DNA of 64,000 bases, taken from NCBI GenBank assembly GCA_020186115.1, contig WSYJ01000113.1, positions 62,001-126,000 of the forward strand, read 5' to 3'. This document shows, piece by piece, positions 1 to 64,000 of this stretch. Source of the stretch: Histomonas meleagridis. Lineage: Eukaryota > Parabasalia > Tritrichomonadida > Dientamoebidae. The notes under the pieces are model-generated. The model saw only the letters and a list, made by a program, of their open reading frames with translations. It searched no databases and had not been told where the DNA came from. Position numbers and translations under genes: made by a program. Every line of letters starts with the position of its first letter. Position 1 is the stretch's first letter.

Positions 1-1220
1 AGATTAATTGGCTTCCAATAAAAATCTTGTATTATTTTTTTAACATTCCATAATGTTAATCCATCAAGTCATCAATAACACTTTTTATTTTCTTCCAATT
101 TCTTTTTGGGTACATTTGCTTTATGAATGCAATAAAGTGAAACATTTAATAAGAAAGTGGATTGAATGATAACAGAAGATCTTGCTGTGTTTGCATTTCA
201 AAAAAATGAAATAATGAGTGCTAATACGTTTAACATAAAAAAATATAAACGATTTATTATAAACAATTTAAAAAAAATATAAAAAATAAGAAATTATCGT
301 TTATTAATTAAGATAATTGCTTTTATTTCATGGTAATATGAAAAATTTTTGTATTTATTGTGTATTATATATATAATTTAAGTTATTTTCATTAAAAACG
401 AGAATTAAAATTAATTTTTTAATTATTTATTATTCGATTTGATTTCTTCTTGTTCTTCTATGTTTTGATATGATTTCTTATTGTTTTTTTTTGCTTTGAT
501 TCCTTCTTTTTTTTTCATTATTTGTTAATATAAAATAAAAACAATCTAAACAAAGAATATAAAACAAATGACAGAACAAAAACCACGACAAAATAAAAAC
601 AAAAATTTCAAAAAAGGTAAAAATGGAACGAAAAAATAATCAACAATTTTAAAATAATCGAATAAATGACAAATGATACAAAAAATATAAAACTTCTATA
701 CAATGAAGGAGAAGTCTTTGATGCTTTATGTAATGAAGGAGAAGTTTTTAATGCAATGATAGATACATTTCCGAGACAACAAAAATAAAAATGACAATTC
801 TAACATATCACATATCGACAAAAACAATGACAATGAACATGTCATTTTACGAGTCTTTACAATTTTTTTTTGCAAACTGGCATTTAATATACAAACAGAC
901 ATTACAAATTTTCTGTCAATTTCACCATCGCCATTAGATAAATTTTGTTGTGACGAAGTGGCGACAAAATAATTTCAAATTTTTTTTCAATAATATTCAA
1001 TTTTCGAAGTACATTCAAAAGTCGCTAGCTCGCAAACCCTACCTTTTTTAAGGGTATCTTGACTGGAGGTACCACTAACGTCCTCCACAAGCTTAAGTTC
1101 AATTATTTTCATATTTGAAGGTCCTCAAATAACGGTCATTTTATATAAAAATTTCAACCTGACCCCCATCCCTAGTACACTTTATACTGATCACCTGTCT
1201 ACGCCCTTATATAAAAAATA
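1..1220. other. AT-rich stretch without a recognisable gene
   Basis: No open reading frame of useful length and no RNA gene is visible here. The stretch is made of short A/T runs. Slightly more balanced DNA appears from about 1020 to 1310, but I cannot match it to a known element. Confidence 0.5.
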
Positions 1221-1470
1221 TGCTCCGCCGTCTCGGGCTTCGGCAGGTTTGTGATAAATACACTCATTCGCCATTAGGGCTCTCTTTGGGGGAGAGGGTA
1301 CCTTGGTTAAAAGAAAAAGAAAAAAAGAAAAAAGTTCTCAATTGCCCATTAAGTGAACAAACTTTGTTTTTATCACTAATGAGCAAAGTCGAAAAGAAAA
1401 AAAGAATATTAATCAGCAAAACCAAAAAAAAAAAAAAAATATCTCCAAAATCAATTGAATGGTTTACTTT

Positions 1471-1800
1471 TTACAATGGTAAATTAAATGAATAATGTGT
1501 ATTAAAAACAATTAACGTACTTGGTGCTGTTACTTCAAAATTGGTTTCTTCGATATAAAATATAACATAATTAGTTGATGTTAAAAATCCAATATTACAT
1601 TTATCATTTGAAGGTTTTGTAGTGCCAAAATAATATAAATAATAATTAAAAGTACTTGATCTTGAAAGTGAAGATTGATGTAGAAAATTGACAGTTATTT
1701 CTGTATAATTAGAATAGGGAGAATTGGGTTCAATAACAATAAATGCATAATAATGAGTACTATCTATAATAGGTATAGGGTGTTCGGTTAATTCGTGCAA
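1471..1800 (-). pseudogene. Beta-rich ORF fragment abutting a mariner insertion
   Basis: A 109-codon frame on the minus strand whose first codons lie inside the mariner end, so its apparent start is an artefact. The rest is rich in alternating hydrophobic, Tyr, Thr and Asn residues typical of beta sandwich proteins. It lies on the same strand as the capsid-like frames at 3051-3945 and is separated from them only by the mariner element. It may be part of the same integrated sequence, but I recognise no motif and cannot show that it was one gene. Function unknown. Confidence 0.3.
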
Positions 1801-3046
1801 AAAAAATATATAGATATTAAATCACTAAACACTATTTAAAATTTAAAAGTATTTTTAAATAGCTTTTTACTGATATGGTTAATGTTGAAATTATCCATTA
1901 AGAAATCGAAATTTAACCATAACAATATTTTTTTGTATGTTAAAAATTGTACGTTAAGCATATGGAACAGCTTCTCTTCATTGAAGAACTTGTTAAAAAA
2001 GGGCTTCCTACAAAGAAAATAAGAAAAAAATTAAACAAGAAGTTCGGCGAAAGTGCGTTAAAGGACTCAGCAATGTATAAATGGATCAGAATGGTCAAAT
2101 TAAATTTTAGAGTTGATGAGAAACCATATAGACCTGGTAGACCTATAGATGAACAACTTTTGTTCCGTATTCAAGCAGAATACCAAAAAAATCAATTTTC
2201 TTCTGTCCGAAGCATTGCGCACACTCTAAATGTCCCAATTTCTACTGTCTATAATTATATGACAGATTATTTTGGTTTAGTATTTCGTTATACAAAGTGG
2301 GTTCCGCACATTTTATCTGACGATCAGAAAGTGAAAAGGATCCGTTTATGCCAAGAGCTTTATCAAGTTATCATTTAGAGTAAGAAGGATTATTATCGTG
2401 ATTTGATAACTGGGGATGAGTCATGGTTCCTTTATAATTATGCACCAAGAGGAGCATGGACAATAGATAGTGAAACTCATCCACTTTTTGAGTCCGGACT
2501 CATTTGTCGTGAAAAAATGATGATTACAATTGTTTGGGGAGTTTGGGGAATATATATAATAAATGAACTTCCAAAAAACACAACAATGGATAGAATTTAT
2601 TTAATTAATAATATTATAATTCCATTGCATGAACAAAAAGACAATATTTGGCCTAATTCCGGCCTCAAAAAGATATGGTTGCATATTGACAATGCAAGTG
2701 TGCACAACTCAAACATGACCAAAGAAAAAATCCAAAATACCTGCTTCAAGAGAGCACCTCATCCCCCGTTTTCACCTGATGTTGCACCATCTGATTTCTT
2801 TCTTTTTGGCTACGTGAAAGAAAAACTCAGAGGTCAAAGATTTAAGACAAGATTTGAACTTTATGAAGCAATCAATGAAATTGTTCAAGTCATTCCACAC
2901 GAAATGAAAGTTAAAGTTTGATGAATGGGCAAATCGTTGCAAATGGGTTTTCGAACATGATGGATCCTATTCCATCAGTGATTAATAAAAAATCACTAAT
3001 TTTAATTAAAATCTCATATTCATAAAAATTGCGCGAAATAACCGAA
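1783..3046. mobile_element. mariner-family DNA transposon
   Basis: Inverted ends of about 18 bp are visible: TTCGGTTAATTCGTGCAA at 1783-1800, and the reverse complement of a near-identical sequence at 3029-3046 (differences at two positions). Between them lies a mariner transposase frame. The insertion splits minus-strand frames related to a capsid-like gene. A TA target duplication is plausible, but the exact outer boundary is unclear because several TA steps lie around the ends. Confidence 0.75.
1947..2985 (+). pseudogene. mariner transposase with one stop and one frameshift
   Basis: The N-terminal part (1947-2378) carries a paired helix-turn-helix region including a GRP-type linker (PGRPIDEQ). 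After one in-frame TAG near 2376-2378 the same frame resumes with TGDESWF (first catalytic Asp), HIDNASVH (second) and PDVAPSDFFLF (third), the DD34D pattern of mariner transposases. Near 2912-2920 a one-base shift moves the reading to another frame, which continues with a typical DEWANRC-like tail to the stop at 2983-2985. Only two lesions are seen, so this is a young copy. Family known; inactivity inferred. Confidence 0.85.
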
Positions 3047-3050
3047 TATT

Positions 3051-3437
3051 CTATAATGAAGTAGAGGTATTCAATAAAAACTGTGTCAAAGAAACAATAG
3101 TAGAATTACCTGAAATCGCAATGAAATAAATTGGTATATTAACATTAATAGTAGAACCTCTTTTCAATGCTAGACGGGTAGTACTATTCTGTCCAGGATA
3201 AGAAATACTAAATGATTTTGAAGTATAATCAGGAAAACTTACATTATTCCTTAATACTTCATATGCACGATCTAAATCATATTTAGTAAATGGGGAATTA
3301 ATAGGGCCAACTAACTTACGTTGTAAGACTCGTCCCTTATTGCGTGAATAATAAAATTCACTAACAGGTCCAATACAATGGGGATCAAACATAAAAATAA
3401 AAATGGGACAAAATTTTTTATAAATATGTAATCGCAT
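3051..3437 (-). CDS. Unknown beta-rich ORF downstream of the capsid-like gene
   Basis: 128-codon minus-strand frame. The first 15 or so codons overlap the end of the capsid-like frame (3418-3437) in another frame, so the true start could be the internal Met near 3390. It is rich in Ser, Thr, Asn and beta-prone residues. The mariner right end lies five bases after its stop, so the natural C-terminus may be lost. It could be a second structural-protein relic of the same integrated virus-like sequence. No motif identifies it. Confidence 0.35.
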   Translation of the reverse strand: MRLHIYKKFCPIFIFMFDPHCIGPVSEFYYSRNKGRVLQRKLVGPINSPFTKYDLDRAYEVLRNNVSFPDYTSKSFSISYPGQNSTTRLALKRGSTINVNIPIYFIAISGNSTIVSLTQFLLNTSTSL

Positions 3438-3945
3438 AATTTAACTGAACACTCAAGAACTTTTGATCAATAACAGTACCGTGTATTGCTAATCGAAGTA
3501 CTAATGCAATACTATCACCTGAATTCTAATTACGTGCTAATCTAGTACGGAATACTTGAGTTTGTTGTGCATTAGGAGTAACGTACCCTGACATTATAAC
3601 ATTTTGATTGGGTTCATATAATGAAACAGGGGCAGAAGGAGTACCTAAACTAATGTTTTGAATAGCAGTACCGTCAGGTACATATACCAAGGCCCAAAGT
3701 AAGGGAACTGAAATATCTGTAATCATCTTTAAAGAAAAATTCTTTACTTTACGCATATTTTGAGATGCAACGGCACTAATCAAGGTAGCTGCTATATGAT
3801 CACCAGATGATCCTGGCTCACCAGGAATACCTACATTAAAAAAACTAACAGGACCAGAACTATTATATGTCTCATTAGAATACTTAACAGTCTTCAATGG
3901 ACGTCCACGTGAATAACTTCGTTTACGTAACCTACGAGGCATCAC
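3418..3945 (-). pseudogene. Capsid-like protein of CRESS-DNA virus type, one in-frame stop
   Basis: The N-terminus is Arg-rich (MMPRRLRKRSYSRGR), followed by KYSNETY, a MRKVKNF segment, a WALVYVPDGT segment, SLYEPNQNVIMSG and a TRLARN segment. This order is characteristic of capsid proteins of small circular Rep-encoding ssDNA viruses, including lineages linked to gut protists. After LARN there is a TAG at 3526-3528; the same frame continues for about 35 more codons to 3418, with recognisable family residues. I infer a viral integration or a gene derived from one. No Rep gene is visible nearby. The basic N-terminus is consistent with nucleic-acid binding. Confidence 0.7.
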
Positions 3946-3959
3946 AATAAAAAATTTAA

Positions 3960-4120
3960 TGTTGTGGGAAATTTATCAATTGTGGGTGAATTAGATAAGA
4001 GGGAACATCCTTACGGCGGCGATCATATTGTATGGCACCAATTGAAACAAGAGGAAGAACAATGACCCAATTTCCAACTAATTGATAATTCTCTTTAATA
4101 AAGCCCTTAAATAAGCCAAC
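3960..4120 (-). CDS. Short hydrophobic frame just upstream of the capsid-like gene
   Basis: About 50 codons open on the minus strand without an ATG, holding one hydrophobic segment (NWVIVLPLVSIGAI) followed by a basic stretch (YDRRRKD). It ends about 15 bases before the capsid-like start. It could be a tail of a lost upstream gene or a small membrane-type protein of the same integrated element. Weak support. Confidence 0.2.
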
Positions 4121-4124
4121 ATTA

Positions 4125-4570
4125 CTAAAATAAATAGATTTGACTTTTCATAATCATTAATAATATTAACTTTTCATCTTCTTCCTGTGTCCATGGAACA
4201 TTTTTGGTCGGAGAACAATGATTTTCTAATACAGCTCTCATACCTGGATGAAAATCAGGCGGATCATCAAGAGAAGGATCTTTATATGAAACTATGTTCT
4301 GATACAATATCAAATCATCTGGTCTTGGCGGAATAATTGTTAAATCATTTGTATTGTTATTAAAATGATTACGGATGAAATCGTTTATATTACTTCCATC
4401 TCCATATAGTATTTCATTGATTCTGAGCTTAAAACCTTCACAGAGTTTATTAATTGTTTCGTATGTTAAATCATTATTTCAGTACTCAGCACAAAAAAAC
4501 TTGACCTCATTGATATTTGTCGGATGATTTTGATTAAATGTTGTGAAAACTTCTATGAAGTTAATGTTCA
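4125..4570 (-). pseudogene. Fragment of a Myb/SANT-like gene
   Basis: Minus-strand frame running from about 4570 to 4125, interrupted by an in-frame stop near 4480. The conserved part ends with PWTQEEDEKLILLM, which matches the start of a Myb/SANT repeat (Trp, then acidic EED, then hydrophobics). The repeat is then cut off. Myb-type DNA-binding genes are numerous in trichomonads. The 5' flank runs into the mariner relic at 4628. A dead fragment is the simplest reading. Confidence 0.45.
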
Positions 4571-4627
4571 CTATAGCACGATAACAGATTGGTGTAGAAA
4601 ATTGTAATTAGGCCAAAACATTCTGGT

Positions 4628-5487
4628 AAAAAAAACTGGCAGCGGTTTATCTACAAATAATTTTATTGACCCTTTAATTTGTGATCAATTAGAACAAATG
4701 CCATTTCACATCGTCAGAACATTGAGCACAACTTTAAAAATCTTAAAAAGTACAATCCATGATCATCTCCGCAAAATGGGATTTTTTGTGAAGCATTTAA
4801 GGTTCGTTCCCCACACACTCTCTTATAAACAAAAATTACAACGTATTGAATAGTCAAAACAATTTTTGAAAATTATTCAACAGGCACGTCACCAATCTTT
4901 GAGAGTCCTTTCTAACAGGTGATGAGAGCTGGTTTTATTTTACAGAAGATTTTGAAATTCAATGGCTCCAGCCTGATCAAAAACCTTTTACAAGAATCAG
5001 AAGAATTATTTCAACACCAAAAAGAATGCTAACGGTTTTTTGGTCTCCTTTGGGATTTAGAATAGTTGAAATGTTACCTTATGGTAATAAATTTAATAGC
5101 TCTTACTTTACTGAATCTATCCTAAATAAAATTGTGAAAACAATGCCTCAGCAAAAGGAAAGGCGGCCGAAAAGAAAAGTTGTGGTGCATATGGACAATG
5201 CGACACCTCATCGGTCAAATGAAATCAAGAAGTTTGCCACCAAAAATGGGTTATTTTTATGCCCTCATCCAGCATTTTCGCAAGATTTAACACCATCAGA
5301 CTTTTATCCTTTTGGTAAGATTAAAAATGAATTAAAAGGTTCAGGGTTCGTCTCAGAAGATGAACTTTTTGAGGCAATTAAGTCAATATTGGAGAAGATC
5401 ACAATAGATGAACTTGAATCCTTCTTTAGAGAATGGGAAAGGAGACTCCAAGCCTGTATTGATAATGGGGGTGATTACATTGAGTAA
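4628..5487 (+). pseudogene. mariner-family transposase relic (second lineage)
   Basis: Translation in two frames gives a C-terminal helix-turn-helix part (HDHLRKMGFF, RFVPHTLS), then LTGDESWFYF, MLTVFWSPLGF, HMDNATPHRS and LTPSDFYPFGKIKNELKG, the three catalytic Asp contexts of a mariner transposase. There is a stop near 4850 and a frameshift near 4910. The last 153 codons (5026-5487) are open. Residues differ clearly from the element at 1783-3046, so this is a separate lineage. The N-terminus and inverted ends are not visible. Confidence 0.75.
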
Positions 5488-5490
5488 AGT

Positions 5491-6100
5491 TCACTTTACT
5501 ATAGAAATTTTGTTTGTAGCATTTTCTGATATTAAGATACTAAAATTTATCCGGACACCCAATAACTTAACCATATGAGATTTTTTCCCATCAAAAATAT
5601 CTCTTGATGATAATCCAAATATTTGTAAATGTTTTTTTCTGTAGCCTTGAACCGTACGATATTCAGGTAAGTCAAATATTTGTTTCGAAATTGAATACCA
5701 ACTACTTCCCACATAACTAATAATTGTGTATATTTCCTGTAATTGCCTTTATAATCTTTTAAATCCCTTTGAATTCTGATAAGTTTTGTGTTTTCAATTT
5801 GAATGCATTGTAGACTTTCACAATACTGACTTTTTTCGATTTTCAAATAGTTATTTTCCATTTATAAACAGTAATTATTGATAATATTCTGATTTTTATT
5901 TTCCAATGAAATAATATTTCTTAATAAACCCAAATTTTCGTATTTTAGATTTTGAATGATTATATTCAAATCAGAATTATCTTTTCTTTCATGAATCGTT
6001 TCTTATTCTAACTGACGAACTTTGATTTCTAAATGCTCGATTTGAGATTTGTATATGTTTAGAATCTTGTTTTTTTGCTGATGAATAGGAAACATCAGAA
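5491..6100 (-). pseudogene. Broken coiled-coil protein gene
   Basis: Minus-strand frames with stops and shifts. The 5' part (about 6100-5860) reads as Leu/Ile/Glu/Lys heptad-like coiled coil. The 3' part contains SWYSISKQIFDLPEYRTVQ and IFDG, a compact hydrophobic module with WYS, FDLP and RTVQ landmarks. I have the impression that similar modules occur in repeated trichomonad proteins, but cannot confirm it. Function unknown. It starts four bases after the mariner relic stop. Confidence 0.35.
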
Positions 6101-6439
6101 AAAAAATGTCAAATATATCAATGAAATTGACATATATATTAGAAGTGAGAATCATCGTTCTCAATTCAAAGTCGATAGTCACCCCCTCTGAAAATGCTAT
6201 TTTATTTCAAAAAAGAGGATCATTATGCTCCTCTTGAGCCTTGAGTGTCGTGATGTATAGTTTTGAAAAAGATCTATCATGGCAAACGTTAATGAGAATA
6301 ATTTCATTATAGATTATTCCTGGTCTTCCCCTTATTTTATCTCGTCATTTTTTATATTAAGTAAGTTAACAATATTAATATTATTATATCTCATATACGA
6401 TCTTCATTGGATATCTTGTATTGTTTATCTCATGGGGTA

Positions 6440-7130
6440 TTATGAGTGTAGGTTGGTTGGATGTTTGGTAACTTGTTGTTTGATCTGATAGAAATCTGAT
6501 TTCCAAATAATAGATCTTCGCGCATATTTTCTTGTGACCTTTTGGGTAAATTATAGGATGTAAATCTAATTACATTTATCATGAGATTGCTTTAATCACC
6601 TGTGTATGTTGCTAGTTTATATAAATTTTATCTTCTTCATCATCGGCTATTAATTCTTGTTCATTAGTGTTCCTAGTTTGTTGTCTCATATTGTTCTGTT
6701 CAAGATATGGAACAGGTATTGGTTGTGGAGGTATTAGAGAATTTGGTGTTCGATATGACAGAAATCTGATTTGTTCTTCTGAATTTAAATTTGAATTTAT
6801 ATTCTCTCTAAAGGGTTCTGGGCTTGTATAAGTCATTTATATGCTACTTGTTGTGTGCTCCGTGGAACTTTCTTCTGCGTCTGATCCAGGATGGCTGGAC
6901 TCAAAAAATGTTATTTCTCCTCCAAAGAAGTTATTACTGTGCTCCGCTCCGAGCTCTGAGTCTTGTGGTGCCCTCTATTTTAAATTTTGAAGCATTTTAT
7001 GAGATGATTATCTGATATATTCGGAGATTTTCAGAAAAATCGTCGCAACTTATATGGTTTTGCTCCTCTCCTGAAGCTCTTTTCAGTGATGCGGTTTTCC
7101 CTTCTTTGAGTTCATACAATGTAAAAATAA
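6440..7130 (-). mobile_element. 5' fragment of the RLE-type retroelement (copy 3)
   Basis: Stretches here match the 5' part of the long retroelement at 17.6-24.5 kb and of copy 2 at 17.1-17.5 kb. Examples are TTTGATCTGATAGAAATCTG near 6480, the SPEPFRE coding module at 6612-6836 and ACTTTCTTCTGCGTCTGATC near 6870. Matching to copy 2 continues past the coding part to about 7120, which should be near the retroelement 5' end. Only the N-terminal module and leader remain. Confidence 0.6.
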
Positions 7131-7713
7131 ATAATCTATCATCCTTACTTGTATGTTGTTGCTCTTCATTCTATAATAATTATGATCAGATTTTTTTTTA
7201 TTAAAAAAAATCTGGTATGAGAAATGTATGGGATTCAAAATTTATCATATTCTTAATACCATTTTTCTTATATTACATTTTGTTTCATTCGTTGAGTTGT
7301 TCTTCACTTTTTCTTTTTGAGATACCGTATGAAAAAATTTAGCCTGGCCTAAAAAAAAAGAGAAGAAAAAAAATCACTAGCTATATCATTTTTATTTAGA
7401 GCTAATGATTCCATCACTTATCTATATGTTTTTTACATTCTATGACTTTTAAAACAACATAATTGTTCTACACTTTTGCTTTTCCAAAAACAGAATGGAA
7501 TGCTTGGAGTTTTTCATGATTCATGGAGCGCAGGCAGAATCATTTTTGTCTTCATTGAAAACACCATTATGTTTCTCTCGGTAACCTGATTCTAATAAAG
7601 TTATTTGTTGCGCTTCTTAATTTCTTTAAAATATATACCATTGCGCTTTTCAAGCTGAAATCATTCATTGAAAAAAATAAAAAACTCCGCGCTTATGGAA
7701 TTAGAACGATCTA
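7131..7713. other. No gene seen
   Basis: Short A/T-rich sequence without a frame or RNA gene that I can support. It separates the retroelement fragment from the next mariner relic. Confidence 0.4.
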
Positions 7714-8800
7714 ATGATAAAATGTAATAAATTGAAGCCACATATTCATCAAATATGTCAAAAAAAAGTTAGAATGTCACATTTCATGTATCCGATCGAA
7801 AAGTGGGAACAGCGAATTATCATCAAATATTGCTTTCTCTTAGGACAAAGCAATAGAAAAATATATGAAAATTTATCTTTGATATGTGGCAAAGAAGCCT
7901 ATTCAAAATACCAGATCAAAATATGGCTTCAAAGGTTCAAAAAAAATGGTAATTTTTCCATGTATGGATGACAAACGTGCGGGATGACCTTCTTCGGATC
8001 TTGCACCTTTAATTTCAAATTACTTTCAAAAGTTTCCATATTCTTCTGCCAAAAAAATAGTACAGTACTTCGACATCTCACATCACAATGTGAAAGAAAT
8101 TCTTCAAAAATGTCTGCAGATGAGAAAATATTGTCTAGAGAAGTGGGTGCCGTATGAATTGTCAGATGAAAACAAAAAGTGTTGCGTCGAATGTGCAAAT
8201 GAGTCTAGAAGAACTTAGGAATGATGCACAACATAATTATGAACATATATGTACAGGAGATGAATCCTGGTATATATGGTTAAATCAGTCAAGTTCAATG
8301 TTTGCACAATCTCGAGAAAAAGTGGATTTGAGAATTCGTCAGACAATTTCATCATAAAAAACTTTGATCACAATTTTTTTTACAGGTACAAATTTAATTG
8401 CTATTGACGGCCTACCAAAAGGAAGAAGGTCCACTCAAGATTATTCTATTAATGATATAGGAAACATGATATCCAATGCAAATAAGAGATTTCTGCGAAA
8501 AGAAAAATGTCTAAATTTTAGAATTCATATGAACAATTCAAAATGCCACAATGGATCAAAAGTAACTCAATTTCTGGCCAATAACAAAAATTAATCGAAT
8601 TCCACACCGACTATATAGTCCAAACATGAGTCATTGTCTTTTCTGGTATTTTGGAAAATCTAAAAACTCTTAGAGGATGTGGAAATAACGGATTCTGAGA
8701 TGCTTGTGTATAATTTAATTGACATATGAAATGGGATCTCTTTAAAAAAAATTCAAGCGGTCTATAGGGAATAAGAAAAAAGTTGTATATGGATTATTGA
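7714..8800 (+). pseudogene. Strongly decayed mariner transposase
   Basis: Pieces in different frames give an N-terminal helix-turn-helix part (KIYENLS, YSKYQIKIWLQRF), then CTGDESWYIWL, a LPKGRRSTQDY segment and RIHMNNSKCHNG. The first catalytic Asp is kept (GDES); the second context reads MNNSKCH, with Asn where Asp is expected. At least four frame breaks are present. The three mariner relics of this window share domain order but not recent sequence, so they come from separate invasions. Confidence 0.6.
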
Positions 8801-8839
8801 ACACGAAGGGGAATACTATCCATATAAATAAACAAAAAT

Positions 8840-9262
8840 AATTTTTATTTTTTATTCATCAAAATTAGGGTAAGTACTCATTACTTTTTGCCCCCTCAGT
8901 ATTAATAAAATGAAAATAAATATATAATCAAATGTACCCCAGGGACATGTCCGCATATGTTCAATTTTCGAATACACACTGTGAAAATTCATGATGTTTT
9001 TAATTGCATTTTTTATAATTTTTGAAAAATAAGTAAAAATTGAATACATCGGTAATACGAAAACTCAAAAATACGATTAAACCGAATTCAAAATTAACAA
9101 ATTGATCCCCACACCCATGCTATTTATGGTAAATTTTCAAACTTTTATTTTAACTCGAAAATTAAGACTAAGATATTACAATATATACGGTATAGAAAAT
9201 TAAATTATGCACCTCACTTTACAGGGGTTGAAAAATTGCTTAATTAAGTTAATATAATATAA
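8840..9262. other. No gene seen
   Basis: A/T-rich spacer. A 65-codon minus frame is present at 8852-9049, but it has low complexity and no family features. Confidence 0.35.
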
Positions 9263-9543
9263 TTGCTTCCAAGTATCTTTTTGAATCCAATATGCACTTT
9301 TGAATATTCCTATCTAAAAATTAATCTCAAAAAAACTTGCATCAACAAATGTAAAAATATGAGTTTTTTTTCATATTTTAGTAAAATGCACTATGAAATT
9401 TCATTATGTGTTGATAAATCACAAAAAAAAAATTACAAGATTTTGTGTGATTCTTTGTTATTATTCGATCAAAAATTGAATAAAAAAATAACAAGAAACT
9501 CATGGATTACAGTAAGAACTTATTTGTTTTATGGTTTTATATA
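9263..9543 (+). other. Open frame cut by the pogo-like insertion
   Basis: An open frame of about 95 codons runs into the pogo-like element at 9544; the last codons of the computed frame are element sequence. It is rich in Lys, Ser and Phe and has no motif I know. It may be the head of a host gene destroyed by the insertion, but the sequence beyond 11004 does not clearly continue it. Confidence 0.2.
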
Positions 9544-11004
9544 CCCTGGTATTCCTCCAATTGGTGGTATAGGTGACCGTTAAGGAGATGTCATTTCAAA
9601 TAAAAAGGAAGAAAACTTCAAAAGATAAATATAAACTGGTTTACATGATTTTGTGTAAAGTCGGGTCCATGTGCTTAATGATAAGAAGCTAAAATGATAT
9701 TTATATGATGAATTTATTTATCAATTTTTTAAATATTTTAAAGATTTAGGTGTTTACTGATCTGGAAAGCATAATGACCAAGAATCCTGGATAACATGGC
9801 TCTGGAGATGTTCCCAAGCCCAGATCAAATGTTGTGCTGCAATTGATTTTGTAGATTTTACATTTCGATCCTCGTTGTAACGTTTTCGAAATAGATACTT
9901 TGCCGTTACCTTTAAGCTGCCAAAGACCCTTTTATCCAAGGGTTGGAACATATCAGTCATCCCAGGAGGGATATAATATAATTTGATCTTAAGCGCATTT
10001 GCTAAATTTCGAACTGTTTCACAAATATGAGCTTTGTGTAAATCCAAAATCAAATGAATTTCATCATCATCGTTGAAATGCTGACGAAGGAAGATGAGAT
10101 ATTCAGAGAATGTATCAGCGGTTGTCCAACCGTTTTCCGAATGAGCTGACATGTGAGGTGAAACATTACCAATTTGGGATGCTTCACAAGCCTGCGTTTT
10201 GCCCTTGGCTATAAAATAAAGAGGAATTTTGGTACCATCGGCTTTAATGCTCGCTATGACAGTCAAAAATTACTTTTCATTTGACATAACATTGATATTG
10301 ATCGAATCTGATCCGTCTCTGCCCATGTAAGAATCTTATTTGGGAATGCTCTCCAACTTGTTTCGTCACAGTTAATGATCCTTCCGTGGTCAACAGTTGA
10401 CAGAAGTTGCCTGATTTTTACGACAAATGTATTTATACTATCTTGTGAGACTATTGGCCTTCGCTTCGCATGGAGGGACCTTGATGAGATGTGATTTCGT
10501 TTCTTAAAGTCAGTGATTAAATGTGACGATGCCATGAATTGTTTTTTTTCATCGATGTTAATTTCGTCTTGATACTTGGTCAAATAAGCATTCATTAGCA
10601 TTTCGATAAAATCATCGTTGGTAAAGACATACCCTGGTTTCAGGAAACAATCAATGATATAATCCTTAATTGCTTTCTCTTCTGTATTGGTAAAGATTCT
10701 GTGCCCTTGTCCATGGCATGTTTGCCATGGCCTCCATTCAGGGTTTTTAACCAAACACCTCTCCCAGTTCCTTAATGTTGATTCTGGAATTCTGGTTGAA
10801 GCTGAGATTTTGTAAATTGAGGGCACTCCCCTTGAAATCTGATCCAAAATCATCGATATCTTTTGTCTTTTTGTATAATTAGAATAATTATTATGGGGTC
10901 TTTCTCTGAACAATGGATTTGACATCTGATTTATAATACCGTTTACTATTTTTTTTTAATAGTTTAAACGTTTTTCGATACCACCAATTGGAGGAATACC
11001 AGGG
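9544..11004. mobile_element. pogo/Tigger-like DNA transposon with perfect terminal repeats
   Basis: A 27-bp terminal inverted repeat starts CCCTGGTATTCCTCC at 9544. Its reverse complement, ending GGAATACCAGGG, closes the element at about 11004. Both ends are flanked by TA (9542-9543 and 11005-11006), the usual target duplication of the Tc1/mariner/pogo superfamily. The single gene inside is on the minus strand. The near-perfect repeats suggest fairly recent mobility. Confidence 0.85.
9754..10925 (-). pseudogene. pogo/CENP-B-type DDE transposase, frame broken
   Basis: Start MSNPLFRERP at 10925. Residues 15-60 form a helix-turn-helix (SKIS-like segment, IPESTLRNWE); a second DNA-binding part follows (FTNTEEKAIKDYI). 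IINCDETSWRAFP holds the first catalytic Asp; after the break, LILDLHKAHI gives the second and IPPGMTDMFQPLDKRVFG the third (DDE_1 superfamily, 'P.M.QPLD'). The frame changes near 10263, where a stop also lies, so the gene is inactive or contains an error in an A/T run. The family cuts and pastes DNA through TA-flanked ends, as seen around it. Confidence 0.85.
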
Positions 11005-11349
11005 TAATTTGTGAATTTTTAGATAATCTTTTCATTATAGGTCTTCCCTCGTTCCTTCTTATTTTTATCTTACCTTCTCCAAATTGTGTTTTTTGTTTAT
11101 ACTTATCATGTTCTTTATTTAGATTCTTTTAAACTTAATGAAAAACATTTAAATATCGTGATCCTATTGATTAAATTTTTTTCGAAATACTCATTAGTTT
11201 TTGATATAAATTTATTGACTTTATTTTTTGGCATTTTTTGTGCAGATTCGTCATTTCATCCAAACGAAAAATCAAATTCATCATCAATAAATTCGATTAA
11301 ATCACAAAAATCCTCTTCTTTCTTTTCTCCTTATTTTGAACCAAACTTC

Positions 11350-12855
11350 TGATGGTCTTTTTCTTCGTATAAATAATCAGAAAATTTATCTTTCAATATT
11401 TCATATTCTTCTGTTCTTTCTGGATATTCTGGAAAATGTTCGTCTTCAGGCATTTCGTATGTTCCTAAGGGTTGTATAAATTCAGGCTTTTCTTCAATTT
11501 CATGTTATGCTATTTACATTTCATCTAAATTTTCTATGGATCTTGAATCTATTAAATGAATAAAGAATGTATTACCTGTTATTTTAAATTAAGCTATTCA
11601 AATGACAACAAGGTAATCCAGCATGTGCAGGATAATGGCATTCACAATCAAGAAAATTTATATTAAATTCATTATAATTGTTACCAATAGCAATATATAG
11701 ATCATCAATGCGTTAATATCAATTTGTAATACATTCTGGATTTCAGCATCTATGATTGAACATAATTTTTTAGAAATATCAAGTTTATAATCTTCTGTTT
11801 ATGGATGATGAAAAGTAAGCGTTTCTTCAAATATTTTCTTCAATTTTTTTTTTTGATATAATTTAATAGATATGTGATCACGGATTTCATAGAGATGCTA
11901 TAGAGAATTTGTCAAATCTCTTTTAATCATACTATTATATGTTTCACCAAGTTGTGAAGAAGTATGATTAAAATAAAATACATTAGGTCTTAATGAAACC
12001 AAAAGTTTTGATATAATTGGATATATATTGGTATCAAAATAGTGAATAATTTCAGGGAATTCCTCATAAAAATTATTTAAGGCTTGATTTAACTGAGCAG
12101 AATAACGTGAATAAAAATAAATTAACTAACATTAAAAATCGGTTGTTATTTCGATGATTTTTCGATATTCAATTTTTGGACAGTGGCAATTTCGTGTTTT
12201 AAGCATGAAAGATGACATAAATTCGGATATTCATCCATTGCTGAACAAATACCAGGATCTTCATCACTTATTATGCATTTTAAGTTGGGTGCTATTGATA
12301 ATATAATACAAATCAATTAAAAATAAAATTCAAAATTCTTCGATGAAGAAAAAGCAACTCCGCCTGACATCGATTCCATATTATTTATCTGGAGTGAAAG
12401 TTATATTATTGTCCGATCAATAAAATTGAAAATTGATGTACCATCGATGACTAAAGAATCACAATATTTGATTGAATTCTTTTTCTCTTCGTGTGTAACA
12501 GTATAAATATGTACAATGTAGACGTTTTTATTTTCGAATATATAACAATCACCTTTTTCATACATGTATTGAGAAATCATTTCTGTTTCTGATTTATATC
12601 TTTCAATGTTAAAAATGGATTTTCATCGATCATGATCTGAATTCAGTATTAATTGATGCTCTAAGGTTTTCTGAAAACCTTACAAACAACTAATTTTCTT
12701 CCTCTTTTCGGAAATAACTTTTTTTTTATGGAATATGATTTCACGAACGATTTAATTGTAGATGGAGGTTTGTTTAATTGTTTTGCGATGGAAGGTTCAT
12801 TTAGATGTCTTTGTATCAAAATACGTATTTTTTCATCCTGCTGTGAAAAGTACAT
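11350..12855 (-). pseudogene. MULE transposase relic with SWIM zinc finger
   Basis: Read on the minus strand through many frame breaks. 12855-12661 is an HTH-like segment (SIAKQLNKPPSTIKSF). Further on come SLVIDGTS, then ISDEDPGICSAMDEYPNLCH with a later CLKH (the 'SD...A....P...H..C..H' core of Mutator-like transposases near 12190-12290), TSSQLGETYNSMIK, and CECHYPAHAGLPCCH near 11610-11650, a CxC...CxH SWIM zinc finger. The C-terminal tail is acidic (EDEHFPEYPE). Domain order fits a MULE. No terminal repeats were found. Confidence 0.65.
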
Positions 12856-13079
12856 CAGACATTTAAACGGTAATTTTGGACGTTCTTTGGCTATAGATTT
12901 ATTAACGATATTTATTTTCTCACGTTATTATGTCATATAATTACACTACATAAAAATTACTCCACTTTTGACGATAGAAGCTACTCAAAAAGTGGCCATA
13001 TTAGACGATTTAGGGGCCGTTAAATTTCTTTCCCTATCGTACGGCAATTAATGAAACTGTTCTTTATTTCTCTTCGATT

Positions 13080-14640
13080 TAGTAGCAATTGAAATATATA
13101 GAGTTAATCGATCCATCAAATTATTATAAAACCGATTTTCATCTGTTGGTAAATATACCTTTTCAATAAGTGCCTTTGTTTAATTTTTATTAGTTAATGA
13201 ATGTGAATAATATTTTTCTGGAATTTCATCTCTTTTAATCTATCATTCTTTTATATAAAATATGTACACATGGTAGATCATTTTTGATGCAATTGCATAT
13301 ATCAATTTTTTCATGAGCTTTTTGACGAATTAAAGGATTTTCGTTTTGTAACATTTGGGTTATTTTTATACATACTTCATATCTTTTGTTGAGATATGAA
13401 ATTGCATATTCACCTGAATCATTTTATTTATATTAGTTATTTTTGATTGTTCAAAAGATATAATTTGTTTGATTAGATATTCGCATTGCTTTACTGATGA
13501 ACATGTAATTTCTTCCGAAGATAATCTTTTATGTTCTGTTTGCTTTTTAATATTTCCGAAAAGCACCTCAATTGAATTAGTTGTCGTATGCCCACTAAGA
13601 ATCAGGGTATTGAAAATTTTTGGATCATAATGATCAATATCATTAATTAAATTGGTAATAAGCTTATTAGTTTTCGAGTAAATGCAATTGATACTTTGCA
13701 AATATCGAATATATTGATCCCTATTTATTTTTTACATGAACATAGTTTAAAAAATATTGAAGAATTTCTTTCCCTGACTTAACAACATCAATTTGTTTTT
13801 GAATATTTCTCTCAATATGTAATCTACAGTAAACTATTGATAAAAATGGAAAAATCTTATTAATTATATTTTTTTTAGCAATAGGCAAATTTTAGCCTAT
13901 TGACTAAAAATACTCTTATATTGCCAATATAATATCTTGAGCATATGAACATAATCTAATTCTAAAATTAATTAATAATAGATTATGAAATTTATTGTCA
14001 GAATCAAATTTCCAAAAAAAATCAAATTTACCTATAATCTGCTCAACATAATGTTGTAAATTATGAATTTTATTTGATAGATATTCTTTTTTATTATTTC
14101 TCCTAACAATATACATTTGCTTTTGCACCAAATTTGCGCTAATCATTTTCCTCAAACTCGTGAAATAAATTTCTTTCAATACACCTTGTCTTAAAATATC
14201 TTTTTCTTCACTTGTAATAAGTGGAATATGACTTTCAATATATAATCCATTCATGCTATGATTGTGATAAATGTTTCGAGAATTCATGCGTAAATAATAC
14301 CATTTTTGATATAAATTTTGAATTTCGAATTACAACCAGTTTTTTTGTTTGTGTGAAATTTACGTATAGATTGAATATAAAATTGCTGAAACCCAGAACG
14401 ATTCATCTTTGATATTCGGCATAAATTAGAAATTTTGAATCTAATTGATATTAAGAAGAAGAAGAACTTGGATGATCAAAAGAAAAAAAATTTGGATGTT
14501 CAGATATTATTGCAGCTCTTTGATTCTCTACTTTGCTCATATATCGAATGACTTTGGCGCCAAAACAATTTATTAACATATGTTGATTGATTTTGAATGA
14601 AGACCGTTTATTTGCCGTAAAAATACAAATCTCCAATATT
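13080..14640 (-). pseudogene. Second MULE-like transposase relic
   Basis: Minus-strand pieces: an N-terminal part with a YHNHSM segment (HxH of FAR1/FLYWCH-like zinc-binding regions; 13916-14287), a CRLHIERNIQKQ segment near 13810 (the 'C..H..N' step of MULE cores) and TTTNSIEVLFGNIKK at about 13570, matching the conserved 'T.N..E..N..IK' of the family. Breaks separate each piece. It differs from the neighbouring relic and is likely an independent insertion on the same strand. Confidence 0.55.
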
Positions 14641-16276
14641 TTTTATTTATTTATATCGATATTTCATCTTGATATTTGATTAATGTATTTTTCATATATT
14701 TAATTCTTTGTTCACAATGATTTGGTTCTTCATCTATAATATTCCTAATATTATTAATATTATTATCTCCAAATGTATTAATTAATATCTCATTATCAAT
14801 CTTGTTTAAAGCTATTTTAATTGCTTCTACTATATAAATAATATGATTAATTCTTGTATCTGATTCTTGTAGTTTTTTAAGTTTAATTATTTTTCCATGT
14901 GTGATATTATTTTAGATGATTGATTTTTTTGAATATATTTTCTCCTTAGATTTATATTTCGAATATTATCATTATTACCTTTATTTTTGTTATTATTTAA
15001 ATCTGACATATGATTTATTAAAATTTTTAAAGCTTCTCTGGTTGTTTTTCTTAATATTGAATTAATTTTACATTCACAACCTTGGAATATAATCCATTCT
15101 TCTTCTGTTTTATCTTTAGTTTCACATTTTTTAATGCGGGGTAATATTTTATTTTCGAATGCATTACTTATTTGTTTATATTTTTTTTTATATTTTTATT
15201 TGACCTTGGTAGTCTAATTATATGTTGTGATTCTTGAAAATCATTTGCGAATATCCATTTTTTACATTTGTTAAAAAAAATTTCTCTATCATTAATTGGT
15301 TGACTTAATATTTTCTTTTTTTGAAATATTATGTGCATGACTGTTATGTAAGATCATATTGTAATGTGTTTCTGCAAGAGCTTTTTTACGAAAATCACAA
15401 ATATATGCTTTCCTTTTTTCTAATGATATTTCTGCTGTTGGATTTATATCATATCTTTGAATATACATCTTGTGAGTTTATGTATTATAAATTTTGGTTG
15501 TTGTTTAAGTGTCTTTCTTCATTATCTCCTATAATAGTTCCTAACGTTGGGAATTTATTGTTTTTCGATAAAAAAAAATAGAAACCATCAAGAAAACAGC
15601 ATTTTCCGAGCATATTGCTATAGTAGACGTTTGAATTTGCTTGATCAGCAAGGTGTAATCCATAATCATCAGAATTGTTTAATTTTATTTTTCCACAAGA
15701 TGGACATATTATATTATGAATTGTCCCGGGTTCCTCACTTTCTTCTATTTTATTATTATTGATGTCAAGTAGATTAACAATGTCTATATTTCTAAAATTC
15801 ATGTATGGTGCTAATTCAATTCGTTTTCCTTTGTGAAATTTGTTTAAATGTATAAATAATTCTTCTTTATTGTCACTCTGTCAAGTACAAAGAGGAAACC
15901 ATGGACAAAATAATAATATTATTTTTCATATTATTTTGTATAGCTATCGGTAAGTTATAGAACGTGAATCTTATTTCGTTTCTCATTAAGTTTATTTCAT
16001 CTGCTGTGAGTGTTCTAGGTCTGAATGCTGCATCTTCAACTTCTGTTTCAGTACTGGTTTCTTCATCATATTATGCATAATATTCTTGTTCATTTATTAT
16101 CTTCATTGAATTTCTAATGTGTCTTGTACGAAAATTCTCAAAAATCATTCAATTTTCGAGTACCACTCAAAAAGTGGAAATTGAACTGATTTTCGTTCAC
16201 GTTATAAAATAATTGTGTAGTATGTTTGAATAGATAATCATTCAAATCATTTTTGGAATTTTTTGTACGCCAGCTG

Positions 16277-16980
16277 TACGGAAATTCTCAAAAATCATTC
16301 AATTTCGATGTAAACTGTTCAATCACATTCCAACCCACCCTGCGGTTGTGATCGTATTTCATTGAAAAAGCGGGGCTTTTTCAATGAAATACGATCACAA
16401 CCGCTCGCGCCGTAGGCGCTCGCATGAAAAAATTCGTTGTAGAGTTGTATACTCGTTTTGTCTCATATGAAACAAATGGATTAATGACCCCTTTAACTTT
16501 TTGTGTGTAAGATATTGTTGCATTCTATTTTACACCTTTGTATAAAAGTTTCATGTGTATTCCGATCGTTAACGGTTTCGGGGTGGCCCACACAAATCTT
16601 CAGTTCTTTTCACCAAATTTTCACATTTTTTGTGTCACTGTATGTATTTAACTTTGAATAAAATATTTTGAATTTCACTTTTTCGAGGAATTCATAAATT
16701 TTACTTTGTATTATAATATTTTGTTACAAACTCTCTAGAGAGAATTCTGATTTATTAAAAATTGTATTGTATTATATAAAATTATCATTTATAATACATA
16801 AGAAATATTCTTCATTGTATTTATGAGATTCAGCGCTGAGTTGCCAAATTAAATTTGATTTGCATTTGCTGCTTCAACAAAGGTCCTTCTTCAGCCTCTA
16901 ACGGTCGCTAGTACGATAAAGTGAAAATTTTGGCTTGAATAGTTTACTCATAAATTGAATAATTTTTGAGAATTTCCGTA
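16277..16980. mobile_element. Inner related MITE nested in the outer one
   Basis: A 704-bp element with the same TACGGAAATTCTC terminal repeats, flanked on both sides by CAGCTG (16271-16276, 16981-16986). The surrounding sequence shows that the target was the centre of a palindrome (TTTTTTGTAC...GTACAAAAAA). It is clearly homologous, in inverted orientation, to the 716-bp element at 50089-50804. It carries the hairpin at 16342-16404 and no coding frame. Confidence 0.75.
16342..16404. repeat. 29-bp perfect hairpin inside the MITE
   Basis: Arms 16342-16370 and 16376-16404 start with GCGGTTGTGATCG and pair perfectly around a 5-base GC loop. The same hairpin is kept in the other copy at 50669-50731, where the base opposite each change is also changed (ATTGAA to ACTGAA with TTCAAT to TTCAGT). 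This suggests selection or correction for pairing. Confidence 0.85.
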
Positions 16981-17609
16981 CAGCTGGTGTACAAAAAATC
17001 CCATAAATGCATCCGTCACTTTCCTATCGCTTTAACGACGATCAATTATCTCTTATTTTTCACTTTTTGAGTAGTTTACTCGAAAATTGAATGATTTTTT
17101 AGAATTTCCGTACACAACAATTGAATTTCTGATGTTATCCGTATTGAGGGGTACAATTGGTGCTGATTATGGGTGTGTTTGGAATTTTGGTACCAAATTG
17201 TTGTGTCCTCCGTTGAACTTTCTTCTGCATTCGGTCGAGGATGGCCGGACTCAAAAAATGGTCTTTGTACTTTAAAAAAGGTATCACTGTGTTCTATTCT
17301 GGGTCTTGAGTCTCCTGATGTTTCTTGTTTTGAGTTTTGTTGCATATTTCGGAGAGATAATCTGATATGTTCCGAGATTCTCCGAAAATCATCGGAACTT
17401 ATATTATGATTCTGCTCCTCTCAGGGCGCTCTAGTGGTGCACTTTTCCCCTTACTAAGTTGCTCAGGTGATAAAAAATAAAAAAAATCCGCGCTGCTGGA
17501 ATTTGGTGTTTATTTACGTGTGTTAGTGCTCATTTGGAATGAGTATGTGTTGTATAATGACGCGTCCGTCTTAATTTATTGTAGGTTAACCCTACTGTTA
17601 TGATCAATG

Positions 17610-18209
17610 TTAGAACTGTTCTTTGGGGGTGGTCGAAACCGTTTTAATAGAACGTGTCACTTTTGTTTTCTTCTTATTCTTTTTAATAGTAGAATCTTTA
17701 ACTATTTCTTCTTTCTTTTTTGTATTGATCGCGTATTGCAAAAGTCTAGATGATCGTACAACTCTTGTTCGTCTTTTTAACTCGTTAATACTTTTTCCTT
17801 TAAGTATTGAGTTCATCTTCGTCAAGTTATCTTCTTTCTTCTTCTTTTTGTTCTTGTCTATAATGAAGATCTTTCCTTTTATTATAGATTTTTGTATATT
17901 ATCTTCTTTGATCGGTTTATTGTACTTCCTCTCTGCTTCATTTAATGCGAATTTCATGTATTCCTTTTGTTCTTCTTCATTGGTATCTGATGGTTCTGAG
18001 TTTGAAAAAATATCTGAAAAAGGTACTTCTTCTAATTCTTCATCTTCATCTTTATCTTCTTCTTCTTCTTCAGGATTATAATTATCTTCATCAATAACAT
18101 TAAAGTCTTCTTCTTCTCTTTCTATATTGTTTATATTATTGTTATTATTCTTATTTTGATTTTTATCTTTCTCATAAATTCTGTAAAATATTAACATAGA
18201 TTCTCTCAA
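17610..18209 (-). pseudogene. Retroelement C-terminal tail
   Basis: Last part of the retroelement protein. It follows the endonuclease after a frame change near 18290, where the new frame opens with SSLGIIPNQTT-like sequence and a RRCVIAALRESMLIFYR helix, typical of the end of R2-group endonucleases. It then turns into a long acidic run (EEEEEDKDEDEELEE) and a Lys/Arg-rich tail with TTPKEQF at the end. The apparent Met start is internal. The tail probably binds nucleic acid or host factors (inference). Confidence 0.55.
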
Positions 18210-18282
18210 TGCTGCAATAACACATCTTCTTGAAACTAAATGTATTAATCTTTTGTTTCCATTAAATAATTTCTTTAAGTCT

Positions 18283-18951
18283 TTAGTAGTTTGATTCGGG
18301 ATAATTCCTAATGATGAAATAATAATTATATAAAAAATCTACTTCTATATTAAGTCTATTTTTGCATAATTCTATATAATCTCTATATTTTTTCTTCTTT
18401 TTTCTTTTTCTTCTAATAATAAGAGTTGATTCAGAGTTGTTATCGAGATTTCTGATCGTACCATACGGAGAATTGACTTCAATTAAAGTTAATCTATTGT
18501 TATTAATATACCATATGTCTGGTTTTAATGTTCCAATTGTTTTGTAATCTTTGTCTATTACTTTGGTGTTCCTATTAAATATTATATTATTACCTTCATA
18601 ATTATTTTCTTTAATTCCTTTAATTATTTCTTCTACTATTGCATTATGTCTTTTAGTAGTTAAATTTCTAATTTTTAAGCAACCATTAATTCTATGCATT
18701 AATGAATCATTTTGATTTAAATTACATCTATTGCATTTAGGATTTATATTTGGGTTTTTCTTATTTAAGATTTCATTTGTTGGTAAATTGTTACATCTTG
18801 CTAAAATAGCGAACTTAATAATATTATTACTTGTTGGTGCTCTAAAATTAGATAAAAAGAAGTTTGAATCAGTTGATTTATCCATTGTACAGAAAGTATG
18901 TGCTTTAAATGGTAATTTCTTAAGGTTGTCTAGGTGTTTTTTTCGTATCAT
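18283..18951 (-). pseudogene. Retroelement CCHC finger and restriction-like endonuclease
   Basis: CNRCNLNQNDSLMHRINGC near residues 60-78 is the CCHC knuckle before R2-type endonucleases. KPDIWYINNNRLTLIEVNSPYG holds the PD...E core (Asp of PDI, Glu of IEV) of a PD-(D/E)xK nuclease that nicks the target for target-primed reverse transcription. A run of Lys/Arg (RRKRKKKKK) follows. The upstream reading continues from the reverse-transcriptase part through a stop/shift near 18960-19010. Family function known; activity of this copy unlikely because of the breaks. Confidence 0.8.
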
Positions 18952-19005
18952 TTTATTTGGATATTTTGTGATATCTTTTTCATTAATACATTCTTCTGTT
19001 TCTTC

Positions 19006-19621
19006 TTATTCTTCTTCATTTTCTTTGTTTTTAATTTGATAAATAATACGATTGTTTTCTTCTAAATTTGGCTTAGAACCTACTTTTAAGTTATATAATG
19101 ATTTTGTTGCTCTACAAAATGTACTATTTGTTTTTTTTTTTTTTTTTTGTATAATTTTACCTTTATTATCAAAAGGAATTCCAAAATAAGGTGAGTTTTC
19201 ATCTACTTGTATTTTCCTATAGTCTAATTCTTTGTACATTGTCATTCTAATAAAATTCCTGATATTTAAATCCTTTGATAATAATAAACCTATAAATGTT
19301 CTTAATTGTAACACATAATTTCTTTCTTTAAAAGACATTAAACTTAAACCTCCTTCTTTATAATGTGTATAAAATAAATCTTTTGGTAAACCTTTTGTAT
19401 TTAATATTTGATTTATTGAACCTCTAATAAATTCATCAAGTTTTTTTAAGTTCTTTAATAGAGCATAAACCATTTAACATTTCAAAGTCTAATTGAAAAG
19501 TAATTATTCTATTAATTGCATCTATTATTTGACTAACTTCTAAAGGAGAATTAATTACTTGTATGATTTCTTGTTTAATTTTTATTGATTTTAGTTTGAG
19601 AATGTTGTTTTTTACTTTCAC
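19006..19621 (-). pseudogene. Retroelement thumb/linker region, frame broken
   Basis: Two overlapping frames (19436-19621 and 19006-19473) cover the segment between palm and endonuclease. It contains SFKERNYVLQLRTFIGLLLS, a helix-rich thumb-like region, and a poly-Lys run made by a long T tract at about 19129-19150. A further piece between 19620 and 19792 is open in other frames. It lies directly after the YADD-containing frame and keeps the same strand and order. Confidence 0.5.
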
Positions 19622-19792
19622 GATTTATTGCTATTGGTGCACCTAAATATTCTATATATTCCATTAATGGATGATTTGGTATTTCTTCATTATTAATAGT
19701 AAAACATTCATTTAAAGTTGGTCTTGTATTATTAAAATATATATAAGATAGAGTCTTACATTTTTGTGAAGCTATTTTAAAGTTTAAATATT

Positions 19793-21604
19793 TTACAAAA
19801 ATTTTTCTACTGTTTTAATCATATTTTGCATTCCATCTTGTGTATTAGAAATTAATATAACATCATCTGCATAAGCTTGAATATTAAAAAAGAAAAATTC
19901 ATTTTCTCTCATTGGATCTTCTATAATTACTCCATCTTTTTTATTATAATTTTGTATTGCTTTAATTAAAGGTTCAAGACATAAATTAAATAGTGTTGGT
20001 GATAGAGGACAACCTTGTCTGACACCTCTATTGATGTTAATCCAATCTGAAGGTTTATTTCTTAGTTCTATTCTTGTTTTGGTATCTGTATATAAGTCTT
20101 TTATTAATTTGATAAAATAATTCGGGAATCCTAATTGATTTAATGACCAAGTAATAAGCTTGTGAGGTACTGAATCGAAGGCTTTTTTGAAATCTAATGT
20201 TGTAATATAAATCGAATCTTTTGACCTCACTGATTGTGCAATTATTTCATTTATATTCGTAATGTGTTCAGTTATCCCATTGATATTGGTTTTAAAACCT
20301 TTTTGTACTGAACTTATGAATGGCGAAGAAACATTTAAATCTTGAATGCATCGTGCAAAGTGGCACATCATAATTCTGTATAAAGTTGGTGATATTGAAA
20401 TTGGTCTCCAATTGGTGATTTCATCTGGATTATTCTTCTTAAATAACAATATAGTTCTTGATATTTTCCATAATTCTGGAATTTTCTTGAATCTCATTAT
20501 TTGTTTAATTATGTTTCTGATTAATTTGACTGTAATATTAATTTTGATTTTCCAAATGGTATTAGAAATACCATCTGGACCTGTAGCTGATAAATTTGGT
20601 CTTGTAATAATTGCTTGTTTGATTCTGTCTTTGTCTAGTAACATTAGCTTAAGTAATTCTTCATCTTTGTTATCTAAGTTTTTATTCAAACAAAATATAT
20701 CTGGAATATTGTTTTCTTGGTAATTTGGGAGGAATTCCCATTCATCTTTAAAATGCTTTTCTATTTTCTCAAATTCAATGTTGCATTCTGGTGTTGGTTC
20801 ATTTGTAATGAACCATCTCATGGCTCTTTTTGGGTCTTCTGCGTACATATCTTGCACCAATTGTGTATATTTCTTATTCCTTTCTTTTGAAATTTCGTTT
20901 TGATATTTGATTAATGAATTTTCAATATACTTCATTCTTTGCTCTCGATGATTTGGTTCTTCATCTATGATATTTCTGATATTATCTATATTATCACCTC
21001 CAAATGTAGTCATTAAAATTTCTTTGTCAATCTTATTTAATGCTTCTTTTATTGCCTCTTCTAAATAAGAGATGGAATTATTTCTTGTATCTGATTCTTG
21101 AAGTTTTTTTTTTTTTTTTTTTTTTTCCATATGCGATATTATTTTAAATAATTGGTTTTCTTGAATATATTTTCTTCTTAAATTTGTATTATGAATATTA
21201 TCATTATTATCTTTCTTTTTATTGTTGCTTAAGCCTAACATATGATTTAATGGGATTTTGAGAGTTTTCCTAATAGTTTTTTTTTTTTTTTTATTAATTT
21301 TGCATAAACAACCTTGAAATATAATCCATTCTTCTTCTGTTTTTTCTTTTTTTTTACATTTCTTAAGCAAAGGTAAAATTTTGTTTTCAAAAACATTACT
21401 AATTTCTTTATAATTTTTATTTTTAATATTTTTATTAATTCTTGGTAATCTGATTATATGTGATTCTTGGAATTCATTCGCAAATATCCATTTTTTGCAT
21501 TTATTAAGTAAAGTTTCTCTATCATTAATTGGTTGGTTCCTTGTGACTATCTTGTCTGCTGTTAATGAGTTAGTGTTATTAATTTCACTTTTTATTTGTA
21601 TCAT
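19793..21604 (-). pseudogene. Reverse transcriptase domain of the retroelement
   Basis: 603 codons. Fingers and palm motifs appear in order: a LSATGPDGI segment, NWRPISISPTLYRI (RT motif 2), TTLDFKKAFDSVPH (motif A with catalytic Asp), NRGVRQGCPLSPTLFN (motif B) and AYADDVILIS (motif C, YADD). This is an RLE-group non-LTR RT. The N-terminal half is Lys-rich, with poly-Lys runs at T tracts 21104-21126 and 21277-21292 that copy 2 does not have. The frame stops after AYADD-VEKFL by a frame change, so this copy is probably dead. Confidence 0.9.
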
Positions 21605-22401
21605 TATCTTGGTTGATTTCTAATACTTCTACGTTGTTAATATTTGCTTTTTTGATTCGTTTTTCTTGTTTTCTATTCTCCTGTTTCTTCCTTTTTATTA
21701 CATCATCTTTATTTTTAAATTCAATTTCAATTTCACCTTTTGCTAATTTGTTTAAGTTTTCTTTAGTTTCTTCTTCATTTCTTTTAATCTTTTCTTCAAT
21801 CTCTTTAATTTCATCTTTATCAGGATAATTAAAAAACAATTGATTTAAATTTAACTTGATGTATAGGGATCTTAATATTTTCTTTTCTTGAAATATTATG
21901 CGCATGACTATTATGTAAAATTATATTTTTATGTGTTTCTGCTAATGCTTTTTTACAAAAATCACAAATATATGCTTTCCTTTTTCTTAATAATATATTT
22001 GCTGTTGGATTTATATCATATCTTTGAATATAGTTTAAAATTAAAGCCCACATCCATCCAAAATCTCTTTTATCTTCATTATAATTGGAGTGTCTTTTCA
22101 CTATATGGTTATTAAATGTGTCTTCACAATCTGTAATATAATTACAATTATGTAAAGGACATGCATAAAGAGTTTTCCGATAAGTTGAAAGTTGTTTATT
22201 ACCTTTATCAAATTGCATCCAATATGTTTTTTTCCTTAATATCGATCCTAAACAATCATAAATAATATTCCCATTTCTTCTTTTTCCATTATGGGCTGAA
22301 TTTTCATGCCTCTTTAAGTCGGTGACTGCATTGAAAGCTTGATAATCACATTTATGGCAAATAAATGGGCCAATACCTGGGAATTTATCGAAAACTAACA
22401 T
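21585..22401 (-). pseudogene. Retroelement central C2H2 zinc fingers
   Basis: In the 190-codon frame (21829-22401) three C2H2 fingers are seen: CHKCDYQAFNAVTDLKRHEN with a later H, CPLHNC...FNNHIVKRH and CDFCKKALAETHKN...H.H. A second frame (21585-21905) adds a highly charged coiled-coil-like linker (EIEEKIKRNEEETKENLNK) leading to the RT part. In R2-group elements N-terminal fingers bind target DNA; I infer that role here. Confidence 0.7.
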
Positions 22402-22499
22402 TAGATTTATGATGGGTATTCTCGTTTCATCTGTTTTATTTAAGAATAGATCTTTATCAATTTCATAACTTCTCCATTTATCAATTGTTTGTTTTAACT

Positions 22500-23521
22500 C
22501 TAATGTTGTTTTAATATTTTTAAGGTTGAGATAAAGTTCTTCTGTTCATTATTGCTTTCGATATTTTGATTTACTTGTTGTGATTCTTCTACTGTTTGTT
22601 TAACATCATCATCCTTGAAGTTAGTTACTTTGTTATTATTCAATGTTTTATTAGTTTCTTCATTTTTGCTTTGAATGAAATTATAATTTCCACTTGGTAC
22701 AATAATATCAATATCTTTATAAATATAATTGATTTTTGGGATTGTAATGTTAATATTTGTTTGCGATTCATTAACTTTGATATTTGGAATAGTTATTGTT
22801 TTATTTTCATCGATATAATTGAAGTTTGGTGTTTTAATATAAATATTTTCACTCGTAACATTAATTTCGGGTTTTGGAATATTAATTTTATTTTCTGAAT
22901 AACAAAAGTTTGGTATAGGGACATTAATATTTTCATTCACTTGATTTATTTTAAGATTTGGAATATCAATTGTTTCTTCAGCATGATTATATTTTTGGAA
23001 TAATAACATTCTTTACTTCATTTTGAACTTTAAAGTCTGGGATTGGGATATTAATATTAAGATCTTGTCTAAAATATTTTGGTATTGAGATATTTGTTTC
23101 ATTTTCTGTAAGGTTAAATTTAGGTATAATAACATTTTTCTCTTCGTTCTGTACTTTATAATCTGGGATTGGGATATTAACATTAAGATCTTGTCTAAAA
23201 TATTTTGGTAATGAAATATTTGTTTCGTTTTCTGTAATATTAAACTTAGGTATAGTAATATTTTTTCTCTTCATTTTGTAAATTAAATTTAGGCATTGGA
23301 ATATTAATATCGAAATCTTGTTTGTGATATTTAGGCAATAAAATATCGTTAATTTCTTCATTTATATTAAATTTCGGAATCCTAATGTATTGATCTTTTT
23401 GTATAAAATTTAATTTTTGGGAATCGGTAAATTTTTTGATCTCTTCTATTATTTCTATTTTTTGGTACTTGAATATTTTCTTCATATCTTTCAACATTAA
23501 ATTCTGGGATTGTAATATCAT
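22500..23521 (-). pseudogene. Retroelement beta-repeat domain
   Basis: Three overlapping frames carry about 15 imperfect copies of a 20-22 residue unit, roughly 'NIxIPxFNxxENExNI', such as NVIIPKFNLTENETNISIPK. Pro and Ile spacing suggests a beta-strand solenoid or stacked beta structure. The unit pair covering 23000-23250 is almost exactly duplicated at the DNA level. I know of no such domain in R2-group elements. Function unknown. Confidence 0.6.
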
Positions 23522-24510
23522 TTTCTTCTGTTGTTTTATTAAAATGTGGTATTATAACATCTTCTGGAAATATTTTAAAGTTTGGGATTCTAATGTTTAT
23601 ATCTTGTGAATTTAAATTGGGATTAGGTCTGTTATTAGGATTATCATTATCACCTGTAATAATTCCTAATGTTGGGAATTTATTGTTTTTGGATAAAAGA
23701 AATAGAAAACCATCAAGAAAACAACATTTTCTGAGCATATCACTATAATAAACATCTGAGTTTGCGTGATCCGTGAGATGTAAACCATATTCATCAGAAT
23801 TATTTAATTGTATTTTATTACAGAATGGACACTTAATATTAAAAATTATTCCTGGTTCCTCACTTTCTTCAATTTCATTATTATTAATGTTAAGTAAATT
23901 AACTATGTCTATATCTCTGAATCTCATATATGGCGCTAATTCAATTCTTCTCCCTTTATGAAACTTGTTTAAATGTATAAGTAATTCTTCAACGCTTTCG
24001 TTTTGCCAAGTACAAAAAGGAAACCATGGACAAAATAATAATTCTTTTTTCATATTATTTCGTATTGCTATCGGTAAGTTGTAGTATGTGAATCTTATTT
24101 CATTCCTCATTAAATTTATTTCATCTCCTGTTAGTGTTCTTGGTCTAAGCATTATATCTTCTACTTCTGTATCTGTACAAGTTTCTTCATCATCTGCATA
24201 GTATTCTTGCTCATTAACTATCTTCATATGGTATCTAGTGATACTTGGTACTAATTGTGGATGTGTTTGGTAACTTGGTGTTTGATCTGATCGAAATCTG
24301 ATTTCGAGATTTTGTTCTTCATTTGGTCCCATATTCTCTCTGAAAGGTTCTGGACTGTTGTATGTCGATTCTGTGTTGCTTGCGGTGTACTTCGTTGAAC
24401 TTTCTTCTGCATCTAATCGAAATCTGATTTCGGAATTTCGTTCGTCATATGGGCTCAAACTTTCTCTGAATGGTTCTGGGCTAGTGTATATTGATTCTGT
24501 GTTGCTTGCG
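23382..24510 (-). pseudogene. Retroelement N-terminal region with zinc fingers
   Basis: The frame contains two tandem SPEPFRE modules with ASNTES and RFRSD repeats, then CPWFPFCTWQ...HLNKFH (a C2H2-type finger), CPFCNKIQLN...HLTDH (second finger) and the start of the beta-repeat domain. The first residues (MCVCVTAS) are read from the CA repeat of the neighbouring 22-kb element, so the true start is lost. The same module is found in copies 2 and 3. Confidence 0.65.
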
Positions 24511-24513
24511 GTG

Positions 24514-24600
24514 ACACACACACACACAGCGCTATTGAAGCTTCGCGTGATACGCTCGCTTCAAGCCGCGCTACATAAAAGAAAGCATTAACGACGAGAG
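24514..24600. repeat. Left terminal inverted repeat of the 22-kb element
   Basis: (AC)n followed by AGCGCTATTGAAGCTTCG, an ACGCTCGCTTC part and GCGCTACATAAAAG. It matches the reverse complement of 46607-46684 at roughly three quarters of positions over about 70 bp. Because the dinucleotide run is in opposite orientation on the two sides, it belongs to the repeat rather than to a target-site duplication. Confidence 0.7.
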
Positions 24601-24661
24601 GATGATTGAAAATTAGGATTAACGGTCGAGTTTAAAATAAGCATGTGCGAAAAAATCTAAC

Positions 24662-24769
24662 TATAACCTGTAACGTAACGTTACCGGTTACTTTGACATT
24701 TTGGAAAAAAGAAGAAGAATAAAGAACATGAGATGCAAAAACCAAGGTTACGTTACGTTACAGGTTATA
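24662..24769. repeat. 24-bp inverted repeat near the left end
   Basis: Arms 24662-24685 (TATAACCTGTAACGTAACG...) and 24746-24769 (its reverse complement, one mismatch) are separated by 60 bases. Each arm holds repeated ACGTTAC steps. The place, between terminal repeat and first gene, suits a binding site or origin-like element, but that is inference. Confidence 0.7.
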
Positions 24770-24822
24770 AATTAAGTCTAGTTTTAAAGTAGTAATTTGA
24801 TTTTTTAATGCAACTAAAAAGA

Positions 24823-26191
24823 TGTCAGAAGTTACAATCGACATAAACGACAAATTCTGTTTAATGGACATTAGAAAAAAATAAAAACTATGATTCAAAC
24901 GGAGACGAAGCAATAAATGATTTAAAGAAATGTTTTTTTAGTATGTGATTCAACACCTGAAGTATTCATGTTTAAAGATTATGACGCAGTGAATGATTAT
25001 GTTAAAGTAAGTTATACATCAGAAAACGTTGCGAAAACAAAAAGCTAAAGAAAAGAATTATTGGGAGAAGGACCGAAGGAAATACAACAAAAAACGTTTC
25101 CGCTTGGGATTTATATTTAGAAAATACAGAAATATTTACGGTAAAAGCATTAAAATTTTATTCCGAAGACCCTCAAATTTTTTCTTACTTTAGAGGTTAT
25201 GATTATAAAAAGCTTGATAAAGTAAAAACAGAAATTATACAACCATTTTTAGATCACGTCAGAGAAGTAATAGCAAATGGTAATGAAGAAATTTATAGAT
25301 ATATTCTAATTTGGATCGCAAGCATTCTTCAAAAACCAAATTTCAAAACTGGAGTTGCTTTAGTTATATTAGGAAATCAAGGAACAGGAAAAAATACATT
25401 CTTTACAGATGTAATATGCAAATTAATGGCGAGATACGCAAATGAAAATGTTACGAATATAGAATCAGTAGTCGGTAAATTTAATGCAACATTAGAAAAC
25501 AAAAAATTACTGGTTTTAAATGAATTACAAAGTATTGATACTAATAAATTTTTAAATTCTGATGCGTTAAAATCTATTATAACAGATAAAACAATAAATA
25601 TAAATCAAAAGAATGAACCGATGAGAGAAACAGAAAATGTTGCGAATTTTATAATGGTATCGAATAATGATGTTCCAATAAAGATTGAAAGTTATGATAG
25701 AAGATATGTTGTAACAAAAACAAGTGATAAGCATTTACAAGATTTTGATTATTTCTCAAAACTTGCTGATTCATTCACGCCTGAATTTTATGAAAATTTA
25801 TTTACATTCTTTATGTTAATGGATGTGTCGAAAGTAAATTTAAGAAGAATTCCGAACAGTGAAGCAAAAGAAAATATAAAAGAAGCTTCAATGTCAAGTT
25901 ATGAAATATTCGCTAGAGACAATTACGAAAAAAATCAAAAACATAACAGGTCCTGATTTATTTAATTTATATTGTGATTTTGTTGAAAAAAATAAATTCA
26001 ATAGTTGCAGTTCAAGGACTTTTATTGCAAATATGAAAAAAATTCACTGGAAATGCTTCTGCAAAAAGGATTGATGGAAAAGTATTTAAAGTATATAATT
26101 TATTGCCAGAAGTTTATGATAGGTTTGAAAAATATCACAAAAAATTAGAAGAACAAATAGTTGATGATGAAGTTGATGATGATGCTTTATG
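24823..26191 (+). pseudogene. SF3 helicase (D5/DUF5906 type), frameshifted
   Basis: Open central part 25426-25956 preceded in frame by LENTEIFTVKALKFYSEDPQ and a segment ending at the Walker A GNQGTGKNTFF (about 25370-25400). Walker B is KLLVLNELQ; motif C and the arginine finger are FIMVSNNDVPIKIESYDRRYVV. These are superfamily 3 replicative helicase motifs, as in primase-helicases of viruses and mobile elements. The N-terminal part is split by shifts near 24900 and 25045. Shifts after 25950 and near 26040 move the C-terminus (LLPEVYDRFEKY, acidic DDEVDDDAL end) to other frames. It is different from the helicases in the arms and present only once. Confidence 0.75.
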
Positions 26192-26469
26192 AATATGTTT
26201 ATTTTTATCAAAAAAGTACCATTAAAATTTCAAGGGTTAAAAAATAACCAAAAAGTGAACCCTTTACGAAACGGAGTAAATGAGCATTTTTTGAATGATT
26301 TAACGCAAAAGTTGAATGACAAAAATCAGAATATCTCGTTATATGATAGTTATTTTTATATTATTTACATATCAAACGAATCGCAAAATTATGTACTATT
26401 CAATGCTTATAATTTCATGTTTTAAAATTGATGACATCATAAATTTATTTTTAGATTTTTGTAATTAAC

Positions 26470-27480
26470 ACTTAAAAAATTGATGTTTCATTCGTGTGTG
26501 TGAGTGATTTGTCGATTTTAGCAATCAACGCTGATAAATTCATGTTTTAAAATAATGATATATCATTAATTCCTTTGTCGAATGTTGTAACAAACGCTGA
26601 TAAATTGAACGAACGTAAACTTGTTTTAATAAATGTTTTATCATTAATCCTTTGTCGAATATAAGCAAGCAAACGCATAAATCTACATCTGATGTTAATG
26701 TTTTTCATTGAATCCTTCGTCGAATGTTGCAATAGAGCTGAAAAATTGAACGAACGTAAACTTGTTTTAAAATAATGATATATCATAAATTCCTTTGTCG
26801 ATATAAGCATAAACGCCTTAAATCAACATAGTCATTAATGTTTTATCATTAATCCTTCGTCGAATGTTGTAACAAATGCTGATAAATTGAACGAACGTAA
26901 ACTTGTTTTGAAAATAATAATATATCATAACTTCTTTTTTCTATATGAGCATAAACGCCTTAATTTAACATAGTCATTAATGTTTTTCATTGAATCCTTC
27001 GTCGAATGTTGCAATAGAGCTGAAAAATTGAACGAACGTAAACTTGTTTTAAAATAATGATATATCATAAATTCCTTTGTGAATGTTGTAACAAACGATG
27101 ATAAATTGAACAAACGTAAACTTGTTTTAAAATAATGATATATCATTAATCCTCTGTCGAATGTTGTAATAAACGCTGAAAAATTGAACGAACGTAAACT
27201 TGTTTCGTTCATCTGAATCGTAAGTGATTTGTGGATTTTGAGCGTTTGATGCTTAAAAATTGTTGTTTGAAAATAATGTTTTATCATTAATCCTTTGTCG
27301 AACTTTGCAAAAACACTGATAAATTCAACGAACGTAAACTTGTTTTAAAATAATGTTTTATCATTAATCCTTTGTCGAACTTTGCAAAAACACTGATAAA
27401 TTCATGTTTTAGTTCACGTGAGTCGTTAATGGTTGTGTCGATTTTAGATTTTTTTTTTAAATAATGAGGTAGCAAAGTAA
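26470..27480. repeat. Degenerate tandem array near the arm end
   Basis: Repeating blocks of GTCGAATGTTG, AACGCTGATAAATTGAACG and AACGTAAACTTGTTTTAAAA recur about every 60-130 bp. The other arm holds only a short version (about 43985-44340). Open frames here are repeat artefacts. Confidence 0.75.
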
Positions 27481-27724
27481 CCGGTAATTTTTATATTAAC
27501 AGTATAGTGTCGGAGCCTTCCGACATCCGACATGAATTTTGATTTGTGACTTGTTACTGTTACCAGCACATTTTACAGAATTCTGTTTATAAGAATAAAT
27601 TAACAGAAGAAACAACAGACAAAAACAACTAGATGAAAGAATAACAGAAGAAACAAGAATATAATACTTATAAATGTACTGTTAAATGAAGGTATCAAAT
27701 GCTGTTAATTTTGTTACCGCTATT

Positions 27725-27965
27725 GTTACCATCACCTTTAACAGTAATTATAAGAAAACAATGACTCATTCAAATCAAAAACAGCAAAGAAAACTCCGAT
27801 TCACACATAATCGACTTTGAAAATTGTTACCATCACCTTTAACAGTAATTATAAGAAAACAATGACTCATTCAAATCAAAAACAGCAAAGAAAACTCCGA
27901 TTCACACATAATTGACTTTGAAAATTGTTACCATCACCTTTAACAGTAATTATAGAAAACAATGA
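27725..27965. repeat. 101-bp tandem repeat, about 2.4 copies
   Basis: GTTACCATCACCTTTAACAG recurs at 27725, 27826 and 27927, with the intervening sequence almost identical. It lies just beyond the 3' end of the primase-helicase gene and is not seen in the other arm, so it arose after the arms were duplicated or was lost there. Confidence 0.85.
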
Positions 27966-28024
27966 CTCATTATTTAGAATCATTAACTTTTATCATTAAA
28001 TTCAAAAAATAATTACAATATAAT

Positions 28025-30386
28025 TTATCTCTTAACATCAAACTCTCCATTAAATTCTTCATTAAATTCTTCGTCGATTTTCTTTCTATAAAATACACGT
28101 GTATTTCTTCCAAATATTTTATACTGCATTTTATAAATTTCTTTTTTTTTTTTTTTTCTTTCAAATGATTTCTTACTTAGTTTAAAACGATCGTATTTTG
28201 AGTACTGAACGTATAACCGGTTCATTTCTGATACTGTTATATATTCTATTTCTTCGTCATGATATATTGCATTCTTCCAACATTCTTGAATATCATCAAG
28301 GAAATCTTCAAGTGGCGATTCTTTAATGCCTCTAAGTTGATTTTGAACAATCGACGAGTCGTAACGGTCAAATAAATTTCTTTTCACAAAATCATTTAGA
28401 TCTAAAGACATTAAATAATTATATAAAGATAATGGAAAATTAATGTTGTCAATAACATCTTTATCCTTAACAAATTCTGATTCAAAAATGCTTCTTTCTT
28501 TAAATCTAATTATACAAAATCTTGACAGCAAGGCTTGATCTCCTGAATTCAACATACCGTATAAATCCGCGTGATTTGTGTTTAATACGTCGATGGCAAA
28601 ATCATTTTCTTGGCGTGTATCACGATTCATCGATCGCACCGTTTGTGAATTATTAGTCAATCGTTTGATGATATTATTAGTTGTTTTATTTGAATAATTA
28701 TCAGTTGAAAACTCATCATAAGAACGATAAAGCTTTTTGGCAAAACCACCGTTGTGCTTCTCACTTAGTTGTAGTTCATTTATTCCGACTAAGGCAAAAT
28801 TACCATAAAGTTTTTTGAATGAATTGTCGATATATGTTTTTCCAGAATTTCCGGTTGAAGAATATTTAATAAAGAATACTGGAGCTTTTTTACGAAACTT
28901 TAAAGTAAAAGCTGCTATTTTAAGTAGATGATGAAAAGCTTTTATTGCTTCATCATCAAAAAGTTGATCTTCAATCAATCTAATCCATTTACTAATAAGA
29001 TCAGGTTTATCTTCTATTGAGGTATAACTCATTGTGATTGAGGGAGCTCTAAAGAGAGAGAAAATTTTGTCATCATCTCCAATAACTTCAAACCTCACAA
29101 AACTTTTGAATCTATCTCTATTCTTAACGTTTCGTAATTCTTTAAACAAAGATATAGTTTTTGTGTCTGAAATCTTTTTATGCCTTTTACGCATCAGTTC
29201 TTTTTCTTCGTTTGTTGTTGGCAGTGTGATGTCAAAATTGAAATAATTCTGAAGTGATTTTGAATCTAAAATTTGAAAATCAATTTTTCCATCATTGAAA
29301 ACTTTCATTATATAATCTCCCCAATCAGTGAACGCCAAACATTTTATAAGGTTATTTATATAGTCATCAACTGTTGAGAAACGAATCATCTCTTTCAAAT
29401 AATCAGAAAAACAGTATTTAGAATTTAAAAACTCATCTTTAGAAACATTATTTTTTTTAATTAACGGCAATATAAATTTATTATAATAATCATTATTATG
29501 AATTTTTAATATCTTTAATAACACGCCATGATGTTTAGATTTTTTATTTCTATTTCTTGCTATTTGTTCAAAGAATTTATTTTTAGCATTAACTGTTAAA
29601 TCAGCTGTTTCATAAATTTTCATAAACGCATCGTTTATTAAATCGCGATTGATTGTTTCACTTTCAAAAGAATTAAAACCGCAAATTACAGGAAGCAGAG
29701 AAATTTCTTGATCTACTGATTTATTGCAGTCGTTGTGGATTTCAAGATTTTTTAAAACCATTAACTAAAGCATTAAATAATTTTAATTCATTCTCTGGAT
29801 TTCTTTCTTCTGTTTCTTCTTCAAATAATTCTTCATTAAAATTCAATTCTTCATTAAAAACAGTAACTTTTTCGTTTTGTTTCTCAATCAAACTTTCAAA
29901 ATCAATTCCAATCTCATCAAAAAGTATATTTTTTAAATCGTTGAAAGTCATTAATTCATCATTATTGCAATCGTTTATTAATATATACTCACCAATAACT
30001 CCATCGTGATTCTTTGCTTTACTTCCCGGTAATACTACTATCGATCGTTTCTCTCTATCTATCGGAACGAATAAATCAACATCGAACAATTCACAACTGA
30101 AGCATTTAATAAATCTATTCTTATTTAAAGACATCGATTGATCCCAAAAACTATAAATATGAATTCCTCCTGACGCAGTTTTTACAATTTTACACTTATT
30201 AAAAGCTTTAGAATTAAAAGATTTCAAAACTTCTTCTTGTTCACATTTAACGTCTATATCAACAATTGCGTACGGCGATAAATTAGCAAGTAAAGCTTCT
30301 CCGGTTCTTTTTCCGATCTTTACGCCATCGTGTTTTTCATAATTACGCAAAGTTATTTTATCACCAATGAATGTATCGTTATTCAT
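28025..30386 (-). pseudogene. Prim-Pol/SF3 primase-helicase, left-arm copy, one frameshift
   Basis: Start MNNDTFIGDK at 30386. Residues 43-45 DID, 73-78 GGIHIY and 102-104 DVD with a following VVLPGSKAK form the archaeo-eukaryotic primase (Prim-Pol) core. The helicase half has Walker A STGNSGKTY, Walker B-like VGINELQ, motif C VLNTNHAD and Arg finger RFCIIRF. The two halves are in different frames because of one extra T in the run at about 29747-29752. The right-arm copy is open at that point but broken elsewhere. Near the 3' end, 16 bases are a pure T run (28142-28157), giving poly-Lys. Predicted role: primer synthesis and unwinding for replication of the element. Confidence 0.85.
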
Positions 30387-30476
30387 ATTCTTTTTAATGC
30401 TGCTAAAAAAAGTAATTACAACATTAAAACTAAGCTTAATTACAAAACATATTTTTAATATTTTTACGACTAATAA
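30387..30476. promoter_or_regulatory. Divergent promoter region, left arm
   Basis: The 90 bases between the primase-helicase start and the 89-residue gene start must carry both promoters. The region is A/T-rich and includes AATTACAAAACATATTTTTAA. The same spacing and sequence recur at 41161-41250. Confidence 0.5.
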
Positions 30477-30746
30477 ATGGAAACCATTAATGATATTAAT
30501 AACACAGAAGATAACAAAAAACATAGATTAACAAAAAATCAAAAAAGATTGTATATTGATTTTCTAATGCGAGATGATATAAAAGAAATTTTAAAAACAA
30601 TTCCAAAACGTTCACAATTGAATTTTTTAAGAGAAGCTTTTGAAAAAGAAACTGGAATTAAAATATCTCGTCATATAGCTTATTTAATAAAACCCGATAA
30701 CATACCAACAGTTATTTATGGAGGTCAAACTTATATTGTGTGTTAA
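30477..30746 (+). CDS. Small conserved basic protein divergent from the primase-helicase
   Basis: 89 residues, start METINDINN. It is rich in Lys/Arg and predicted mostly helical (RLTKNQKRLYIDFLM, KRSQLNFLREAFEKETG, SRHIAYLIKPDN), ending with a short beta-prone tail (TVIYGGQTYIV). It looks like a small helix-turn-helix DNA-binding protein, perhaps a regulator of the divergent operon; that is inference. The protein in the other arm is identical (40891-41160), which argues that it is real and constrained or recently duplicated. Confidence 0.6.
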   Translation: METINDINNTEDNKKHRLTKNQKRLYIDFLMRDDIKEILKTIPKRSQLNFLREAFEKETGIKISRHIAYLIKPDNIPTVIYGGQTYIVC

Positions 30747-30819
30747 ATATTATTTTTTGTCAACGCTCAAAAACACATCTTGCATTAACGTTATCATCAG
30801 CTTTATCATCATCAGCTTT

Positions 30820-32915
30820 ATCATTCAACGAAAGCATTAATTAAAGAACTCTCGACACATCATTTTTGTTCTTATCATTCAACGAAAGCATTAATTAAAG
30901 AACTCTCGACACATCATTTTTGTTCTTATCATTCAACGAAAAGCATTAATTAAAGAACTCTCGACACATCATTTTTGTTCTTATCATTCAACGAAAAGCA
31001 TTAATTAAAGAACTCTCGACACATCATTTTTGTTCTTATCATTCAACGAAAAGCATTAATTAAAGAACTCTCGACACATCATTTTTTGTTCTTATCATTC
31101 AACGAAAAGCATTAATTAAAGAACTCTCGACACATCATTTTTGTTCTTATCATTCAACGAAAAGCATTAATTAAAGAACTCTCGACACATCATTTTTGTT
31201 CTTATCATTCAACGAAAAGCATTAATTAAAGAACTCTCGACACATCATTTTTGTTCTTATCATTCAACGAAAAGCATTAATTAAAGAACTCTCGACACAT
31301 CATTTTTTGTTCTTATCATTCAACGAAAAAGCATTAATTAAAGAACTCTCGACACATCATTTTTGTTCTTATCATTCAACGAAAGCATTAATTAAAGAAC
31401 TCTCGACACATCATTTTTGTTCTTATCATTCAACGAAAAGCATTAATTAAAGAACTCTCGACACATCATTTTTTGTTCTTATCATTCAACGAAAAGCATT
31501 AATTAAAGAACTCTCGACACATCATTTTTGTTCTTATCATTCAACGAAAGCATTAATTAAAGAACTCTCGACACATCATTTTTGTTCTTATCATTCAACG
31601 AAAAGCATTAATTAAAGAACTCTCGACACATCATTTATTGTTCTTATCATACACCGAAAAGCATTATTTAAAGAACTCTCGACACATCATTTTTGTTCTT
31701 ATCATTCAACGAAAAGCATTAATTAAAGAACTCTCGACACATCATTTTTGTTCTTATCATTCAACGAAAGCATTAATTAAAGAACTCTCGACACATCATT
31801 TTTGTTCTTATCATTCAACGAAAGCATTAATTAAAGAACTCTCGACACATCATTTTTTGTTCTTATCATTCAACGAAAAGCATTAATTAAAGAACTCTCG
31901 ACACATCATTTTTGTTCTTATCATTCAACGAAAAGCATTAATTAAAGAACTCTCGACACATCATTTTTGTTCTTATCATTCAACGAAAAGCATTAATTAA
32001 AGAACTCTCGACACATCATTTTTGTTCTTATCATTCAACGAAAAGCATTAATTAAAGAACTCTCGACACATCATTTTTTTTTCTTATCATTCAACGAAAA
32101 GCATTAATTAAAGAACTCTCGACACATCATTTTTGTTCTTATCATTCAACGAAAGCATTAATTAAAGAACTCTCGACACATCATTTTTTTTTCTTTTCAT
32201 TCAACGAAAAGCATTAATTAAAGAACTCTCGACACATCATTTTTGTTCTTATCATTCAACGAAAGCATTAATTAAAGAACTCTCGACACATCATTTTTGT
32301 TCTTATCATTCAACGAAAGCATTAATTAAAGAACTCTCGACACATCATTTTTGTTCTTATCATTCAACGAAAGCATTAATTAAAGAACTCTCGACACATC
32401 ATTTTTGTTCTTATCATTCAACGAAAAGCATTAATTAAAGAACTCTCGACACATCATTTTTGTTCTTATCATTCAACGAAAGCATTAATTAAAGAACTCT
32501 CGACACATCATTTATGTTCTTATCATTCAACGAAAGCATTAATTAAAGAACTCTCGACACATCATTTTTTGTTCTTATCATTCAACGAAAGCATTAATTA
32601 AAGAACTCTCGACACATCATTTTTGTTCTTATCATTCAACGAAAAGCATTAATTAAAGAACTCTCGACACATCATTTTTGTTCTTATCATTCAACGAAAA
32701 GCATTAATTAAAGAACTCTCGACACATCATTTTTGTTCTTATCATTCAACGAAAGCATTAATTAAAGAACTCTCGACACATCATTTTTGTTCTTATCATT
32801 CAACGAAAGCATTAATTAAAGAACTCTCGACACATCATTTATGTTCTTATCATTCAACGAAAAGCATTAATTAAAGAACTCTCGACACATCATTTTTGTT
32901 CTTATCATTCAGCTT
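30820..32915. repeat. Tandem array of about 38 units of 55 bp
   Basis: Unit TTCTTATCATTCAACGAAAA + GCATTAATTAAAGAACTCTC + GACACATCATTTTTG (54-57 bp). Length varies by one base mainly in the A run (AAA/AAAA) and the T run before GTTC. Units are otherwise almost identical, showing recent expansion. The other arm has only about five units (40540-40825). Short frames here are artefacts. Confidence 0.95.
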
Positions 32916-32990
32916 TATCATTCAGCTTTACATCAACGCTAAAGTCATTAATTTTAAATTATCAATTTTATAATTTTATTTTTTATATAA

Positions 32991-33368
32991 ATGGAGTTAT
33001 TAATTCCAGAAGAATTTTTAAGATATAATATATCATTTTGTTTTGAAGATGAAGAATTCACTAACGCAAACACTATTATAGAAAATATATTTAGAATTTA
33101 CGGCAAACAAAATTTTATAGAGTTTTACTTCGACTTTGACGAATCACAAACGTTTGACAATATAGTATATCGCATTAGAATAAAGAACATAAAATTTGGT
33201 GATTCAAGCATAACGTTTGAAATTCCCGTTTATATTTACGTTACTAACACAAAGCATAGAACGCTGACAAAGAACAATAACAAAGTCGTTTATTTTACAA
33301 AAAACTATGAGACGTTCAGGAATGAAGATGGAGTCGTCATTAAATATTATTATTATTATTTTAGTTGA
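32991..33368 (+). CDS. 125-residue acidic/beta protein of the element
   Basis: Start MELLIPEEFL. Acidic N-terminal third (FCFEDEEF), alternating hydrophobic strands (FIEFYFDFDES, IVYRIRIKNIKFG, FEIPVYIYVTN), ending in a Tyr run. No known motif; a small beta-sandwich is plausible. The copy in the right arm (40083-40460, minus) encodes the identical protein. It lies between the 55-bp array and non-coding repeats. Confidence 0.6.
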   Translation: MELLIPEEFLRYNISFCFEDEEFTNANTIIENIFRIYGKQNFIEFYFDFDESQTFDNIVYRIRIKNIKFGDSSITFEIPVYIYVTNTKHRTLTKNNNKVVYFTKNYETFRNEDGVVIKYYYYYFS

Positions 33369-33379
33369 AAAATCACTAA

Positions 33380-34190
33380 TTAAAAATCAATAATGAATAC
33401 GTTGATTTTAGCATCAAACGTATAAAAATACTTCTTCCGTTCGTGTTATATCAATAATGATTATGTTGATTTAAAACAAGTGGATTTAAGTGCGAACGAC
33501 TTAAAAATACTTCTTCATTCATGTTATATCAATATGATTATGTTGATTTAAAACAAGTGGATTTAAGCGCGAACGACTTAAAAATACTTCTTATGTTTAC
33601 TTATATGTTAATCCTATGTCGATTTTAGCATCAAACGCTTAAAAAATACTTCTTCTGTTTACTTATATGTTAATCCTCTGTCGATTTTTAGCATCAAACG
33701 CTTAAAAAATACTTCTTCCGTTCGTGTTATATCAATAATGATTTCGTCGATTATAGAATTACTGTTAAAACATAAGGCGGTACGATTTGACCACCATCAA
33801 TTTTTTAAAATTCTTTTGGTAACAAAGTAACGAGTCCCAAGTCCCATTTATGTTTATATATAAGTGGCGGAGAGCTCCGACTCCCGACATGAATTTTAAT
33901 TTGTAACTTGGGACCGGGACCGATACATTTAACAGTATAATTAAGAAAAACATTGAACAAATCATAATAAATCGTTAATCCTTTGTCGAAACTAATAATT
34001 ACCTCTTAAAAATACTTCTTCATTTACTGATGAATAACTAATGATACGTCGATTATAAAATTACTGTTAAAACATAAGATGACAGGATCCTGTCGCCATG
34101 AATTTTTTAAATTTTATGACACTGTGCAATTTTGCACACCCTTGATTTTAAAGTTAATTTTAAATCATTAATGTAAATTTTTACTGATTA
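33380..34190. repeat. Intergenic repeat blocks of the left arm
   Basis: Non-coding blocks: GCATCAAACGCTTAAAAA and AATACTTCTTCCGTTCG motifs repeat several times (33400-33760). Around 33825-33925 lies GTCCCAAGTCCC...GGCGGAGAGCTCCGACTCCCG...CTTGGGACC, a stem-forming cassette repeated at 39530-39620, 43875-43975 and, diverged, 27505-27545. CAGGATCCTG palindrome at about 34084-34093. Confidence 0.65.
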
Positions 34191-34194
34191 TAAA

Positions 34195-34431
34195 ATGAGT
34201 AAGTTAACAGTTGACCGCAAAAATAAAATACGAAAGAATCAAGTGATAGATTTTATCGTTTGGTATGATACATTGAAAGATAGTTTAAAAAATATGAGCC
34301 GTTCAAAAATTCAAGAGCTTTATTTAAATGACTCTGGCGTCGCTGTCTCAAATAATTTTGTGGCACAAATATTTAAAAACGACTATTTGATAAAAGGGAA
34401 CAAGGTTTATAGGTTATATGAGCTTGATTAA
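34195..34431 (+). CDS. 78-residue basic helical protein
   Basis: Start MSKLTVDRKNKIRKNQ. Helices VIDFIVWYDTLKDSL, MSRSKIQELYLND and VSNNFVAQIF followed by a short basic tail look like a compact helix-turn-helix. The right-arm copy is shifted by one extra base in the A run after IFK. Function unknown; DNA binding is inferred from charge and helix layout only. Confidence 0.5.
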   Translation: MSKLTVDRKNKIRKNQVIDFIVWYDTLKDSLKNMSRSKIQELYLNDSGVAVSNNFVAQIFKNDYLIKGNKVYRLYELD

Positions 34432-34594
34432 TGACGGCGTTAATGAAAACAAAGACGGAGAGAATGAAGAAGAAGACAAAGAAATACATTAACGAAAAGG
34501 ATTATTTTGAAACGTGTCAAAACAAGAATTTTTTAGTGTGAATGACAAAATTAATTGAAAAAATAAAACGACAAAATTAATTATAAAATATAAA

Positions 34595-35197
34595 TTAAAA
34601 GTCATTCATGAGAAGAGAACGTAATTTATTTTTCTCTTCATTCTCTACAGCAACACAAACTAACGCTCGAAATAAAGCATCCGCCACGTCATCTTTCTTC
34701 TCAACCGACTCGAAAGAACTTATACACTCCTTTTTTGTATTTTTCCAAAAAATTACTTATCAATCGCACACTTAGTTTTTTATGATTCTTTATTCTTTGT
34801 ATTATAACTGATTTTTTAATTTTGAAAATTTACTTTATTTGGATCAAATAATATTATATCTTCAGGTTGAACTGTAATTTAGAGATATAGAAATAATGCT
34901 ATACATTAAACAGCTCGCGATAATGTTTCTGTATTTACTACTGTCGTTTAATAATTCTTTTATTACTTTTCTTCAAATGAAAAGCATATTTTTCAGCAAT
35001 AATTTCAAATATATTTTTAATTGTAATGCTCTATCAATCGAAACTTGAAATTTTGACTTCAGTTTTTGTTAAATCAAACAATTTAATATCAACGGATAGC
35101 TCATTAAAACCTTTGATGTAATCGGAAAATGATTGCAACATAGCGAGATATTTTAATTCCTAATATCAATTGAAACAATAACTTTTTGTTTTTGCAT
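34595..35197 (-). pseudogene. Decayed RuvC-like resolvase, left-arm copy
   Basis: Reverse-complement homologue of the intact gene at 38285-38857. Several indels (for example around 34740, 34880, 35040 and 35160) destroy the frame, although start and stop contexts are still recognisable. One good copy per element is apparently enough, in contrast to the highly conserved small genes. Confidence 0.85.
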
Positions 35198-35219
35198 TTT
35201 AATTAAATTAAAAATTATG

Positions 35220-36507
35220 AAAATGAAAACATAAATAAGAGCTTTTTCAACACAATCATTTAACGACAACGTGAATTTGAAACAAGTATTTTTAAGTGTG
35301 AATGACTTAAAATTTGATATTCAGTAATTATAAAAACATAAACATAATCATTATTGATTTCATTAACGACAAAACATTCGTATAATAACGTGATATATAT
35401 ATATTAATCCTATATTTTGATGTAAAAAGTACCTTTTAATTTTCAAAGGTGAAATGCCACCTGAAAAAATCACCTTCTACGAATCCGAGTAAATTAGCGT
35501 TTTTCGGATGATCTGACGTGAATATTAAGTGTTTACGTGAGCTGCTGATGATTCATTAACGGCAATGTAAATTTAAAACAAGTTTACTTTCGTTGTTGAA
35601 ATAAGCATAAATGACTTAAAATTTGATATTCAGTAATTATAAAACAATAATGATTTCATAAATACAATCACATTAACGGCAAACGTGAATTTGAAACAAG
35701 TATTTTTAAGTGTGAATGACTTAAAATTTGATATTCAATAATTACAAAAACAATAATGAAAATCATTAACGGCAAACGTGAATTTGAAACAACAATTTTT
35801 AAGTAAAATAACAAGAAAATACAAGGACGTTTATGAGTTGTTATTAATTCTATGTTTGCTTTTATATATTATTCCAAATCTACTTAACAACTAACTAACT
35901 AACTAACTAACCTAACAAAAAAAAATTCGAGAAAGACTTTTCAGAAATGACAGCTCCTAAGGGTCTGCAAAATTGCAGTACCTTCTATGAACTGAAAAAT
36001 GCTTAGAAACAGGCTCAAACCTCAGAACAATCAAGAGAAACTTAATGATGTGTCGAAAGTTCTTATTTCTTGTTCTTCAATTAATGATGTGTCGAAAGTT
36101 CTTATTAACTGAGGTTTTGATCTTTAAAAAGTACCTTTAAAATTTTGAGGGTTAAAAAAATAAAAAAGTGAACCCTTTTTTTGAACCTCTTACGAATCCG
36201 AGTAAATTAGCGTTTTTCGGATGATATGACGTGAATATTAAGAGTTAGCTGGATCTATTGACGAAATCATTAACGGCAAAAGTTGATTTGAAACAAGTTG
36301 AAATAAGCATAAATGACTTAAAATTTGTTGTTCAATAATTACAAAAAATAATAATGAAATCACAAACGGCAAAAGCATTGATTAAAATTGAAAATAAAAC
36401 ATCAATATATCATTTCTGAAGACATATTAATTTTGAATAGTTTATTTCAGAAAGTGTCAAGGTCGCGAGTTCAAAATACAAACAGTAGCATTTTTTATAA
36501 TTTGACG
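35220..36507. repeat. Non-coding cassettes of the inner left arm
   Basis: Contains repeated AACGTGAATTTGAAACAAG blocks, the AGGGTTAAAAA...GTGAACCCTT...CGAATCCGAGTAAATTAGCG cassette (35430-35530, 36130-36240) and (CTAA)n with TTCGAGAAAG at 35890-35945. No gene. The mirror sequence is 36978-38280. Confidence 0.65.
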
Positions 36508-36592
36508 CCAAGGAATATTCAAAATCATTTTGTTTAAAAATATTATTACCATTTTTGTTTTTCGTTTTTGATAACAAATATTTTTGTCATAA

Positions 36593-36972
36593 TTTGAGAT
36601 CTTTATGAAAAATCAACCGATAAGAATTTATTTGAGATCTTTATGAAAAATCAACCGATAAGAATTTATTTGAGATCTTTATGAAAAATCAACCGATAAG
36701 AATTTATTTGAGATCTTTATGAAAAATCAACCGATAAGAATTTATTTGAGATCTTTATGAAAAATCAACCGATAAGAATTTATTTGAGATCTTTATGAAA
36801 AATCACCCGATAAGAATTTATTTGAGATCTTTATGAAAAATCAACCGATAAGAATTTATTTGAGATCTTTATGATAAATCAATCGATAAGAATTTATTTG
36901 AAAGCTTTACGAAAAATTGACGACAAAGAATTTATTTGAAAGCTTTATGAAAAATCAAACAATGAATTTATT
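36593..36972. repeat. 38-bp tandem repeats in the palindrome spacer
   Basis: The unit begins TTTGAGATCTTTATGAAAAA, then TCAACCGATAAGAATTTA. About eight good units start at 36593 with a period of 38, then two diverged units beginning TTTGAAAGCT. They lie only in the 470-bp spacer between the arms. Confidence 0.95.
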
Positions 36973-38284
36973 TGAAACGTCAAATTATAAAAAATGCTAC
37001 TGTTTGTATTTTGAACTCGCGACCTTGACACTTTCTGAAATAAACTATTCAAAATTAATATGTCTTCAGAAATGATATATTGATGTTTTATTTTCAATTT
37101 TAATCAATGCTTTTGCCGTTTGTGATTTCATTATTATTTTTGTAATTATTGAACAACAAATTTTAAGTCATTTATGCTTATTTCAACTTGTTTCAAATCA
37201 ACTTTTGCCGTTAATGATTTCGTCAATAGATCCAGCTAACTCTTAATATTCACGTCATATCATCCGAAAAACGCTAATTTACTCGGATTCGTAAGAGGTT
37301 CAGAAAAAGGGTTCACTTTTTTATTTTTTTAACCCTCAAAATTTTAAAGGTACTTTTCGAAGATCAAAACCTCAGTTAATAAGAACTTTCGACACATCAT
37401 TAATTGAATAACAAGAAATAAGAACTTTCGACACATCATTAAGTTTCTCTTGATTGTTCTGAGGTTTGAGCCTGTTTCTAAGCATTTTTCAGTTCATATA
37501 AGGTACTGCAATTTTGCACATCGTCAGAAGCTGCAATTTCTGAAAAGCCTTTCTCGAATTTTTTTTGTTAGGTTAGTTAGTTAGTTAGTTAGTTGTTAAG
37601 TAGATTTGGAATAATATATAAAAGCAAACATAGAATTAATAACAACTCATAAACGTCCTTGTATTTTCTTGTTATTTTACTTAAAAATTGTTGTTTCAAA
37701 TTCACGTTTGCCGTTAATGATTTTCATTATTGTTTTTGTAATTATTGAATATCAAATTTTAAGTCATTCACACTTAAAAATACTTGTTTCAAATTCACGT
37801 TTGCCGTTAATGTGATTGTATTTATGAAATCATTATTGTTTTATAATTACTGAATATCAAATTTTTAAGTCATTTATGCTTATTTCAACAACGAAAGTAA
37901 ACTTGTTTTAAATTTACATTGCCGTTAATGAATCATTAACAGCTCACGTAAACACTCAATATTCACGTCAGATCATCCGAAAAACGCTAATTTACTCGGA
38001 TTCGTAGAAGGTGAATTTTTTCAGGTGGCATTTCACCTTTGAAAATTAAAAGGTACTTTTTACATCAAAATATAGGATTAATATATATATATCACGTTAT
38101 TATACGAATGTTTTGTCGTTAATGAAATCAATAATGATTATGTTTATGTTTTTATAATTACTGACTTTGAATTTTTAAGTCATTTATGCTCAAATCCACA
38201 TGTTTCAAATTCACGTTGTCGTTAAGTGATTGTGTTGAAAAGCTCTTATTTATGTTTTCATTTATAATTTTTAATTTAATTAAA

Positions 38285-38857
38285 ATGCAAAAACAAAAAG
38301 TTATTGTTTCAATTGATATTGGAATTAAAAATCTCGCTGTTGCAATCATTTCCGATTACATCAAAGGTTTTAATGAGCTATCCGTTGATATTAAATTGTT
38401 TGATTTAACAAAAACGAAGTCAAAATTTCAAGTTTCGATTGATAGAGCATTACAATTAAAAAATATATTTGAAATTATTGCTGAAAAATATGCTTTTCAT
38501 AAAATAATAATTGAACGACAAGTAAAACAAAACATTATCGCGAGCTGTTTAATGTATAGCATTATTTCTATATCTCTAAATTACGTTCAACCTGAAGATA
38601 TAATATTATTTGATCCAAAAAGTAAATTTTCAAAATTAAAAATCAGTTATAATACAAAGAATAAAGAACATAAAAAACTAAGTGTGCGATTGATAAGTAA
38701 TTTTTTGAAAAATACAAAAAATGAGTGTATAAGTTCTTTCGAATCGTTTGATAAGAAAGATGACGTGGCAGATGCTTTATTTCAAGCGTTAGTTTTTGTT
38801 GCTGTAGAGAATGAAGAGAAAAATAAATTACGTTCTCTTCTCATGAATGACTTTTAA
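38285..38857 (+). CDS. RuvC-fold Holliday-junction resolvase (A22/CCE1-like)
   Basis: 190 residues. I chose MQKQKVIV at 38285 rather than the upstream ATG at 38186 because conserved sequence starts there. SIDIGIKNLA (Asp11) is the first RuvC motif; IIIERQ has Glu77; DKKDDVADA supplies Asp160 and Asp163. This is the layout of poxvirus A22 and fungal CCE1/Ydc2 resolvases, with the hallmark GIKNLA. The length fits the family (about 180-190). Predicted to cut four-way DNA junctions, for instance in replication intermediates of this palindromic element. The only intact resolvase copy. Confidence 0.88.
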   Translation: MQKQKVIVSIDIGIKNLAVAIISDYIKGFNELSVDIKLFDLTKTKSKFQVSIDRALQLKNIFEIIAEKYAFHKIIIERQVKQNIIASCLMYSIISISLNYVQPEDIILFDPKSKFSKLKISYNTKNKEHKKLSVRLISNFLKNTKNECISSFESFDKKDDVADALFQALVFVAVENEEKNKLRSLLMNDF

Positions 38858-39021
38858 TTTATATTTTATAATTAATTTTGTCGTTTTATTTTTTCAATTA
38901 ATTTTGTCATTCACACTAAAAAATTCTTGTTTTGACACGTTTCAAAATAATCCTTTTCGTTAATGTATTTCTTTGTCTTCTTCTTCATTCTCTCCGTCTT
39001 TGTTTTCATTAACGCCGTCAT

Positions 39022-39258
39022 TAATCAAAGCCATATAACCTATAAACCTTGTTCCCTTTTATCAAATAGTCGTTTTTTAAATATTTGTGCCACAAAATTA
39101 TTTGAGACAGCGACGCCAGAGTCATTTAAATAAAGCTCTTGAATTTTTGAACGGCTCATATTTTTTAAACTATCTTTCAATGTATCATACCAAACGATAA
39201 AATCTATCACTTGATTCTTTCGTATTTTATTTTTTCGGTCAACTGTTAACTTACTCAT
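39022..39258 (-). pseudogene. 78-residue protein gene, right-arm copy, frameshifted
   Basis: Identical to the left-arm protein up to VAQIFK. One extra base in the T run at about 39074-39079 then diverts the frame to RLFDKREQGL and a stop near 39040. The original downstream codons are still present in the other frame. A homopolymer sequencing error is possible. Confidence 0.6.
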
Positions 39259-40082
39259 TTTATAATCAGTAAAAATTTACATTAATGATTTAAAATTAAC
39301 TTTAAAATCAAGGGTGTGCAAAATTGCACAGTGTCATAAAATTTAAAAAATTCATGGCGACAGGATCCTGTCATCTTATGTTTTAACAGTAATTTTATAA
39401 TCGACGTATCATTAGTTATTCATCAGTAAATGAAGAAGTATTTTTAAGAGGTAATTATTAGTTTCGACAAAGGATTAACGATTTATTATGATTTGTTCAA
39501 TGTTTTTCTTAATTATACTGTTAAATGTATCGGTCCCGGTCCCAAGTTACAAATTAAAATTCATGTCGGGAGTCGGAGCTCTCCGCCACTTATATATAAA
39601 CATAAATGGGACTTGGGACTCGTTACTTTGTTACCAAAAGAATTTTAAAAAATTGATGGTGGTCAAATCGTACCGCCTTATGTTTAACAGTAATTCTATA
39701 ATCGACGAAATCATTATTGATATAACACGAACGGAAGAAGTATTTTTTAAGCGTTTGATGCTAAAATCGACATAGGATTAACATATAAGTAAACAGAAGA
39801 AGTATTTTTTAAGCGTTTGATGCTAAAATCGACATAGGATTAACATATAAGTAAACATAAGAAGTATTTTTAAGTCGTTCGCGCTTAAATCCACTTGTTT
39901 TAAATCAACATAATCATATTGATATAACATGAATGAAGAAGTATTTTTAAGTCGTTCGCACTTAAATCCACTTGTTTTAAATCAACATAATCATTATTGA
40001 TATAACACGAACGGAAGAAGTATTTTTATACGTTTGATGCTAAAATCAACGTATTCATTATTGATTTTTAATTAGTGATTTT

Positions 40083-40460
40083 TCAACTAAAATAATAATA
40101 ATAATATTTAATGACGACTCCATCTTCATTCCTGAACGTCTCATAGTTTTTTGTAAAATAAACGACTTTGTTATTGTTCTTTGTCAGCGTTCTATGCTTT
40201 GTGTTAGTAACGTAAATATAAACGGGAATTTCAAACGTTATGCTTGAATCACCAAATTTTATGTTCTTTATTCTAATGCGATACACTATATTGTCAAACG
40301 TTTGTGATTCGTCAAAGTCGAAGTAAAACTCTATAAAATTTTGTTTGCCGTAAATTCTAAATATATTTTCTATAATAGTGTTTGCGTTAGTGAATTCTTC
40401 ATCTTCAAAACAAAATGATATATTATATCTTAAAAATTCTTCTGGAATTAATAACTCCAT
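40083..40460 (-). CDS. 125-residue acidic/beta protein, right-arm copy
   Basis: The protein is identical to that at 32991-33368. Same position relative to the 55-bp array, on the other strand. Function unknown. Confidence 0.6.
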   Translation of the reverse strand: MELLIPEEFLRYNISFCFEDEEFTNANTIIENIFRIYGKQNFIEFYFDFDESQTFDNIVYRIRIKNIKFGDSSITFEIPVYIYVTNTKHRTLTKNNNKVVYFTKNYETFRNEDGVVIKYYYYYFS

Positions 40461-40539
40461 TTATATAAAAATAAAATTATAAATTGATAATTTAAAATTA
40501 ATGACTTTGGCGTTGATGTAAAGCTGAATGATAAAGCTG

Positions 40540-40825
40540 AATGATAAGAACAAAAATGATGTGTCGAGAGTTCTTTAATTAATGCTTTTCGTTGAATGAT
40601 AAGAACAAAAATGATGTGTCGAGAGTTCTTTAATTAATGCTTTCGTTGAATGATAAGAACAAAAAATGATGTGTCGAGAGTTCTTTAATTAATGCTTTCG
40701 TTGAATGATAAGAACAAAAATGATGTGTCGAGAGTTCTTTAATTAATGCTTTTCGTTGAATGATAAGAACAAAAATGATGTGTCGAGAGTTCTTTAATTA
40801 ATGCTTTCGTTGAATGATAAAGCTG
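40540..40825. repeat. Short 55-bp array, right arm
   Basis: About five units of the same sequence (as reverse complement) as the long array in the left arm, flanked by the same GCTGAATGATAAAGCTGA and GCTGATGATGATAAAGC edges. The difference in copy number is the main cause of unequal arm length. Confidence 0.95.
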
Positions 40826-40890
40826 ATGATGATAAAGCTGATGATAACGTTAATGCAAGATGTGTTTTTGAGCGTTGACAAAAATAATAT

Positions 40891-41160
40891 TTAACACACA
40901 ATATAAGTTTGACCTCCATAAATAACTGTTGGTATGTTATCAGGTTTTATTAAATAAGCTATATGACGAGATATTTTAATTCCAGTTTCTTTTTCAAAAG
41001 CTTCTCTTAAAAAATTCAATTGTGAACGTTTTGGAATTGTTTTTAAAATTTCTTTTATATCATCTCGCATTAGAAAATCAATATACAATCTTTTTTGGTT
41101 TTTTGTTAATCTATGTTTTTTGTTATCTTCTGTGTTATTAATATCATTAATGGTTTCCAT
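40891..41160 (-). CDS. Small conserved basic protein, right-arm copy
   Basis: 89 residues, identical to 30477-30746. Starts 90 bases from the primase-helicase start on the other strand. Confidence 0.6.
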   Translation of the reverse strand: METINDINNTEDNKKHRLTKNQKRLYIDFLMRDDIKEILKTIPKRSQLNFLREAFEKETGIKISRHIAYLIKPDNIPTVIYGGQTYIVC

Positions 41161-41250
41161 TTATTAGTCGTAAAAATATTAAAAATATGTTTTGTAATTA
41201 AGCTTAGTTTTAATGTTGTAATTACTTTTTTTAGCAGCATTAAAAAGAAT
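41161..41250. promoter_or_regulatory. Divergent promoter region, right arm
   Basis: Same 90-base A/T-rich intergenic segment as at 30387-30476. Confidence 0.5.
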
Positions 41251-43630
41251 ATGAATAACGATACATTCATTGGTGATAAAATAACTTTGCGTAATTATGA
41301 AAAACACGATGGCGTAAAGATCGGGAAAAAGAACCGGAGAAGCTTTACTTGCTAATTTATCGCCGTACGCGATTGTTGATATAGACGTTAAATGTGAACA
41401 AGAAGAAGTTTTGAAATCTTTTAATTCTAAAGCTTTTAATAAGTGTAAAATTGTAAAAACTGCGTCAGGAGGAATTCATATTTATAGTTTTTGGGATCAA
41501 TCGATGTCTTTAAATAAGAATAGATTTATTAAATGCTTCAGTTGTGAATTGTTCGATGTTGATTTATTCGTTCCGATAGATAGAGAGAAACGATCGATAG
41601 TAGTATTACCGGGAAGTAAAGCAAAGAATCACGATGGAGTTATTGGTGAGTATATATTAATAAACGATTGCAATAATGATGAATTAATGACTTTTGATGA
41701 TTTAAAAAATATACTTTTTGATGAGATTGGAATTGATTTTGAAAGTTTGATTGAGAAACAAAACGAAAAAGTTACTGTTTTTAATGAAGAATTGAATTTT
41801 AATGAAGAATTAAATTTTAATGAAGAATTATTTGAAGAAGAAACAGAAGAAAGAAATCCAGAGAATGAATTAAAATTATTTAATGCTTTAGTTAATGGTT
41901 TTAAAAATCTTGAAATCCACAACGACTGCAATAAATCAGTAGATCAAGAAATTTCTCTGCTTCCTGTAATTTGCGGTTTTAATTCTTTTGAAAGTGAAAC
42001 AATCAATCGCGATTTAATAAACGATGCGTTTATGAAAATTTATGAAACAGCTGATTTAACAGTTAATGCTAAAAATAAATTCTTTGAACAAATAACAAGA
42101 AATAGAAGTAAGAGATTTAAACATCATGGCGTGTTATTAAAGATATTAAAAATTCATAATAATGATTATTATAATAAATTTATATTGCCGTTAATTAAAA
42201 AAAATAATGTTTCTAAAGATGAGTTTTTAAATTCTAAATACTGTTTTTCTGATTATTTGAAAGAAATGATTAGTTTTTCAACAGTTGACGACTATATAAA
42301 TAACCTTATAAAATGTTTGGCGTTCACTGATTTGGGAGATTATATAATGAAAGTTTTCAATGATGGAAAAATTGATTTTCAAATTTTAGATTCAAAATCA
42401 CTTCAGAATTATTTCAATTTTGACATCACACTGCCAACAACAAACGAAGAAAAAGAACTGATGCGTAAAAGGCATAAAAAGATTTCAGACACAAAAACTA
42501 TATCTTTGTTTAAAGAATTACGAAACGTTAAGAATAGAGATAGATTCAAAAGTTTTGTGAGGTTTGAAGTTATTGGAGATGATGACAAAATTTTCTCTCT
42601 CTTTAGAGCTCCCTCAATCACAATGAGTTATACCTCAATAGAAGATAAACCTGATCTTATTAGTAAATGGATTCAATTAATTGAAGATCAACTTTTTGAT
42701 GATGAAGCAATAAAAGCTTTTCATCATCTACTTAAAATAGCAGCTTTTACTTTAAAGTTTCGTAAAAAAGCTCCAGTATTCTTTATTAAATATTCTTCAA
42801 CCGGAAATTCTGGAAAAACATATATCGACAATTCATTCAAAAAACTTTATCGAGATTTTGCCTTAGTCGGAATAAATGAACTACAACTAAGTGAGAAGCA
42901 CAACGGTGGTTTTGCCAAAAAGCTTTATCGTTCTTATGATGAGTTTTCAACTGATAATTATTCAAATAAAACAACTAATAATATCATCAAACGATTGACT
43001 AATAATTCACAAACGGTGCGATCGATGAATCGTGATACACGCCAAGAAAATGATTTTGCCATCGACGTATTAAACACAAATCACGCGGATTTATACGGTA
43101 TGTTGAATTCAGGAGATCAAGCCTTGCTGTCAAGATTTTGTATAATTAGATTTAAAGAAAGAAGCATTTTTGAATCTGAATTTGTTAAGGATAAAGATGT
43201 TATTGACGATATTAATTTTCCATTATCTTTATATAATTATTTAATGTCTTTAGATCTAAATGATTTTGTGAAAAGAAATTTATTTGACCGATATGATTCA
43301 TCAATTGTTCAAAATCAATTGAGAGCCATTAAAGAATCTCCGCTTGAAGATTTCCTTGATGATATTCAAGAATGTTGGAAGAATGCAATATATCATGACG
43401 AAGAAATAGAATATATAACAGTATCAGAAATGAACCGGTTATACGTTCAATACTCAAAATACGATCGCTTTAAACTAAGTAAGAAATCATTTGAAAGAGA
43501 GCTGATGGAAAAAGAAATTTATAAGGAACAAATAAAAATATTCGGTAAAGTCACTCGTGTATTTTATAGAAAGAGAATTGATGAAGAATTTGATGAAGAA
43601 TTTGATGAAGAATTTGATGTTAAGAGATAA
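41251..43630 (+). pseudogene. Prim-Pol/SF3 primase-helicase, right-arm copy, one frameshift
   Basis: Start MNNDTFIGDK at 41251. One extra G in TCGGGAAAAAG (41321-41330) shifts the frame after about 25 codons. From 41411 the frame is open for 739 codons to 43630, spanning the GGIHIY primase motif, Walker A (about full-length residue 515, STGNSGKTY), INELQ, VLNTNHAD and the Arg finger. Compared with the left copy it has an additional FNEELN repeat near 41790-41830 and DEEFDEEFDEEF at the end. Since each arm copy is broken at a different base, neither gives a full protein as read. Confidence 0.87.
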
Positions 43631-44539
43631 ATTATATTGTAATTATTTTTTGAATTTATGATATCATTTATTTTTTGCAGTCGACGAATAAGTTTATGAT
43701 ATATTTTTATGGTTCAAGTTATGATATCAATTTTTTCTTAATTATACTGTTAAAAGTGATGGTCCCAAAAATTAAAGCTAATGGTACTAATCAATATAAC
43801 ATCACTTTTAGGATTATTATCCGTTTGTTTTTTCCGTTAATCATTCAGTTAATTGTATTTTCCTGTTAATTGTATCGGTCCCAGTCCCAAGTCACAAATC
43901 AAAATTAATGTCGGGAGTCGGAGCTCTCCGCCACTTATATATAAACATAAATGGGACTTGGGACTTGGGACTCATTAATTTAAAAAAAAATCTAAAATCA
44001 CACAACCATTAACGACTCACATTATTTTAAAACAAGTTTACGTTCGTTCAATTTATCAGCGTTTATTGCAACATTCGACAAAGGATTAATGATAAAACAT
44101 TAACATTAGATGTAGATTTATGCGTTTGCTTGCTTATTTCGACAAAGGATTAATGATAAAACATTTATTAAAACAAGTTTACGTTCGTTCAATTTATCAG
44201 CGTTTGTTACAACATTCACAAAGGAATTAATGATATATCATTATTTTAAAACAAGTTTACGTTCGTTGAATTTATCAGCGTTGATTGCTAAAATCGACAA
44301 ATCACTCACACACACGAATGAAACATCAATTTTTAAGTGTTAATTACAAAAATCTAAAAATAAATTTATGATGTCATCAATTTTAAAACATGAAATTATA
44401 AGCATTGAGGTCTTAAGACCGAAGAATATTTTAGAAGTAAACCTAACAACCTAACCTAACTTAACTTAACCTAACAAAAAAAATTCGAGAAAGCCTTTTA
44501 TGAAATTCAGCATTTTGCATAGTATGTGATTTTCTTCTT

Positions 44540-45878
44540 GTTTCTAACGGTTGACCTTTTATTAAAATGTTCTTTAACGACTTTCAATAATGAAAAGCTT
44601 CTTGTTGTTAAATCTGTTCCGAAGTAATTATTATACATATCACACAATTCACCAATCTCTAATTCTCCGTCAGGAACTGAAGCAAGAAATGAATCAAAAC
44701 TTAATTCAATACTCTGAACTTTTGTTTTTTACTTCTTGTTTCTCTTCTGTATTAATTCCTAAATTCTCCATTAACGTTTGAATATAATCGGAAAATCTAC
44801 TTTCTAATACTTCCGGTAAGTCTCTAATTAAAATTTGATTTATATCTCTTACGATTGACTGAGCATAAACTTTTATTGCAGTTGAATTTTCAAATGTTAT
44901 TGAACTTTTAGCTATTGAACCGATGGAGTTTTTTCATAAAATTATAAATGGTCATAAAATGATCAGAAATGAAATTTTTTCAAATGATTTCTTTAAATAT
45001 TGTTCAATTGTTAAATACTCTTCTGTTTCATTAAATTGTATTTTTGCGATTAGAAATTGTAATCTATTAATTAAAGTTTGATTGTGTTCGGTAAACGCTT
45101 TAATTACTTTTTGTGATGACTTAGTATCAAATACGTTTCTTATAGTTTTTTCATATTTATTTCGACTTATTTCATCAAAAGCATTTTTATACATATCGTA
45201 ATACTCGTCCAACAATTCCGTATAATTCTTATTGACACATTCATGAACAAATTCATTAAGATTTCTTATCACATCTTTGTTTGAATGTGGTATAGATAAA
45301 TATTCAATCAATCTCTTTCTCTCTTCTTCCTGTTCTTTCTGCAAACATTTTTCTTTCCATTCGCCAAGCTTGAATTTTTGATCATTTATCCAACAATCGC
45401 ATAAAACAATTTCATCTTGAAGTTCTTGTTCCATTTCTTTGTAAATGTGATTCTCACGATAATATTTATTTATTAATCTATCTTCAATTATTTCGGGAAG
45501 GTTCTTTTGCATATTCTTTAAATTTTCAATATCTTCTAAATCATCTTTATCTAATTCATATTTTCCGATAATAGCGTCATATTGTTTTAATTTCTTTTCG
45601 ATTTTATGATCTAAAGTATCATATGAATCATCAAAATTTTCATTAACGTAAGTTTCAATAACTTCTGGTTCAAAAAGTTTTAATTTCTCTTCGCAGTGCT
45701 TCTTGCAATTTTCAAGATGTTCAATATTCCAATTTAACGAAGTGAAATAGTTTGATTGTGGTTTGAAAACCTCAATCGGACAATCATTAATAGTACATTT
45801 CATTAAACTTTTGCCGTAAACGTAAACGTAATTTTCAAGAGTTGCTGTTGCAGTAAGTGGAACTAACTTATCACACAT
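44540..45878 (-). pseudogene. Coiled-coil protein with possible zinc-binding N-terminus, 3' part broken
   Basis: The open part (44952-45878, 308 codons, start MCDKLVPLTA) has an N-terminal region with CTINDCPIEVF, H and C residues in a spacing that recalls FLYWCH/WRKY-GCM-type zinc fingers (weak), then about 200 residues of charged helices likely to form coiled coil. Two TGA codons follow in the same frame near 44935-44950, after which the reading continues (SIGSIAKSSITFENS, RDLPEVLESRFSDYIQ). After a shift near 44700 comes a DGELEIGELCDMYNNYFGT segment. Unique to the right end of the element. Function unknown. Confidence 0.45.
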
Positions 45879-46026
45879 TTATATACAAATAAAAAAATTA
45901 AATTTAAAAAAAACTAACTTTATTTTTTCTGAGCAAACAAGCGTTTTCTGAACTACAACATCAAGAAACAGCACTAAATACAACATTCAACATAAAAATA
46001 AGCCTTTTCCGTCAATTAATCATCAT

Positions 46027-46412
46027 CAGCAGCAGTAAACATGTAAAATTCACGTCATATCATCAAGTTAGAATTCAACCTCAAAAATATATGGACTTTT
46101 ACGAAAAGGCTTTCTCGAATTTTTAATGGTAGGTTAAGTTAAGTTAGGTTAGGTTGTTAAGTAGCAGTAGAAATATTTTAACAACAACACACAACTTTCC
46201 ACATAGGATTAACATCAAAACACAACTTTCGACATAGAATTAACAGCAACTTTTCCGTGAACTTATAGTTAGCAGCAGTAAACATGTAAAATTCACGTCA
46301 AGTCATCAAGTTAGAATTCAACCTCAAAAATATATGGACTTTTACGAAAAGGCTTTCTCGAATTTTTAATGATAGGTTAAGTTAAGTTAGGTTAGGTTGT
46401 TAAGTAGCATAT
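46027..46412. repeat. Two direct copies of a 140-bp cassette
   Basis: 46027-46166 and 46268-46412 share CATGTAAAATTCACGTCA, TCAACCTCAAAAATATATGG, GAAAAGGCTTTCTCGAATTT and a GGTTAAGTTAAGTTAGGTTA run. Related cassettes occur in the arms. No gene. Confidence 0.8.
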
Positions 46413-46606
46413 AAAACTTTAAGCTCCAAACACTAAAATCTACATAGGATTAACAACAAAACACTAAAATCCACATAGTATTAACAACAACTCAGCCGGA
46501 TTCATGCATCACACATTTAAAAAATAAATGTCATCATGAATTTAAATATATTTAATTACTTTCAATCAAAACCAACCGATTTATGAAAATCAATCGCGTT
46601 TACACC

Positions 46607-46684
46607 GTTCATCCTTTAGTTTATGTAGCGCGAGTGGGAGCGAGTGCGTAGCACGAAGCTCACATAGCGCTGTGTGTGTGTGTG
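46607..46684. repeat. Right terminal inverted repeat of the 22-kb element
   Basis: Reverse complement reads AGCGCTATGTGAGCTTCG...CTCGCGCTACATAAAC, matching the left end, followed outward by (TG)n. Confidence 0.7.
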
Positions 46685-47090
46685 GTTTATCAGGTATTTT
46701 ATGTGAAATAAGTATATTATTAACTTCATTGTTGGTTGATTCATATAGAAATGCATGATACCATCTACCGAAATTACTCTCTAATTGAGTTAAATGAATC
46801 TCTAGATAATGAATATTATTAGTAATTGGTGGCTTTTTATTATCAATAATTGGTATTGATACTTTGATATTTCTTTGTTTGAAGAATTCAATCAATTCTT
46901 TATGTACAAAATAGAAATCTTGAAAATTTTTATGTTTGATAATCATGCCAATTGGCTTAATTATAAAATTGTTAAAATTGCCAAGTTTGTCATCTTTTGG
47001 TTCAAAAAATAAAGCAACCGCTGTAGCATCTGGATCTTTTTCTTTGATAAAATCGGCTAGCTTTGTAACAGAATAGTAGTCTGAATTCAT
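46685..47090 (-). CDS. Unknown protein fragment next to the element
   Basis: About 135 codons from MNSDYYSVTKLADF to the element boundary; the last 30 codons of the open frame (HTHTALCELR...) are element sequence. Contains AVALFFEPKDDK, IGMIIKHKNFQDF and LESNFGRWYHAFLYES. No family recognised. An open frame upstream in another phase (47002-47229) suggests that the true start may be further left and frameshifted. It is probably truncated by the insertion. Confidence 0.35.
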
Positions 47091-47410
47091 AAAGAGTGAA
47101 GTGATTAAGTGACATTTTTATGATTGTGTATTTTGGCCATTCGTTCATTGAAATAAGTTTGCCATGCGACCAAACAATAACCGTCGCTTTTTGACTACTA
47201 ACCTCCGACCAAATAATAACCGGGGACAATTTGTGCTGGTTATACGAGGTTTTTGATAGGTTTATGCGAAAAGTGGTGCTAAAAGTGCTATCGTCCCTAT
47301 GAAAAAGTTTCGCGTTCTCTCAAAATTGAATGCTCATTCAAATTTTCTATCGAATTGTATGGCTCACAAAAATCATTTTGATTTTTGTTGCGAGCGGAGC
47401 GAGCACACTC

Positions 47411-47487
47411 GGGGGATTGGAGGGGTCTTCGACCTCCGGAGGGGTCCGAAGGGCACCTCCGGAGGTCGAAGACCCCGGAAATCCCCC
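47411..47487. repeat. GC-rich perfect hairpin
   Basis: Arms 47422-47442 and 47456-47476 (GGGGTCTTCGACCTCCGGAGG type) pair perfectly over 21 bp around 13 bases. GGGGGATT and AATCCCCC extend the stem outside. It is strikingly GC-rich for this window and lies 280 bases upstream of the E2 gene. Confidence 0.9.
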
Positions 47488-47753
47488 AGTGAAAAAGTGA
47501 AAACTAAAGGTCGGGAATGATCACGAAAACCCTGGAGGCCGACCGCATTATATACCTACCTTAGTTGCACTGCTCATTTAATTGAATGAAAAACGATCAT
47601 TCTCCTTTTTTAAACGGTCATTATATATAAAGTGTTGTTTCATTTTTTACAATTGAATTGTTTTTGATCGTCTATATTCAATTTTATATCGCCTATCAAT
47701 TCAAAAAGTCATAAAACTTCGTTACTAAACATAAAAAGTAGCACGGTGACCAA

Positions 47754-48200
47754 ATGGCACAAAGAAAACTTTCAAATGAGTTCAAAAAGGTTCAAGCATC
47801 CACGGAGGGCATTTCAGCAGAACTCGTTGGTGGAGATCTTTTTCATTGGAAAGCACACATAAAAGGGCCAGAAGGTTCTCCTTATGAAGGTGGTGATTTC
47901 ATTATTGATATGAAATTCCCATTTGATTATCCCCTCAAGCCACCACAGTGCAATTTTGACACTAAAGTTTACCACCCAAATGTTGGCTCGCATGGTGAAA
48001 TTTGTCTTGACATTTTATCTAAAAGTTGGACCCCAATAGAAAATGCAACAAAGGTTCTTCTGTCTTTGTACTACTTGCTTTCAACTCCAGATCCTGATGA
48101 TTCATTATCAGCTGAAATAGCTGCTCAATATAAAGATGATCGTGCTGCCTTTACTCAAAAAGCAAAGGAATGGACTGAGATTTATGCTAAACCACAGTAA
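47754..48200 (+). CDS. Ubiquitin-conjugating enzyme E2 (UBC4/UbcH5-like)
   Basis: 148 residues, the normal length for this class. HPN at 74-76 and catalytic Cys84 in GEICLDIL are present; the UBC fold start (RKLSNEFKKVQ) and the WTPIENATKVLLSLYYLLSTP helix region match the family. It takes ubiquitin from E1 and passes it to substrates with E3 ligases in cytosol and nucleus. The start is supported by the conserved N-terminal helix. The stop reads TAAA, which could serve as a trichomonad-type poly(A) signal. TCATAA about 45 bases upstream could be an initiator. Intact. Confidence 0.97.
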   Translation: MAQRKLSNEFKKVQASTEGISAELVGGDLFHWKAHIKGPEGSPYEGGDFIIDMKFPFDYPLKPPQCNFDTKVYHPNVGSHGEICLDILSKSWTPIENATKVLLSLYYLLSTPDPDDSLSAEIAAQYKDDRAAFTQKAKEWTEIYAKPQ

Positions 48201-48578
48201 AATCAAAAAATGCGAAATTTCCATGAGTCATTACAAATTCCGTCAAAAGATTTATAATAAATCTTCATCTATTTATAACCCCATCTCTTTTTGCTGCTTA
48301 TTAATTTTCTTTATACATCATTTAAATTATTTATAAAAAAGTTTTGAGAAATAATTTAAAGTATTCAAAATTATAAGAATTCTTTAATAAATACGATGCT
48401 ACACCCTAAACAAACTTTAAAATTTTAAATTTGAACACATTTTAGAAATCAATAATTGATTTCTTCGGATTCTGTTTTTAAACGGAATAACACACAAAAC
48501 CCAACCAAACGTGATACCAATAAATTACCAGATATATCTTTTCGGTATTTTAATGTTAAATTTCTAAATAATAATAAT

Positions 48579-49301
48579 TTATGTTTTATTAACAATTGGT
48601 ATGGCTGGCTTTACCTTGCTCTGTATGTTTTGGAAGTAAGGGTCAAATTTTCCAGAAGCAGCATCTGTTGCTAACTTATGTAAAAATTCCCCAAATTTTT
48701 CTATAGTTTCAGAAGACATAAGAGAAAAAACAATGCTCAGTGAATCGTCATTGATTTCTATCACTTCGGGCTGGAGAGAAGAAAGAAATGAAAGTGCCCG
48801 AAGAATTAATGATGGAGATGTAATTAATTTCATGTAATTTGCTATCTCCTCGTCAATTTTAGGTACTTTATTTAACGCATATGCCACTGGAGAGCGATCT
48901 GTATTGTCATTCTGAATTTGAAATGATGGAATGTTTTTCGATATGTATTGATTTAAATTGTACTCTAATAACTCAAATTTTATAATGGTAGGACAAAGTA
49001 ATGGAGAAAGTTCCCAAAGTAACTGATTTAATTCATCCATTAATTGACGAGCTGCTACAACACGAAGTGGATGCCCTGATTTTTTAGAAACACTACTGGA
49101 AAGCAAATCATGCATATCGGAAATCCAATGACTTGCTGATGTATAAAGTCCCCTATGAAGTTTTTCTTCAATAATGGAAAGAGATAATGGTTCATTTAAA
49201 GAAACTGTAAATTCATTTATGTCCCAAAATATTTTTGCAATAGGCCTTGAAACTATTTTCTGCAATATAAGGTCGCAGAGTTGAAGTTGGTTTTGGTTCA
49301 T
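48579..49301 (-). CDS. Bromodomain-like protein
   Basis: 240 residues. Residues 9-75 resemble a bromodomain: LCDLILQKIVSRPIAKIFW, then NEPLSLSIIEEKLHRGLYTS and WISDMHDLL, i.e. helices Z/A/B around 'P(L/M)xLxxIxxKLxxxxY'. The acetyl-lysine Asn region is not obvious. The C-terminal half is helical with FSLMSSETIEKFGEFL. It is likely a small chromatin reader, but divergent. Convergent with the E2 gene, with about 380 bases between the two stops. Intact frame. Confidence 0.55.
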   Translation of the reverse strand: MNQNQLQLCDLILQKIVSRPIAKIFWDINEFTVSLNEPLSLSIIEEKLHRGLYTSASHWISDMHDLLSSSVSKKSGHPLRVVAARQLMDELNQLLWELSPLLCPTIIKFELLEYNLNQYISKNIPSFQIQNDNTDRSPVAYALNKVPKIDEEIANYMKLITSPSLILRALSFLSSLQPEVIEINDDSLSIVFSLMSSETIEKFGEFLHKLATDAASGKFDPYFQNIQSKVKPAIPIVNKT

Positions 49302-49439
49302 TAGACATAACGGTCATTATTGTAAACAAAGATAGTCAAACTTGGCACAAAGGGTGATTAAATTGGCAAACTAAAAGTGACGTGGTTTGTGTACGTTTAT
49401 TTTTTGATAAAACTATAGAAAATTGAATTGAATTTCTTT

Positions 49440-50072
49440 TCAATTGTTTTTTTCAATGGTTTTTTTTCTTTGATATAACAAAAGGTACGAAAAGATAAAA
49501 GGGGATTAACCCAAAGGATTGTAAGTTATGCTTTATTTACAAATGATTTCATATAACCCAAACAATATTTATATAAATGAAAATTACAAATTAATTAGCG
49601 TTTTTTATTATGAGCAAAAATCGACAACAAAATGAGCAGGCTGTATCAATTTGATCTATTTTCATTGGAAAGATGGACCGCTTCTGCATTTTCAGGAGAA
49701 AAATTATTTGAAGCAGTCAACAAAGAATGAATAGAGGTTTGAATCTATGATAAGATCACAAGATGTTTCATATTTATGTTATAATATTATGTAGACAAAA
49801 TTGAACCATATAAACTGTTTTGAATGAAAAACAGGTGGTGCAAATTTTGCTCCAGGCTCTTGCATTTAGCGCCAGATGACGTGTTGGTTTAAAAACACCA
49901 TCTTCCCAATCCGTTGTTCAAAAATTAAGTTGTTCGACTTCATTATATGATATCTGTTTCTTGCATATGTTTACGAGAGGGCCTTGGTAGACATTGTTCA
50001 CTGTTCCCTAAAAACTGGGTAAGTTGTGTTTTTTAAATCTCTCTTTATACGCATCGGATAATTGAATGGAAA
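49440..50072. other. No gene seen
   Basis: A/T-rich spacer between the bromodomain-like gene and the MITE. A few short frames only. Confidence 0.35.
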
Positions 50073-50088
50073 CTTCTTGACAAAAAGT

Positions 50089-50804
50089 GTTGTGTAGGAA
50101 AATTCTCAAAATCATTCAATTTATGAGTAAACTATTCAAGCTAAAATTTTCACTCTATCGTACTAGCGACCGTTAGAGGCGGAAGAACGACCCTCGTTGA
50201 AGCAGCAAATGCAGATTAAATTTAATTTGGCAATTCAGAGCTGAATCTCATAAATACAATGATGAATATTTTTTATCTATTATAGATGATAATTTTATAT
50301 AATACAATACAATTTTTAATAAATCAGAATTCTCTCTAGAAAGTTTGTAACAAAATATATAATACAAAGTAAAATTTATGAATTCCTTGAAAAAGTGCAA
50401 TTCAAAATATTTTAGCAAAAGTTAAAAGCATACAGTGATACAAAAAATGTGAAAATTTAGTGAAAAGAACTGAAGATCCTTGTGGACCACCCCAAAACCG
50501 TTAACAATCGGAATACACATGAAACTATTATACAAAGGTGTAAAATAGAATTCAACAATATCTTACACACAAAAAGTTGAAGGGTTCATTAATCAATTTG
50601 TTTCACATGAGACAAAACGAGTATACAACTCTACAACAAATTTTTTTATGCGAGCGCCGAAGGCGCGAGCGGTTGTGATCGTATTTCACTGAAAAAGCCC
50701 CGGGTTTTCAGTGAAATACGATCACAACCGCAGGGATGGGTTGGAATGTGATTGAATAGTTTACATCGAAATTGAATGATTTTTGAGAATTTCCGTACAT
50801 AACA
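50089..50804. mobile_element. MITE, 716 bp, with long target duplication
   Basis: Terminal repeats GTTGTGTAGGAAAATTCTC and the reverse complement of GTTATGTACGGAAATTCTC. It is flanked by CTTCTTGACAAAAAGT at 50073-50088 and 50805-50820, a perfect 16-bp (or 17 with a shared A) duplication. It carries the GCGGTTGTGATCG hairpin (50669-50731) and GCGAGCGCCGAAGGCGCGAGC. Inverted relative of 16277-16980. No coding frame. Confidence 0.85.
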
Positions 50805-50839
50805 CTTCTTGACAAAAAGTTTAAACCCCAAAACACTTC

Positions 50840-51338
50840 TTGTTGATGACAGTTGTTATCTTTGGTATTTATGATATTATTGAAGGTCAAGTGTTCCCAT
50901 GGTATCAAATATTAGAAGTAATCCCTTTTCTACATTTCATTATCGTCGCTATTTTAATTACTACCAAATCTGGGTCAAATATTTTCTTGAATTATATCAT
51001 TGCAATGATATTTTTAATCGTACTTGGAGTCGTTGTTTCGATTCTAGTTCTTTTGTTTTTGGAAAAAAAAAAAAATTCGAACGTTTGCACTAGTTCAGCT
51101 TTTAATTGGAACACTGATGAAATTTTTTCAAATTGCAGTTTCATCAGCTTTAGTTTCTAACACGAAAAGAAAAGATATTTGTTCCTTTATTTCTCACTGT
51201 GAATATGTTGAAAATATATCACGAGGTGCAGGAATTGATTCACTTGTTATCTCATGTCTTTTCTTCTTGGTTGGCTTTTGTTTATTGATGAGACGGATTT
51301 ATATTAATTATATTAAATCCCCATACCAAAAAACCTGA
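50840..51338 (+). pseudogene. Small multi-span membrane protein, frame split in a poly-A run
   Basis: The first frame (50840 on) has hydrophobic segments around EVIPFLHFIIVAILI and LNYIIAMIFLIVLGVVVSIL, then runs into 13 A residues at about 51062-51074. Another frame then continues with a possible third segment (FALVQLLIGTLM), a loop (RKDICSFISHCEYVEN) and SLVISCLFFLVGFCLL. One protein of about 165 residues with four membrane segments is likely, with a one-base slip in the A run (real or error). It starts 20 bases after the MITE target duplication, so the promoter or the first exon-like part may have been displaced. Confidence 0.45.
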
Positions 51339-51439
51339 AATAATAAAACAATATTATAATTTTTTAAAATTTCTATGCATTAATAATTTATGTAAAAATA
51401 AAAATAAATATTAAATCAATCAAACAAATGATTAGGCAT

Positions 51440-53025
51440 TAAAATTGATGGATTAGAAGAATTAATACAAATGTCAAAAGAGAATACAATTTTAAATATT
51501 AATGAAGATCAACTTTAATTTATTGAAGAATCTGATTCATATATTGAAACTAATCCAATACTTTCAATGAAGAAAATCATTGAAGGATTATGGAACTTTT
51601 ATTCAGCAAATGAAAATATTTATGAACGTTGTTATCAAATTCTACAAAAAACATATGAAAAATTAGGAAGAATTCCTTTAAATGATTTTATACCAACAAC
51701 TTATATATATTCAAAACGAAGTCAACTTAATACAATGATATTTGAGCCTTTTTTTGATTGTGATTGTTTTATGATAAAGATCTTAATAATCATTTTTTCA
51801 TTGATTTATCAACTTATAAATTCTTTAAATCAACTTATGCTAAAATCACTGATGGTTTAATGAGTATAAATGATCTTAAACATGAAATATTAACAAACGA
51901 AACAAGTGTAATTCATCCTGCATTTAGAAGCACATTCTTTTTACAAGAAGAACAATGACAAATTTTATCTGATAACAAAAGCATTTATACAATAAATGAA
52001 GGAATTAACACAAACTCAAATGAAATATGACGGAAGAAAACATTTATTTATTAAGAAAACAAATCGAATTCTCAAAATTTAGAGGATTTTATAATTATGA
52101 AAGTTTCAGTACGGAAAGTACATGTGCAATGATGCACCAATAATTAATGATAGTTATTCACAAGCAGTTCAAAATTTCCAAAATAAATTTAATAAATTTT
52201 AAAAAAGAAGATCACCAATTGATAAAGCGAATGAAGTTAAATTCGAAAGTCTTAAATTTCAATTTGATCAAATTTTACCATTAAAATGTATATTAACAAA
52301 TGTTATTAAATGTAAAGAAGTAGAATGGGTTAACTTATTAAAATTTGGTTCAATTTATATACAATTTATATCACAATGTGACACATTTATTCGAAATATA
52401 TATACATCAAAAATATTAAACAAAATATTATGATATTATTAAAAGTTTCTTTATACAACAACAAATTGCAATTTTATTAGAAACAGTTAAAGAATTTCAT
52501 GTAAAATATTCATCAAAAGTCGTTTCTAACGAAGATGCTAAATTCATTATTAATCTTCGAGATTATCAAGGAGCTAATAGAGAATTATTGTACAAAAAAT
52601 TTATTACACTGCATTATCATATGTTCGAACAATTCATAATAATTTAGGAAAAGAAACACAAAAAATGTTTTATGAAAAGCTTAAAGATGATACTGTTGTA
52701 GAAATGTATGGAAAGAAATATGTTAGTAAGCGCATAAATGTTTTATGAAAAGCTTAAAGATGATACTGTTGTAGAAATGTATGGAAAGAAATATGTTAGT
52801 AAGCGCATAAATGATTCCGTAAAGTTTAATGCTCGTACGTAGTCAAATATGGTAAGGTACATGATTTGGAAACACATTTCTTCCCTTACATAGCATTAAA
52901 ACAAAATCTTCGATCCAATGCATTACCAATATTTCAAAGATAAAAATTGTACAAGTAATTGTACAAAGAATTTTACAAGGTATTACACTTATACAATCAC
53001 TGATTGCAATAAAACATCTGGTTGT
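51440..53025 (+). pseudogene. Decayed helical protein gene
   Basis: Pieces in several frames: IEESDSYIETNPILSMKKI through FIPTTYIYSKRSQ (51520-51745), STYAKITDGLMSINDLKHEI (51800-51950), then EFHVKYSSKVVSNEDAKFII (52490-52560). It is mostly helical and charged. It includes a 73-bp direct duplication (52663-52735, 52736-52808), which is not a multiple of three. Not recognised; possibly a former member of a large trichomonad repeat family. Confidence 0.4.
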
Positions 53026-53029
53026 GTAA

Positions 53030-53188
53030 ATGGAGGAATCGATTTCTAGGGCAGTCGTGGAGACTTATAATTGTTTAGATGCTTATGAAGCTCAGAATGA
53101 TGCTGTATCTGAAAGAAAAAGGCTGAAAAGACAAATGAAAAGATTGGAAGAAGAGAGAGAAAGAGAGAAACTTCGTCAAATGCTTTAA
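53030..53188 (+). CDS. 52-residue helical micro-protein
   Basis: ATG at 53030 opens MEESISRAVVETYNCLDAYE, ending with a strongly charged helix (RKRLKRQMKRLEEEREREK) before TAA. The composition differs from the AT-rich junk around it, and the first half looks amphipathic. Too short for a family call. It could be a real small gene or the last piece of the decayed gene before it. Confidence 0.35.
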   Translation: MEESISRAVVETYNCLDAYEAQNDAVSERKRLKRQMKRLEEEREREKLRQML

Positions 53189-53189
53189 G

Positions 53190-53725
53190 TTCAGGTAAAA
53201 AATTTTTTTTCTAATGAAACGATATCACTTAACATTACTTGCAGCACTTTTCGATCAGTTTTTTCTCTGATGATTGGGTAGAACTATGTTCAAAAAGTGA
53301 AACCGATACACTTTTTTCTCTCAGTAAAATCTTTAGAAAAAGATTTTGAAATGGTATAATTGTTGATGCTTTCATTTCTGGTATCATTACTTAAATCTCC
53401 TGTTGAAATCAAATGTAGTTTTTTTAAACTAACATTAATATTTTTATTTGCTTTTTTTTAGTTTCCATTCGATATAAAAAATTGACCGCCCCAGGATAAA
53501 GCCGTTTATTTTTTTTCGGTTTTACTTGAGCGTGTCATGCGTTCTCTTTCTATATCGACAATAAATGATAACCACAATTTACTCATACAGCATTCGGTAT
53601 GTTACATTATTTTATTATTACAATAAGATTTTATACTACTGAATTGAGATCATAAACAATGCGATCTCATCCATTATCAAAAGTTAAAATACATTTTAAA
53701 TTTTTTTTTTAACATTTAAATAATC
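53190..53725. other. No gene seen
   Basis: Intergenic spacer before the convergent helicase gene. Nothing recognisable. Confidence 0.4.
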
Positions 53726-56700
53726 CTAAAACCCAAATTCTTTCCCGAGCGGATCTAATGGCTTCACGTTCATCGGCAATGCCAACTTTGCCCCTTTGCA
53801 TATTACCCTCCAGTTTTCCACTTCCACCATAATTTCTTCCAATGTCTTCATTCGCTCACTGATGTTTTCTTTCTCCTTTTTACTTATTCTTAGTAACTCG
53901 TCGACTTTTTCGTTATCCAACTGTATCATCGACATCACTTTACTTATTTTATCCCATAATTCGATCAAATTTTCGACAGTTTCATTAGAATCAAAAGAAC
54001 TTTGTGTTATAATTGTGTAATCATTCTTTAGGAAATACGATTGCCGTAAGTTATATGCTTTACCATATTCATTTCTTGCGTTTATAAAGTCATTTACTTT
54101 CTGTTTTGTTAATTTAATTGTATCATTTAATAAGTCCTTTTCGATAATATCAGCAATTGTTAACGCTGTTAAAGGAATATCATTAGCTGAATATTGAAGA
54201 AATTGTTTTGTTACTTCTGACGTCGGCGGAATGTTTGTGACTTTTTGTACAAAATGATTATATGCCCATGGAAAGTTCTTTTCGCCATTACATATTTCTT
54301 CAATTGCATTTTCGACATATTCGCCTTTATATTTCATTGTTTTGAATATTCGTTTTAACCCAAATACATTTGTATAACTTATTAAATTTATTTCATTTGT
54401 TTGCTCATAAATAGTTGAAACTTGTCCATCGATAATTCGTTTCATGTTTGGATTAATACCATTTTCAATAAGTAATTCAATATCATTTGTAAAATCAAAT
54501 GTTAATATTGTAATGTTTGGATGTTCAAATAATTGTTTTGATAAGTTAAAATATGTTGAATCAAATTCATTTGTTTGTTTTGTATAATAAAATGCAATTA
54601 CTCCTTCTTTATTTCCGATTGATGGAATTGGTTTAAGATTTTTACCAAATAAATCATAATCTTCATCAAAAACTTCTCCAAATTGGATACAAACTGATTC
54701 TGTATCATATGATATTGTAATATGTTTACCTTCATTTAATTTATTAAGAAGTGTATTAACATAATCTTTGAAATATTGAACATCTTCTTCGTCATCTGGC
54801 CATAATATTCGATTATTAGCATTTGTTATTGAAGATTTAACTTCTTTAAGATTAAATCCAACGTTTGGGTCTTCGCTTGGCATTTTTTCAATAAACATTT
54901 CAAAATCTTCTTTAGGTTTCTTAAATGTTATAATTAATTTATTACTATCATCTCTTTGTTGGATTGATATCATTAATGATAGATCTTTACTAAATGATTC
55001 TCCAACTTTTTGTTCTATATATTTGAACAAAGAATTCCATTTATCATTTAATGATAATGTAAATCGATCACCAACGATAATTAATCCTCTTTTAGCACGT
55101 GTAATTGCTACATTTAATCTTCGCATATCAGATAAAAAGCCAATTTCTCCATCTGAATTAGAACGGACACAACTAATTATTATATAATCTCGTTCACTTC
55201 CTTGGAAACTATCAACAGTTGAAATCTTTATTTGATTTTTATAATAATAAACTTCGAATTTCTTTTGTAAACATTGTACTTGTAATGAATAAAATGCAAT
55301 TATTCCAATTTCTGTTGGTTGAACTTTATCTTTTTTAATCATACGATTAACAATTGATTGTATTAAATTCGCTTCTGTTTCATTTTTATATGATAAAGTT
55401 TTTGAATTTCTTGATTCTTCACCTTGAATATTATAAAATGTAATTGGCATTTTAATGTTAGTAATATTACTTCGACGATCTTGTGCAGTAATTCCATTAT
55501 GAATTTGTCCATAATAAAATTCTTGATTTGGAAACTTACTTATTAATGGATGCATTCGGAATTGGACATCTAACATTGTATAATCCATATTGCGATGAAT
55601 TAATCGTGTGAATAAACTTGATACATAACGTTTCCGATGTTGAAGTGAAGGTGATAAAACTGGTTCAAGTTGTTTTTGATCACCAACTAAAATAATTTTA
55701 TTTGGATAATGTACAAATGGAATTATTGCGGACATTTCAATTGCTTGTGTAGCTTCATCTATGATGACAGTATCGAATAATAAATCTTTTATCGATGAAT
55801 TCATTGATGATTCTAATGTAGTTACTACAACATCAGATTCATATGCAATATTAATTCCAATTTCATCACTTAAATTATTTATAATCTGATTAAATGGTAA
55901 ATGATAATCCCATGCATTCAGGATTAATTCTTGAAGTTTCTTTCCTTTTTTACTATTCCGCGTTAAACATTGATAAAAAAGTGTTTGTTTTAATATATTA
56001 TTTGCTCTTTCAAAACTTAATCGATTATTAATTTTATATTTGTCTGATGATACCCAAACAATTTTCTTATTAAGTGCTTTAACAGGTGGAATTAAGAAAT
56101 CTAAAAGATTCATTAAAGATACATTTGTTTGACTACATACTAAAATTCGCTTTTTATTTTGTGTTTGTTTTCGTAAAAAATTTACGACGATTGAAGCAAT
56201 TGTTGCTGTTTTACCACATCCAGGAGGCCCTTGAATTAAAGTGATTGTATTTGATAATGCTTTTTTAATAGCTTCTTCTTGTGTATATGTAGGATCAAAC
56301 TTTAAACGTGAAGGATTATCAATTCCTGTTAAATCTTTATAATCAGAGAAATCAAAACTTGCATCAATATCTTCATATACATCATTTTCGTTTGGGTTTT
56401 TATAAATAATAAAATCACGAAGTCTACTTTGCGTATTTAATACCAATTGAGATAACGCTATTATTCTTCGTCTATATATTACTGAGTTTGGTTCAAAATC
56501 AATTGTATAAGTTATTCGATCTTTCTTTTCATAATCTGGTGGCGAATTTTTTGTTGATAATTTAAGTGATACTGTTACTATGTTTTTTTCAATATTTATA
56601 ATTTTACCTTTCATCATGTTGAATTTCCTTTCAGCATTATCCCATGTGATTTTAACAACATCATTTAAAAAAAGATAATTAGTAGCCGAAAATGAATTAA

Positions 56701-57658
56701 CATCAATGTCTGAATTAGGTAAAAAGCCAACTGATGTAGGAAACTTAGTTTGCCAGTTGATATATAATTGGTCATTCTTAGTGTATGCATTTCCTTTATC
56801 GAATTCAAGTTGAAGTTTCAATTGAAGTCGCTTCTTGTTCTCTATGGCATCATTCCATTCTGCATATATAATGCCGAGGACTTCATCATAATATTTCTGA
56901 TATTTGCCTAGATTTCTAAGGGGTTGATAATCCTTAAGACTTTTACATTTGGATCTTTTATCATAGGAAAATTCTTTAAATAAATATTTGGGTTCATCAG
57001 GAATTTCTTCGATTTCCTGAAAAAATGTTCCAACGTATTGGATCTCTTCTTTCGGAATTCGGAATTTTTCTTCAAGTAATTGTTGAACATCTTTAGGTTT
57101 CTTGGTATAATTAAAGATGACATCTTTCTCAGAAACTTTAATCTCGTTTTTGGGTATTTTCAAATGAAAATGAGTTTTCGTTTTGACGTTGCCAACATTT
57201 TGAACGTATAAAAGTAAGTTATGTATTGTAACCTTAACTGATTTACCAATTCCAATGGCTTCAACAGTGATTTGATTACTTTTCTTTTCGATATCTGACG
57301 ATAAAATGCTTTCGTTGGGAATGTTATATTCGTTTTTAAGAATTTGAACGATTTTTTCTTCAAATTTCCCTCTAATCATAAAGTCATCATCATTAAATGT
57401 TGCTTTGGTGGCAAGTCCATTTGAGATTTTAATGGCAAAATTGTTTCTTGTTTCTTTATTTGTGAAAAATGATGAGATATTGTGAACAACTGTAAAATCG
57501 TTTTTTCCTTTTTTGATTACTTCGATTTTAATGGGTTGTTTTGGTACATCTTTTTTATTTTTTTGTGAATTAGTTTGGAAAAATTCAACATAACAAAGAG
57601 GAACATCAGTTACTGGATCTATTTCTATCTCACGTAATTCAAGTTTTGTTGACTGCAT
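53726..57658 (-). CDS. UPF1/SEN1-like SF1 helicase with C-terminal 3'-5' exonuclease-like domain
   Basis: 1310 residues, intact. Residues 1-450: divergent N-terminal region with beta-barrel-like stretches. About 460-930: SF1 helicase with QGPPGCGKT (Walker A, about 478), DEATQA (motif II, about 631), GDQKQLEPV, QFRMHP, DSFQGSERD (about 816) and NVAITRAKRGL. About 975-1175: SYDTES (DxE of Exo I, about 982), FDFTNDIELL (Exo II) and QYSANDIPLT (Exo III, YxxxD), the pattern of DEDDy RNase D/DnaQ-type exonucleases. A coiled-coil tail follows. Predicted to unwind and trim RNA or DNA; NMD-like surveillance is possible. TCATTTT upstream could be a trichomonad initiator. Confidence 0.85.
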   Translation of the reverse strand: MQSTKLELREIEIDPVTDVPLCYVEFFQTNSQKNKKDVPKQPIKIEVIKKGKNDFTVVHNISSFFTNKETRNNFAIKISNGLATKATFNDDDFMIRGKFEEKIVQILKNEYNIPNESILSSDIEKKSNQITVEAIGIGKSVKVTIHNLLLYVQNVGNVKTKTHFHLKIPKNEIKVSEKDVIFNYTKKPKDVQQLLEEKFRIPKEEIQYVGTFFQEIEEIPDEPKYLFKEFSYDKRSKCKSLKDYQPLRNLGKYQKYYDEVLGIIYAEWNDAIENKKRLQLKLQLEFDKGNAYTKNDQLYINWQTKFPTSVGFLPNSDIDVNSFSATNYLFLNDVVKITWDNAERKFNMMKGKIINIEKNIVTVSLKLSTKNSPPDYEKKDRITYTIDFEPNSVIYRRRIIALSQLVLNTQSRLRDFIIYKNPNENDVYEDIDASFDFSDYKDLTGIDNPSRLKFDPTYTQEEAIKKALSNTITLIQGPPGCGKTATIASIVVNFLRKQTQNKKRILVCSQTNVSLMNLLDFLIPPVKALNKKIVWVSSDKYKINNRLSFERANNILKQTLFYQCLTRNSKKGKKLQELILNAWDYHLPFNQIINNLSDEIGINIAYESDVVVTTLESSMNSSIKDLLFDTVIIDEATQAIEMSAIIPFVHYPNKIILVGDQKQLEPVLSPSLQHRKRYVSSLFTRLIHRNMDYTMLDVQFRMHPLISKFPNQEFYYGQIHNGITAQDRRSNITNIKMPITFYNIQGEESRNSKTLSYKNETEANLIQSIVNRMIKKDKVQPTEIGIIAFYSLQVQCLQKKFEVYYYKNQIKISTVDSFQGSERDYIIISCVRSNSDGEIGFLSDMRRLNVAITRAKRGLIIVGDRFTLSLNDKWNSLFKYIEQKVGESFSKDLSLMISIQQRDDSNKLIITFKKPKEDFEMFIEKMPSEDPNVGFNLKEVKSSITNANNRILWPDDEEDVQYFKDYVNTLLNKLNEGKHITISYDTESVCIQFGEVFDEDYDLFGKNLKPIPSIGNKEGVIAFYYTKQTNEFDSTYFNLSKQLFEHPNITILTFDFTNDIELLIENGINPNMKRIIDGQVSTIYEQTNEINLISYTNVFGLKRIFKTMKYKGEYVENAIEEICNGEKNFPWAYNHFVQKVTNIPPTSEVTKQFLQYSANDIPLTALTIADIIEKDLLNDTIKLTKQKVNDFINARNEYGKAYNLRQSYFLKNDYTIITQSSFDSNETVENLIELWDKISKVMSMIQLDNEKVDELLRISKKEKENISERMKTLEEIMVEVENWRVICKGAKLALPMNVKPLDPLGKEFGF

Positions 57659-57717
57659 TTTTGGATAAATAATAAAAATGAATTAAAGAATGCCATTATC
57701 AAAGTGTCTTAAATGTA

Positions 57718-57913
57718 TTCTGGGCAGCCCAATTTTCAATTTTGGTCAATTTACGGTTGATTTTTGTATGATAAAATCGGGAAAAGTGACAAACCGTAAA
57801 TTACTCCGAAAAAGTTCGAAAATTGAAATAAAAAATAACCGTAAATTGAAACCGCTCAATTTACGGTTCGATAAATTGAAATCGGTTAATTCAATTCTCA
57901 ACATTGCCCAAGC
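57718..57913. repeat. Short MITE-like inverted-repeat element
   Basis: About 195 bp beginning GGGCAGCCCAATTTTCAATT and ending with the complement of GGGCAATGTTGAGAATTGAA. Inside, TTTACGGTT and its complement occur at least four times, so it can fold into several hairpins. It lies in the 5' region of the helicase gene, about 60 bases from its start. Confidence 0.55.
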
Positions 57914-58146
57914 CTGATTCAAAAAAAAGTGCTGTATTAAATTATTTATTTAAACACCAAATATAATTTCATAACATAAAATAAATGAAATAAATATTAT
58001 ATAACACAAATATATATCTTTACAACCGAAATCAATACCTTTTTCTTTTATAAGTAACTTAAATATTTCTAAATATCAATATTCTGATGCTACTGAAATT
58101 GCTGTTACAAATAAAATGATAAAATTCCAAATGTTATTCAAAAAAT

Positions 58147-59330
58147 TCAAATATTTTCATTAAAATTCAAAAATAATAAACAAAAATTTTTACCATTAAT
58201 ATCAAAACCTTTATGTCCAAGAATGAATTTAACTAGTTCAATATTACATGTTTCTACTACATATGGTAAAATATTAGTTGGTATACAAATTTCTTCAAGA
58301 AAATATCTAACAAGTAAAAGATTATTATTTTTTGTTGCTGTGATAATCATAGAATCATTAATTTTCATTCCTTTTTTTATTAAATATAACAAAATTTCAT
58401 AGTTATTATATAAAATACAATCAACACCTAAATTTGATATAATCAATTTCATTAGTTTTATTTTCATAAAGATATTTAAAAATATCATTTCGATGAAATT
58501 TTATTGCTATTCCATATAATGGTGATAATGAGTGATTTTGTTCACATAAATGCATTTTTTCAAGATTTCCACCTGCAATCGAATATATGCTTGTTTGTAA
58601 GTCTAATTTAGCGCTATTTATCAATAAATATTTAAAACATTTAATTGAACCAAAAAATGCTGCATAATCAATAAGCAGAACATTACTCCAATTCACAAAT
58701 GAATAACTTTCATAAAGTGTTGAGTTAACTTCTTGATTAAAATCAAAATTCGAATTGCTTTTAAAAGTTCAGATGGATTAATTCCTTCTTTAATTAATTG
58801 TTTATGAAGTTTCCAATCATCTTGCGAAAGGATATCGATGTTCTCAAAAAAATCTTCATATTTTATAAAAAAGTCTTCAAATTAATTTTATCATTAAGTG
58901 TTTCTTTTGTAAGATAATGTGCAAAATACTATGAGTTCTCATTTTTTAATATTTCTGATGTGATTATATTTATTCAAACATCTTCTCTAAAAGATAATGC
59001 GATTCTTCTTTATAACAATCTTTGCGAAGAAGTTGTACAAAAGTTAGAATTATTTCGGTGTCGTTTTTATGAATTTCTTTTTCTTTGGTTTGAAAATTTT
59101 CTTTAGAATTTCAAAATAAACATTAGGTTCTTTTCTTTGTGAATAAGAAGATGAATATATTAATTTACATATAATATTATCAAATGAAATAGGGAAACAA
59201 GTAATGAGAAAACAAATTGTTCAACAAATGGTTTTTGAATATTTTCTTCACTTAATTCAAAGCAACGTTTGTAAATTATCAATGTTTACATTATTCTTTG
59301 TACAAATTGAATTATTATTAACCTGCGCCG
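58147..59330 (-). pseudogene. Ankyrin-repeat gene of trichomonad type, broken
   Basis: Frames 58421-58696 and 58147-58488 give LLIDYAAFFGSIKCFKYLL, SIAGGNLEKMHLCEQNHS and KFHRNDIFKYLYENK, then ankyrin repeats (LLVRYFLEE, CNIELVKFILGHKGFDIN). This is the DUF3447-plus-ankyrin layout that is highly amplified in Trichomonas. The N-terminal helical part (about 58700-59330) is fragmented. A paralogue lies at the right edge of the window. Dead copy. Confidence 0.75.
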
Positions 59331-59647
59331 AAACAACTGTCAGAAAACCGGACCAAATAAGCATTCAAAAATATTTATGTTAAATCATTTATGCTCCTCA
59401 TCCTAAACATCCAAAGCTTCAGTATCAAACATAAAACTTTATATATAACTATGAATACAAGACAAACCTTACCATTTAAATGTTCTTAAATTTAATTTTG
59501 TTCGATTCGACCAAATATTTGAAATTGATTTAAAAAATTTTTTACCATTCACAAACTTCTTTAGATCCTAGGCAAATGGATTAAATAATTATCTTTAAAA
59601 ATAATTAATAGAAAAATGGTTTATGAATAAAAAAATATATTTGATAA

Positions 59648-60343
59648 TCATACAAAAGCTTGGCTCCGAGTCCGCCTTTTCTTTCGTGTTGAGGCCGGAG
59701 TATCGCGAGTGTAATTTGGTGGAAGTGTGGGAGTTCCCATTCCATCTTCAATTGAAAATGCATAAGCACTACCTGGAGATAGCATTTCCTTAAGAGTGGG
59801 TTCTTTATAGCATACATTTTTAGTGGATTTTCTTCTGGTTCTCCTTGAAGCAATGCTATCGAATGCTTGTGTTTCTTGAATTGATGGTGTTGTAGGAGTG
59901 CCCATAATGTCAGCAATGTCTGGAGAATCAAATGGGGCAGGAGTGTCTTGAGCTTGCTTTCGTGTCTTGGAAACTTTTTTAATTTTTGGTGGCGGAACAT
60001 ATTCTTCCTCTTTTTGGAATAATTCCTTTCGATAATTAATAAGAATTGTCCAAATGTTCTCAATTATTTCATTAGCAATTTCCTCATTTTGGATATTCGC
60101 TTGGATATTTCGAATTTCTTCAATTTTTTGTTGAAGTAAAGCTGCCTTCTTTCTAGTATTATCAAGTTTCTTCTTTAATTCAGCCATTTGTAAAGATGAT
60201 TCAGCTCTAACCCTATAATGTTGATTTTGAAGTTTCATTATCTGTTCTTTGAGATGGGCAATTTGTTGATCCTGTTTTTCAATAATTGCTTCCTTTTGCT
60301 CATTCGGAGATCTGTTTTCGTCGTTGCGCATTGTTCGCTTCAT
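59648..60343 (-). CDS. Shugoshin-like coiled-coil protein
   Basis: 231 residues. Residues 15-110 form a long coiled coil (EKQDQQIAHLKEQIMKLQNQ). A Pro-rich middle has two MGTPT boxes (147-152, 203-208) that could be phosphorylated. Residues 167-188 read RRTRRKSTKNVCYKEPTLKE, which resembles the short basic C-terminal shugoshin motif (Arg-rich, then V.Y.EP.L). N-terminal coiled coil plus this motif defines shugoshins, which protect centromeric cohesin through PP2A. The very C-terminus is basic (STRKKRRTRSQ). The identification rests on a short motif, so an unrelated mitotic protein is possible. Confidence 0.5.
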   Translation of the reverse strand: MKRTMRNDENRSPNEQKEAIIEKQDQQIAHLKEQIMKLQNQHYRVRAESSLQMAELKKKLDNTRKKAALLQQKIEEIRNIQANIQNEEIANEIIENIWTILINYRKELFQKEEEYVPPPKIKKVSKTRKQAQDTPAPFDSPDIADIMGTPTTPSIQETQAFDSIASRRTRRKSTKNVCYKEPTLKEMLSPGSAYAFSIEDGMGTPTLPPNYTRDTPASTRKKRRTRSQAFV

Positions 60344-60748
60344 TTGATTATTAAAGATCTTTATGCATCAGAACTACATCAAAATGAAAAAGTGCGCGTT
60401 CAAAAAGTTATGACGTTTTAGTAGTACGATAGGATCGAATGAATGAAAAACCATCGTATTTATATTCAAAAACTTTTAATACTTCAAATATATATATTTC
60501 CATTAATTCCTTTGATATTTTGATTTCATTAATACAAACATAAATTTATTGGTTCAGTTAATTATCTCCTAAAAATAATATATTATAAATGCTTAAATTT
60601 TATTATAAATTCGAATTATTAATTGGCAATGTGGTTTTTGTATCATTATAACAAAGATAGTCAATTCAATGAGCTGATCAGATATTAACGTCCCTCCGAT
60701 AACGATTTTTTTCATCGTTCAAACTACAGTTTCTTTGAATTTCTGAAA

Positions 60749-62212
60749 ATGAAGCGAAACAAGAACATAAAACACAGACAAAACGAAATCAGAGAAGCAG
60801 AAAGGAAAAGGAAAGAACGATTAGAAGAGAAGAATGCAAAAAAATTGAAACCAGATTTATTTCATTTAAACCTTTATTTTACTCGAAATTATCCATCACA
60901 TTTTACTTTTAAACTTATTGATTATCTCTTTTTAACATTGGTTACATTTATATCGTTTGTTACTCATTTAATCAAAAATGGTTCTCCAAGTTCTGTTGTT
61001 TTTGATGAGGTTTATTTTGGTAATTTTACCCAATACTATCATAAAGGCATTTATTATTTCGATATACATCCCCCACTTGGCAAAGAGTTACTATATCTTG
61101 GCTCATTAATTAGTGGTTACCAACCCAACCAAACATATTCTTATATTGGCGCACCTCTTGACAAGTCGCAAATAGCTCGCCTCCGTTTATGGCCATGTTT
61201 AACCGGATCTTTAATTGCCCCTGTCATATATCTTACACTTCGTATCCTAGATGTTAATCCACAGTGGTCTCTAACTGTTGGTCTCTTTCTGAGCACGGAC
61301 AATGCGTTAATAGTTGAAACCCGTTTGGTTTTAATTGATGCATATCTCTCATTTTTTGCTTCACTAACATTATTATTCTGTTCCATTATCACTCGCAAGC
61401 CGAAGCATATCAAGTACATCTCCATTCTTGCAGGTATTTTTGCTGGCTCATGTGTTAGCATTAAATTCACTGGATGTGGCATCGCTGTAACACTCGTAGT
61501 TGTATACTTAATGACATATCCATTGATAGAAGCCATGTTATATTCGTTCATTAGTGCCATTTCGGGATTTTCCATATTTTTCCTATCGTTCATCATACAC
61601 TTCATGATGCTTCCGCATCCAGGACCTGGCTGTAGGTATCATACGCCTGACTTCTGCCAAAAACTAAGTAAGCATAAGCATGACAACTACATTGTTTCGA
61701 CAATTAATTTGATATCGATTATGCTTCGTAGTAATTTCGCAATTAGCGCTACACATAGTTATTCATCTAAGTGGTGGCAATGGCCTTTCATGCTTGGGAA
61801 AGGTACATATCTATGGGTGGAAGACATGTCACAACTTTGGTGCGTGGGATCGCCTGTAGTATGGCTCTCCGGAGTCGTCGGAATTATTGCGTTTTTGTGT
61901 TTCTTGTGTTTGAGATGGGATTTGAGTAGGAAATTGTTGTGGCTATTGTTTGGTTATTTGATTTCTTATTTGCCTTTCGCTTGTATAAAAAGAGTAATGT
62001 ATAACTATCACTATTTCATTCCGTTGATTGTGTCGTTGATTATGGGCGCTGTGGCATTGAGCCATTTCTTCCCAAATGCTTTCGTAACACCTGCTTTGTT
62101 GTGTTTGGCCGCATTGGTGGCTTATATGGTGTGGTTCCCGATTACATATGGAACACCAATTTCGAATAAATTATTCAGTAAGATTATGTTCCATAAATGG
62201 ATTTATGAATAA
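60749..62212 (+). CDS. Protein O-mannosyltransferase (PMT family, GT39)
   Basis: 487 residues. Lys/Arg-rich cytosolic N-terminus, then about ten membrane segments from residue 57. FDEVYFG gives the catalytic Asp86-Glu87 pair, and DIHPPLGKELL (105-115) is the second luminal signature. ARLRLWP, FTGCGIA and HYFIPLI are further family landmarks. It transfers mannose from dolichyl-phosphate mannose to Ser/Thr in the ER lumen. It lacks the luminal MIR domains of animal/fungal PMTs (about 750 residues). HSYSSKWWQWPFML matches the conserved WW.WP region. Intact. Confidence 0.93.
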   Translation: MKRNKNIKHRQNEIREAERKRKERLEEKNAKKLKPDLFHLNLYFTRNYPSHFTFKLIDYLFLTLVTFISFVTHLIKNGSPSSVVFDEVYFGNFTQYYHKGIYYFDIHPPLGKELLYLGSLISGYQPNQTYSYIGAPLDKSQIARLRLWPCLTGSLIAPVIYLTLRILDVNPQWSLTVGLFLSTDNALIVETRLVLIDAYLSFFASLTLLFCSIITRKPKHIKYISILAGIFAGSCVSIKFTGCGIAVTLVVVYLMTYPLIEAMLYSFISAISGFSIFFLSFIIHFMMLPHPGPGCRYHTPDFCQKLSKHKHDNYIVSTINLISIMLRSNFAISATHSYSSKWWQWPFMLGKGTYLWVEDMSQLWCVGSPVVWLSGVVGIIAFLCFLCLRWDLSRKLLWLLFGYLISYLPFACIKRVMYNYHYFIPLIVSLIMGAVALSHFFPNAFVTPALLCLAALVAYMVWFPITYGTPISNKLFSKIMFHKWIYE

Positions 62213-62745
62213 ATAAAAAAAACACATTTTATTAGTCTATTTCTTTAATTTTGATGTTTTTATTTAAATGTGAATTCGTTTTTCATTTGGTTCTTCTTAA
62301 AGAATAATTCTTTCATGAAATATGATGGTGGAATACTGTCTGATTGTTATGAATTTCTTGTTCCAATATTTTTCTGTTTTCCGATATTTTGGTTTCCGTC
62401 TAAACGGCCAACAACGATAAAAGCATACAGGGGTTTTTCGGGGTTGCAAGGCCTCATAGAAAATATTGAATGCATTCAATACCATACAAAAATGAAATCT
62501 TGATGTGCTTTTATCATCGTAGGTGTAGCCGCAGTACTTGGGGGAAAAACATTAAGGGGGTTGAGGCAGAAGGCCTTCGGGCTTTTCTCTAAATTGCGAA
62601 TAAGGTACTCACATCCTGGAATAAATATCTAGGATTTCTCACCCCCAAAATTATCGATTTTTTTTAAAGGTTTATTCTCACAATACTCTTCACTTTTTGA
62701 ATATAGAGCCTCAGGAAAAGTTGCAACATTTTCATTCAATATTTT
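62213..62745. other. Spacer after the mannosyltransferase
   Basis: No supported gene. Around 62400-62620 base composition is more balanced, with GGCCTCATAG and GAAGGCCTTCGGGC; the latter is a short palindrome-like piece, perhaps a repeat remnant. Confidence 0.35.
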
Positions 62746-62749
62746 CTAC

Positions 62750-64000
62750 GAGATCTCGTAGATTTTGAACTTTACTTAAATTTTTTAAAGTTAATAGAAA
62801 CAAAAGAAGGATCCATTGAGAGCAAATATAATATATTTTATGTTTTTACACAATTTCTTCTCAGCTTAAATTCACAAGAATCATGTTATATTCTTAATCA
62901 ATTAATACAACAAAAATTAATTAGCACAAATGTAGCAAATGAAACAAAATCGATATTTTTTGTTCAATATCTTTCTCAAGATGAAATAAAAAAATAAAAA
63001 TAAATGGTAAAAAGTATAAATATGATCATATAGAATATAAATTTTTAAGGTTTGTAAAACAAAATTATCACAAACTTTCAAAGAATAATTGGGAACTTCA
63101 TAAGCAATATGTTAAAGAAGGAGTTAATAAAAACGAAGTAGCCGAAATAATTCGGAATGATGAAATAGAAAAACTTCAAGAAATGTCATCACAAAATGAT
63201 TTTGATATGAATAAAAAAATTGAACCATCACTTTATGAAAGATGTTCATTTATTAATCAAGAAAATGTTACATTAATTGATTATGCAGCATTTTTTTCTT
63301 CTATTAAATGTTTTAAATTTTTACTTATGAATGGAGCAAATGTAATAAACACAGGTAAATATGCAATTGCAGGTGGAAATGAAGAAATCATTCATTTATG
63401 TGAACAAAATCATTCTTCATTTAAAGATGCATATGAAACAGCAATTGAGTTTCATCGAAATGATATATTTAAATATTTGTATGACAACAAAATTGGAAAG
63501 ATTAATGATAAAACAGAATTAGGAAAAATTTGTGTTTCATTTCAAAATTATGAAATTTTTTCATTTTTAATAGGAGAAGGTATGGAAATTAATGAAGATA
63601 TTATTAACAAATCAGCAAAAATTGGAAATTTATTTCTTGTTAAACATTTTATTGAAGAAAATCAACTTCCAAAAAATATTTTACTTTATTCAACAGAATC
63701 AGGAAATATTGAACTTGTTAAATATATCTTAAATCAAGATGGAATTATTGTCAATTCAAGATATATTTGTTTGTTTTATTTGATATTAATTTTAAGTTTT
63801 TGACATTTCAAAATAATATTTGGATATTATCCAAATCATTTAGAACAGCACTTATTATTGCAGCTGAAAAAGGTCATATTGAAATATTTAAATTACTTCT
63901 TGAACAAAGAAAAATTGCTGTTAATGCAAAAGATAAAATTTATTTTAATAATTTTATATTTCAAAATAATATTTGGAAATTATTTAAATTATTTAGTACA
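62750..64000 (+). pseudogene. Ankyrin-repeat gene (DUF3447 type), broken and cut by the window end
   Basis: Pieces: SIFFVQYLSQDEIKK before 63000, then a good frame 63183-63803 with LIDYAAFFSSIKCFKFLLMN, AIAGGNEEIIHLCEQNHSS, EFHRNDIFKYLYDNK and ankyrin repeats (GNLFLVKHFIEE, GNIELVKYILNQDG). After a shift at about 63790 the next repeat (ALIIAAEKGHIEIFKLLLEQ) appears in another frame. A stop lies near 63000. Paralogue of the broken gene at 58147-59330. Confidence 0.8.

What the first reader, a model, noticed from the sequence alone, without database searches (positions are those of the whole stretch)
24528..46671. A 22-kb element built around a giant palindrome, with Prim-Pol/SF3 helicase and A22-like resolvase genes
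Seen: inverted ends, arms of 10.1 and 7.4 kb, a 470-bp spacer, Prim-Pol and SF3 motifs, RuvC motifs, and no recognisable PolB, integrase, ATPase or capsid. Known: A22-like resolvases in poxviruses resolve concatemers joined through inverted telomere repeats. Inference: this may be a trapped head-to-head replication form, or an element that always keeps its replication module as an inverted pair. I know of no described trichomonad element with this layout.
Basis: partly seen in the sequence, partly recalled or inferred. Interest (0 to 1): 0.92.

Follow-up and report, generated by a model that had tools for sequence, protein, structure and literature searches.

The report
Palindromic satellite of Polinton-type mobile elements
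In the genome of the poultry parasite Histomonas meleagridis there is a small family of mobile elements built as near mirror images of themselves, with two facing copies of their replication genes, and with end sequences shared with the virus-like elements living in the same genome.

Summary
In window 24514-46684 two arms (27991-36507 and 36978-43663, 97% alike) flank a 470-bp spacer; each arm holds a primase-like/SF3 helicase, an 89-aa and a 125-aa gene. The host is Histomonas meleagridis.

It is not a one-off. C74, C88 and C4 have the same mirror layout, and C38 is palindromic around its centre. C74:511541-533106 is symmetric end to end, in unrelated flanks, with ATTCA outside both ends. C38 arm blocks differ by 0.25-3.1% but by about 22% from the window copy. 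Arms are each other's closest relatives throughout C74, in one block of four in C61, and not in C88 and C4. A second primase-helicase family was unpaired at 10 of 10 loci counted.

The ends match those of a 23-kb Polinton at C99 (integrase, A32 ATPase, candidate capsid). The window element lacks these genes.

Best reading: a Polinton-dependent satellite that keeps a palindromic form, its arms copied from each other, perhaps by fold-back of a replicating strand. 'Trapped dimer' and 'assembly artefact' are disfavoured for C61 and C74. No raw reads were available.

The parts
24514..46684 (.). whole element, end to end (C61 copy)
   Evidence: inverted (AC)n-AGCGCTAT ends; end motif 78 times in the genome with up to 3 mismatches, reversed control 0
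24514..24600 (+). left inverted end (variant 'A')
46600..46684 (-). right inverted end (variant 'B'; 183 bp at 99.5% with the end of the C99 Polinton)
27991..36507 (+). left arm of palindrome
36978..43663 (-). right arm of palindrome
36508..36977 (.). 470-bp spacer, mostly a 38-bp tandem repeat (36592-36975, 10 copies); in C74, C88, C4 and C38 the spacer instead holds a 152-aa gene or (C38) an interrupted copy
28025..30524 (-). left-arm primase-like/SF3 helicase gene, in two overlapping open frames (28025-29761 and 29742-30524)
41113..43630 (+). right-arm primase-like/SF3 helicase gene, in two open frames (41113-41355 and 41411-43630)
38186..38857 (+). A22-like RuvC-family resolvase, open (right arm)
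   Evidence: Pox_A22 E 5.6e-9; D44, E110, D193, D196 invariant in 6 sequences; AlphaFold2 model mean pLDDT 86.5
34598..35296 (-). left-arm resolvase copy, interrupted by 11 in-frame stops
32991..33368 (+). 125-aa gene, left arm (identical protein in both arms)
40083..40460 (-). 125-aa gene, right arm
30477..30746 (+). 89-aa gene, left arm
40891..41160 (-). 89-aa gene, right arm
30818..32911 (.). 55-bp tandem array, 38 copies (left arm)
40538..40820 (.). 55-bp tandem array, 5 copies (right arm)
25426..25956 (+). 176-aa ORF like the C-terminal part of a second SF3 helicase family, in the non-palindromic left outer part
   Evidence: DUF5906 E 5.4e-16; 59 matches genome-wide
44952..45878 (-). 308-aa ORF in the non-palindromic right outer part, 31-32% identical in part to ORFs of the C27 element

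Best explanation
This is one copy of a small family of mobile elements that are palindromes along much or all of their length and carry Polinton ends. SHOWN: copies consist of two arms around a short spacer; the arms hold a primase-like/SF3 helicase, a 125-aa and an 89-aa gene; in C74 and in the deeply diverged C38 the two arms resemble each other far more than they resemble other copies; about 1.5 of the outer 2.2 kb of the C74 copy matches, at 95-98.6%, the terminal repeat of a Polinton in the same genome. INFERRED: the element is a satellite that supplies its own start of replication and is integrated (perhaps also packaged) by Polinton proteins acting on the shared ends; the palindrome is a standing part of its life cycle; sequence is copied between arms, most likely when a displaced single strand folds back into a long duplex stem with the spacer as loop, so that mismatches between arms are repaired.
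For: Mirror layout in C61, C74, C88 and C4, and around the centre of C38. C74:511541-533106: outer ends 98.6% alike, centre 98.3%, four blocks between them 0-0.61% different, flanks unrelated, ATTCA outside both ends. C38: arm blocks 0.25-3.1% apart, about 22% from the window copy. In each of C61, C74, C88 and C4 both arms carry the same type of inner block and of centre, and C74 joins a window-type block to a C88/C4-type centre in both arms. Constraint: dN/dS C61-C38 0.14 (helicase) and 0.11 (125 aa); spacer gene C74-C38 0.08. Clustered arm differences in C61. Ends shared with the C99 Polinton, which itself has CCTAC outside both ends and appears to split another capsid-like gene. No integrase, PolB, ATPase or capsid found in the element. 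Control: second primase-helicase family 0 of 10 counted loci paired.
Against: No reads were available. Arm homogenisation is clear only in C74 (4 of 4 blocks) and C38; in C61 the arms are each other's closest relatives in 1 of 4 blocks, and in C88 and C4 an arm of another copy is as close or closer in all four blocks, so exchange between copies matters too. A direct repeat was seen by eye at 2 of 6 end pairs (C74, C99; not C8, C114, C1, C61), and its length depends on where the (AC)n run is cut. No expression, excision or extrachromosomal form was shown. The helicase gene of the window copy is interrupted in both arms. The C61 outer parts are not palindromic. Fold-back repair and ordinary gene conversion predict much the same sequence pattern. 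That a Polinton integrase acts on these ends is inference.
Confidence: 0.55

Rival explanations
1. The palindrome is an old structural accident in a Polinton-derived element, and arms are kept alike only by ordinary gene conversion between repeats in the chromosomes, as in Y-chromosome palindromes. It has no role in the element's life cycle.
For: Clustered identity between the C61 arms; C88, C4 and C61 arms are often as close to other copies as to each other, as general exchange among repeats would give; the window's helicase genes are interrupted.
Against: The layout has outlived synonymous divergence of 0.66-1.6 between copies while genes stayed constrained, and at C74 a whole palindrome stands between two 5-bp direct repeats.
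Confidence: 0.27
2. Trapped head-to-head dimer: a replication intermediate of a single-arm element integrated and was fixed.
Against: A dimer joint would not be expected to hold a conserved unique gene; the spacer gene is shared by C74, C88, C4 and C38. Among the nine close helicase loci none is a plain single-arm element, though C38 lacks the outer part of one arm and the C2 and C13 fragments could not be judged.
Confidence: 0.1
3. Assembly inversion: the assembler folded a repeat back on itself.
For: At C88 and C27 the mirror symmetry runs on beyond the element ends into flanking sequence (99.87% over 3 kb at C88; about 250 bases seen at C27), near contig ends, which a fold-back error would give.
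Against: C61 and C74 have unrelated flanks on the two sides; the C61 arms carry 126 substitutions and very different array lengths; direct repeat at C74; C38 arms are alike yet about 22% from the window copy.
Confidence: 0.05

Closest known systems
Polinton/Maverick elements of parabasalids
   Same: Terminal sequence: 1520 of the outer 2229 bases of C74 match the C99 terminal repeat at 95-98.6%; HNH genes occur in the C99 Polinton and an A22-like gene in the C82 Polinton.
   Different: No PolB, integrase, A32 ATPase or capsid gene found; palindromic build; own primase-like/SF3 helicase, not seen in the C99 stretches read.
Polinton-like viruses and virophages with primase-SF3 helicase
   Same: Primase-helicase in several members, terminal inverted repeats (PMC4642659, passages seen).
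   Different: They are defined by capsid and packaging genes, not found here; that their terminal repeats cover only part of the genome is recalled.
Foldback (FB) elements
   Same: Very long inverted termini with internal tandem arrays (recalled, not tested).
   Different: Here the arms hold conserved genes in mirror-image pairs and the ends belong to Polintons.
Teratorn
   Different: 41-182 kb herpesvirus plus piggyBac (same passage); different genes.
Mirror-image and copy-back genomes (poxvirus terminal transposition, adenovirus symmetric defective genomes, palindromic rDNA minichromosomes; all recalled)
   Same: A linear replicon made of two copies of one end.
   Different: Those arise anew or are special forms of a replicon; here the symmetric form is inherited, integrated and has its own conserved spacer gene.

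Membership tests
Polinton/Maverick | protein-primed PolB | tested here: not met
   Pfam on ten ORFs; tblastn with the C99 PolB-like protein; no C61 row (that search also missed the C99 protein)
Polinton/Maverick | RVE integrase | tested here: not met
   Pfam; tblastn; none of the 40 genome hits lies in C61:86514-108684
Polinton/Maverick | capsid proteins and A32 packaging ATPase | tested here: not met
   tblastn with the C99 candidate capsid and A32 proteins; none of the 87 capsid-like matches listed lies there (81 of 125 candidates scored)
Polinton/Maverick | shared terminal inverted repeats | tested here: met
   183 bp at 99.5% between window and C99; 1520 of 2229 outer bases of C74 at 95-98.6%
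Polinton/Maverick | 6-bp target duplication (length from PMC10045372, passage) | tested here: inconclusive
   5 bp by eye at C74 (ATTCA) and C99 (CCTAC); none at C61, C8, C114, C1
Polinton-like virus | major capsid, minor capsid and packaging ATPase | tested here: not met
   minor capsid not tested on its own
A22/RuvC resolvase family (the 38186-38857 gene only) | family profile and conserved acidic residues | tested here: met
   Pox_A22 36.7 bits, cut-off 22; PHROG RuvC-like E 4.8e-5; D44, E110, D193, D196 invariant in 6 sequences (that these are catalytic is recalled)
A22/RuvC resolvase family (the 38186-38857 gene only) | fold matching solved resolvases | not tested
Primase-SF3 helicase | SF3 helicase domain | tested here: met
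   PHROG primase E 1.8e-9 over residues 369-705; DUF5906 just below cut-off in the window, just above in P0001
Primase-SF3 helicase | archaeo-eukaryotic primase domain at the N terminus | tested here: inconclusive
   PHROG primase E 9e-4; motifs by eye; structure prediction could not be started
Foldback elements | arms of short tandem repeats without conserved genes (recalled) | tested here: not met
   arms encode constrained genes

The most novel reading that the evidence does not exclude
A naturally self-complementary mobile element: its single strand folds into a duplex of up to 10 kb with a roughly 0.5-kb loop, which makes both ends and nearly all genes double-stranded at once, renews the palindrome and erases arm differences at each cycle, while Polinton proteins integrate or package it. 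It would be a Polinton satellite for which the palindrome is the mode of replication.
Probability: 0.28. Interest if true: 0.9.

Novelty: new variant of a known kind. Interest (0 to 1): 0.72.

Why it matters
Long palindromes are normally unstable (general knowledge) and are seldom kept as the genome of a mobile element. A family that has kept this form across deep divergence, with arms that evolve together in at least two copies and with end sequences shared with a resident virus-like element, would be a test case for how palindromic replicons are copied and for satellite parasitism on Polintons. The copies are few and the published genome was read with long reads, so the claim can be checked directly.

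Tried and rejected
Rejected: A22 as the cause of the architecture (no match in C74, C88, C4 or C38). Rejected: C88 and C27 as evidence for boundaries, because their flanks are mirrored too. Rejected: contig-end hits as a sign of telomeres; in the ones looked at the element lies on the contig-end side, as repeat-broken contigs would give. Led nowhere: relatives of the primase-helicase in viral contigs and in bacterial and archaeal genomes, none by these pattern-based scans; A22 relatives in viral contigs, 3 at 27-30%; solved-structure searches, nothing significant; the 308-aa ORF against the C99 DUF3839 protein, no likeness. The Pfam PolB search of the genome (11 matches) did not list the C99 PolB-like protein, so that label rests on motifs seen by eye and a weak NCBIfam hit.

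Literature: the listings of searches showed no paper that, by title or start of abstract, describes such an element (one search listed 15 of 44, 8 of 25). Passages only were read of PMC10120064, PMC10045372, PMC8529796, PMC6431247 and PMC4642659. The library lacks most subscription papers and all bioRxiv preprints.

Rows left out of counts: for the helicase, the fragments at C2 and C13, the 48-59% copy at C61:58766-60070 and the 24-35% hits; nine loci were typed by hand, and the C88 left locus has 51% identity over its long, stop-rich row and 92% in a shorter one. For the second helicase family, rows at C61:640953 (51%) and C94 (29%) were left out. The capsid list held 75 of the 87 rows. Capsid-like loci did show divergent neighbours (10 of 54 merged loci); I call them unlike copies only because their identities to the query differ by 14 to 42 points. 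One search computed the clustering index from 31 of 35 bins typed by hand; one search repeats it on all 35.

Full report
HOST. A relative (96% identical) of a capsid-like protein found in this genome is named 'GO595_000377 [Histomonas meleagridis]' and lies on a contig of 1,375,363 bases, exactly the length of C1 here. The size, 43.28 Mb, fits the published 43-Mb genome assembled from Nanopore and Illumina reads (PMC8529796, passages). The window is C61:62001-126000.

THE OBSERVATION. The element runs from 24514 to 46684, with inverted ends (AC)n-AGCGCTAT.... Its arms, 27991-36507 and 36978-43663, are 97% alike around a 470-bp spacer. The arms differ by 126 substitutions in 6380 aligned bases outside the 55-bp array, and by 38 against 5 copies of that array. 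The differences are clustered, from none to 31 per 200 bases. The outer parts, 24514-27990 and 43664-46684, are not mirror images apart from repeats and the ends. The left end is a variant 'A', the right end a variant 'B' shared with the C99 Polinton (183 bp at 99.5%).

GENES. Each arm encodes a primase-like/SF3 helicase pointing outwards, interrupted at a different place in each arm, a 125-aa and an 89-aa protein. The right arm has an open A22-like resolvase, the left arm a broken copy. Six relatives of the helicase (39-87% identity) were found in public protein data, the closest being 784 aa long.

OTHER COPIES. A search of the whole genome with the helicase found divergent inverted pairs at C61, C74, C88 and C4, one more copy at the start of C38, 3'-end fragments at C2 and C13, and a 48-59% copy at C61:58766-60070. 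The 125-aa and 89-aa genes pair in the same way at C61, C74, C88 and C4. C74:511541-533106 is the best case: outer 1.94 kb 98.6% alike between the two ends, centre 98.3%, four blocks between them 0 to 0.61% different, a spacer of 596 bp with a 152-aa gene, and unrelated flanks with ATTCA outside both ends. C88 and C4 have nearly the same centre as C74 (98% overall, with one stretch at 94-97%). C38 is older: 13-17% different from the others in the helicase and 125-aa blocks and about 22% from the window copy in a third block, yet its own two arms differ by 0.25% there, 0.6% in another block and 3.1% over a longer one. Its spacer matches that of C74 (81%). Its right arm ends early and lacks the second helicase and the second 125-aa gene; an HNH gene stands there.

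ARM AGAINST ARM. In C74 the arms differ by 0.61, 0.44, 0.00 and 0.48% in four blocks and are each other's closest relatives in all four; other copies (C38 apart) are about 1-7% away. In C61 the arms differ by 1.45, 0.67, 0.64 and 0.48%; only in the last block are they clearly each other's closest, and in the others the right arm is closer to an arm of another copy (0.99, 0.44, 0.00%). In C88 and C4 an arm of another copy is as close or closer in all four blocks. What holds in C61, C74, C88 and C4 is type: both arms of a copy carry the same version of the fourth block and of the centre, and C74 joins a window-like block to a C88/C4-like centre in both arms. So sequence does pass between arms, and also between copies.

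CONSTRAINT. Between C61 and C38 dN/dS is 0.14 for the helicase (dS 0.66) and 0.11 for the 125-aa gene (dS 0.81); between C74 and C38 it is 0.08 for the spacer gene (dS 1.6, near saturation) (simple counting method). Between the recent copies C61 and C74 the helicase gives 0.38. The genes were kept working while the layout was already in place; the present copies may be decaying.

CONTROLS. A second primase-helicase family was counted at 10 loci, none in a divergent pair within 25 kb; capsid-like loci showed divergent neighbours at 10 of 54, between copies of unequal identity to the query. Several of the 10 lie near contig ends, so a partner could be missing there. The end motif occurs 78 times and its reversed control 0 times.

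RELATION TO POLINTONS. C99:260797-283908 looks like an ordinary Polinton: RVE integrase (E 6.8e-8), A32 ATPase (E 5.7e-6), DUF3839, an HNH gene, a 430-aa protein with PolB-like motifs (by eye; weak NCBIfam hit E 8.5e-5; not listed by the PF03175 search), and a 536-aa candidate capsid protein with 344 relatives, not confirmed by profile or fold. That five parabasalid species carry such capsid genes is reported in PMC10120064 (passage). Its terminal repeats are about 2.2 kb, CCTAC stands outside both ends, and pieces of another capsid-like gene lie on both sides of it. Of the outer 2229 bases of C74, 1520 match this terminal repeat, in pieces at 95-98.6%; the rest includes an HNH gene. At C82 an A22-like gene, 39% identical to the window's, lies next to PolB-like and DUF3839 sequence. 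So ends, HNH and A22 look like Polinton material; the primase-helicase module was not seen in the C99 stretches read.

HOW IT WORKS. Shown: layout, likeness of arms as described, shared ends, one palindrome standing between 5-bp direct repeats. Inferred: integration by Polinton integrase, because none was found in the element; own start of replication through the primase-helicase; copying between arms. For the copying I favour a folded single strand, since the spacer would be its loop and each of the five copies has one, but gene conversion in the chromosome fits almost as well.

LIMITS. No reads; mirrored flanks at C88 and C27 show that this assembly may contain fold-back errors near palindromes; C4 is a lone 15.5-kb contig without flanks; direct repeats at 2 of 6 end pairs, two of which (C114, C1) may not belong to one element; the primase half rests on a weak hit; fold comparison was unavailable.

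Noticed in passing
window 18283-24513: LINE-type retroelement pieces (reverse transcriptase E 7e-30) on the minus strand, abutting the element's left end after a 126-bp repeat (24285-24513); similar sequence lies at 14636-16106.
   Followed up: partly
window 16275-16982 and 50799-50093: A 709-bp inverted repeat (92.8%) on either side of the element; a related piece lies near an integrase hit on C84.
   Followed up: no
window 46590-47090: A 166-aa ORF whose last codons run into the right end of the element, as if the element had interrupted a gene.
   Followed up: no
L068/L069 (C88:431400-434399 and 458501-461500): Mirror symmetry runs on past the element into flanking DNA at 99.87%: an assembly fold-back or a large inverted duplication.
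   Followed up: partly
L073 (C27:471900-478500): A small palindrome with a DUF5906 gene at its centre sits at the centre of a larger palindrome, with mirrored flanks as far as seen.
   Followed up: partly
C99:260562-285298: A complete-looking Polinton appears to be inserted inside the capsid-like gene of another one.
   Followed up: partly
L074 (C8:273043-277662): A 4.6-kb element with the same ends and repeat-rich inverted arms, longest ATG-started ORF 110 aa, like a non-autonomous derivative.
   Followed up: partly
window 30818-32911: The 55-bp array has very strong GC skew (-0.38) and differs 38 to 5 between arms.
   Followed up: no
genome-wide: 87 capsid-like matches in the genome, although the published repeat annotation lists only 0.22% DNA transposons and its main text does not contain the words Polinton or Maverick (PMC8529796, passages).
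   Followed up: partly
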